DNA from: Polychytrium aggregatum
Lineage: Eukaryota; Chytridiomycota; Chytridiomycetes; Polychytriales
NCBI RefSeq assembly: GCF_025602895.1
Contig: NW_026516273.1
Coordinates: 182,447 to 246,446, forward strand
Length of the DNA stretch: 64,000 bases
Reading direction: 5' to 3'
The notes beneath the pieces were generated by a model. The model worked only from the letters and a program-made list of their open reading frames with translations. It was not told the origin of the DNA and searched no databases. A program made the position numbers and the translations under genes. Shown here in pieces: positions 1 through 64,000 of this stretch. Positions within the stretch are counted from its first letter, which is position 1, and each line of letters starts with the position of its first letter.

Positions 1-59
1 AAGTTGCATTGTGGCTTATCTCACCCTCTCACTCGTGTTTGTTTGTTGTGGTTCATCAG

Positions 60-701
60 ATTCTCTCCCGAGCCTCTCCCGCGCAGCCGTCTGCATGTCC
101 ATGCTGATCATCCTCAAGAGACATTTGCAGCACACATACGGCATATCCGATGCGTGAGTACATTCGTACTAAACACGATCGATACACGTCGAATTCCGCG
201 AGTCGCTCACGTCTAACCCATCGCTCACCCCATCAGAAAATGCCAAACATATTCCGGAGAGAGCCAAAAATCAAATGAGAAAGCCCTGCAGAGAAAGCGG
301 CCAGACTGTCCATCCATTCCTTGGCTCCCTCCGGGGGTGGTGGTGGCCCAAACGAATCCCACAAAACATCAGATCCGGACTCGATTTGCTGCGGTTCGTA
401 TATTTGTACCCACACCCACACACTGTCATCGGAACGGATACTGGGATCGGGGCACTGATATGGATCTCGTTCGGTTGATTCATTCCAGTTTATGGAGCTG
501 ATGGAAAATGACCAGACGCAGTTGATCGAGCATGGCGATGCTGACAACGATCGAGGTCCCATGAGCGCTGACGTCTCAGGGCCGCTGGATGCAAAGCCAA
601 TCCCCACACAGACTCACCGAAACCAGAAGCGCGCATCACAAAATACCGAGACAGGCCCCAAAAGATCAAAGCTGATAGTTTCGGACTCGGATCACGAATG
701 A
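60..701 (+). CDS. SCC2: SCC2/NIPBL cohesin-loader protein, C-terminal exons (5' part outside window)
   Basis: Three exons can be joined in phase: 60-153, 237-393 and 489-701, with stop TGA at 699-701. The gene enters from the left edge. The first exon reads AAVCMSMLIILKRHLQHTYG, followed by ISDA and, across the intron, KCQTYSGESQKSNEKALQRK. This is the conserved end of the SCC2/Nipped-B/NIPBL family, which loads cohesin onto chromatin in the nucleus. The last exon is acidic and basic low-complexity sequence (KRASQNTETGPKRSKL, ending SDSDHE), as expected for a disordered nuclear tail. Acceptors are CAG at 57-59, 234-236 and 486-488. Only about the last 155 residues of a protein normally over 1,500 residues long are visible. 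The family call rests on remembered similarity of the KxxLxxxYG and KCQxYS motifs. It could be wrong only if another HEAT-repeat protein shares that tail. Confidence 0.7.
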
Positions 702-2207
702 CAGGGTGTACATATCCTTGCGTTGCTGAATCGTCACATTACCAATCCGCAGTGCGCGCAAGCAAATGTGATTGTGAAACCGGGTAAATTGATCATGGTG
801 CAATAGCCATCCATGTACTTGCCCCAATTTGCTTTTTGGATGAATATAGCGTGTCCATTATGAAACAAGACACCTCAACACACGGATGGGTTGTGGACGG
901 GGTGCATAAAATGATGATGATCCGCGCTCCCAAAGATGTGGCGGACTCTGTTGACGGGATATAGGAATGCTGGTCATGTCCTGTGACGTCCTCCCTCATC
1001 TGAAGGATGTTCTCTTGCCCTAATTTACGGCAACATCTGCAGCGACTCGGTAGGCTTGGTAGCACCCACTCACTTCATGTACATCCAGATTCACTGAGGG
1101 CATCACGGGCCAAGTCTCAAGGAGGACTCGTCAAGGCCCCCTCGGATCCACGACGATCAAGAATCCATCACAGTTACCAAAAACGAAGCGAGATATGGCT
1201 GATATGTGATCCTTCATAAAATCAGAGTAACTTGAAGGCTGGAATGACAACCGGTGTGGGATGCCAGTGGAGGAATCATCGAAAAATACAGAATCGAAGT
1301 AAAACCAGTCCAAAATCGAATACTCTGTTGTTTGAATGGGTCGGCGTCGGCGTCGTCAAGGCCGAGAGTTCCTCGACGGTCACGCCGAACGAGCTCTGGA
1401 GGCTTGGATGTGCGGTCAACTCCAGTTGCTTTGACATTGCTGCCAACACACCCATTCACCGTTCGTCAGTCCATCAGTCCGTGCTCCACCGCTCTCGGTT
1501 CATCAATCGGCTCGCTCGATGGCATGTCCCACACCCCGAGTTTCAACCAGCATCCACCAGCATCCACCAGCATCCACCAGCATCCACCAGCATCCACCAG
1601 CATCCATCAGCATCCACCAGCATCCACCAGCATCCACCAGCATCCCATCAGCATCCACCAGTGCACCAAACAACCCACCTGTATTTGTGCGTTTCTGCAC
1701 CCTCGTGGGCGGCGATCCTTGCTCGGTCGGCTTATATACCCTGGCATCAATGGTGCTCTGTCGGGCTGAGGCACATGCGAACAATGGCCGGCAACAATGC
1801 ACCGACCCTGGAAGCTTCTGTCCGGGTGGCCCGCTTGCCCTTTGTCTGCTGAATGCCATGATTCGCTGCTGCTGTGAACGGGAGTGGAGTGGAATGGAGT
1901 GCAGCGAGTGGCCCCGTCCTCGATCACCAAGCGCAGCGCAGAGGGATGATACAGCTGCCTGATTGGCAGTGACGATACCACTCGGCTCTGCATCCTGCTA
2001 TGGGACAACTGTGGCCCATGGACTTTGACCACATTCGCTGCCGGACCGACGGGACACTTCCCTCTCGGCGATTTGCCTTGTGGCTTGCCTCGGCGACCAT
2101 CAACCCGGCGACCATCAACCCGGCGACCATCAACCCGACGACCATCGTCTCGGCCACCACCATTTCCCAACCACATGCATCCATCAGGCAATTGCCTTCT
2201 CTGAGCA
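702..2207. other. Intergenic region between SCC2 end and receptor start
   Basis: No exon chain could be supported on either strand. It holds two minisatellites (1551-1661, and a unit of about 14-15 bp with core GGCGACCATCAACC at about 2093-2142). Long open frames across the first of these are products of the repeat. It presumably contains the SCC2 terminator and the receptor promoter, but no motif is distinct enough to call. Confidence 0.5.
1551..1661. repeat. Minisatellite, 10-bp unit CATCCACCAG, about 11 copies
   Basis: Nearly perfect head-to-tail copies of CATCCACCAG with a few variants (CATCCATCAG, CATCCCATCAG). It lies upstream of the receptor gene. Related CATCCACCAG units occur inside the coding sequence of the STI1-like gene (14340-14415). 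Confidence 0.95.
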
Positions 2208-5200
2208 ATGCTGCGTATCTTTGGGTCTCTCTTGGTTCTGTGGCTGCTCTCCATCTTGGCCGACATGGTCGATGCCGTGCATCATGGATCCGTCGCGGTC
2301 AAGGTCGGCCTCATTTACGACATTGACGATCCGATCGACTTTCCCGAGAACCCGTATCTCCTGACGGCAATGCAGATGGCTTTCAACGAAATCAACAACA
2401 GCTCGACGATCCTGCCGAGTGCGTTCATGCGCCATTGACGCTGGTGCATGCAGACCCTTTCGCGTCGCTCGTTCTCATGCAAACCTCCGTCCGTGATCGA
2501 CGCCATGCTCACCCAGGACCCAATATGACCTTCATTGTGCTCGACGAGCAGATGTCACGCTACTGCCTGTCGTCGGCAGCAGCCGCGGCTCATTCAGCGA
2601 CGGAATGTAATGGTTCGAAGCTCGCTCTCTCGGCCTCACATGCACTTGCTGCACTTGCTGCACTTGCTGCACTTGCTGCACTTGCTGCACTTGCTGCACT
2701 TGCACTTGCTGCACCGAACTCGCCACTCACACGTGCGGCTCCTTGCCGGCGTTCGTTCCAGCGTCAGTCTCCTCGATATGATACAAAATGACGGCATCAA
2801 TGCTGTGATCGGAGACACAACCAGCGAGGTGGGGTGCGTCCGCCCGCGACGCTCTGTGCAAATCTCGTTGGATCATCGACTCACGCCTCTGCCATGTCTT
2901 CAGCAAAGCGAATACGAAGCAACCATATCCAGCTTCTATGATGTGAGTCTCGCTCTTCAGAGACCCGGCGACTGATCTGCCTGTTGCTTACTGACCTCGC
3001 TGCCCATCAACAGATCCTCCACATCGGTCTGTTCACCTCCGCAACCATACTCACCAACAGGACAGCATACCCGGTACGGTTCCAGCCGCACGCAGCCTGA
3101 CTGCTTGATGGCCCGATGTCCCGATGGCTCGGTGGTTGCCTCACAGGAGTGATCCCACAGGGGCCGTCTAACGCAATAGCCATCTCACCCGAGTTGTGCT
3201 TGCAGACCTATCTCTCCCTCATCCAGCCCAATATTGTGTATCTCCAAGCACTATTCGCCTTTGCCAGAGCCATGGGATGGCGATCGGTATGCGCCGTGTT
3301 GCCGAGCAGATCTGGGGAGCCGTGAGCGAGCCGAGTGATCCAACTGTCCGAGTGATCCGACTGTCTGAGCGATCCGACTGGTCCAGCGATCCAACTGGTC
3401 CGAGTGGTCTCGCCTCGGGGGCGAATCTCTCGTGTCGGCCGACTGATCTGCTCATCCGGCAACTCACAATCAGGTGGCTCTAATGTACAGTCGTGAGCCA
3501 TTTGGAACCACTGGTAAGCATGCCAGTGAGCCAGCCGCTGCAAATGTCGTCTCGATCTGTGGGTCGTATCGAGTTCCGAGCAGAGTGGATTGCCAGAGCC
3601 GAATCATGTTCACAAGCACGGACGATTGGGACACGCCACATTCACCCATGCGTCATGTCCTGCAGCAAGGGACGATGCCAAGTCCGTCGCCAACGCAATG
3701 GGATTCAATATCGTTCTCGAGCAGGTGGGAACTGCACCCGAGCCGGTGGAGCGACGGACAGGGGGGCACTGGTCCGGCCTGGATCTCTGGGCCGGGATCT
3801 GGGCTCTGTCAAACAACCCCGAGTGCCCAGTCCCAGAGTACCCACAGTCCACTGCCTGACTGCCTGGCTGCCTGACTGCCTGACTGCCTGGCTGCCTGAC
3901 TGCCTGACTGCCTGGCTGCCTGACTGCCTGACTGTCTGGCTGCCTGACTGCCTCATGACTCGCAATCGCCACCAGGGATTCTACGGACCCACTCAAGGGA
4001 ACCGCTCCGACCTGGCCATTCCTCTCGAGAATCTCCAAAAGTCAAGGGCAAAGATCATCATCGTCTGCGCCATCGCCCAGTACACATCCGATCTCTACTA
4101 CATGGCATATGGACGCGGCTTGGTGGGCCCAACATATGTCTGGATGGTCAGTGGCGCCGTCGGCCCAATGTCGGTGTCGCTGAGCGGGGTCGTCCAGGAT
4201 GCCTTCCCAGGTGCTCACACCGAACCGTGCAGGGCATCAACATCCCGTACTACAACTTCATGGACTTTTCTTGGTTCAACGGCGACCCGATACAAGCAGC
4301 ACAGGGATTTATATGGGGTTCGTCAGTCCATCACTTGGTGACATCGTTGTGGTGATGCCGTTGTGGTGGTATCATTGTGGTAGTATCGCCGTGATGCAAG
4401 GCCTGTTTCCTGATCGCAGTCCCATGGCCACTGTCGCCCACAGCTACTCAGAATGTCACGAACGGAGCCGGATACAACGAGTTCAACAGCAAGTGGAACA
4501 GCATGTCGCTCCAGAACGCAACCATGTATCCGCTGTTGTCGGGGGATCTGTGGGAGTGGGGTGTTCGGTATGATGTCGAGCCAGTTGTGCACATGTCGCA
4601 GAGCCGATGATCCGATCCCGCTCCCACTCTGTCGTTGAGTGAATCGGTGCAATTGTCATCTTTCTCATGCGAACAAACAACCTCCCATCCGTCTCAAGAG
4701 GGGTTTACGACGCCGCTTACATCATGGCACTGGCATGGGTAATACTCTGACGGCACAGTCGTGGACAATCGTGCACACTCGTGCACAGTCATGGAACGGT
4801 GGACACTCAGCAGCGAATCTGCGATTGCTCACCTCCATGTCGACGGTTGTCTCACAGACCAACCTCACTCGGATCTACCCGGACACCCCGTTCCTGCAGC
4901 TGCTGGCGACCAACTCGACGTATCCCTTGCGCGCCGTTGGTGATCTGATCTACGACGGCGCATCGGGATTCTCAATCTTCAATGACGATGGAATCATGGC
5001 GGTCGGTGGTCGAGATCGTTGTTGGACTTGGTCCGATGCTTCCTCTGGCAGAGGCAGTGCTCTGTCCGCCCAGCCGGGTCGGCGATGACAGTCCACAGTC
5101 CGTGCATGTCGCTCGAGTCACTGATTCAGACACCGATTCCCGACACGCCGATTCAAAAATCACCGATTCCCGACACGCCGATTCAAAAATCACCGATTCC

Positions 5201-8200
5201 CGACGCACCGATTCCAATATCGCTGTCGACAGGGTCCGTTTGTGATCTCGGTCGTTGTGTCGCAAAACAGCACCGTGGAATACAAGAATATTGCATACTA
5301 CGAAAACGACGAGATCATCACAGACTGTCACATGTGTCAATACTACAACTTTGATGGCTCAACCAAGGTGAGTGATCCAAGGCGGCCACCCCTGAGACTG
5401 GTGTCTGGGCCGTGGTTGCTGATGGGCCGCATCGCTCTTGGCAGGCCACTGCTAACATCCCGGTCCATGCTCTGCGGCGGTGCATCGACGACACACCTGC
5501 TGTTCACAACTCGCTCGGATGTCCAGGTTCCCTCCGACTCGCTCTTTGAAGGTGAGGGCCGACGCCGTCGCTCGCCGATGCACCACGTCCACAGACTAAC
5601 TCCGCGGACCAATTCCACGGCCAATTCCACGGACCACTCCATGGACCACCTCACGGACCCGCTTCAGTGTGTCCGCCTGGATGGCAGTCGTATTCCAGTG
5701 AAGTGGTGTCGCAGCTCTGTGTCCCATGTCCTGAGGGTATGCCTGGACTGCCTCGCACTCGGATGATACAGCGCTCGACGAAACGCAGACAGCACCCGCA
5801 TCGCTGCGGATGGTCGACACATAGGCTCCGCGGATAGTCGACGCATTGACCGTGCTGGTGCTCACAGATCGAATCCATTGCCACAGGAACATACAATCTG
5901 AACTCCAATTCGACCTGCAAGCCCTGTCCTGTTGGCGCGGTGTGCCATAATGCCAACATCATGATCGCCAAGGGCTATTGGTACAACGCAAATGCCTCGG
6001 CAATCGATTCCGCATTCTATCTGTGCGATGCAACCGCAAACTGTGAGCTCGTTGGTGCCCCACGGCCGCTGCTGGCATGCTGCTGGTGCGATCTCGATGG
6101 TGCAGATACTCACCATTCTGCCTTGAACAGGCTGTCCAAACGCATGCCCGATCGGTGGTGGAAACCAGTGCATCCACGAACACAGCGGAGTGTATGTATC
6201 GGCAGCGACTCGATCGAGATGGCGCTGGGAACACGAGGGAGGTTGGGTCGGTGGTATGGGCGCTGATGTGATGGATTGGATCGGTGGTATGGTCGCTGCT
6301 TTGAGGGTCGATGACAGAGTGGAAATGCATGCAGCACATCCACGCACAGCAGCACATTCGTGCATATGCAACCAACGGCGATGGCGACAACGGCGGCTGA
6401 CAGCTCGGGACTCTCCAGGCTCTGTTCGCAGTGTCCCAGCGGCCAGTACGAATGGGGTGGCCAATGCACCCACTGCGACAGCCTCGGCAGCAACATTGCT
6501 GTCGGAGTCGCGGCATTTGTTGCTATTTTCGTTGTCGTCTGCATTCTGTGTGTGATTCCAACATCCAAGGAGGGATTTCTGGTCGACCTGGTAAGCATTC
6601 GTGTTGCGAGGATGCGGCGAGGATGCGGCAAGAGCGGCAAGAGCATCGCCGTGGACCCTGCGGCGATTGGCTGTCTGGCAAGGAGAGACATGCTCCATGA
6701 ACTCACGCCGTCTCTGCATCCATCTCAGATATTTGTGTACCAGGTTGCCTACCTCCTGGACTTTGACCACACAACGGCCCTGTCTCGAGCCCTGGCGTTT
6801 CTGACCCTGAGCTTGAACATCCAAAGTGGCGGAAACGGATGCATCCTCCCACTCGACCAGTTTGCCAAAATGATCTCGGCCTATGTGATGGTGATGGCGA
6901 TGGTCGTCTGCCTGGGACTGTGGCATGTTCTGATCCAAGTGCTCAGGAGTCCGAATCGAGGCCCGCTGGCCAGGAGGGCCTGGAAGACGATAGTTCGGTG
7001 GTTTCCGTACCTCGACACCAGCTTCAAACACTCGCTGACTCGATCGGTCATCGTCTTGGCGCTGTTCAGCTTCAGTCCGGTGTACAGCACAGGTGAGATG
7101 CCAGCACAGTCGCCGGGGGGGGAGCGTGGTCGAGTGAGCAATGTCGACGAGGGAATGGCTTCGACGGGTGAATCGAATGGGTCAGTGCCTTGAATGGGTC
7201 AGCACTTTGAATGTGTCGGTGCTTGCATGAGGCGATGAACTGACCAGTGCTCTCCAGCCGTGACGATCCTGTCCTGTCGGGCCATCGAGGGGTTTCCATC
7301 GGTCGTCTGGGACTATCCGTCGGTCCAGGTGCGTTGCCGTTGCTTGCCGTTGCTTGCTGCTGGAGTGGAGGCAGTGCGTTTGAATCGGGTCACTCTGGAG
7401 TCGGACTGATCTGGGATCGATTCGACTCGACCCACCATGCCAACACCACTCCCACCACCGCTCTCACCGCCACCACTGTCACCATCGGCGGATCGGATGC
7501 CAGTGTTGGACCGATTCCCACACAACCGTGGCGGTGTTGTCTGGCATCGTCGTGGTGGTTCAAGTCATTGTGCTTCCCGGTGTCATCTTTCGTCAAGGGC
7601 TCGGTCTGCGAAGCAAGCAGCAACCCGAGCCAAATACACCGACTCTCGATGCTGATATCGCCAACGAAGCAGTTGTTGTCCCAATCGAATCAGAAGCAAC
7701 AGACCCACTCTATGTTCTGCATCGCTGCTACACCGAGCAATGCCGCTGGTGGACCGCCATCGACCTGATAGAGCGCTCCACGATCGTCGGACTGCCGCTG
7801 CTGCTCCGCTCGACAGGAGGTGGGTATCGGCCGCAACAACACCTGCACATGGCCGCACGACACTTGCACATGGCCGCACGACACTTGCACATGGCTTGTT
7901 GGATATCACACATCGCCCGAATCACCCAAGATCGTCCGTGGCATCTGACGCCATGTCCCGTCCACCGCAGACTATACACCCAGATATGCAGCGTTGTTCG
8001 TCCTGTGGATGTTCCTGCTTGTGCGGTATGTGGAAGTGGCCGGTGCGCTGATGTGGCCGATGCATTGTCAGTGATATCGATGGACGATTGATTCTGCTGC
8101 GTGCTGATGATCGAGCAGACTCGCCGTGCCTCAGAGGATGCTGCCTCGGCGAGTGCCTCCTGAGAGCGTCGCTCCGCTTCTGACACTCTGTCCGTCGACA

Positions 8201-8487
8201 GCGCCTTTGTGATGCCATACAGGCTGGTGGCCGACAACGCCGTCAGAATCATCGGATACCTGGCTTTGATCATCACATTCTCGTTGCAGCTTCGCCAGAA
8301 ATACCTCCTGGACCAGTATGGAATCGAATCGACCGACTCGCTGGTTCAAGAGACAGTCGCAACGATCATACCCTGTGTCCTGTTGGTTCCCACCAAGCTC
8401 TTCTCCAAGATCCCTTCGGCACAGAGGAAGCAAATCAGCAGTACGATTCGCTCGATTCGCTCAAAGGTCATCGAGGCCGGCAGTTGA
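2208..8487 (+). CDS. Receptor-like membrane protein: ligand-binding ectodomain, Cys-rich segment, multi-pass domain (left copy)
   Basis: A many-exon gene starting at ATG 2208 with a signal peptide (MLRIFGSLLVLWLLSILAD). The ectodomain resembles the ANF-receptor / periplasmic-binding type I fold. Pieces seen in order include INAVIGDTTSEV, ILHIGLFTSATILTNRTAYP, YLSLIQPNIVYLQALFAFAR, an exon from about 3983 (GFYGPTQGNRSD...AKIIIVCAIAQYTSD) and GINIPYYNFMDFSWFNGD. A Cys-rich segment follows near 6425-6480 (CSQCPSGQYEW...CTHC, like GCC2/GCC3 ephrin-receptor-type repeats). Several hydrophobic helices then run to the stop at 8487 (VAVLSGIVVVVQVIVLPGVI; the last cytosolic stretch is RKQISSTIRSIRSKVIEAGS). 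The order matches class C GPCR-like receptors, which are expanded in chytrids. Ligand and coupling are unknown. Introns carry minisatellites. The part from 3282 on is duplicated at 58819-64000 on the other strand. Exon limits are only partly resolved. Confidence 0.65.
2642..2712. repeat. Minisatellite, 9-bp unit CACTTGCTG, about 8 copies
   Basis: Perfect head-to-tail CACTTGCTG units between two receptor exons, so probably intronic. The open frames across it encode only AAL/HLL-type repeats. Confidence 0.9.
3856..3957. repeat. Minisatellite of CTGCCTGACTGCCTGG-type units in a receptor intron
   Basis: Units of 8 bp (CTGCCTGA / CTGCCTGG) arranged in a higher-order 24-bp pattern. The right arm copy is exactly 24 bp shorter here, one higher-order unit. 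It lies between the exon ending ...NAMGFNIVLEQ and the exon starting at about 3983, so it does not alter the protein. Confidence 0.9.
5120..5214. repeat. 30-bp tandem repeat, about 3 copies, in a receptor intron
   Basis: Unit reads CACCGATTCCCGACACGCCG plus ATTCAAAAAT. Two copies are perfect and a third is diverged. There are no spacers between units, so this is a plain minisatellite and not a CRISPR-like array. The copy in the right arm is the same length. Confidence 0.85.
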
Positions 8488-8911
8488 GTTGGGGCGAGTC
8501 CAGCCAAGTGTATTGTTACAAAGGAGAGGAAGATGGTGCTTCTCGTCTCGCTCCATGCTGCACCCGCCAGATCGAGCGTGCTCCCTGATGCCGATGCCGA
8601 TGCCGATGCCGTCGGCGAAGCAATGTTGCATCGCCGCATTTTTGCACCTCCCAATACATTCCAGCAGCACCACGGTTCTTCTGCAAGCACCGTTTGTCGA
8701 CTCTGGGCCATTCCCCCAACTCATCGATCCATCGGGATTGCGAGACCAAGCGTCCTGCAACATCGCTGTGGTGTCCACCTTGTCGTTGTTCACGGGTGCA
8801 GTTGGATGGGCTCAGCCAATGGTGGTGCTGGCGATGTGCAGGCTCGGGCGACAGCGGATCGACGGAGGCTCGGACGACAGAGGATCGACGGAGCCTCAAG
8901 ACCGACCCGGA
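8488..8911. other. Intergenic region between convergent receptor and CC2D2A genes
   Basis: About 420 bp of 3' flank shared by two converging genes. It contains a short GATGCC run near 8590-8610. No further gene is supported. Confidence 0.5.
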
Positions 8912-11900
8912 TTAGAGTGCCACGGACTGGTACTTGACGGCGATCATGATCCAGATCGAGCAAGCCGTTTCGGCGTACGGAATGACCTTGCACTGCAGGC
9001 CGAAGCGAACCTTGTCGGCTCGGGTCGCTATCAAATCGCGTGCTGCTGCAGCCTTGAGCAGCCCGTTGAAGAGCTTTGGAGGATCGAGATGATTGAACTG
9101 GCATGGAAACGCCTGCAGTCGTCGGCGTGGATGGGTCAGCCGCTGCAGAGAGTGCGATGCGAGGGTGTGGTCCTCGGCGCTGAGTGTTTGCCAGAGAGCG
9201 ATGGTGGGCCCAACAGCAATCGCTGGCCCGAACAGCGATGTCGTCCTCCACGGCAACGATGTTGGCAGACGCACCCACCTTGAACGTCGATCCATCAGGG
9301 ATCGATCGCCGAACGCCAGCTTCAAAGTATCCCCGTCCAACGAGATCACATTCGGACTGGCCCGTTCCGCCGCTGGAGAAATAGAGCTTCTGCAGCTCGT
9401 ACCCAGACAGGCACTGGCGCAACAGGTGGCCGAGATGCACATCCCAGATGCAACACATGTCCCTGTCCTGCCTGAACTCGGATATGTACTGCTTGATCTG
9501 GTCGGCGATTTCGAGCTCGGTCTGCCGCGAGCACCACGACGAGGGACATGGCCGGAGCGACAAGCCGAATCCTGGGGTCGCCGCGATCCTCATGGATCGG
9601 AGAGATTCTGCCGAAACCATCTTCCACTGCGACGGATCCGCCAAGTTGAAGCTGCAGCGGTCGACCGAGTCGCACGACTGAGGGGTGTGGGTGTGGATGT
9701 GGATGTGGATGTGGATGTGGGTGTGGGTGGATCGATGAATCCCACTCCACACACACCAGGTCGCTCCACACACACCAGGTCGCTCGTTCACGCACCATAC
9801 CGCCCAACACCGCACCATGCAATGCCTCACCTGGATATTGGCAAGGAGTGTCTCCCCGTTGAACAGACAGCCAATGTTGCGATATGGATGCGGGTCGTTG
9901 GGCTTGTACCGTATCCCACGCAGCGGGTCCCAGATATGAACATCGCCTGCCAGGCACCATGTCAGCATAGTCGATTGGCTTGCGTCTCTGTCTTTGGGTG
10001 ACCGACGGGCTCGCATGTCGAGCAGCTCGGTGTTTGAATGCCTGTCGCCTGCTCGGCACAACTTCTGGTGTCGAACACCACCAGAGCACCACCAGACCAC
10101 CACCAGACCCCCACCAGAGCACCATCGATGGCCCACTCACCAGACACATCAATCGTCACAACCCAGCAGGTTGCTGTGCCGTCTCGTCCAACCCCGCATG
10201 CAACATATGCATCCAGAGAAAACCCTTGGCGACGCAATCGAATGGCATCAGTAGCTGCCTGGCGCATCAGCTGGCCATCCCACCACATTCGTGGGCGGGC
10301 TCGGCACCTCAGTCGACAGTCCCGCCGCATCGCTCCGGGGCATCACTCGGACGCAGCGCTGACTCACCGAGAAGCAGATTGCACAGGAGTATGCTGTGGT
10401 CGTGGGCATCGCCATGGCCGGCACACAGAAAGGTGTGCAGACTCTGCCAGATATCGGCACTGGGTTGAATGCAGTTGTCAGTGCGTTGTTCGATACAGCC
10501 CACACGTCTGCCACAACATCCACTCCACCACTCCGTCACAGCACTCCATCGCTTCTTGACAGCAGCCCAGATATCCGTCGCACCCAGTCCCAGTATCCCG
10601 CTCTGTTGCGCATGATCGAAGCCACCGTCCTCCGAGCAACTGCAGTGCGTGATGTGGGCTGCTGCACGCCCGACGACATCATACTTTGGCTCACCGACAG
10701 GCTTGATTTTGTGGTACGGAATCAGAGAAACAAAGCGCAACGCATGTCGGGGGCTCTCGATGGAATCGGCTGTGGGATGTCGTTTGATCAGCGCCAGTCA
10801 CAAACAAGCTGATTCCTCAACCAACGGCCCGGTACTGAGTCCCATAGCCAGTGTCTCAGTCAATCCCGGCACGGATCTCAGCCGATCCCAGTGCTGATCT
10901 CAGCGATCTCGCAGCCGACGCCTCCTCGATGCTGACCCAATGACTCATCCCTGCAAAGCCGGCCGCCAGTCCTTTCGAGCAGCGATACCTTCGATCGGAT
11001 ATATGTATCCGGTGACTGGGCTGCGGTGGCCCTGTTCATCAAGTGCAAAGATCTTGACCAGCCGATTCGCATGGGTGCTTCGGATTTGCAGAAAGTCTGA
11101 CCACCACTGGCGACGGGATTGGATCGGATCGCAGACATTCGGCGCAGAGTCAGGTGCAGTCCTGCGGCCCAGCTGTCCTTTTTGTTTCAATAGCGCACCT
11201 GGCCCAGCTGTCCTGTGGCCTGCTGTGCGGTGGTGCTGTGGTCCTCTCCGAGGCTCGGAGCTCCTCGGCACCAAGGATGTCTGAGCCCGGCAGATGGTGC
11301 TGTCGAGAAGTGACTTGCCTGCTTTGCATAGAGGTGAAACAGACGAGCGGTATCCGTGATGGCACGCTCCTCCCGTTTGATCTAAACTTTCAAGAATCGA
11401 GCGCAGTGTCAGAGGCGATAGGCACGAGCGATGCACTTCCCATGAGCGAAGCGATTGGCAGGAACGATGCATTTCCCACCAGCGCGAAGGCTCTGCCGCC
11501 GGCCTCTCCAGACACTCAGGCTGAACTGCACAAGCTGCATCGGCGGCTCTGTCCACCGACCGACAGGATCATATCCATGCATCGCATACCAACCCACACC
11601 AACCCACACCAACCCACACCAACCCACACCAACCCACACCAACCCACACCAACCCACACCAACCCACACCAACCCACCAGAAACTCGAGCTCATCTCGAT
11701 CCAGGAATTGCGTCGGCTTTGGGAACAGCTCCAGGGTCAGCTCGACGAGCCCAGCCGTCAGCTGGCTGTTGCCAACCTCTCTCAGCTCGGCGAAAGCAGA
11801 GACTTTGTCAGCGACCAGCACCTGGGATTGTCCGAAAAATCGCAAGCCGTTGTGTCAGATACAGTGTCAGTGCCGGTGCTGGATGCTGGTGCTGGATGCT

Positions 11901-13480
11901 GGTGCTGGTGCTGGTGCTGGTGCCAATGCTGGATGCTCTGGTCCGGAGCACATCGTTACCTCTCGCCACTCGACCACAGCTGAGCCAATGACAGATCGGG
12001 TGAAGTGTCCGTCGGATCGGATGGCGACAAAGTGGAGCCGGTCGCCAATGCTGGATATCGACTGCAAATCGGCTTGCTGGAGCAGATGGCAATAGAGAGG
12101 GCGGATGAGAACCAATTGCTCGTGACAACAGGAGCCGATTGTACATGGCGATAGGAGCCAGTTGCAGATGCGGACCACCAGATCCGTCACGCCACCGTCG
12201 CAATCGAGTCAGACCGGAAGCTCAATCATCCACGATTCGCTGAAGCGGGGATCAGTCGTCGACGGGACCAGGGATGTCGAGAGTCGCTGTGCTCGGAATT
12301 GCACATCCAGACTGAGCCATGTCGATTCCTGCAGCACAAGAGCCATGTCAGCCGGCTTGCCGATCTCTCGGAATGCCCCATCACTTGCCTCCGGCTTGGC
12401 CCCGCCTGGTCGCCGCTGATCAAGGTCGATCGATCTTGATCCACCCTGATCGAGACTGGCTGGAGCTGGTCGAGACCAAGTCCTGATTGGTTGCGGCGCT
12501 TTCCCCAGCACCTTCCCAGCACCTTCCCAGCACCTTCCCCGCCCTTGCAGCACTCTTGCACAATGTCGGCAAACCTCCTGGATCTCCTCGAGCCCAAGGA
12601 ATGCTCTCCCTTGGCCAAGCTCGATTCTCAAATAGCGGCACCCAGGCTTTGTCGCTGTCGCTGGGACCTTTGCTCGTCCGCCATGATCTCGACCGACAGC
12701 GATGCAGGCTTCTTGCTCCATCGCATCTGCCGATCCCAAGGCTCGCACCGGGTCCGAGAGGCTCTGTCTGGACACCGTCGATACAGAGCGTCGTCAAAAT
12801 GGGCCGTGATGGACGAGGATCACAGGAGTCAGCAACTGAAGCATCGATGGCCAAAGGAAAGGGTCCCCAACCACATGCAACTCCAACCACATGCATCAAC
12901 AGCCACATCTCCAACCACACCTCCAACCTCAGTTCCTTGGAGACACGCTCATAGACATCTTCGATCAACCCGCTTGCGGCAATCGACTCTTGGATCTGTG
13001 TGAGCAAACAGAGTCAGTCTGGCTGTTGTGCTGGACGACCAAGGCAGTCCAACAACGGTGCAAGAACCATACATTGCGGTCAGACTCGTATTCGTCCAAG
13101 GCACTCATCGGCTCGACCAATGCAGATGCAAAGACGAAGCCCAGACCCGCCAGCGAGACAATCTCGCAACACTGCAGCCGAGCTTGGCGGCAACCTGGGC
13201 GGCAATCCGGCGGCAATCCGGCCGCAATCCGGCGGCAATATCGAGCCATTTGCATACCCTGCGCGCCAATATCGATGCCGACAACGATCCCGGACAGACC
13301 CAAGCACGATCCAGAACAGACCCGCACCAACCGACTTCTCTCAAGATCCCGTTGGCCCTGCAGCAGCTCACAGGCACCATGATACGCACCACAGGTATGT
13401 CTTTGGGCGGCATCCACCCAGCACAGTCGCTGGCATCTGCTCGTGCAATGGGCCGTTGCAAACGCAAGGGTCTGGAGCAT
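8912..13480 (-). CDS. CC2D2A: CC2D2A orthologue, ciliary transition-zone C2-domain protein (left copy)
   Basis: Multi-exon, minus strand, stop TAA at 8912-8914. Recognised CC2D2A blocks, N to C: a C2-like segment (STWLSLDVQFRAQ ... PRFSESWMIELP, near 12210-12330); RFVSLIPYHKIK near 10730; DIWQSLHTFLCAG then HSILLCNLLLG near 10390-10480; VHIWDPLRGIRYK followed by RNIGCLFNGETLLANIQ near 9830-9950; a helical segment ELEIADQIKQYISEFRQ near 9500; and a C-terminal block ending KVIPYAETACSIWIMIAVKY. CC2D2A is part of the MKS complex at the base of cilia and is kept only in flagellated lineages, so it marks a zoosporic fungus. The 5' end is unresolved: ATG 13480 is the furthest plausible start, and a safe exon with good splice sites is IQESIAASGLIEDVYERVSK near 12955. 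An essentially identical copy lies at 53826-58394. Confidence 0.75.
11590..11676. repeat. Minisatellite, 10-bp unit CCAACCCACA, about 9 copies
   Basis: Perfect tandem units within the CC2D2A gene, between two coding blocks, so probably intronic. The right-arm copy has the same length. ORFs rich in PTHTNPHQ and its antisense GWCGLVWV arise only from this repeat. Confidence 0.9.
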
Positions 13481-13618
13481 GACGAAGCAGCATCACAGCC
13501 CGTCAGTCCGTCAGTCCGTCAGTCCGTCAGTCACTCCGCGAGAGAGTGGGAATGCAGACTCGTTGACCAATGTGCTCCAGCAGATGGCTCTGGTGACGAA
13601 CCCCCGCCGCTCGAGGAC

Positions 13619-15203
13619 ATGAGCGTCTTCATGGCCCAGCATCAGCGACTCTGGCCAGCATCGGGTGCGTTGCGAGCAGAATCAGCGTCTCTGCATTGGC
13701 CGGAATCGGCCGCTTTGCATCGGAAGTCGGTGCTGTTGCATCAGCCAGCAGGCAGCGACGAGCCCTGACCTGCGACTCCCACTCGACAGTGCTGACACCC
13801 GGCACCGACCGGGCTCCCAAGGCCGGCCTCAAGGCACAAGAAGCAGCTGCGACCAAGGTGTGCATTCGGCATCGCGCTTGTTGGGATGTCTTGTCCGATG
13901 TCCTTCTCGCGAAGGGATGTGCATTGGCCGTGCTGATGTGGCTCCTCTGTCCCTCGGCCGTGCTGATGTGGCTCCTCTGTCCCTCGCCCATCCATCCTGA
14001 CTGCCATGCCAGCCGACGGAAACGGCCCCGGACACACCAGCCTCGACCGACTTTGGAGGACTCAAGAAGGGTTTCTCCAGTCGAGCGGCTGCTTCTGTTC
14101 CCAAGCCGTTCAACCAGCCCAAGCAGCCCAAGCAGCCCAACCAGCCCAACGAGTCCAAGCAATCCGACCAGACCAGTGCCGCAGAACCAATGCCCTTCAT
14201 CCGTCCAAAGACGACCGACGAGTCGAGCCTTCGCTTCAGCGAGGTGCAGCAGGCGATGGGACAAGCTCTCGCCAACAAGCAGGGTATGGTCGCTGCGAAA
14301 GTGTGGGAACTGGGACGCAAGAGACGCTCGATCCTGGCTGCATCCACCAGCACCACATCCACCAGCACCACATCCACCAGCACCACATCCACCAGCACCA
14401 CATCCACCAGCACCGCATCCATCGGCATTGCATCCATCGACACCACATCCATCAGCGCCGCATCTGCCACCACCGCATCTGCCCAGTCCGCAGCTCTAAC
14501 CGCAGCTGCTCCATGTCCAGAGTGGATCACACCCGACTTTATCGAGACCATCGAGGCAAAGCCTGGTCTGCGTCGGGCCATGGACGATCCGCTCTTTGCA
14601 GTGGTCCTCGAGGAGATGCAGCGCGATCCACAGACTTGCATCCGCAAATACGCTTCAACCAGACCAGACTTGCTGATGGCTTTCCGGGAGATTGCCGGCC
14701 AGATGGGATCCCATCTGGAAGTAGTGGAGCCACAGAGCACTCGCAGCAGGACCACAAAGCCGGCCGTCGAGCTCCAGCAGCAACTTCCGCCTCACGAACA
14801 GGAGCTGGTCGAGCGGGTGCAGCGAGATCCCGAGGCTCAGGCGGCATTGCGAGATCCCAGAATCCAGAGAATCATTGCTGCAGGTCGGAGCAATCCTCTG
14901 CTCCTGGCAGAGTAAGTCATGTCCGGGCGACTGGAGTGGTGCCAACTGGAGTGGTGCCAGCTGGAGTGGTGCCAGCTGGAGTGGTGCCAGCCGACCGCCG
15001 AGCGAGCATCGCTGGGCCATGATCGCTGGGCCATGATCGCTGGGCCATGATCGCTGGGCCATGATCGCTGGGCGAGCACCTCTGGGCCGACAAGCGTTGA
15101 CTGAGCCGGATGATTCTGCAGGGTGACCAGAAGCGCCGATTCCGATCTGGCAGCAAAGTTGCAGAAGCTGATGCAGCTCGGCATGCTGCAGATTCAGAAC
15201 TAG
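13619..15203 (+). CDS. STI1/HOP DP-domain-like protein, about 364 residues (left copy)
   Basis: Four exons in phase: 13619-13664, 13790-13857, 14013-14911 and 15122-15203 (stop TAG). The protein starts MSVFMAQHQRLW and has a STDFGGLKKGF motif, a Pro/Gln/Asn-rich linker and a Ser/Thr repeat tract. A helical STI1-like domain follows (TPDFIETIEAKPGLRRAMDD ... VVLEEMQRDPQTCIRKY) and then a second one (VERVQRDPEAQAALRDPRIQ ... LAAKLQKLMQLGMLQIQN). STI1/DP domains bind Hsp70/Hsp90 co-chaperone clients, so a chaperone-adaptor role is inferred; no TPR domain is present. It starts close to, and divergently from, the presumed CC2D2A 5' end. The two copies differ at least at base 14077 (Ser here, Phe in the right copy, in the KKGF motif). 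I do not recognise a specific named orthologue. Confidence 0.7.
14340..14415. repeat. Coding minisatellite, CATCCACCAGCACCA units
   Basis: A 15-bp unit repeated about five times in the third exon of the STI1-like gene, in frame, giving a TSTTS-type tract. Because the unit is a multiple of three, copy changes would not shift the frame. Both arms have the same number of copies. Confidence 0.9.
15006..15075. repeat. Minisatellite, 14-bp unit GATCGCTGGGCCAT, in the last STI1-like intron
   Basis: Tandem GATCGCTGGGCCAT units between exon 3 and exon 4 of the STI1-like gene. The right arm has two fewer units (28 bp shorter), the larger of the two length differences between the arms. A neighbouring 15-bp GTGCCAGCTGGAGTG repeat at about 14935-14990 is unchanged. 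Confidence 0.9.
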
Positions 15204-15392
15204 GCTCAGTGGCGATTGAGCCGGCGCATCCAGCTCTTGGACTCACACAAGACTCGATTCGAGACTGGAGGATGCTGCTGGGGCCTGCAGGCGCATGGTG
15301 GACTCGGCACCGATCCGAATCCTCTGAAACTGGCTCTGGTGGTGATGACATTGATGCAATTGTCCTCCACGACATATCATGACTACATTGAC

Positions 15393-15692
15393 GTTGATAC
15401 CTTTGTGATGGTCACTTGCTCGGGTCCGGGAGTAATGATATTGTCATTGGTATGGATATATATCGAATGATCAATCAAATGTTGGTTATTTCCCCTGATG
15501 TATCCTCGGACAATGTTTCATTCATTGCTTCCGACCAAAGGCGAAGGACCATCCATGATGTGATCGCCGTTCCCTGTGTTTCCTTAACAAAGAACACGAA
15601 TCATAGCCTGTGATTGGGCGACAAGATGATGCGGAGGGAAGGGAGTCGAGAATCTCGGCATTTTTTCATCAAGTGGATAGGTGTATATCAAC
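15393..15692. other. Single-copy 5' flank of the Ca2+-ATPase gene, next to the repeat breakpoint
   Basis: The first 300 bp of unique DNA inside the inverted repeat. It is more AT-rich than the arm and runs up to ATG 15693, so it presumably holds the ATPase promoter. No further feature seen. Confidence 0.5.
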
Positions 15693-18600
15693 ATGAAGCA
15701 AGGAAAGATACGGCACCATTTCGATCCAATATCCCGTGTGCCCAAAAATCGACAGAATGACTTCGGGTTAACAAGGACACAACTATCTGAACTGATGAAC
15801 GAACATCGCACCGTGGAGTACCTCAACGATCTTGGTGGTCTCGACGCGATCATGAGCGGTTTGAAGGTGAATGAGGAAACGGGTCTTCAGACCATTGGAG
15901 CCAACGCGACAATAGATATCTCATATGATGAGAGTGATGGCGATTCTTGCAAACAACTCTACCAAGGTGAAACAGGATCGATGACGAGCTCAGGAGAATG
16001 TTTGGAATTGAGGCTCAGGGAGATAGCATTTGGTCGCAACGTGCTTCCACAGATGGCACAGAGAAGCCTCTGGAGTCTCATGCTCGAGGCGCTCCAAGAT
16101 AAGATCCTGGTATGATCGCCCAACTGTCCCGATATCCTCTGCCAATACGCAAGACGAGCCGTTGAGATACCCTCATTGCACTCGCCTGCCATCCATTCGG
16201 TGCTGTTCTGCTCTGCCCGCGTTGGTCCTGAGAATCAACTCGACTGAATCGGACGTGCTGGTTGATCCTCTGGCTGGCATCCTGGCTGATCCTCTGGCTG
16301 GCCTCTGGCTGGCCTCTGGCTGGCCTCTGGCTGGCCTCTGGCTGATCAACTGGCTGGCCTCTGACTGACGGCCGGTGTCTCGTTTGATCATGCGCACAGG
16401 TTCTTCTCTGTGTCGCTGCGGTGGTGTCGCTTGCCATTGGTCTGTATCAGGACTTTCGCCCGAAATCACCCGCCGATGCCGACTACAACGACCCAAAGAC
16501 CCACTGGATCGAGGGCTTCGCCATCATCGTCGCCATCGTCATCGTTGTGCTGGCTGGCAGCATCAACGACTACCAGAAGGAGAAGCAGTTCCGCAAGCTC
16601 AATGCCCAGAAGGAAGACCGGTCTGTCAAGGTGCTTCGGAACAGCCAGCCCACCCTGGTGTCGATATTCTGGTACGAACAGCCACAAGCTGCATGGTGTG
16701 CCGACGACTCTGATGCGGGCACATCTCGGAGGGCACATCTCGGAGGGCACATCTCAGTGCCGCTCACCAAGACCGGCGGTTGCCGGATAGTTCTGCTTGG
16801 GTGTGGTTGTTGGACAGTCCTGCGGACTGACGGTATGCACATCCTGTTCCCAGTGTCGTCGTCGGTGACATTCTGCTCCTCGAGTCGGGCGACATCCTCC
16901 CTGCCGACGGTCTGGTTCTCAGTGCAAGCAGCCTCAAGGCCGATGAGTCGTCGGCCACCGGCGAGACCGACTCGATCAAAAAGTCGCCCACAACAGACCC
17001 GTTCCTGCTCAGCGGAAGCAAGATTGTCGAGGGAACAGGCCGATGCGTCATCACGGCTGTCGGCGAACACTCGTTCCATGGCAAGACCATGATGGCTATG
17101 CGCACCGAGAACGAAGAGACTCCCCTCCAAGTCAAGCTCGACAAGCTGACCGAGCTCATTGCCAAGCTCGGCACCGCCGTCGCCATCCTGATGTTCCTGG
17201 CGATTCTTGCAAAGTACCTGATCACCGTCGGGGTCACCGTTGGGTTCGGATCGGATCCCGAGCAAGAGAGTGCGGCCGAGGTCTTGTCGAGACTGACAAA
17301 CATCTTCATTGCCGCCGTGACCATCATTGTGGTTGCTGTTCCCGAAGGCTTGCCGCTGGCTGTGACGCTTGCACTCGCATATGCCACCACCCGCATGCTC
17401 AAGGACCAGAACCTCGTTCGAGTCATCAGCGCCTGCGAGACCATGGGCGGCGCCACCACCATCTGCTCCGACAAGACTGGGACGCTGACGCAGAACGTCA
17501 TGACCGTCGTCAAGGGTGCCATTGCCCAGTCCATCGACTTTGACGATCGTCAAGGAACCGCCGATGCCTCGCTGGCGGTGCTGCGGTCGTGCCTGCTTCC
17601 GGCCGAGAAGAACCACATGCATCAGACCCTGCACGACCTGGTGCTCGAGGCTGTGGCCGTCAACTCTTCTGTCTTTGAGCGGGTCAACCCCGAGTCTGGC
17701 AAGAAGGAGTACATTGGGTCCAAGACCGAGACTGCCCTCGTCAACTGGATCCAGAAGATGGGGGGCAACCCGGCCGACCTGCGGACGCAGCCGCACATGG
17801 AGACCGTCCAGATCTATCCGTTTTCGTCCGAGCGCAAGTCCATGGCCACGCTGGTCAAGCTGAGGAACAGCCAGGGTGCCGCCATCTATCGACTGCATGT
17901 CAAGGGAGCCTCGGAGGTGGTGCTTGGATACTGCCAGAACATCCTTGTGGCTCACGGCAGCCAAGTCGAGTTCAGCGGAGCCAGTCCGCCTGAGCGCCGA
18001 AACATGGGCCGGATCATCCAGTCGTTTGCCAAAGAGTCGCTGCGAACGCTCTGCATTGCATATCGCGATCTCACCGAGGCCGAGTTCAATGCCTGGATCC
18101 AGGGACCGGTGCGGACCGCTGTTGCCAAGGCCGTGCTCAAGGACACGATTCAGTCGGCCCGAGACAGCAACGACGGACTGAACGTCCAGATGGATGTCGT
18201 CGAGGACGACGTCGACAGCAGTGTTGCCGCAGTCGAAGCCAGGCTGGCCGACAGCGATGTGCTCGGACATGGGGCGGCTCTGGACGACCTTGGAGGCCAG
18301 GGACTCACCTGCCTGGCGATTGTCGGAATCGAGGATCCGCTGCGACCAGGCGTCAAGGAGGCCGTCGAGGACTGCCGACGGGCCGGAGTCGTTGTGCGAA
18401 TGGTCACGGGCGACAACATTGTCACGGCAGTGTCGATTGCCAAGCAGTGCGGCATCTACCAGCCGGGAGGCATTGTGATGGAGGGTCCTCGGTTCCGCAG
18501 CCTGGCTCCGGCCGAGATGGACCTGGTGATTCCCCGACTGCAGGTCTTGGCCCGATCGAGTCCCACCGACAAGCAGATCCTGGTCTCACGGCTCAAGCAT

Positions 18601-20186
18601 CTCAAGGAAACCGTGGCAGTCACCGGCGACGGCACCAACGACGGACCGGCCCTCAAGATGGCCGACATTGGGTTCTCGATGGGGATCGCCGGCACAGAGG
18701 TGGCCAAGGAGGCGTCGTCGATCATCCTGATGGACGACAACTTTGCATCGATTGTCAAGGCCATGATGTGGGGACGGTGCGTCAACGACGGCGTCAAGAA
18801 GTTTCTGCAGTTCCAGCTGACGGTCAATGTGACGGCCGTTGTTGTTGCGTTTGTGAGTGCGCTGCTGGACGCAGACCAAGGCTCGGCCCTGAGCGCCGTG
18901 CAACTCCTCTGGGTGAGTTGACAGCGACGGAGCGAGGCGGGTGGTGTGGTGGGGTGGTGTGTGAGTGGTGATGTGTGGGAGCGGTGATGTGTGGGAGTGG
19001 TGATGTGGGAGTGGTGATGTTGTGTGGATGCATGCCTCCTCGACTTGCCTGACCTGCAATCCTGCTCAACTTGCCTGGCCTGCATTCCTGTTCGACTTGC
19101 CTGACCCCTCTGACACTGGCTCCGCCTGCCGGCCATCGGTGCCTCCAGGTCAACTTGATCATGGACTCGCTCGCGGCTCTTGTCTATGCCACCGATCTGC
19201 CGACGCGCGAGCTTCTGGACCGGCCTCCCGAGTCCAAGAGCCACCCGCTCATCACCATCGAGATGTGGAAGATGATCCTGGGCCAGTCTGCCTTCCAGGT
19301 CGTTGTCAATCTCGTCATTCTCCTCAAGGGCCCGGACCTGTTTGCGCTGCAGCACCTCTCTGCTGCCGGCGGAATCATGGTCCACACCACCGACCCGGTT
19401 GTGTTGTATGAGAAGGACGTCTTGACGACCATGCTCTTCAACGCCTTTGTGTGGCTCCAGGTCTTCAACATGATCAAGTAGGTGTCTGTCCGTTGCGCTG
19501 GGTCATCGGTGTTCTCATCCGGCGTCTGTTGCGCTGGGCCATCGGTGTTCTCATCCGGCGTCTGCGCTTCAGGCCTCGCCCACCCGCTGACTTGCTTCTC
19601 CTGCTCTGTCAGCTGCCACTCGGTCGACGGCAAGCTCAATGTGCTCCGCACGTGTTTCAAAAACATGTACTTCACGATCGTGATTGTGGTTGTGTCGATT
19701 CTGCAAGCAATCATTGTCGAGTTTGGGAATGTCGCATTCCACACGACTCCCCTCAATGGCTTTCAGTGGCTCACCTGCCTGCTCATCGGGGTCTTCTCGC
19801 TTCCGTTGGGACTGGCCATCCGATTGATTCCAAGCACTATTTTCAAAGGGTGCTCTTGTTGGTGTCCAAGTCGCAGAGAGAAGGATTGGGCCGAAGATGC
19901 TGTGGCGGAAGAACAGGCGATCGATTCCCTCTTGACGACCGGTCCTTCGTCCTTACCACAATTGTACGATGCCAACGCCCTAAGTGATCCTCGGGAAAAT
20001 TGGAGAAACGCCATATATTCGGTTCGAACACAACTCAAAGTGTTCCGAATGCTTCGGAGTTCACGCCGCTTAGAGCACAGCTCAATGCGATCGAAATGCA
20101 GCACGATCGAGCACATGTATAAGCCATCTCATACAACAACTGTATCGTCCTTTTCATCCAAAGTGGTATCCGGGTCTCAGTATTAG
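15693..20186 (+). CDS. P-type Ca2+-transporting ATPase (P2B, PMCA/Pmc1-like), 1,216 residues
   Basis: Five exons join in phase: 15693-16109, 16400-16671, 16854-18912, 19149-19477 and 19613-20186. The enzyme pumps Ca2+ out of the cytosol using ATP. The N-terminal region (FGLTRTQLSELMN ... LREIAFGRNVLP) leads into the first helices. The PEGLPLAVT motif of helix M4, the phosphorylation site CSDKTGTLTQN (Asp at about residue 436), the hinge motif TGDGTNDGPAL (about residue 820) and the last helices (QLLWVNLIMDSLAALVYATD; FNMINCHSVDGKLNV) are all intact. The C-terminal tail WRNAIYSVRTQLKVFRMLR is basic and amphipathic, like the calmodulin-binding autoinhibitory tails of P2B pumps; that role is inferred. 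Intron 1 contains a CTGGCTGGCCT minisatellite. The start is 300 bp from the inverted-repeat breakpoint. Confidence 0.92.
16264..16360. repeat. Minisatellite of CTGGCTGGCCT-type units in Ca2+-ATPase intron 1
   Basis: Tandem CTGGCTGGCATC / CTGGCTGGCCTCTGG units within the intron 16110-16399. It has no coding effect. Confidence 0.85.
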
Positions 20187-20659
20187 TATCAATGCTCTCG
20201 GAACACCCTGATTCCCATTCCCCATATTATATCAAGTTGTCGAGGGATTCCATGAGCATAACGGGATATATATTGCAGGAGTAGTCCTCTTACATTCCTC
20301 TTTCTCAGGTGGGGCCAGGTTAATACAGCAACCGCTGGGTTGGACAATACTCCGAATCGAATATAAGATTGCGATGTTTCCAACCAAACTTGGGTCAGGG
20401 CGCCCCAGAGACGTTTGTTCCATGCCAGATATGCCGTGGGTCATATCTGATGGAACTCAGCACACTATCCCTTATGGGTCAATTGATGGCCCGATTGTGC
20501 AATGCTCGAGGTTGCTTATATTTGTATTTAAATCGCCCATTCTCTTGTGAGCATTATATTTGACCAAGTACATTCAGGGAGACCATGGGCCTCAGTTGAT
20601 GGGGTGATACCAGGTGGTCAAGGGTGTTTTGGAGGGATTTCGACGATCGCCTCCAGAGC
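20187..20659. other. Intergenic region between convergent Ca2+-ATPase and phosphoglycerate mutase genes
   Basis: About 470 bp of AT-richer 3' flank. The short ORFs here have no family resemblance. Both genes presumably terminate in this stretch. Confidence 0.5.
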
Positions 20660-23312
20660 TCACTTGGCCAAGAGAGACTTGCCACTCATCTCGGCGGGGA
20701 TGTCAAGACCCATGACCTCGAGGATGGTGGGGGCAACATCGCACAGAGCCGCATCGCTTCGCAGAGCAAAGTTGTGTCGAGTGGAGGTCATGATGAAGGG
20801 AACTGCGTGGCGGATGTGGATGCGATGCGGATGCGATGTGGATGCGATGTGGATGCGATGTGGATGTCAATGATTGTGCACAGCACCGGGCGGCAGTGTC
20901 CAACGCGGCAGTGTCCAACAGGCGGATGAGTCGATTTTGTGTCAAGCACCACGATCCAAAGGACCCAACTCGGTCATTAGACCCGCCATCAGACCGAGCC
21001 ACCAAGTCTGCCATCTGGCCGACCACCACGCCTCGCCGCCATAGTCTTGCTATCGCCAAGCCCTTCGTCGGCCCTGTCTCTGGTCCCAACGACCGGCGAC
21101 ATGGGTGCCATCTGCATCTCCCCAGCCTCAGCCTTACCCGGGTTGCAAGTGTGGGCCGTGTGGGGCTGACCGTTCTCGGCAAGCATCTTCTCGGCATTGC
21201 CGTGGTCGGCAGTGATGAACAGGACGTAGCCGTGCTTCTTGCAGGCCTCGTAGATGACGCCGATTCCCTTGTCGGTGGCCTCGACACCCTTGATGGCTGG
21301 CTCGTACTTGCCGGTGTGGCCGACCTGATCGGCAGGTGAGCAAGGCAGATTGCAAACGAGTGGGTGAGCGGGCGAGTGAGTGGGTGTGAATGGCGAATGC
21401 GTGAGAAGGATGTTGCGACCAGCGGACCGACGATTCGACGGGGTCGGCGACAAGATTGCGAAGCACACTCTCGCAAGCCCAGCCGCATCCCTGCCTCCTT
21501 GGTCGAGACTGACGCACCATGTCCGGAGGAGCAAAGTTGCACATCACAAACGGATAGTTGTTGGTGGCGATGACTTCGGCGACCTGAGCAAGCGCAGCGA
21601 CAAGTTAGTGAGTGCGTGAGTGAGTGAGTGAGTGAGTGAGTGAGTGAGTGAGTGAGTGAGTGAGTGAGTGAGTGAGTGAGTGAGTGAGCGAGTGAGTGGG
21701 ATGCAATTGCCATTCAGGATGCAGCATGCTGGTGGCCAGCGAGAGTGCAGCTGCTCCGAAGTTCATCAAACCCAGCAGAGCACCAGCAGAGCACCAGCAG
21801 AGCACCAGCAGAGCACCAGTAGAGCACCCGCAGCCACTCTCCATCAGCAGCAGCAGAGTACCAACCTTCTCGGCGACCCCGCTGGCGCTCATTTCGGGCT
21901 GCAGATCGTATGTCGCGACCTTGGGCGAGGCAATCAGCTCGCGGTCCTCGTGGACGTTCTGCTTCTCGGAGCCGCCGTTGAAGAAGAAGGTGACGTGGGC
22001 GTACTTTTCGGTCTCTGCAATGTGGTTCTGGCGGATTCCCTTCTTGCTGATCCACTCGGCGAGGACGTTGTCCATGGTCTGGGGAGCAAAGATGACAGGG
22101 AAGGGATAGTCACCCTTGTACTGGGTCATGGTGGTGATGGACTGGCGGCGGGATCGGCAAGAAGAGATCGGGAGGGTTAGCGGCGGCCGTGGTGATGGCG
22201 GCCGTGGTGATGATGATGGTTGCAACGATGACGACAATGATCACTGGCACACTCGGCCAGCATGCCACACACCAGCGACCATGCCGCTCCATCGCAATCA
22301 CCGATGCATCCACATCCACATCCACATTTGCATCGACTTCCGCATTTGGATCTACCTAGACATCACCACCGCACACCGCACACCGCACACACCGCACACA
22401 CCGCACACACCGCACACACCGCACACCGCACACAACTGCAGCCCTACTTACAATGTTCAAGGGCGCCTTCTCGGTCTCGAACGGGATCGGCGCAATGCCA
22501 AAGGCCTGCGTGATCTCGCGCATGCGGTCCGAGCGGTAGTTGAAGAACACCAGCGTGTCGTTGTCGCCGACGAGGCCGTCCTTGTTGGCAATGATGGGCT
22601 TGAGGAACTCGTCCGTCTCGTCCTTGGCGTAGCGCTCGTGGATGGTGGCGACAATGTCGCTGGTCTCCTCGCCCTTGCCCTGGACCAGGCCGTCAAAGGC
22701 AATCTTGATGCGCTCCCAGCGCTTGTCGCGGTCCATGGCATAGTAGCGGCCCGTCGCCGTGGCCACCGAGCCATAGCCAATCGACTTGGTGTGGGCCAGG
22801 AGCTGCTCCATATACGTGGCCGAGGACCGGGGCGCCGTGTCGCGGCCGTCGCCAAAGAAGTGGATATAGGTCGACGGCACCTTGTGCTTCTTGGCGGCAT
22901 CGAGGATGTTGAACAGGTGGACAATGTGCGAGTGCACGCCGCCGTCCGAGACCAGCCCGAGCAGGTGGAGACGGCCGTTTCCCTTCTTGGCCCGATCAAA
23001 GGCGGCGACGAGGGCCGGCTGATCGCCGAGGGTCTTTGTCTGGATCGACAGGTCGATGCGGACAATGTCCTGGTAGACGATGCGGCCGGCGCCGACGTTA
23101 AGGTGGCCGACCTCGGAGTTGCCCATGAGGCCGTCGGGCAGGCCGACGGCGAGGCCGTGGGCAGCCAGGGTGGTGGATGGGTAGCGGGCAGCCAGGTCGG
23201 TCATCACGGGCGTGCTGGCGTTGCGGATGGCATCGCCCGTGGCATCGGCGTTCTCGGAGACGCCCCAGCCGTCGATGACGATCAGGCAGGCCTTTTCAGC
23301 AGGTGTGGTCAT
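20660..23312 (-). CDS. iPGM: 2,3-bisphosphoglycerate-independent phosphoglycerate mutase, 510 residues
   Basis: Five exons in phase on the minus strand: 23312-22452, 22141-21866, 21583-21518, 21324-21138 and 20802-20660. The length matches the usual 510-515 residues. The enzyme interconverts 3- and 2-phosphoglycerate in glycolysis and needs Mn2+ rather than a bisphosphoglycerate cofactor. Visible family motifs: the N-terminal metal site IVIDGWG, the catalytic serine loop MGNSEVGHLNVGAGR, DGRDTAP, YRSDRMREIT, TMTQYKGDYPFPVIFAP, AETEKYAHVTFFFNGG, NFAPPDMVGHTG and FITADHGNAEKM. It ends TSTRHNFALRSDA...LLAK. Zoosporic fungi use this type where yeasts use the cofactor-dependent one. Introns hold a GTGA tetranucleotide run and a CACCGCACA repeat. 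The start codon is 404 bp from the divergent IES6 start. Confidence 0.95.
21607..21697. repeat. Tetranucleotide microsatellite (GTGA)n, about 22 copies, in an iPGM intron
   Basis: Nearly pure GTGA/TCAC run within the intron between iPGM exons 2 and 3. On the antisense it reads as THSLTHSL ORFs, which are artefacts. Confidence 0.95.
22372..22436. repeat. CACCGCACA microsatellite in iPGM intron 1
   Basis: Tandem CACCGCACA / CACACCGCA units inside the intron 22142-22451. It has no coding effect. Confidence 0.85.
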
Positions 23313-23716
23313 GTCGGTTGTCAGTTGCGAGTCGGATGGGCAGGTGTGCGGCGGGTCGGGCGGCCTGCTGCTATCTCGGGTCAAGATGAAGACGAAGAAG
23401 GATTGCTGCTCTGATCTGGGCGATAAGCTGCCTGGCGCCACGCGTGCGCATTCCATTCAGTCACGTGCCGCGCAGCATGTGAGGATCAACCCGGCTCGGC
23501 ACCCCGGTTTCCCCCGGCGCCCTTTGGGCTGTTCGCTCCAGGGCTGTTGACCAACTCCAAGGGCCAACTCCCATCTACCACTCGCTCCAACAGTCAACGT
23601 TTCCGGGGCCATCCAACCGCAAATCCCTCGGTGTATCCTTCGGTCTAGCTCCGTGCCTCGGAGATCTCGCTGCATCGCCAGGATCCTTCGATCGCTGCGC
23701 CTTCCTGTTCATCCTC
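23313..23716. promoter_or_regulatory. Shared 404-bp region between divergent iPGM and IES6 start codons
   Basis: The two start codons face away from each other, so this stretch must contain both promoters or a bidirectional one. No TATA box or known operator is clear enough to call. Confidence 0.5.
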
Positions 23717-24400
23717 ATGGCCGCCCCATCGCCATCCCTGACGTCTCCGTCCCACAGCCCCATCATTTCTCTTCCTGGTCTGTCTCGGCATGATCACAAT
23801 GACGAGAACTCCGACAATGTCATCGATGTTGCCCTGGCCCCCAAGCCCTTCAAGTCACATCGGCTTCACCATGGCCACCACCACCATCATCATCACAAAC
23901 ATCACACTCCCAGCACGAACAAGAAACATAAGAATCTCAAACAGATCATGGCTCTCGAGCGCAGCGACCGTCTCGATATACCCACATGTGAGTGCGTCTC
24001 GAGCGCGCATATGCCATCATAGTTCATCACCGGCCGATCGCTCTGGAGCTGATATCTGCATCGCTGCTCGCTATCGCAGACTGGAGCATAGAAGCCGCTC
24101 CATCCGTTCGACCCAAGAAAAAATACTGCGACATTACTGGTCTGGAGGTATGATTTCGTGCCAGATCTCTAGCCTCAGCCTGCAAACGGTCCTGTTCCAT
24201 TCTGGCGTCGACTCACTCTCGATCATCACCGTCGCCCCCCCCCACCACTTGGTACTGCGCCCATGCAGGCCCGCTATACCGATCCCCGAACCGGTCTTCG
24301 TTATCACAATGCCGACGTGTATCAATACATCCAAACGCTGACACCGCAGCTCACCCAGAGTTATCTGGCGCTGCGCAATGCTGACGTTCCGCTTATATAG
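23717..24400 (+). CDS. IES6: INO80 complex subunit Ies6/INO80C-like, 156 residues
   Basis: Three exons in phase: 23717-23987, 24080-24147 and 24269-24400 (stop TAG). The N-terminus is Ser/Pro-rich, then His-rich (GHHHHHHHKHHT), followed by KNLKQIMALERSD. Across intron 1 comes PTYWSIEAAPSVRPKKKYCD, then ITGLE, and across intron 2 ARYTDPRTGLRYHNADVYQY. This is the YL1_C-type domain that defines Ies6/INO80C, which binds Arp5 within the INO80 chromatin remodeller and helps couple ATP hydrolysis to nucleosome sliding. Length and the KNLKQI and YCDITGL blocks match the family well. It shares its upstream region with the divergent iPGM gene and converges on chitin synthase. The poly-His tract is an unusual extra, made from a CAC/CAT repeat at about 23874-23900. 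Confidence 0.92.
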
Positions 24401-24822
24401 CCGCCGAGCCAAAGCCCTCCGGTTTAAGCAAGCTCATTCGGGACGAACCCTTGTACTCATTGTTTTGGTTGACGCACTTATCGATCAATATACAGTCCAT
24501 TCAGAAAGAAACAGGACAGCCACTTTCTGGCATCAGAGGCCAGAAGTCTACTGACCTACTGCGGGTTGCGGTGAGCAAGCCGTGCGATTGTTCCCGTCCT
24601 GGTTGGCAATCTCTTTGTGTGATGAATGTACTCGACCCTCTGGACAACTCCATGGTGTATTAACGAACAAACTCAATAGACACTCGGCGCGGCTTGATGG
24701 TGTTGAATTGAATGTGCCGATTGTGTATGGTTTTTTGTTTTGAGCCACGAATGAATGTTCTGGGGTCATCTCGCCCGGACAGCGGTGTTTGGACCGCCCT
24801 TCGCCGGTCGCAATGAGCAGCA
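24401..24822. other. Intergenic region between convergent IES6 and chitin synthase
   Basis: About 420 bp. No exon, RNA gene or repeat could be supported. It presumably carries both polyadenylation regions. Confidence 0.5.
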
Positions 24823-27800
24823 TCACATATGCTGAAGCTTCTCCGTGATGATTTTGTTGACAGCATCTCTCTCGCGGCGTCCTTCCAGATTCAGCCCAAG
24901 CCGTCGCGCGACCTCGGCGCGAACCTCCTTCTTGGTGATCTTCATGAGATCGGCCGTTTGCAGGATGTTGGTGACTTCGTGTGCAATCCTGTTTTCGTCG
25001 AAGGAGCTGCGGACGGAGGAGGCGGTGACCTGAGTGGGCGTACCGTACCCAGCCAGAAGCTGTTGGGTGGATGGATAGTTGTGCAGCGAGGGTGTCGTGG
25101 TTGCAAATGACTGAATGGAATGGAATGACAGGCGTTTCTGGGACTGGCCCTCGGTATCGAGAGTGTTTTGCTCGTAGTCGGCCCATGTCTGGAGCGGAAT
25201 GGACTTGGGGTTGAACTGGCAGCGATTTCAGAACGGCAAGATGGCGAGCAAGTCAGTGGGCAACGCTTTGTTCCATCGTGTCAACTCCAAGCCACCAAGC
25301 TCTGCTTGCTACTCCAGCAGAGCAATCGGATGCAAGCGCATAGGCATAAGGACGACTCCCCCCTCTCCCAAATGATATGCTTCTCCCGTTCACGAACAGA
25401 CTGCACATCGATTCATGACAAGATACGTACCGGCTCTTCATCAGCCACGTAGACCGTCTTTTTGCCTTCTCCGACGACCACACGGGTGTTACCCCACGAA
25501 AAATCATCGAAATGCCAGAAGCTGTAGAGAGGCAGATAAAGCGAAAACACAGGCAGCGCAAGCAAATACTAGCGCACCACCAAGCACCATTCCATTCATT
25601 GTTGATTTGCCACCGACGCGTGCGAATCGAAGCAGAAAATAGAACACCGTGGTTAGTTTATGCCGCCAAAAAAGGCGCTGTTCCTCAGGACAGCAACGAG
25701 TGCTCCCATAATATCAATATGCCTCCAGAAATGATACAGACGAATGTCACGGCTCCTCAGTTTGCCCTCCCCCTCCCCCTGCACAATTCCCTCTATCTAG
25801 ACGAACACACGCCTCCTCAACAACGGATGCTACATCCGCGATGAACTTACGATGATCATCCAGCCGATATGCTGCCACTGCTGTTTCAGAAGCAAAATGA
25901 TCATTTGGAAGCCGTAGATGGCCGCAATCAGGATCAGCGATGCAAGCGTCAGATTCACGGCTCCCATGGAGCACACCACAATGAGGTAGATGACGTAAAT
26001 GACGCCGATCGGCTGGGTGAAGGTCGAGACCAAATCGAGGAGAACGACAAAGCGCATCGAGAAGCAGCAAAAGCCGCACAGATCCCGGAGCAGCACCAGT
26101 TCGAGCAGATTGTGGACGGTCGAGTTGATCCAGCGGCGGCGTTGGGAGAGCAGCACGTTCCACTTGGTCGGAGCCGTGGTCATGCACTTGGCGTCAACGG
26201 TGAAGCACGTCTTCATGTCCGGGAAGTGCTTCAGAAGGAGCGTGGTCAGATACCGATCCTCGCCGAGGTGGAGAAGATTCTTCTTGTGTAGGGTGTCGAC
26301 GGTATTCTCAGAGTAGTCGTTCAGAACAGCATTGTTGACCAGGAGAGGCTTGTTGTGCGTCGAGCTGCGGAGTCGATACAGACAGAAGCAGCCAGGAAGG
26401 CAGGTGACGCTGCCAAAGAGCGATTCGAAGGCTTTGGCGAGATGGTGCGAGATGAAATACTCGTAGACCTGGATCATGGTCACCCACGAATCCTTTTCGT
26501 TCGACAGGAGGGTTTCACCACAGAGACCAACAACCTGGAGGGGAGAAGACAAGGGGCACCAGCCAAAGACGCATGCGTCAGTGTGTCAGAGCGACAGGCC
26601 GCAATATACTATCGCCGTCTGTGGCACCCTTCCTACCCCTGCCGTCTTGCTCGATCAAAATCTCGGCCACATCCAACCCTCCGGCCGTACGTGCTGATCC
26701 AGCCAAATACATACCTTGGCATCGTGGACCATGAACGAGATCATGCGATTCAAACTGTCGGGCATGATCTCGGTATCGGCGTCGACCATCAGGACGTATT
26801 CATAGAAAGATGGACTCACGCCAATGACATTCTTCATGCACCGGAAGAGCTCGAGCTCCAGGGGCGACATGGGCGTCTTGTAGTGGACCCGATTGAAGAA
26901 GCGCATGAGCACCAACTGCGAGTCGCGCTTGCCGCGGTTGCCTGGTTTGGTTAGCTCGGAGGGCTTGCCGACCTTGACGACGACAATAAAGGGAACCCTG
27001 TGACCCGCGTTTTCATAGAGGCCACAGTAGACCTTGCCCATGTTGTGTTGCTTGTTGCCTTCGCCGAGGGACTGGAAGGACAGAGGCTCGGGATCTTGTT
27101 CGGGGCCAACGCCGAGAATATCCAGGACGATGCGCGGCGTGGCCTGCTCGTTTCCACTTCCAACGATCATGCCGTCGCAGATGATGAAGATCAGCTTGCG
27201 ACGATCGTCGTATCTGAGGGTTGCCACACTCTCGATCGTCTTGGACAGCTCGGCGACACCCTCGGTGTAGCACGGCACCTGGATCACCACAAACTTGTCA
27301 TTGTTCTCGGGGTCCTTGCGCGAGCCAAACTGCAGTGCTGCAAGGAACTTGACGCCAATGATGAGAACGAGGATGATGGAGGCCGAAAGCAGAACGTACG
27401 AGGCGACAACGCAGCGCGTGTCGCCGCGATGGTCGATGGTGCCGATGTAGAACATGCTGTTCATACAGTTGAGGGCATTGTCATAGAGCGCGGGGTTGCT
27501 TTGGCGCAGGGCCGTCCACTGGCTTGACATGTCGTTGCCGCGGCTGTTGGTGAAGAGAGAGCGCACTTCCTTGGGGAATATGTCGGTTGCGATGGACGAG
27601 TATGCGGTAACGTCGTACACATTGTCGTAGATGGATAAAAGCATCTGCATCACGATGTAAGGGCCAAGGTTAGTAAAGCGGCTTTGGAAACGATGCTCTT
27701 ACGGAGAAGCAGGTCCGCGCGTCGCTCTGTTATGAATCACTGCCAGGCCTCCAAGCCTTCGTCAGCAACGTGGCTGGCGAGATCCCTCTTTGCTTCGTCG

Positions 27801-30800
27801 TGCCGCCACATCTACTGCGTTTACGTTTTGCACTTACTCGGCTCTGAGAGGAAAACTGCGTTAGATACGCGGGCGTCCATCCAACACGACCCTTGGCGTA
27901 TTGGTTCAGATTCTCGAGATACAGTTGGTACGCGCCGTTTCGAGCAAGACGGTGTACCATCTTCTGCGACGCAGAGTCGCCCGGGCGGCGCATCCAGTCC
28001 ACGTTGGGGTTGAGATAGTCCCAGTTGGGATCGCTGGGCTTTTGAATGCCAGGGCAGTAGTAATCCCACGAATCGGTCTTGTAAAAGAGATTGCTGACAT
28101 CGGTGCCGTAGAGCGGAACAAACTGGTACGGTTGAATGCCCCCTGCTCCGGTGAAGGATTGGACGTGCCAGTTGGCCAAAGAGCTAATGTCGTAAAAGCG
28201 GCCGTGCGAGCTGACGATCTTGCTTCCAGAGGTGGTTCGGCCCTGAACCTCATCATGGCTGAGGATGTTCTGAGTGGGACACAGGACGTACTGGAGGCCA
28301 AAGATGTAGAATCCGAGGACAGCACAGACAAAGAAAATGAGAATGCAGAGGGCCACCTTTTCTCGCCAGGCCATGATGATGTCCGGGCGTTGCATCTTGC
28401 TGCAGCACCGGATGAGTGGGGTTGGAATCCACCAGGTCAAGCACCATGTGCATCGCACCCAGGCCCGGCGTCCCTTGGTAATCTCGGCCGTCTCGGCAAC
28501 GATCTCCTTCTTCTCAGTGATCTTTCTTTCGATTTTGGGAGAGGCGGCCCCGGTGGGCGACTTTGTTGTGGCCAGGACAGCGCCGGTGGCAGGCGAGTAG
28601 CCAACGATTTCGCTCATACCGTGCACAGGGCCAGAGGGAACGGGCTGGTGCGAAGAAAACTCAAACTCGGATGCAAAGTTGGATTCGGCATCCGAATCGG
28701 CATAGGACGCAAACGACATGCGGTTGATGTTGCCGCCAAAGCCGCCAGAGAGAGCGCCCGCAACATTGCCAGTCAAGTTGATGCTTGATCTTGGGCTGGC
28801 ACCACCGGAGCCCCCAGCAGGCTCGGCAGGGATGGGAGCGGGCTGGGTGGCCTGCTGCAGCTGGAATCTCAGCTGATTGCTCTGGCTTTCGCTCAGAAAG
28901 ACTTGCGTATCACCGACGGCAGCATCCCTCTCGGTGACCCCAGAGTCGCGGAAGAAGCGGATGAGGGAGTCGCCTTCGACGCCAACGTGGGCAGGGAGAA
29001 TCGGCTGGAACTTTGTGAGAAACTCGCGCTTGGACATGGTGGTACGATAGTTGGCGGCGGCTTTGGCCACAGCAAGGTCATGCAGCCCGAATCGCTGAAC
29101 TTGCTCGTAGACGTATTCACGATCGAAGGTCGGGTTGTTGTATTTTTGGTTGGAATTGAGGGTCAGGATGGCCGAGACCTCGGAGCTCGACAGCGACGCC
29201 TCGATGTCGTCAAAGGCTTCCATGATGAGGGGGATGAGCGTGGTATCGCCTTCGCTTCGGGCTTGCTCCAAGGCACGCTTGCGTGACAGTGTGGGCCGTC
29301 TCAGCGGGCGCTGGGGCTGGCTGGCGAGGACCATCCGCTTGTTCTTGGGATGGCGACGGGACACGATTCCGATCTTGCTACTGAAGAGGAACGACACAAA
29401 GGGGACCTCGGAGCCAGAGGTAGGCTTGGCTTCGAGGTCAAGCTCCTCGTCTGGCGCGACATCGCCGCGGAAGAGCGAGATGAAGTCGGTGGAGAGTGTC
29501 TCGGTGTTTCGAGAGACGAAGTCGCACGAGTCGTAGTCGACAGTGGCAAAGAAGTGGCGGATGGAGAAAGTGTGGCTGGAACTTGACTTGCCAAAGGCCG
29601 GGTACGCCTGGAGCTGAGAGCTGATGGCGGTTTCCAGATGCGGATAGTCGCTGCCGGCGTCGGCGGGGCGCTCACTGATCTGGTCAAGGATGGAGCGGGT
29701 CAAGATGTATCCGGTTCTGCCGTGATCTTCAAAGCGGCTCGGTATGCTCAGACCATCCTGTGAGCGCAGAGTGGACCACTCTTCGAACATGTACTGAAGA
29801 GCCAGCGAGCGCCAACGCTCGTTTGCATACGACCACAGCAGCGACTCCAGGCCGGCCGAGGAGGCCGCAGAAGCCGAGGAAACGGCAACGGGAAAGTCCA
29901 GGGTCGAAATCACTTTGGCGAACTCGGACGACTCCCGACACAGTCGCTTGTTGAGATGGTCGATGAGCCAGGCAAAGAGCAGCGAGTAGAGGGCTTTGGC
30001 AAGCGTCTGGGTGCGGCGCTTAGCACCGTCGGCAATCAAGAGAACCGATACCGATTCAGAGGCCAGGACTCTGGTTTCAGAAGAGAGAACCAGAGCAAGC
30101 TTCTTGGCCGAGACGCCGAGGAGGTCGGCGGCGCGCTCGACGGGCTCCATCGACTTGATGGCGCAGGCCTCGTTGTGGTGCTCTGGATCGTCGACAAAGT
30201 CGACGTTTCCGAGGTGCAGGATGGCCACCACGACTTGGCGGATCTGTGCCTGGGCACGACTGCCAATGCCCAAGGACTTGAGGTGGCTGCATAGTTCGTG
30301 GTACTGAGCCTCGTCCAAAGCCTTGGTGGCGGCACTCTGGCCCTTGCCCACAGTGTTTTTGCGGGAGCTCAGGACACGGGAAATGGTGCGCTTGGCTTGA
30401 GCATGACTGGCATCGGGTTCGAGCAGCACAAACTCGCTACTGTCTGTGGAGGACAGATGAAGGCGTCTCTGCTCGGTCGAGTCGACGCCGGCGAGGATCT
30501 GGTAAAAGACATTGAAGTTCCGTTCGCCAGAGCCAAGAGGCCGGGTGAGGTGGGATTTCTCGAGCAAAAAGTCGAGCAGCTTAATGCCCACCATGCGGTG
30601 CTTGTCATCCAACTGATACTCGGTGTATCGGCCGTATCGGGAGGTGTTTGGGCGATCGTTGAGTTGGGCGTGACCAAAGGACTCGAGGACGGTCTCCATC
30701 TTGATGGCTCCGGAGTGGACGGTAGATTTGATTTTGCCCACAGACTGCGAGAGAGCAACGAGCTGCTGAGTGAAGAGGCGTCGGACTTCAGTCGGGCTCT

Positions 30801-31418
30801 GGCCGTATCCGCCGCTGGAGGCAGTGGGAAGCAATCGGGCATCCGACGAGAGCAGGGCCGAAAGCACCGGATTGTTGTTGGACGGAAATCGATCAACAGC
30901 CATGTTATGGGATGTAGGAGAAGCGGATCAGCAGCCATGTCATGGTACGCAAGAGAAGGAGATCAACAGCCATGTCATGGGATGTAGGAAAAGGATATCA
31001 ACAGCCATGTCATGGTACGCAAGAGAAAGAGATCAATGGCGATGGTCAAAGTCTCTGTCCAATGCCATCGATTGATGCATCGAACCTACATGAAGACAAC
31101 GGCCTGGTCTCGACCGCCAGTGGATCGCTCCCATGCTCGGGCGGCAAAATCAAAGATCGAGACTGGGCAGGACTCGAGCGAGAGACCAAGTTTTCGTGAC
31201 TTGAAGACCTCGGCGACACGCTTGGCCTGGACATCCCGTTCGTCTGGCGCAACCCGGCCGTTGTTGACAACGATCAGGAAATGCGAGCCGATCAGAAAGC
31301 AGGACTGCTTGCGGTTGACATAGCCGTCCTGGATCGAGTCGGTCACGGCCTCGACTGTGGATGGGTTTTGGAGGAGGGACAGATCTTCGCCCGAGCGGGG
31401 TTCGTGGCTGGGCTGCAT
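24823..31418 (-). CDS. Chitin synthase with N-terminal myosin-like domain (class V/VII type), about 1,816 residues
   Basis: Six exons chain in phase on the minus strand: 31418-31090, 30814-27838, 27644-26715, 26534-25851, 25568-25431 and 25215-24823. The enzyme adds N-acetylglucosamine to growing chitin at the plasma membrane. The myosin-like head spans the first two exons ([33 protein letters not shown]). Helices, a cytochrome-b5-like stretch and the GT2 domain follow: [28 protein letters not shown] and the catalytic QRRRW. A DEK-type C-terminal domain closes the protein ([19 protein letters not shown]). The myosin P-loop is degenerate: GGYGQSPTE replaces the GxxGxGKT form, so ATP binding looks lost. 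Intron 2 has a perfect TACTAAC branch site. ATG 31418 is assumed as start; an upstream exon is possible. Fungal cell-wall PKC signalling is known to act on such enzymes, and a PKC gene lies 8 kb away. Confidence 0.9.
30890..31037. repeat. 35-bp minisatellite, about 4 copies, in chitin synthase intron 1
   Basis: Units begin CCATGTCATGG and end GATCAACAG, alternating between a GATGTAGGA and a TACGCAAGAG version. They overlap the 3' part of the intron 30815-31089. Each unit, read on the minus strand, contains ATGGCTGTTGAT, so a false start codon appears at 30903. Confidence 0.85.
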
Positions 31419-32723
31419 CGGATCAGGTCGGACTCTTGGCTGTACAGATGCAAGTGCTGTTGATTTGAACCTGGGGTTGAGCCTGGGGATGAGCCGAGGG
31501 ATGAGCGGTGCAGAAGCAGAAGCAGACCAGGATCGTCACGATGCGGGCTGAGAGAAGCGGGAGGCAATGATGCCCGGGGCTGTTGAAGCAAGCGCGATCG
31601 TCTGAGCTTCAGCGACGACGAGGCTGGGGTTTTGAGGCCGGGGCTCCGCTTTGGCGACCAGAGGGAGTTTCCGAGTGGGCGGACGAAGAGTACGACTGCC
31701 CTGGCACGGCGGCGACGAAGGCAGCGGGAGGTGGCGGGGAGGCGACGAGGCCTTACCTCTTTTCTGATGCGGACTGGCTGGCGCAGGCTGTGCTGCAGGA
31801 GGGTGGCAGGACGAGTGGATGTGGGGTCAGTATCGAAAGGTGTTGTCGATAATAAGTGAGTGCCGTGTCCGACCGGGGGCCCACGAGAAGCAACGGGCGG
31901 TGCCAGAGACACAGATCGAGACGGCCCTTTGTGGGAGACAGCGACGCTTGCCTGGAGACCTGAGCGCAGGATGCGGTGGTGGGCAAGAGATGCGAGATGC
32001 ACGATGCGAAGGCGGGCAGGAGAGACGCAGGACGTGCGGGTCGTGGGTTGCGGGACAGGAAGAGATCCAGGAAACAGCGGCCAGCAGAGGACGTGGAAAT
32101 CCAGGGCAGGCAGTAAACAGCAAACACCAAAGGCACATCGAACGACTCGTCCAACGACCCGTCCAAGAGATTCGCAGCTTGGTCAGCCTGCACGGGCGAC
32201 CCTCTCAAGCAACCGTCCTCGAGCAACCGTCCGAGTAACCCTCATACCATGTCGTCGATCGCGAGAGCACTCCCAGTCGCCGGCAGAGCGCATTCGCACC
32301 GTCGCAATACCCAGGCCCATGCCCACCCCGCGCTGGCGGCGGAACAGGACAAGGTTTTGGATCCAGGCGCCGTCGCTTTGCTGGAAATACTGCGGCGCGT
32401 CGCGCGTCTTTTTGGTGCGCCGCCACACAAACACACCCGCGCTGCGCAGCGACGCCACCGCCAGCCAGCCAGTCCCATGGCACCGTCGCGCCTGGCCACA
32501 TCATCCCGTGGACTCGACATCCAGGGGCGGGGAGATCACTGTTCCCCGAAAGCCAGGGGTATTGTCACGTTTGCTCTCCCGCTTCGCAAATGAATGGCAT
32601 TCCCGGCATCACACAAGCAGCCGCACAAACTTGCGTCAAGCGAGCCGCCAATGCGGGCAATTCGCAGCGGGTGCATCAATACCAAGCCACATCCCCCTTC
32701 ATATCTCCATCGTGTTATCGCTG
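31419..32723. other. GC-rich intergenic region upstream of chitin synthase
   Basis: About 1.3 kb between the chitin synthase 5' end and the channel stop codon, both genes on the minus strand. Open frames exist in all directions because of the high GC content, but none shows a recognisable domain or clean splice chain. It presumably holds the chitin synthase promoter and 5' leader, and an extra 5' exon cannot be excluded. Confidence 0.4.
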
Positions 32724-35700
32724 CTACTGGATTGACTTTTCCCTCTCGACCTTCTGCATTCGCTCCTCAAAGATCATTTGGATCCTGTACTTGACGTCCG
32801 AAAAATTGTCGATGATTTTCATAAAGTGCTCTCGGTACAGCCGATACATGGAGCAAGCAGAGGTTGCCTTGATCGTTGCGGTTCTTGGGATGTTGCCCAG
32901 AAGGGCCAGTTCTGGGGGGGGGTTCAATGGTTCGCCCTTGCATCAGCCATCGCAGCATCGCCAGGCTGGCTCCATACAAATGACAAAGCACCAGAGCTGG
33001 CGCTTGTGGCATGCAAACCAACCTCCGAAAAAGGCGCCGCTCTGGAGCTGTCCAACGACCTTGCCCTTGACAATGATATCGACGGTCCCCTGGACAATAA
33101 AGTACATGTATGACCCCTGATTGCCTTCCTCAAAGACAACATCTCCGCTGATGTAGAACACCTCCTGAAGTGCCATCGAGACTTCACCGACAAAGACTTC
33201 ATCGCGACCATCCTCTTGCGATCTGTTGAGGAACGATACTTTTTTGATCATGCTTGCACTGCGCGATGCCGTGAGACGCTGCCAAATTGCGGTTTAGTTC
33301 AGTCAGACCGGCAGCTTGGCCATTGGATCCACACTCGTACGCATTGCAGCAGATCGAGTGCAATCGCTTCAAGTGCAAGACCCCTGCGATCAAAGCGACC
33401 ACGGTCACCCAATTACCACCGAGCCGAGCTCCAAAGCTATGGCTGTTTGTGAAATTCACTTACCCGCCGGAGATCCGGATTAAGCTCGCCGAGAATATCA
33501 TCCTCGCGAAACACACTCCCGCGATACTTGAGCTGGAAGTACGCGCGCACCCGACTCCTCAGATCCAAGGGCAGTTTCTTATAGGCCATGTACTCGCTGA
33601 TCTCATCCATCTTCTCCTTGTACAGCTTCTCGCTCTTGTCAAGATCGACGCTGAATGACGATATGAGTGCTAGTGCCGTGCCGTAGATGAGGGCCCCAAA
33701 AAATATGGTGATGCCTTGGCACCAGCGTTCAGGCGTTGTGAGGGGCCTGACGTCGTTCAAATTGCGGAAAGCATCGTTAGACTGCATGAAATCAACTCAG
33801 CCTTCCAACAGAGGAAGTGATCTCGATAGCACCAACGGTATGGCATCATCGTAGCAGCATCCAACAAGCAACTCGTGGAAAGTGCCTCGATCCTACTTAC
33901 GTCCATATCGCCGTCACCGGGAATGTGTTGGCCATTGCGGCCCACAGAGACCAGGCATATTGATCAAGCGCAGTCTTTGTCGTTTGAGCAATAAAGCCTT
34001 GCCACATCGGATCCTCGTAGTTGCTCCACTGGCCAGCCAAGAACACCATACATGCGTGAAAGTGCAGAAATAGGATCATGCCAAATCCGAGTGAGAACAC
34101 GGATAGTCCCGATTGACCTAGACCCGTGAACTCGATCATGTTGTTGAGCATGTGGGCCCAGATCGGGGCCTCAAAGCAGTCTGGAAGGCGGTAGAGCCGC
34201 AGCAGATAAAAGATCAACAGCGACGATGGTCGATCAAAGGTGCCGCGGAACAAAAAGATCCAGGGAATCGACGTGACCGCGTCCATCCAAAACAGTCCGC
34301 GCATATTCATCTCGACACTTTGTTGCCAGTCAAAGGTGATAACTTCGGTTTTGACACGATAGTCGGCCATGGCAGCAAAGTTCTTCCTGAGAGTGCATAT
34401 GTTGATGATGGTGTCGGCAAGGTAGATCGTGGTGATGATGACACTCTGTGTTTCGGGTGTGAATTCCGAAACAAAGTGGCTGTACTCAAAGGAAGCCACA
34501 GTCGTGACTCCGAATATGATCCACAAGTAGATTCCTGAGGCCCAGATCACAGCGACGTCGGCAGAGGAACAACGAGGAACAAGCCGAGTGCGTCAGCCGG
34601 TATTGAGCCAGGAGCTTTGGGAAACGGAGAGCAGCCAGGGCGGGAAGCCCATAGTTGCGTCCATGTCACCAAAGCGCAGTTGGAAGCACCAGCGAATTTG
34701 CTCGGCCATGTTGATATTGCTTCACTACGGACATCCGCGGAGAAGTGGCACTCGTACTCGTGGCAACGACAGCCACAATGCCTTCCTCTCCCCCGCGAAT
34801 GTCGGCGTCTGGCACATTACCTGACATGAACGTGATCCAGGTGGTGAAGAAGAAGGACGACGGATGCAAGCCCCACTTGTGTTCGGGAATCAAAAGTCCA
34901 TCCTGGGTGTCGAGCGACACGCGCGAGACGTTGCGCTTGCCCATTCCCTTCTCGACATCCACCTCCTCTTCCTCCTCTGCCAGCCCGAGATGACGGCTGA
35001 GCGTTTTGAGCGGGCGACTTCCATAGATTCGGGCCATGAGCCGCTTGGTCAATCCGGAGCGCAGCTTTCCCGTGATCTTGGTTATGCCTTTGGGAGCAGC
35101 GGCGGGTGCTGCTGGCTCGTCCGAGGGGGTGATGCCGATTTGCGGTACAGCCATTCCGCCCTCGTTAACAATGGAGTCGGCGCTGCCAAAGAGAGAGGAG
35201 AATTGGGCCACTGAGGTGGCATGAAGGTTTGATGTCCTGCTTCGCTCCAGCGAGTCCGAGTGAACCAGTCTTTCATTGGAGCTGGGCAGCTTGAGCACAC
35301 TCGACGAAATGGAGGGGTTGGATTCTATTTGGGGGGGGGGAAATGGCAAGCGTGAACAAATTATTCGGTCGAGTTGGCTCCGCCTTGCAAACCTCCGACG
35401 AGTCAGGGGTCGAATCCTTGGTGCTGCATTCGGTGCTCTCCCTCCAAACGCGGCGGTTCACTCACGATTCCCCGGCGCGTCCTTCTTCAAGAGGTTAGCC
35501 CGAGACTTTTCCAGCGGTGTGTTGGTGTTTCCGGAGTAGAAAAGCTTCCGATTTTCGTTCCGCTTTCTGTCTTCTTGCATGGCTCGCTTTTGCTTGATAT
35601 GGGTCAAGATCTCCTTGAAAGCGTCGAGCTGCTTGAGCATATGCTCGATGAGCGAAAGCTGCATATCGGTTTGCTCCCGGAGGCCGTGCACGACTCGCTC

Positions 35701-35949
35701 AAACTGCTCTTGGATGACGGGCATCATGGACTTGAGGCATGGTCTAATAGAGCGAGCGGTGTTGCGCCGCACTATGGTGCAGTTTCCGGTGCTGCGATGG
35801 GGTGGAGCGGGCGGGCTATCGTTACTGGGTCGCGGCTGGGGCAAGTCCCTGTCGCTCGATTCCGCTTTTTCGTTTGGATTATTCAATACGGCCTGGTCCT
35901 CTGGATTTTCAGAGGACATGCTGTATTCCGAGAGATTTCCGGTGCTCAT
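32724..35949 (-). CDS. Voltage-gated-type ion channel with cyclic-nucleotide-binding domain, 782 residues
   Basis: Six exons in phase: 35949-35466, 35324-34821, 34534-33901, 33746-33464, 33278-33023 and 32911-32724. A long cytosolic N-terminus (Pro/Ser-rich, with coiled coil LSLIEHMLKQLDAFKEILTH) leads to six helices, starting FFFTTWITFMSGIYLWIIFG. The pore exon reads SLWAAMANTFPVTAIW and continues PLTTPERWCQGITIFFGAL. A C-linker (KLPLDLRSRVRAYFQLKYRG) and a cyclic-nucleotide-binding domain follow, with the FFGELALLGNIPRTATIKA cassette whose Glu and Arg contact cAMP or cGMP. The overall plan is HCN/CNG/EAG-like. Two oddities: there is no GYG/GFG selectivity filter in the pore, and the S4 region (LLIFYLLRLYRLPDC) is poor in arginines. 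Ion selectivity therefore cannot be predicted. The N-terminal exon faces the divergent LETM1-like gene. Confidence 0.85.
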
Positions 35950-36353
35950 CTTTCCAGACTGGTTGAGGGGCAGTGCTGGTGAGGATGTGAGGCTGGGAAG
36001 CAAGTGTCAAACAGACTGGGGCGACACGCTCCTTGTATAGAGTCAGGGGAAAGCGGGGTTTGATCATATACGCTCAAGAGACAGAGGCTCCTGCCTGATT
36101 GGGCCTCTCGGTAGCGTCTAACCTCGTCCTCGCTTCGTCCCTGCTTCGTCCCAGCTGTGCTCGGCTTGATATCGGGACCTGGTTTCGCGCTGGACCCAGT
36201 TCCCACACAGGAGCCTGTCACGTGGCACCAGCTTGCTTTTTTTCTCGCTCTCGATCGACCACCCATCCGACACCCGATCTGGACCAACACCCGACCAGGA
36301 CCAAGACTGGATCGCCGAGACGGCTCCGATCGCAACCCGCCGTCGCCGCCGTG
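35950..36353. promoter_or_regulatory. 404-bp region between divergent channel and LETM1-like genes
   Basis: Start codons point outward on both sides, so both promoters must lie here. It is C/T-rich near the LETM1-like start. No specific motif is called. Confidence 0.5.
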
Positions 36354-38601
36354 ATGAGACTTGCTGCAGAGCCTGCCTTTCTGGCCCTGAGGGTCAGCCA
36401 AACTCTGGCCCAACAGCCCCCTCGATACATGCGCTCCGTCGTCCGCAGGGCCCACGGCCACCAGATCATGGTGTTGTCAACCTCTTCCAGAGCGCTGGCC
36501 CAGCGCACCGATTCGGCCGACCACATCTCACAGGCCCTGAAGAAGGCCACCCCGCCGCGGTCATCCATGCAGCGGTATTTTTCAGAGCCCTTCGATATCC
36601 TGGTATGGCCTGGATGAGGCGGTGCTTTTAGGGCGATCGAGCTTGGTGACGCTCTGGACACGGCAACGAGGGATATCATCGACAACGGACCGGCGGCATC
36701 CTTATGACTGCCATCGACCAGTCGCTGCAAGCCTGTGGTCTCTATCGCTACACCCACGTCGTGTTCCGCTGGGCTTGTGCTGAATCGAACGCCATCCTTC
36801 CCGCAGTCGCATGGCATGACCTCTCTGGCTGGAGCCATGTGGTCCGTCTCGGCGCTGTTCTTTGGAACCCTGGTTGGCCAAAAGCCCACCAGCCGTGTGG
36901 ATATCCGCAACATGCACAGGTATGAGGGAATCACTGGGACAGCAGCGTCGGCGGAGTGGCAGTGAGTCTGCCGCAAACCAAGGTCGTCCCAACCAAGCCA
37001 ATCCAGCACTGTGCCGCGAGGAAATGGACGTGCTCGAAATCAATGCGACGACTCACGGCGGCCATTCCTCCATGGGGACATGATCAGGTTGAAGCATGAC
37101 ATTGTCCGCATCCCGACGCCGCTCGTGTTCCTGGTGATGCCTTGGTTCTGGCCAGTGCTGCCGTCGGCGCTCGGGCGATTCACAGGGCTGTTCCCGTCGT
37201 CATTCTATACGGACTCTGCATATGTAAGTTGTTGTTGCCGTTGGACGGGCGGCAGTCTCTGTAAACGGAGGCTCGCGACGCATGCTTCTTGACTTGCCGG
37301 GATAGAATCATGAGTCGCTAGGGGTGCTTGCAGCCACTGGCACCATTCTGTCGGCACTTCTTCGGATGTGCTCATGGTCGATGAAATCGCCCACAATGCT
37401 TTTGGCAAGTCCGTGACGCTTTGCCAACAACTGGATTGCAGATCGCCAAGCTCAAGCGCAGCCATGAGCATCGCAGCCACTTGGGTCCCAAGATCGTGGC
37501 CGACTATTCCAAATTCGCCCAGAAGCTTGAGGCCACTGATCCGTCCGACTTTCATGTGCGAAAGTGGGGACAGATGGCAAGTACTGACGCTGTGTTGCTT
37601 GCACTTCATCCTCTCCGATGAGCGAGATGAAAGGGGAGGGTTGGTCGGCGCTCTGGCTGGGGCCGAGCTGCTCACGATTCATTGTAGTCTGTTGGCGTTT
37701 GGCATCATTATGCCGCTGCTGCAGGTGCTACTGTTCATCGATATGTCAACGGCTGGCTTGTGTTTATCGCCGCCCCTGACCTATCGCCCGCAACGCATTT
37801 GGTTTGCAGGTTGCCAAGAACAAGCCTTCGTACGGCGACTTTCTGGTGATCTATCCCATGATCAAGACCCACGGAAACTGCCTGAACCTGCCGCTGGGTC
37901 AGGCCGCCTCCATGACCAGCTACCTCGGCAAGACGGTCCCATACTACCTTCCTCGCCTGGCGGTGGCCAAGTGGGCCCACTGGATCGTGACCGACGACAC
38001 GGTATGGATCTGCATCGCAAAGGCAATCACGTTGGATTGAGTCAATGGGGATGGCTGTGGTTCTTGTCTTTCAGCAGTGGACTGATCAGGCCGGGCTTGG
38101 CTTTGCAGCTGATCCGTCGGGAAGGTGTCAATCAAATGAGCGACTTTGAGCTCTGTGAGGCCCTGGAGGAGCGAGGTATGGTACCTAACCGCCACTCCCC
38201 GCAACCTGTGAGCCAAGGACATGCGGCTGTCGGCTCAAGGACATACGGCTATTGCGTCGACGAGATCCGTGGCTTACTTGGTTTCTGAGGCAAGCGCCAT
38301 GGCGAGGCTGGCCACTGCCGACGACTGACCGTCTGATCGCATTGACCCAGGCTTTATCGAACTGCACAACAAGAGCCGCGAGCAGCTCATCGTGCTGATG
38401 AACAAGCACCTTCAGTACATGGATCACGTCTTCCGAACTGTCCGCCAGGTTGCTGCAACCGAAGCCGCCCGTCTTGGAAAGGGCGCTCTGGCCCCAGAAG
38501 TCGATGTCCATGGCCTGACTGCGCTGGACTATCCTGCCATTGGCACCTTGCTGATCCTGTCCCGAAGCTTCATGAACATCACCTCTGGCGATCACAGATA
38601 G
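36354..38601 (+). CDS. LETM1 ribosome-binding-domain protein (Mdm38/LETMD1-like), about 380 residues
   Basis: Exons by phase: 36354-36602, 36807-36919 (acceptor could instead be 36732), 37088-37223, 37442-37576, 37810-38001, 38109-38175 and 38351-38601. The N-terminus (MRLAAEPAFLALRVSQTLAQ, basic, no early acid) looks like a mitochondrial presequence. The LETM1 core follows: LVGQKPTSRVDIRNMHRLKH, DIVRIPTPLVFLVMPWFWPV (membrane helix), LFPSSFYTDSAY, then DDTLIRREGVNQMSDFELCE and ALEERG, ending YPAIGTLLILSRSF. The LIxxEGV...EL...RG block is the family hallmark. LETM1/Mdm38 proteins sit in the inner mitochondrial membrane and affect K+/H+ balance and ribosome contact; the length is closest to LETMD1. 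The intron after ...KWGQM begins with GC, not GT (37577). The sequence is divergent, so the exact subfamily is uncertain. Confidence 0.75.
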
Positions 38602-39471
38602 AGTACTTGCAAATGGATCGGGCAGCTCTGCATGGATGGCCGCTGGCCACTCTCTCCGGATCCTGAATACATATGTCCACTCTCCCCACTGCCATCGGCC
38701 TCGCAACACCTGGGACTGCATTGGAATCCAGCCTGCAGCGGTCCTGGCTCGCATCCAGGGACGTCCGTATTCGAATGGCGACACCCTCCAAGACAACACT
38801 ATCTCATTCGGTATGAACTCACTCGTTCTCCGAGCACTCAGCACTCGATGTGTGCCAGGACGCCCGCGAACACCCTGGATTGGACCGCAGCCCTTCTCCA
38901 ATCAGCATCGGCTCAAGAAGGGCCGACTTGCATCAATTCCATCGCAGCACGGCTCCTCGAGAACGGCTGCCTTTGTTTCGCAGCAGATCTATGGCCAGCA
39001 CGCTCGCTGGCGACTGCACTCGCTTTCGGGCCCAGATTCTGAATATCGCCGTGTCGCCGCTGCGCAAGCTGGTCGCATCATCGTCCCAGACCGACCACCA
39101 ACGGCTCTGGCACGCCACCAAAGACCCCTCGTCGCTGTTCGCCCCGTTTCCTCCCGTTTCATCGCACCAGTCCCGCTGCCAGATCCGCCCATCATCACCG
39201 CAGCGCTTCCGGCACAGGCACCTGGCGGCATATTCTGCACGCCGCCTTATCTTATCCATTGCGAGTCGCCCTTGTCGATCCTTCCCCGCCCCGCATCCCA
39301 CCGACCCTTGCGATTGCGCCCCTCTCCCCATAAGTCCATCCCGCTTTCATTGCGCACTCGTTGCCGCCGTTTCCACAATCCTTCTGCGTCCACCCGTCGG
39401 CCACTTGCCTTCTTCAAGCGCGCGCTGCCCTCTGAAACCTCAAATATTCCGTTGGGCGTGCCCAAGTAATA
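38602..39471. other. Intergenic region upstream of PKC
   Basis: 870 bp between the LETM1-like stop and the proposed PKC start. It is strongly C-rich on the plus strand, which opens a 277-codon frame, but that frame has no recognisable domain and is rich in Pro, Arg and Ser. Likely promoter and 5' leader. Confidence 0.45.
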
Positions 39472-44641
<5,170 letters not shown>

Positions 44642-44787
44642 GCGGCGTTCCGGTGAACGGCTGTATTTATCAGCCCCAACGACCTATCGGACAAACTCAC
44701 CATCACTGCATGATTATTGTGTTTCCGGCCCACCTTTGCACTTTCAGTCTAGCAAAGAACCGGATGGCTCGCGCTCTTACAGCGTTT

Positions 44788-45408
44788 CCAGAATGAAATG
44801 GGACACCCCCCGTTTTTAACCAGGGCGTTGTTTCTGGAACCTGAATACACGCCCACTCATTGCATTCATGGCCAAGCAAGTATGTCCAAGGAGACCGAAG
44901 TGGTGATTGCCTTTGGGAATGCATCCTGGAAACAGGGGAGGGATATGCTTCCAGTCCCAGGAGACTCAGGTTCGCCAAGTACTTTGAGCAATTCCACCAC
45001 CACCAGAGACGCCCACCAGACCGATCCGTCTCCAAGATCCATGTGTGCTCGGTGAACGAGTTCAACACATCACAGGTGTGCTCACACTGCCGGGAAGCCA
45101 AGCGACTCGAGAAGGTCGAGCATCTTGATATCGAGAAACCACACTTTGTCCGGAGCTGTGCAAGCTGCCATACGCTGTGGGATCGAGACATCAATGCCTC
45201 AAGGAACATGATCTCGGTATGCCAGTCGATCATTGCCACAGGAGATCGACCGGGTGTATTCAAGACCATGCTTCCCAAGCCAACCAAAATCACTCGATTG
45301 CCAACCAGGACGGGAAACAATCCCATGGCCTGCCCGCTGGGCCTACAGTCAGTCAGCGGGGTTCAGACATCTGAAGCCAGAAAGGGGAAGTGTCCCGTTT
45401 CTTTCTGG
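44788..45408 (+). mobile_element. Remnant of a Fanzor-bearing transposable element with imperfect terminal inverted repeats
   Basis: A 621-bp segment begins ccagaatgaaatgggacac (44788-44806) and ends gtgtcccgtttctttctgg (45390-45408). The second is the reverse complement of the first with two mismatches. Between them lies the 3' half of a Fanzor gene. A complete element would be several kilobases, so this is an internally deleted or decayed copy. No target-site duplication is obvious. It sits about 150 bp past the PKC stop codon, between two converging host genes. Confidence 0.55.
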
Positions 45409-45429
45409 ATAGACTGTAAGAAGCTGTAG
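44882..45429 (+). pseudogene. Fanzor (eukaryotic TnpB-family RNA-guided nuclease), C-terminal fragment with frameshift
   Basis: The fragment starts near ETEVVIAFGNASW (frame 2), then shifts by one base between about 44930 and 44945 into frame 1. There it continues SSPRRLRFAKYF, VNEFNTSQVCSHC, FVRSCASCHTLW and DRDINASRNM, to a stop at 45427-45429. These are the family marks: the RuvC-II Glu in NEFNTS, the CxxC...CxxC zinc ribbon, and the RuvC-III Asp in DRDxNAxxN. The RuvC-I Asp and all N-terminal domains are absent from this window. Fanzor proteins are eukaryotic descendants of TnpB carried by various transposons, and are known from chytrids such as Spizellomyces. With the frameshift and lost N-terminus, this copy cannot be active. 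A spliced intron cannot explain the shift, because too few bases separate the two frames. Confidence 0.8.
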
Positions 45430-45451
45430 CTCGCGACATGAATCGGGACAC
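45390..45451 (+). other. Hairpin-forming segment at the 3' end of the Fanzor remnant (possible guide-RNA scaffold relic)
   Basis: gtgtcccgtttc at 45390-45401 can pair with gaatcgggacac at 45440-45451 (11 of 12 bases; core 8 bp GTGTCCCG/CGGGACAC perfect) around a loop of about 38 nt. It overlaps the stop codon of the Fanzor fragment. TnpB and Fanzor systems encode their guide RNA at the 3' end of the ORF and into the element end, so the position fits, but RNA function is only inferred. Confidence 0.35.
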
Positions 45452-45667
45452 CGTAGACTCATCGTGCTTGAAGTACACACATTCATCGTTCAAAACCCGG
45501 ATGCCCCTTTTATTGCATTCACAGCTAAAGACAAAGTGACCAAAAAAATCGGGCGCCTCGCTTCCTCTATATCAGGCGTTGCCATTCTCCGAGACTCTCC
45601 GTATTTTGCACCGCGAAGGACTCACGAGAGAATCCGATCCAAAAAGTCGTTGGGATCAACAGGGGCA

Positions 45668-48600
45668 CTATCGGCTTTGCCTCCTGAGAGAGTTCGCAAC
45701 CGCTGCGGGAACGCCCCCCCCCATATGGGATGATAAACCGATATTTAAGAGAATCGAGTCAGATACCCTCAATGGCTCAAAGAGCAAGATGCGCCAGGCA
45801 GATCCGGTAGATGTTCGTCCTGGTCTCTGCGCAAACAAAGCCAGCTTGGCTATCGCACCACGCTTACCTTTCGCGGTGATTTTGAGCTCTGCGCTTGCTT
45901 CGATCCGCCCTTGCCGGTGCCGTGAGGGGTAGATCGTGTTTTCAGCGCCCCCACGGATAGCTTCCCGCGCCGTCGCTGATAGGCAAGTAACACTGAGGTT
46001 CAGACCATCTTGTCCATCTGCCGCAAACGATATATGCGGCATCAAAGCCTTGCCTGGCCAAGGGCGCTCAGTTACCTTTATGATGCGATCGGCAATGTTG
46101 TCGCCCTCGTCGTCTCCACTGCGCAGCTTACGCTTGAATGCGAGCGAGGCTGAAACAACATCTTGGGCTCTCTTGGGCTTGGGTGTGTTCTCGGCCCTCC
46201 GCGGTTCCGTCCCTGGGTAATCGTCATTCTCGTTGTGACGGGTATCTATGGCGGCACGCAAAGCGATAGGCGCCGTTGGTCGCCGGCCTTTGGCTGCGAG
46301 ATCACGCACGAGATCAAATGAGGAGTCCAAGATCATTCCTATGGACTTTCGCGCTGTCGTGGGTGATTTGAGCAGGTCATTTGGGCGCATAGGAGGCGAT
46401 GACCCAACGTCTCCGAAGCGCGGCGATCCCGAATGGCCTTTCTTGCTCTGGCGATGTGGCGTGGCAGGCAACTGCGAGCGCTGCTCTTGTGAGGGTTCAG
46501 GGACCGCAGACGCGGGTGCTGGGTTGCTGCGAAGATTGATGGGTGTAGCGCGAGTCCTTTGCGGCTTCTTATTTTTATCTCCCAGTTCACCGTTGGCAGC
46601 AAGGATCTTGGATGACGAAGGCCGACTGGAAGGATTAGATAGGATGGGCCTGGGGTTTGAGTGAGGCGTTCCAGGCGCCTTTGTCGATGACGGTGTCTGT
46701 GGTTCGGTACGTTTTGGAAAGATGGGTCGCGGCCGCCGAGTGTCCGGAGACTCAGTTGGTGCCGAATAAGGAACCACGGGGAAGAACGGAAACGGAGGAT
46801 ACGTCGGCATTCCATAGTAGGCTTGCGGGGGATAGAGCATGGGAACATTGGATTGGCTGCCCATGCTCATGAGCTGCGGAACCGCCGCAGCCATGGCGGG
46901 ATTATTCTTGATGTCAAAGAGTCCCATGGGATTGAGGGGCCCGAATGGCACGGAGCCCACCGGCGGCACCACTGGAGGCATTATCGATGCCGGTAACCCC
47001 GTTGGAGGTCCAATCGGATGGGTCCCCACAGCATCGGTTGTAGAAACAAGCGGGCCGGCCGAGTCGTTCGGCCCAGCAGCGGTTGGTGGAGCCGAGGACG
47101 TATCCGTCACTCGCGCGGCCTGTGCTGCATCAGGCGGTGGCTCTTTAAGCAACCTTTGAGAAATGATTCGGTTGAGCCGCTCGAAGATGGCAGGGATTTT
47201 TTCGAGATGGCATTCGCCAACCTCGTGCAGCGAGTACATGCTCGCCCATGTCATGAGAATCAGCGACTTTGGGTGGTGGTCTAAGAGCTGAGGCAGGATT
47301 GCTTCGGATCGAGTGGCGCCGAATGCATGCACCGCCTGGGATCGAGAGCATTCAGGATCAATAATACATCTGGACACACACTGAGGAAGCAGAGCCGTTC
47401 AACGCCACAGTGTGAATGACAGCGCAGGCATACTCCAATACAATTCTCACCATTGCCACAAGCTCGCGCTCGGAAATAGTGAGTGGCTTGAATGGCTTCC
47501 AAAACAGGTCCTGAATGGCGGATGGAGGAGGGACGAACAAATACCATCAGAGAACTATCATGTGAGTAAAACGGCGGCCAATAACGGTGGACATAATTCG
47601 ATCATACGCGAGAATCAACAGCAGGCATTACTCGAATTGGGTTGTTCGACAAAACAACACGACCGAGAAGCGTCTTGATTCGAGAATTGAGCTGCTGATG
47701 GGTTCGTGTCGGGAGCAAATGGGCCCGGATTGACGATATGCCATTCAAGCCAAAGAACTGCAGTCCTTTGAGAAGAAGCTGATCTTCTTGCTCCATAAAG
47801 TAGGAGTTTGGTCTTCGCACTGTGGGAAACGGAGGGAATGGAGAGCACGGTTAAGCCACGTCATGGTTAGTTCACCCAGTGAGTTGATTGTGTTATCACA
47901 GAATCTGTCGCCACTTCCAGAGATAACAACAAGAGAGTGGCTGTGTGAAAGTCACCCAGAGAACAGGATCGACAGCAGCATGTCGTCGAAACTCGGCGCT
48001 GAGATCACAGGATATCTGGCGATGAATACGCAGAACGATACAAACTTCGCAGCACTGTAGGATGAAGCTTGGGATCAAAAGCTTGTCCGCACATATTGAG
48101 AGCCTTTTCGAGGCCCTCTGGCCAAGGAAGGTAATACGAAATGCGAGGCGCCAGGCCGCGGCGACGAAACCGTTTGTTGAGATCTGCGCCGAGAACCTGC
48201 TGCTTTTTGTTTTCTTCTTCAAGACGCTTGAGGAACTTTTTCTTCTCCTGAAACGTGGAGACGAGCTCGTATGCTTGCTGGAATTCCCGATGACGGGTGC
48301 CGCGCTGGTCCAGAGGAATGGCCACGACATCTGGGACTCGTTCGAGATTCGGAATATCGTAGAGGTTCGTGAAAGTCGGATCTAGTGAGGAGTGGGCAGC
48401 GGTCGACTCCTGCTTGCATTGGAGTAGCTCCCACTGGAAAGGACATGAACACAAGAAAGAGCGTCTACCATCAGTACGGTTGCATCTTTTCACAGGAAAA
48501 GGCTGTGACTCCAGACGCTAAATCAGACGCGGCTGTGTTCGCGCCAGCCCAAGACAATTCCACCCAAGCAAAGTCCATGATCGTGCCGCCATGCACAGCC

Positions 48601-51600
48601 TACCATCTGGTTTTGCCAGTCTTCAACTTCGGGATGACTGTCGCCTTTGATCTCCTTCATCATCGTCGAGGCCTGAACAAGAAATTGGAAATTCTGGGAC
48701 AGCTGTCGCCTGAGCATGGATATTTGGTCGGTGCTGAATGCGGATCTGGAAGAGTAACAAAGTCAGGCAACCGATTGATTCTGAAGGGTGTTTTGATGTT
48801 GTGTCGACCAAGGGAACCAACCTTTCGCAGTCCCAGTCGATTGGACGCAGGGTCGGGATCAAGCTGTCATCAGCGTCATCGGTTTCCAGGTAATCTTCGA
48901 ACAGCAAGTCCAACTCGGTTTCTGCTTTTCCAAGGGGACAGGTTAACATTCTTTCCCGTCGAATGTGGATGATACAAGACTCATCATCAGGAAAGACTCG
49001 ATAGAAGTCACCGATGGTGGCCCAAGACATGGAGCCATCGCATCAGGACAACGCAGGGGGCGAAGCATTTACCTTCAGGCACGTCCGCAGTGTCATGACC
49101 GACGTCTTCGGCAGAGACAGGGGCAGGGACAAGAGCTTTGCTGGAGCCAGCCGAGCCTTTTCCGGCCCCAACTTTCGAAATAGCGATCCGCTTTACCTTG
49201 GAAAGGCTTGACCTTGCTTCCAGAGCAGGCTCTGCCTTTGCACTTTCGACAGACGAGTGAGCTGCAGAAGCACCGGCAGCGCCAACGGCCCGCTTTGACG
49301 ATTGACTGGCACTCCGTCTAAGCTCGGGTTTCGCTGGAGTTTGGCTTATCGCCGAGCCGCCGGTACCGCCTTCGTCAAGGATACTGTCGACGACTGTAGT
49401 CGTCGTTGTTACAGTCGTGATGCGGCGCTTGATAGTCTTGCTTCCGTTAACGCGTGGCTCCTCGATAATCTCTTCGGTTGTGGTGGTTGTGGTGATCAGC
49501 TTCCTCTCGCCACTTCCTCCGCGCAGTAATGACGACGCAGAGGCCGTCATATCTAGTTCCTCGAGCTGCTCCTCCTTCAAGTTCGCTTGGCGTGCGTGTT
49601 GCTTGATCATTTGTTGGACTAGCATATCTTCTTGGTCATCGCCAACATAGTTTGCATTGTCGTTGTTGTCAGTGATGGAGGAGGCCCTGCTTGTGTATCG
49701 ATGCGAAGGAGTACCGGCGGCTATGGTTGAGCCATTGCGAACCTCTTCATCTGATTCGCCGACAGGATCGTTGACACCGACTTTACTTTCATAATCCGTC
49801 CAAGCTGAGGGCGGATCATCTTGATCTGATATATAGAGATCGCTTGATAGATGAGGTTGATGCTTGGAAGCATCGTGATCGCGGGCGTTTGAGTTTAGAT
49901 GTCCTTCGGCCAATTCACCGACTGCATTGCGTGGGTGACTCACATCCCTGCCACCAGAGAGCAGAGCCTCGTTTGCCGTGGATGACTGGGATGGTGCAAT
50001 GCCCGTGCGGGATTTTGAATATCCATAAGCGTGCTTGGGAGGTACAGGAGCTACAGCGTGGATATGCTCCCGAAGACCCCATGATTCTTGAGCACCGTAC
50101 TCAGGAGCCAGCGATACGAGAGCGCTCGGGTCGGACTCGCTATTGCTGTCGTCATCGGCATCCTCCAGATGCTGGAGCTGCTCCGGAGGAGGTATTTTCT
50201 TCTGGTGTGACTTTTTGAACGTTGGAGGGACGACGTTGGATTTGGGACGGGCGACTTTTGAAGGAGGTGGAGAGGTAAAGATGTCTTTTGAGCGCTGTGA
50301 GCTCGATGGAATATCCGCTGGGTGTGGCGGCTCCTGCTTGATGGGCACGAGCAATGGCATCGGTGCAATCTGTTTGTGCTTGTTGGTGGAATTTGACGGC
50401 AAGGCTGATTTAGCGGCAGTTTTTCTTGCGTTGGGAGTCTTGGGCTGGTTCGGTTGGTTCGTGGGGCGGTCTTGGGCCATCGTCGATACGCTTGGTGCCA
50501 ATGGAAACACCGATGGGATTATTCCTGGCGGCGGACAGAGAACAGCACCAGAATTGTTGGGATCCGCATTCCATGCCATCCATGCTTGAGGGTTGAATGC
50601 CAGGGATCCATCGACGCCATGGGGAAGCATGCCTGGGAAGATGTATGGCATGGGGGGAAGGGCGACAAAGTCAGGTGAGGCAGCCACGCCAGGGACGAGG
50701 GAAAGATTTGCGGATGTCCCGGACGAGGGATCTGGATTCGAGATGGCTAGTGCCGGGGCTGCCTGAGTCGGTGTCCCCTCTTGGGTCTGAGGATCCACTA
50801 CATCCTGCGATGTCCTTGGCGGAACCATGGCGCCACCAAAATGGCGTTCGAGCCAGTGAGGATCGACAGCCATGGTAGGTATGAATGGTGAGAACGGCAG
50901 GGCAGTGCTATGCAGAAGTGGATGGCTGGGAGGCATGATAGCAGACAAGCCGGCGGAAGGGAGCGACTTTCCATCGGCACCAGTGGGGTCTTTGGAGCCA
51001 GATACTTTGGAGTTGGGGGTTTTCCGGGGAAGGGGGAGTTTTTTCTTTTTATCCTTGCGGAGATCGTCGCCGAGATCAGACCGACTTGCATCGGCGCCGA
51101 CTCCAGAGGAAACGGGCATATTTTCCTTTGCCGAGGGTGAGGCCAGCGGAAACGAAGTGAGCCTGTGAGTGAGTCGTGGAGTCGTCGGGACTGAGAAATC
51201 TGAGTGGGTCGGGGTTGCGGGAAGGGCAGCGGTGATCTTTTGGGGAGCGTTGCTGAGCCTGCTGGATCTGGTATTTGAGGGTGTCGACGGGACGACAACA
51301 TTCGTCTTGGATGTGGCATCCTGCAGCGGCATGCGGTTGGAGCTCGGAAGAACGGTCCCAGGCTCCTTCTTGATTGGGATGCTGCCCTCTGCAATGATCT
51401 GCTTATGTCGCTCTATGCATTCGTTTGCTTTTCTCCCCAAGCTTGCAGCGATCAGCCCCCACTTTTCCCCATTGTTCTGGACTGCTTCAATGAGGCGGGC
51501 GTCCTCCAGCCGAGACCAGGATTTCATTGCAAGCCACTCGCAATGAGACGTGTCCAAAGCTTGGCACAGGTGAGGGACGGTTGGAGGTAATAAGGGCAGC

Positions 51601-51743
51601 CGCTCGAGGAGATGAATGAATCTGAGGAGACCGATGCGAGCGACAGAAGGCCGTGGTAGAGACGCTTGGAACAGCCAAAAGGGCCAGCAGACACCGGAGA
51701 GAGGCGAATGCGAGCCAAGAACCGGACGAGAAGGCGGGTGCAT
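45668..51743 (-). CDS. GON4L-like nuclear protein with N-terminal SANT/Myb domain, about 1,750 residues
   Basis: Seven exons join in phase on the minus strand: 51743-49073, 48924-48822, 48745-48604, 48433-48046, 47819-47632, 47510-47451 and 47380-45668. The first has a SANT/Myb repeat (KSWSRLEDARLIEAVQNNGE, KWGLIAASLGRKANECIERH) and then a long disordered Ser/Pro-rich region. Exons 2-5 match the GON4L pattern: acidic LDLLFEDYLETDDADD, a helical STDQISMLRRQLSQNFQFLV, DPTFTNLYDIPNLERVPDV, and a second Myb-like segment (EDQLLLKGLQFFG...AHLLPTRTHQQLNSRIK). GON4L/YY1AP-type proteins are transcriptional co-regulators acting in the nucleus, so DNA or chromatin binding is likely. The start could also be ATG 51527, directly before the SANT domain. 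The C-terminal end is uncertain: a GTAAGC donor follows ITAKG, so the last 60-70 codons may be intron. Fusion of the two halves rests on splice phase alone. Confidence 0.65.
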
Positions 51744-52130
51744 GGCGCGCGATGTCCGCAATGTTGCCAGATTTGGTCAAATGGACATGGGCCAGGAAAA
51801 GGCAAACTGGAGGCCTTCTGCGGAGGCTGGTGACAGGAATATGGCCGCTCCTGGCGACAATCACCAAGGCACCAGGGTGTGCATCCGGCGCCTCGAATGA
51901 TGTTCTCGACACAACCGGGACAGAGATGCAAGGGCCTCGATGTCAATGTAGTCATGATATGTCGTGGAGGACAATTGCATCAATGTCATCACCACCAGAG
52001 CCAGTTTCAGAGGATTCGGATCGGTGCCGAGTCCACCATGCGCCTGCAGGCCCCAGCAGCATCCTCCAGTCTCGAATCGAGTCTTGTGTGAGTCCAAGAG
52101 CTGGATGCGCCGGCTCAATCGCCACTGAGC

Positions 52131-53687
52131 CTAGTTCTGAATCTGCAGCATGCCGAGCTGCATCAGCTTCTGCAACTTTGCTGCCAGATCGGAATCGGCG
52201 CTTCTGGTCACCCTGCAGAATCATCCGGCTCAGTCAACGCTTGTCGGCCCAGAGGTGCTCGCCCAGCGATCATGGCCCAGCGATCATGGCCCAGCGATGC
52301 TCGCTCGGCGGTCGGCTGGCACCACTCCAGCTGGCACCACTCCAGCTGGCACCACTCCAGTTGGCACCACTCCAGTCGCCCGGACATGACTTACTCTGCC
52401 AGGAGCAGAGGATTGCTCCGACCTGCAGCAATGATTCTCTGGATTCTGGGATCTCGCAATGCCGCCTGAGCCTCGGGATCTCGCTGCACCCGCTCGACCA
52501 GCTCCTGTTCGTGAGGCGGAAGTTGCTGCTGGAGCTCGACGGCCGGCTTTGTGGTCCTGCTGCGAGTGCTCTGTGGCTCCACTACTTCCAGATGGGATCC
52601 CATCTGGCCGGCAATCTCCCGGAAAGCCATCAGCAAGTCTGGTCTGGTTGAAGCGTATTTGCGGATGCAAGTCTGTGGATCGCGCTGCATCTCCTCGAGG
52701 ACCACTGCAAAGAGCGGATCGTCCATGGCCCGACGCAGACCAGGCTTTGCCTCGATGGTCTCGATAAAGTCGGGTGTGATCCACTCTGGACATGGAGCAG
52801 CTGCGGTTAGAGCTGCGGACTGGGCAGATGCGGTGGTGGCAGATGCGGCGCTGATGGATGTGGTGTCGATGGATGCAATGCCGATGGATGCGGTGCTGGT
52901 GGATGTGGTGCTGGTGGATGTGGTGCTGGTGGATGTGGTGCTGGTGGATGTGGTGCTGGTGGATGCAGCCAGGATCGAGCGTCTCTTGCGTCCCAGTTCC
53001 CACACTTTCGCAGCGACCATACCCTGCTTGTTGGCGAGAGCTTGTCCCATCGCCTGCTGCACCTCGCTGAAGCGAAGGCTCGACTCGTCGGTCGTCTTTG
53101 GACGGATGAAGGGCATTGGTTCTGCGGCACTGGTCTGGTCGGATTGCTTGGACTCGTTGGGCTGGTTGGGCTGCTTGGGCTGCTTGGGCTGGTTGAACGG
53201 CTTGGGAACAGAAGCAGCCGCTCGACTGAAGAAACCCTTCTTGAGTCCTCCAAAGTCGGTCGAGGCTGGTGTGTCCGGGGCCGTTTCCGTCGGCTGGCAT
53301 GGCAGTCAGGATGGATGGGCGAGGGACAGAGGAACCACATCAGCACGGCCGAGGGACAGAGGAGCCACAGCAGCACGGCCAATGCACATCCCTTCGCGAG
53401 AAGGACATCGGACAAGACATCCCAACAAGCACCATGCCGAATGCACACCTTGGTCGCAGCTGCTTCTTGTGCCTTGAGGCCGGCCTTGGGAGCCCGGTCG
53501 GTGCCGGGTGTCAGCACTGTCGAGTGGGAGTCGCAGGTCAGGGCTCGTCGCTGCCTGCTGGCTGATGCAACAGCACCGACTTCCGATGCAAAGCGGCCGA
53601 TTCCGGCCAATGCAGAGACACCGATTCTGCTCGCAACGCACCCGATGCTGGCCAGAGTCGCTGATGCTGGGCCATGAAGACGCTCAT
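52131..53687 (-). CDS. STI1/HOP DP-domain-like protein (right copy)
   Basis: Mirror copy of the gene at 13619-15203, with the same four-exon plan and an intact reading frame. The KKGF motif is followed by Phe-Ser here, where the left copy has Ser-Ser (base 14077 versus its partner 53229). Most other differences lie in introns 1 and 2. The last intron is 28 bp shorter. Both copies look able to make protein, so this is a recent or homogenised duplicate rather than a pseudogene. Its 3' end faces the GON4L-like gene across the breakpoint. Confidence 0.7.
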
Positions 53688-53825
53688 GTCCTCGAGCGGC
53701 GGGGGTTCGTCACCAGAGCCATCTGCTGGAGCACATTGGTCAACGAGTCTGCATTCCCACTCTCTCGCGGAGTGACTGACGGACTGACGGACTGACGGAC
53801 TGACGGGCTGTGATGCTGCTTCGTC

Positions 53826-56800
53826 ATGCTCCAGACCCTTGCGTTTGCAACGGCCCATTGCACGAGCAGATGCCAGCGACTGTGCTGGGTGGATGCCGCC
53901 CAAAGACATACCTGTGGTGCGTATCATGGTGCCTGTGAGCTACTGCAGGGCCAACGGGATCTTGAGAGAAGTCGGTTGGTGCGGGTCTGTTCTGGATCGT
54001 GCTTGGGTCTGTCCGGGATCGTTGTCGGCATCGATATTGGCGCGCAGGGTATGCAAATGGCTCGATATTGCCGCCGGATTGCGGCCGGATTGCCGCCGGA
54101 TTGCCGCCCAGGTTGCCGCCAAGCTCGGCTGCAGTGTTGCGAGATTGTCTCGCTGGCGGGTCTGGGCTTCGTCTTTGCATCTGCATTGGTCGAGCCGATG
54201 AGTGCCTTGGACGAATACGAGTCTGACCGCAATGTATGGTTCTTGCACCGTTGTTGGACTGCCTTGGTCGTCCAGCACAACAGCCAGACTGACTCTGTTT
54301 GCTCACACAGATCCAAGAGTCGATTGCCGCAAGCGGGTTGATCGAAGATGTCTATGAGCGTGTCTCCAAGGAACTGAGGTTGGAGGTGTGGTTGGAGATG
54401 TGGCTGTTGATGCATGTGGTTGGAGTTGCATGTGGTTGGGGACCCTTTCCTTTGGCCATCGATGCTTCAGTTGCTGACTCCTGTGATCCTCGTCCATCAC
54501 GGCCCATTTTGACGACGCTCTGTATCGACGGTGTCCAGACAGAGCCTCTCGGACCCGGTGCGAGCCTTGGGATCGGCAGATGCGATGGAGCAAGAAGCCT
54601 GCATCGCTGTCGGTCGAGATCATGGCGGACGAGCAAAGGTCCCAGCGACAGCGACAAAGCCTGGGTGCCGCTATTTGAGAATCGAGCTTGGCCAAGGGAG
54701 AGCATTCCTTGGGCTCGAGGAGATCCAGGAGGTTTGCCGACATTGTGCAAGAGTGCTGCAAGGGCGGGGAAGGTGCTGGGAAGGTGCTGGGAAGGTGCTG
54801 GGGAAAGCGCCGCAACCAATCAGGACTTGGTCTCGACCAGCTCCAGCCAGTCTCGATCAGGGTGGATCAAGATCGATCGACCTTGATCAGCGGCGACCAG
54901 GCGGGGCCAAGCCGGAGGCAAGTGATGGGGCATTCCGAGAGATCGGCAAGCCGGCTGACATGGCTCTTGTGCTGCAGGAATCGACATGGCTCAGTCTGGA
55001 TGTGCAATTCCGAGCACAGCGACTCTCGACATCCCTGGTCCCGTCGACGACTGATCCCCGCTTCAGCGAATCGTGGATGATTGAGCTTCCGGTCTGACTC
55101 GATTGCGACGGTGGCGTGACGGATCTGGTGGTCCGCATCTGCAACTGGCTCCTATCGCCATGTACAATCGGCTCCTGTTGTCACGAGCAATTGGTTCTCA
55201 TCCGCCCTCTCTATTGCCATCTGCTCCAGCAAGCCGATTTGCAGTCGATATCCAGCATTGGCGACCGGCTCCACTTTGTCGCCATCCGATCCGACGGACA
55301 CTTCACCCGATCTGTCATTGGCTCAGCTGTGGTCGAGTGGCGAGAGGTAACGATGTGCTCCGGACCAGAGCATCCAGCATTGGCACCAGCACCAGCACCA
55401 GCACCAGCATCCAGCACCAGCATCCAGCACCGGCACTGACACTGTATCTGACACAACGGCTTGCGATTTTTCGGACAATCCCAGGTGCTGGTCGCTGACA
55501 AAGTCTCTGCTTTCGCCGAGCTGAGAGAGGTTGGCAACAGCCAGCTGACGGCTGGGCTCGTCGAGCTGACCCTGGAGCTGTTCCCAAAGCCGACGCAATT
55601 CCTGGATCGAGATGAGCTCGAGTTTCTGGTGGGTTGGTGTGGGTTGGTGTGGGTTGGTGTGGGTTGGTGTGGGTTGGTGTGGGTTGGTGTGGGTTGGTGT
55701 GGGTTGGTGTGGGTTGGTATGCGATGCATGGATATGATCCTGTCGGTCGGTGGACAGAGCCGCCGATGCAGCTTGTGCAGTTCAGCCTGAGTGTCTGGAG
55801 AGGCCGGCGGCAGAGCCTTCGCGCTGGTGGGAAATGCATCGTTCCTGCCAATCGCTTCGCTCATGGGAAGTGCATCGCTCGTGCCTATCGCCTCTGACAC
55901 TGCGCTCGATTCTTGAAAGTTTAGATCAAACGGGAGGAGCGTGCCATCACGGATACCGCTCGTCTGTTTCACCTCTATGCAAAGCAGGCAAGTCACTTCT
56001 CGACAGCACCATCTGCCGGGCTCAGACATCCTTGGTGCCGAGGAGCTCCGAGCCTCGGAGAGGACCACAGCACCACCGCACAGCAGGCCACAGGACAGCT
56101 GGGCCAGGTGCGCTATTGAAACAAAAAGGACAGCTGGGCCGCAGGACTGCACCTGACTCTGCGCCGAATGTCTGCGATCCGATCCAATCCCGTCGCCAGT
56201 GGTGGTCAGACTTTCTGCAAATCCGAAGCACCCATGCGAATCGGCTGGTCAAGATCTTTGCACTTGATGAACAGGGCCACCGCAGCCCAGTCACCGGATA
56301 CATATATCCGATCGAAGGTATCGCTGCTCGAAAGGACTGGCGGCCGGCTTTGCAGGGATGAGTCATTGGGTCAGCATCGAGGAGGCGTCGGCTGCGAGAT
56401 CGCTGAGATCAGCACTGGGATCGGCTGAGATCCGTGCCGGGATTGACTGAGACACTGGCTATGGGACTCAGTACCGGGCCGTTGGTTGAGGAATCAGCTT
56501 GTTTGTGACTGGCGCTGATCAAACGACATCCCACAGCCGATTCCATCGAGAGCCCCCGACATGCGTTGCGCTTTGTTTCTCTGATTCCGTACCACAAAAT
56601 CAAGCCTGTCGGTGAGCCAAAGTATGATGTCGTCGGGCGTGCAGCAGCCCACATCACGCACTGCAGTTGCTCGGAGGACGGTGGCTTCGATCATGCGCAA
56701 CAGAGCGGGATACTGGGACTGGGTGCGACGGATATCTGGGCTGCTGTCAAGAAGCGATGGAGTGCTGTGACGGAGTGGTGGAGTGGATGTTGTGGCAGAC

Positions 56801-58394
56801 GTGTGGGCTGTATCGAACAACGCACTGACAACTGCATTCAACCCAGTGCCGATATCTGGCAGAGTCTGCACACCTTTCTGTGTGCCGGCCATGGCGATGC
56901 CCACGACCACAGCATACTCCTGTGCAATCTGCTTCTCGGTGAGTCAGCGCTGCGTCCGAGTGATGCCCCGGAGCGATGCGGCGGGACTGTCGACTGAGGT
57001 GCCGAGCCCGCCCACGAATGTGGTGGGATGGCCAGCTGATGCGCCAGGCAGCTACTGATGCCATTCGATTGCGTCGCCAAGGGTTTTCTCTGGATGCATA
57101 TGTTGCATGCGGGGTTGGACGAGACGGCACAGCAACCTGCTGGGTTGTGACGATTGATGTGTCTGGTGAGTGGGCCATCGATGGTGCTCTGGTGGGGGTC
57201 TGGTGGTGGTCTGGTGGTGCTCTGGTGGTGTTCGACACCAGAAGTTGTGCCGAGCAGGCGACAGGCATTCAAACACCGAGCTGCTCGACATGCGAGCCCG
57301 TCGGTCACCCAAAGACAGAGACGCAAGCCAATCGACTATGCTGACATGGTGCCTGGCAGGCGATGTTCATATCTGGGACCCGCTGCGTGGGATACGGTAC
57401 AAGCCCAACGACCCGCATCCATATCGCAACATTGGCTGTCTGTTCAACGGGGAGACACTCCTTGCCAATATCCAGGTGAGGCATTGCATGGTGCGGTGTT
57501 GGGCGGTATGGTGCGTGAACGAGCGACCTGGTGTGTGTGGAGCGACCTGGTGTGTGTGGAGTGGGATTCATCGATCCACCCACACCCACATCCACATCCA
57601 CATCCACATCCACACCCACACCCCTCAGTCGTGCGACTCGGTCGACCGCTGCAGCTTCAACTTGGCGGATCCGTCGCAGTGGAAGATGGTTTCGGCAGAA
57701 TCTCTCCGATCCATGAGGATCGCGGCGACCCCAGGATTCGGCTTGTCGCTCCGGCCATGTCCCTCGTCGTGGTGCTCGCGGCAGACCGAGCTCGAAATCG
57801 CCGACCAGATCAAGCAGTACATATCCGAGTTCAGGCAGGACAGGGACATGTGTTGCATCTGGGATGTGCATCTCGGCCACCTGTTGCGCCAGTGCCTGTC
57901 TGGGTACGAGCTGCAGAAGCTCTATTTCTCCAGCGGCGGAACGGGCCAGTCCGAATGTGATCTCGTTGGACGGGGATACTTTGAAGCTGGCGTTCGGCGA
58001 TCGATCCCTGATGGATCGACGTTCAAGGTGGGTGCGTCTGCCAACATCGTTGCCGTGGAGGACGACATCGCTGTTCGGGCCAGCGATTGCTGTTGGGCCC
58101 ACCATCGCTCTCTGGCAAACACTCAGCGCCGAGGACCACACCCTCGCATCGCACTCTCTGCAGCGGCTGACCCATCCACGCCGACGACTGCAGGCGTTTC
58201 CATGCCAGTTCAATCATCTCGATCCTCCAAAGCTCTTCAACGGGCTGCTCAAGGCTGCAGCAGCACGCGATTTGATAGCGACCCGAGCCGACAAGGTTCG
58301 CTTCGGCCTGCAGTGCAAGGTCATTCCGTACGCCGAAACGGCTTGCTCGATCTGGATCATGATCGCCGTCAAGTACCAGTCCGTGGCACTCTAA
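53826..58394 (+). CDS. CC2D2A: CC2D2A orthologue (right copy)
   Basis: Mirror copy of the left CC2D2A gene, stop TAA at 58392-58394. All diagnostic blocks are intact and identical where compared: STWLSLDVQFRAQ near 54985, RFVSLIPYHKIK near 56570, VHIWDPLRGIRYK near 57360, and the C-terminal block up to SIWIMIAVKY. One base difference near the presumed 5' end (partner of 13364, at 53942) is silent (Leu) in the frame opening at ATG 53826. In an overlapping antisense frame it makes a stop, which favours the CC2D2A reading. The true start is unresolved, as in the left copy. Confidence 0.75.
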
Positions 58395-58818
58395 TCCGGG
58401 TCGGTCTTGAGGCTCCGTCGATCCTCTGTCGTCCGAGCCTCCGTCGATCCGCTGTCGCCCGAGCCTGCACATCGCCAGCACCACCATTGGCTGAGCCCAT
58501 CCAACTGCACCCGTGAACAACGACAAGGTGGACACCACAGCGATGTTGCAGGACGCTTGGTCTCGCAATCCCGATGGATCGATGAGTTGGGGGAATGGCC
58601 CAGAGTCGACAAACGGTGCTTGCAGAAGAACCGTGGTGCTGCTGGAATGTATTGGGAGGTGCAAAAATGCGGCGATGCAACATTGCTTCGCCGACGGCAT
58701 CGGCATCGGCATCGGCATCAGGGAGCACGCTCGATCTGGCGGGTGCAGCATGGAGCGAGACGAGAAGCACCATCTTCCTCTCCTTTGTAACAATACACTT
58801 GGCTGGACTCGCCCCAAC
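58395..58818. other. Intergenic region between convergent CC2D2A and receptor copies
   Basis: Mirror image of 8488-8911. No separate feature seen. Confidence 0.5.
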
Positions 58819-61800
58819 TCAACTGCCGGCCTCGATGACCTTTGAGCGAATCGAGCGAATCGTACTGCTGATTTGCTTCCTCTGTGCCGAAGGGATCTTG
58901 GAGAAGAGCTTGGTGGGAACCAACAGGACACAGGGTATGATCGTTGCGACTGTCTCTTGAACCAGCGAGTCGGTCGATTCGATTCCATACTGGTCCAGGA
59001 GGTATTTCTGGCGAAGCTGCAACGAGAATGTGATGATCAAAGCCAGGTATCCGATGATTCTGACGGCGTTGTCGGCCACCAGCCTGTATGGCATCACAAA
59101 GGCGCTGTCGACGGACAGAGTGTCAGAAGCGGAGCGACGCTCTCAGGAGGCACTCGCCGAGGCAGCATCCTCTGAGGCACGGCGAGTCTGCTCGATCATC
59201 AGCACGCAGCAGAATCAATCGTCCATCGATATCACTGACAATGCATCGGCCACATCAGCGCACCGGCCACTTCCACATACCGCACAAGCAGGAACATCCA
59301 CAGGACGAACAACGCTGCATATCTGGGTGTATAGTCTGCGGTGGACGGGACATGGCGTCAGATGCCACGGACGATCTTGGGTGATTCGGGCGATGTGTGA
59401 TATCCAACAAGCCATGTGCAAGTGTCGTGCGGCCATGTGCAAGTGTCGTGCGGCCATGTGCAGGTGTTGTTGCGGCCGATACCCACCTCCTGTCGAGCGG
59501 AGCAGCAGCGGCAGTCCGACGATCGTGGAGCGCTCTATCAGGTCGATGGCGGTCCACCAGCGGCATTGCTCGGTGTAGCAGCGATGCAGAACATAGAGTG
59601 GGTCTGTTGCTTCTGATTCGATTGGGACAACAACTGCTTCGTTGGCGATATCAGCATCGAGAGTCGGTGTATTTGGCTCGGGTTGCTGCTTGCTTCGCAG
59701 ACCGAGCCCTTGACGAAAGATGACACCGGGAAGCACAATGACTTGAACCACCACGACGATGCCAGACAACACCGCCACGGTTGTGTGGGAATCGGTCCAA
59801 CACTGGCATCCGATCCGCCGATGGTGACAGTGGTGGCGGTGAGAGCGGTGGTGGGAGTGGTGTTGGCATGGTGGGTCGAGTCGAATCGATCCCAGATCAG
59901 TCCGACTCCAGAGTGACCCGATTCAAACGCACTGCCTCCACTCCAGCAGCAAGCAACGGCAAGCAACGGCAACGCACCTGGACCGACGGATAGTCCCAGA
60001 CGACCGATGGAAACCCCTCGATGGCCCGACAGGACAGGATCGTCACGGCTGGAGAGCACTGGTCAGTTCATCGCCTCATGCAAGCACCGACACATTCAAA
60101 GTGCTGACCCATTCAAGGCACTGACCCATTCGATTCACCCGTCGAAGCCATTCCCTCGTCGACATTGCTCACTCGACCACGCTCCCCCCCCGGCGACTGT
60201 GCTGGCATCTCACCTGTGCTGTACACCGGACTGAAGCTGAACAGCGCCAAGACGATGACCGATCGAGTCAGCGAGTGTTTGAAGCTGGTGTCGAGGTACG
60301 GAAACCACCGAACTATCGTCTTCCAGGCCCTCCTGGCCAGCGGGCCTCGATTCGGACTCCTGAGCACTTGGATCAGAACATGCCACAGTCCCAGGCAGAC
60401 GACCATCGCCATCACCATCACATAGGCCGAGATCATTTTGGCAAACTGGTCGAGTGGGAGGATGCATCCGTTTCCGCCACTTTGGATGTTCAAGCTCAGG
60501 GTCAGAAACGCCAGGGCTCGAGACAGGGCCGTTGTGTGGTCAAAGTCCAGGAGGTAGGCAACCTGGTACACAAATATCTGAGATGGATGCAGAGACGGCG
60601 TGAGTTCATGGAGCATGTCTCTCCTTGCCAGACAGCCAATCGCCGCAGGGTCCACGGCGATGCTCTTGCCGCTCTTGCCGCATCCTCGCCGCATCCTCGC
60701 AACACGAATGCTTACCAGGTCGACCAGAAATCCCTCCTTGGATGTTGGAATCACACACAGAATGCAGACGACAACGAAAATAGCAACAAATGCCGCGACT
60801 CCGACAGCAATGTTGCTGCCGAGGCTGTCGCAGTGGGTGCATTGGCCACCCCATTCGTACTGGCCGCTGGGACACTGCGAACAGAGCCTGGAGAGTCCCG
60901 AGCTGTCAGCCGCCGTTGTCGCCATCGCCGTTGGTTGCATATGCACGAATGTGCTGCTGTGCGTGGATGTGCTGCATGCATTTCCACTCTGTCATCGACC
61001 CTCAAAGCAGCGACCATACCACCGATCCAATCCATCACATCAGCGCCCATACCACCGACCCAACCTCCCTCGTGTTCCCAGCGCCATCTCGATCGAGTCG
61101 CTGCCGATACATACACTCCGCTGTGTTCGTGGATGCACTGGTTTCCACCACCGATCGGGCATGCGTTTGGACAGCCTGTTCAAGGCAGAATGGTGAGTAT
61201 CTGCACCATCGAGATCGCACCAGCAGCATGCCAGCAGCGGCCGTGGGGCACCAACGAGCTCACAGTTTGCGGTTGCATCGCACAGATAGAATGCGGAATC
61301 GATTGCCGAGGCATTTGCGTTGTACCAATAGCCCTTGGCGATCATGATGTTGGCATTATGGCACACCGCGCCAACAGGACAGGGCTTGCAGGTCGAATTG
61401 GAGTTCAGATTGTATGTTCCTGTGGCAATGGATTCGATCTGTGAGCACCAGCACGGTCAATGCGTCGACTATCCGCGGAGCCTATGTGTCGACCATCCGC
61501 AGCGATGCGGGTGCTGTCTGCGTTTCGTCGAGCGCTGTATCATCCGAGTGCGAGGCAGTCCAGGCATACCCTCAGGACATGGGACACAGAGCTGCGACAC
61601 CACTTCACTGGAATACGACTGCCATCCAGGCGGACACACTGAAGCGGGTCCGTGAGGTGGTCCATGGAGTGGTCCGTGGAATTGGCCGTGGAATTGGTCC
61701 GCGGAGTTAGTCTGTGGACGTGGTGCATCGGCGAGCGACGGCGTCGGCCCTCACCTTCAAAGAGCGAGTCGGAGGGAACCTGGACATCCGAGCGAGTTGT

Positions 61801-64000
61801 GAACAGCAGGTGTGTCGTCGATGCACCGCCGCAGAGCATGGACCGGGATGTTAGCAGTGGCCTGCCAAGAGCGATGCGGCCCATCAGCAACCACGGCCCA
61901 GACACCAGTCTCAGGGGTGGCCGCCTTGGATCACTCACCTTGGTTGAGCCATCAAAGTTGTAGTATTGACACATGTGACAGTCTGTGATGATCTCGTCGT
62001 TTTCGTAGTATGCAATATTCTTGTATTCCACGGTGCTGTTTTGCGACACAACGACCGAGATCACAAACGGACCCTGTCGACAGCGATATTGGAATCGGTG
62101 CGTCGGGAATCGGTGATTTTTGAATCGGCGTGTCGGGAATCGGTGATTTTTGAATCGGCGTGTCGGGAATCGGTGTCTGAATCAGTGACTCGAGCGACAT
62201 GCACGGACTGTGGACTGTCATCGCCGACCCGGCTGGGCGGACAGAGCACTGCCTCTGCCAGAGGAAGCATCGGACCAAGTCCAACAACGATCTCGACCAC
62301 CGACCGCCATGATTCCATCGCCATTGAAGATTGAGAATCCCGATGCGCCGTCGTAGATCAGATCACCAACGGCGCGCAAGGGATACGTCGAGTTGGTCGC
62401 CAGCAGCTGCAGGAACGGGGTGTCCGGGTAGATCCGAGTGAGGTTGGTCTGTGAGACAACCGTCGACATGGAGGTGAGCAATCGCAGATTCGCTGCTGAG
62501 TGTCCACCGTTCCATGACTGTGCACGAGTGTGCACGATTGTCCACGACTGTGCCGTCAGAGTATTACCCATGCCAGTGCCATGATGTAAGCGGCGTCGTA
62601 AACCCCTCTTGAGACGGATGGGAGGTTGTTTGTTCGCATGAGAAAGATGACAATTGCACCGATTCACTCAACGACAGAGTGGGAGCGGGATCGGATCATC
62701 GGCTCTGCGACATGTGCACAACTGGCTCGACATCATACCGAACACCCCACTCCCACAGATCCCCCGACAACAGCGGATACATGGTTGCGTTCTGGAGCGA
62801 CATGCTGTTCCACTTGCTGTTGAACTCGTTGTATCCGGCTCCGTTCGTGACATTCTGAGTAGCTGTGGGCGACAGTGGCCATGGGACTGCGATCAGGAAA
62901 CAGGCCTTGCATCACGGCGATACTACCACAATGATACCACCACAACGGCATCACCACAACGATGTCACCAAGTGATGGACTGACGAACCCCATATAAATC
63001 CCTGTGCTGCTTGTATCGGGTCGCCGTTGAACCAAGAAAAGTCCATGAAGTTGTAGTACGGGATGTTGATGCCCTGCACGGTTCGGTGTGAGCACCTGGG
63101 AAGGCATCCTGGACGACCCCGCTCAGCGACACCGACATTGGGCCGACGGCGCCACTGACCATCCAGACATATGTTGGGCCCACCAAGCCGCGTCCATATG
63201 CCATGTAGTAGAGATCGGATGTGTACTGGGCGATGGCGCAGACGATGATGATCTTTGCCCTTGACTTTTGGAGATTCTCGAGAGGAATGGCCAGGTCGGA
63301 GCGGTTCCCTTGAGTGGGTCCGTAGAATCCCTGGTGGCGATTGCGAGTCATGAGGCAGTCAGGCAGCCAGACAGTCAGGCAGTCAGGCAGCCAGGCAGTC
63401 AGGCAGTCAGGCAGCCAGGCAGTCAGGCAGTGGACTGTGGGTACTCTGGGACTGGGCACTCGGGGTTGTTTGACAGAGCCCAGATCCCGGCCCAGAGATC
63501 CAGGCCGGACCAGTGCCCCCCTGTCCGTCGCTCCACCGGCTCGGGTGCAGTTCCCACCTGCTCGAGAACGATATTGAATCCCATTGCGTTGGCGACGGAC
63601 TTGGCATCGTCCCTTGCTGCAGGACATGACGCATGGGTGAATGTGGCGTGTCCCAATCGTCCGTGCTTGTGAACATGATTCGGCTCTGGCAATCCACTCT
63701 GCTCGGAACTCGATACGACCCACAGATCGAGACGACATTTGCAGCGGCTGGCTCACTGGCATGCTTACCAGTGGTTCCAAATGGCTCACGACTGTACATT
63801 AGAGCCACCTGATTGTGAGTTGCCGGATGAGCAGATCAGTCGGCCGACACGAGAGATTCGCCCCCGAGGCGAGACCACTCGGACCAGTTGGATCGCTGGA
63901 CCAGTCGGATCGCTCAGACAGTCGGATCACTCGGACAGTTGGATCACTCGGCTCGCTCACGGCTCCCCAGATCTGCTCGGCAACACGGCGCATACCGATC
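58819..64000 (-). CDS. Receptor-like membrane protein (right copy, 5' part outside window)
   Basis: Mirror copy of the left receptor from its stop codon (58819-58821) back to the exon encoding LQALFAFARAMGWR. The signal peptide and first exons lie beyond the window. The multi-pass domain and Cys-rich segment match the left copy. One coding-region difference is visible: GFSIFNDDG in the left copy reads GFSIFNGDG here (base 4985 versus 62321). One intron is 24 bp shorter. No frameshift or stop is seen in the recognised exons, so both copies may be functional. Confidence 0.65.

Follow-up and report, generated by a model that had tools for sequence, protein, structure and literature searches.

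Fold-back contigs occur in assemblies of structurally heterozygous diploids and are usually recognised by read depth. On chromosomes, potential inversions of ~4.1 to 102.6 kb (median ~39.0 kb) have been described in diploid Candida albicans; their breakpoints lie in long inverted repeats, most of them gene-containing, and an inversion of ~32 kb was seen by PCR (PMC6591007). In yeast, fold-back in single-stranded DNA has been investigated with inverted repeats whose spacers measured up to 30 kb (PMC10164571). The locus analysed here, from the chytrid Polychytrium aggregatum, resembles the Candida case in that the organism is a diploid fungus and the 36.5-kb core between its repeats is comparable in size, but the Candida repeats are established on chromosomes (PMC6591007), whereas here the second arm stops at a contig end and is known solely from the assembly. 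A fold-back followed by inverted duplication would parallel the yeast system; however, the yeast fold-back requires inverted repeats at the fold (PMC10164571), whereas the inner sides of the junctions here carry no homology above background. Set against either precedent, a core of 36.5 kb would be unremarkable.

The window (the whole 64,000-nucleotide stretch analysed) comprises bases 182447-246446 of contig C388 (NW_026516273.1). Comparison of the window with itself by BLASTN aligned 3282-15392 (arm A, forward strand) with the reverse complement of 51942-64000 (arm A′, reverse strand) across 12,111 columns with nine mismatches and two gaps, and a base-by-base alignment likewise bore out the inverted repeat that the original prediction had placed at these positions; no inverted match exceeded 16 bp in a shuffled version of the window (n = 1). 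The two arms are thus near-identical and in opposite orientation, as expected of a chromosomal inverted repeat, and they lie on either side of a core of 36,549 bp (15393-51941) in which copy number varies by stretch. Over 12,059 aligned bases, the arms differ by nine substitutions (0.075%), by a 24-bp indel at 3851-3874, where a 24-bp unit is tandemly repeated, and by a 28-bp indel at 15008-15035, equal to two 14-bp units; the same base-by-base alignment of 3282-15392 with 51942-64000 contained no single-base indels. The two tandem-repeat indels had been recognised previously, but the accompanying claim that nothing else interrupts the match did not hold, as the nine substitutions also separate the arms. 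Eight of these nine fall within 714 bp (13364-14077), while ~8.4 kb of the arms is substitution-free; nine randomly placed positions clustered as tightly in 0 of 100,000 trials. Base 64000 is the final base of C388 (246,446 bp); the repeat thus ends outward merely where the contig stops, and position 3282 is not a biological edge. Arm A′ is cut off there, 569 bp beyond the last arm-arm difference (the 24-bp indel), and its outer side lies past the contig end.

Exon matches support the expectation of two complete genes per arm. A CEP76 gene occupies 8915-13255 (reverse strand) in arm A, where a 658-amino-acid protein (P0001) was aligned exon by exon, and 54051-58391 (forward strand) in arm A′, where the exon matches are identical to those in arm A. 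This gene had been labelled CC2D2A, a name that we rejected: the only Pfam models that the 658-amino-acid record matches at E values up to 0.01 are three for CEP76 (C2, peptidase-like and C-terminal), and the exon matches likewise identify CEP76; a search of solved structures with a CEP76 frame returned no significant match. The second gene encodes an STI1/HOP DP-domain protein (like BJ171DRAFT_529556), with exons matched from residue 31 on at 13783-15200 (forward strand) in arm A and at 52134-53523 (reverse strand) in arm A′, the latter corresponding to the P0002 form. The database cluster of this STI1-like protein has two members, both on one contig, and its listed sequence is the A′ form. 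A receptor gene, also proposed for the arms, is not backed by these searches, as none of the three supposed receptor frames matched a Pfam family and a protein search with one of them found no match. Within the core, domain matches place a P-type cation ATPase (largest open frame at 16831-18921, forward strand) beside the left inner junction (15392/15393) and a Myb-domain gene (49008-51776, reverse strand) beside the right inner junction (51941/51942); the latter had been called GON4L-like, and its recognisable domains are of Myb type only. The core further contains a BPG-independent phosphoglycerate mutase, a protein kinase whose C1 domain match lies slightly below the cut-off, and a myosin-head frame next to chitin-synthase frames; at gathering scores, no Rfam family matched in the 64-kb window.

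The passage from the Myb-domain gene side into arm A′ is the single junction that creates the repeat, and it contains no N. There is no perfect microhomology between this junction (51942) and the left one (15392), where arm A passes into the ATPase side of the core, and the inner 500-bp sides of the two junctions align locally with a score of only 18, which was equalled or exceeded by 183 of 200 random pieces. The lack of N at 51942, together with junction homology that does not rise above background, counts against an overlap misjoin at a repeat, and the same lack of homology gives no support to homology-driven flipping outside the arms. A simple misjoin had earlier been argued against for another reason, namely that different unique sequence (a Ca2+-ATPase versus a GON4L-like gene) adjoins the two inner edges. 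That argument is invalid, because one junction at 51942, whether false or specific to one haplotype, suffices to produce the arrangement and 15392 need not be a real boundary.

To interpret the divergence of the arms, the ploidy of the assembly matters. The assembly (64,678,306 bases in 418 contigs) retains both haplotypes at most tested loci and is of mixed ploidy: 50 proteasome matches, which we grouped into 14 loci, fell on two contigs at 11 of the 14, with equal or nearly equal scores, and on one contig at the other 3, so that two copies are expected of any gene that has a single locus per haploid genome. Between the members of five contig pairs treated as allelic, substitutions amounted to 0.055-0.228%, with few indels (1 to 24 bp) and a longest substitution-free run of 1.0-2.4 kb in pairs that are only ~3.6 kb long. 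This range derives from seven partly overlapping comparisons (two of the five pairs were measured twice), chosen from 15 locus pairs by the presence of one partner at 99.2% or more across the whole locus; the eight comparisons left out involved the duplicated families C370/C117/C386 and C180/C397/C290. Of these, the C180/C397 pair, at about 0.5-1% substitutions, could likewise be allelic, in which case the range would be wider. The divergence between the arms falls within the allelic range as it stands.

Genome searches with pieces of the locus returned different copy numbers for the arms and for what surrounds them. The segment 9000-15392 is present twice at full length, both times on C388, the other matches being short (up to ~100 bp), and 5000-9000 is present twice in near-identical form on C388; three contigs carry relatives at 86-87%, and weaker matches exist besides. 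A count of exactly two is that of two alleles in a haplotype-retaining assembly. At the outer end, seven matches were obtained for 3200-5100, namely the two arms, relatives at 87-91% on C290, C180 and C397, 333 bp on C101 and 65 bp on C223; apart from the 333 bp on C101, no near-identical outer end of A′ was thus found on another contig. By comparison, 46000-51900 and C388:100001-102000 each have one copy in the assembly, 1-1344 has one apart from ~100-bp matches at 72-75%, and 16000-20000 has a near-identical copy on C101 as well as weaker paralogues. For 19800-46000, the searches scored the best 39 of 521 and the best 39 of 1345 candidates; among the matches listed were one C101 island, paralogues and dispersed repeats, and as the window's own place was missing from these listings, their silence on further copies proves nothing. 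The description of the core as single-copy therefore stands for 46000-51900 but not for 16029-19831 and 20673-23324, which are copied on C101, or for 44777-45428, which is a dispersed repeat.

The copies on C101 form three islands, corresponding to 1345-3532 (forward strand; outside and just into arm A; 0.137% substitutions), 16029-19831 (in opposite orientation on C101; 0.132%) and 20673-23324 (0.189%), with order and orientation changed relative to C388. We considered whether C101 is a plain second haplotype of C388 and rejected this, given that the islands are reordered and reoriented and that C101:698001-702285, beside one of them, has no listed match elsewhere; the islands may be either alleles or duplications. 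Being rearranged near-identical copies inside a long contig, they provide the best independent argument that a real rearrangement took place. Relatives of 1957-8459 are found in pieces on C180 at 82-98% identity, bases 103-1309 of C388 match C180 at 98%, and sequence common to C180 makes up both ends of C388. Over its full length, C180 has no inverted self-match of at least 300 bp.

We give a probability of about one half to the reading that C388 is a fold-back contig whose arms are two versions of the same locus, an arrangement brought about either by a heterozygous inversion of the core or by a wrong walk in assembly; this weighting, like those of the alternatives below, is a judgement and was not computed. 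Allelism of the arms, and inversion of the core, are each what we infer to be most likely. C388 would then run from one version of a ~12-kb segment (A) through the core and back into a second version (A′) until the contig stops, with A and A′ as the alleles that a diploid fungus carries at a single locus. The likeliest real cause would be a heterozygous two-break inversion of ~36.5 kb, with the core in opposite orientation on the two homologues, such that both core ends abut the segment; alternatively, the second allele may have been wrongly joined by the assembler. As with other fold-back contigs, C388 ends inside an inverted self-copy whose divergence is allele-like. Consistent with this, A′ stops 569 bp past the last difference, beyond which the two versions become indistinguishable; the arm divergence is in the allelic range, and the segment count is two, as for a single-locus gene; and three neighbouring pieces (1345-3532, 16029-19831 and 20673-23324) have a second allele-like copy on C101, though a rearranged one.

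Several results pull against allelic arms. Because 46000-51900, C388:100001-102000 and most of 1-1344 are single, the region looks collapsed, and a collapsed-looking region should not show two alleles of only one segment. The distribution of differences (~8.4 kb free of substitutions and 8 of 9 clustered in 714 bp) also contrasts with the allelic pairs, for which the longest run was 1.0-2.4 kb, although these pairs span only ~3.6 kb. Moreover, a simple heterozygous inversion might leave a contig with the other flank carrying the core tail, and neither 46000-51900 nor 15406-15800 was found on another contig, although assemblers may trim such tails. Two facts thus stand opposed, the allele-like arms and the single-copy surroundings, and we weighted the former, together with the terminal position of A′, slightly more.

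The same single-copy surroundings favour a true inverted duplication within one chromosome, the region being either homozygous or present only once, and we regard this as a serious contender at somewhat less than even odds. The arms (at least 12.06 kb) and the 36.5-kb core would have arisen by fold-back or template switching, followed by gene conversion. If the tracts at 46000-51900, at C388:100001-102000 and across most of 1-1344 appear once because they are a collapsed homozygous tract, then two distinct arms must be two places, and ~8.4 kb without a substitution followed by eight in 714 bp is the pattern of patchy gene conversion. A duplication would also suit a neighbourhood rich in near-identical rearranged pieces (the C101 islands and the C388 ends common to C180), the lack of any other contig with a second right core end or, apart from 333 bp on C101, a near-identical outer end of A′, and an STI1-like protein cluster whose two members lie on one contig. 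The contig would end where A′, further out, becomes indistinguishable from A, and the true arms may be longer, including the left stem. However, A′ runs just to the contig end, so that the sequence beyond it is unseen, the arm divergence sits in the allelic range, and the assembly yielded no right flank bearing the arm tail. Rather doubtful, in our assessment, is a palindrome-like locus in which the arms would continue past the contig end and include a collapsed left stem, the core could flip, and the centriolar gene CEP76 and the STI1-type gene would be held in two gene-converted copies per chromosome.

Least likely is a pure artefact, in which a chimeric read or wrong walk would have appended a reversed 12-kb piece of the other allele and the junction at 51942 would exist in no molecule: the extra piece is terminal on the contig, 12 kb is a length typical of one long read and the assembly retains both haplotypes at most tested loci, but a chance chimera would rarely join sequences 36 kb apart, a loop of 36 kb is not expected from ordinary fold-back reads, the junction homology is not above background, and A′ does not resemble a poorly polished tail, as the differences between the arms are substitutions and whole tandem units, with no single-base indels.

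The observation of the inverted repeat is confirmed, and its biological meaning is unproven. If the arms are alleles, as we prefer, then C388 overstates the gene number (two CEP76 and two STI1-like genes) and points to a heterozygous inversion in an early-diverging, diploid fungus; if they are instead a real inverted duplication, the locus would be a gene-bearing repeat able to flip 36 kb, amid several near-identical rearranged pieces. The functional readings offered in the original prediction (a flipping core, a folded chromosome end or a doubled gene dose) are hypothetical. Its suggestion that arm depth equal to core depth would reveal an artefact needs care: with both arms assembled, a homozygous true repeat would by reasoning also give arm depth equal to that of the core, and two alleles would give about half. 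Literature retrieved under the species or genus name included no title concerning this locus.

The neighbourhood also holds repeats and paralogues of other kinds. A further copy of the P-type ATPase, at C101:688744-691739, matches window positions 16495-19480 at 95-97% and lies ~40 kb from the near-identical one. Starting 16 bp past the copy of 1345-3532, C101:737459-739430 is bounded by inverted repeats of 309-312 bp spanning ~2 kb and resembles a transposon of the terminal-inverted-repeat type; part of the same 309-312-bp repeat recurs near the start of C388. In the core, the dispersed element at 44777-45428 (~640 bp) has at least 39 other places at 88-95% and encodes, at 44845-45426, a Cas12f1-like TNB domain (PF07282); we take it to be the tail of a TnpB/Fanzor-type gene. 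A SINE-like sequence of ~170 bp at 24483-24663 occurs in at least 31 places across the genome at 78-82%. Near the end of C101, a satellite array (766406-785866) is built of units of ~2.0-2.3 kb that are also present in C131, C182 and C193. One contig, C112, starts with CCTAA repeats (bases 1-160), equivalent to TTAGG units, unlike the TTAGGG familiar from many fungi.
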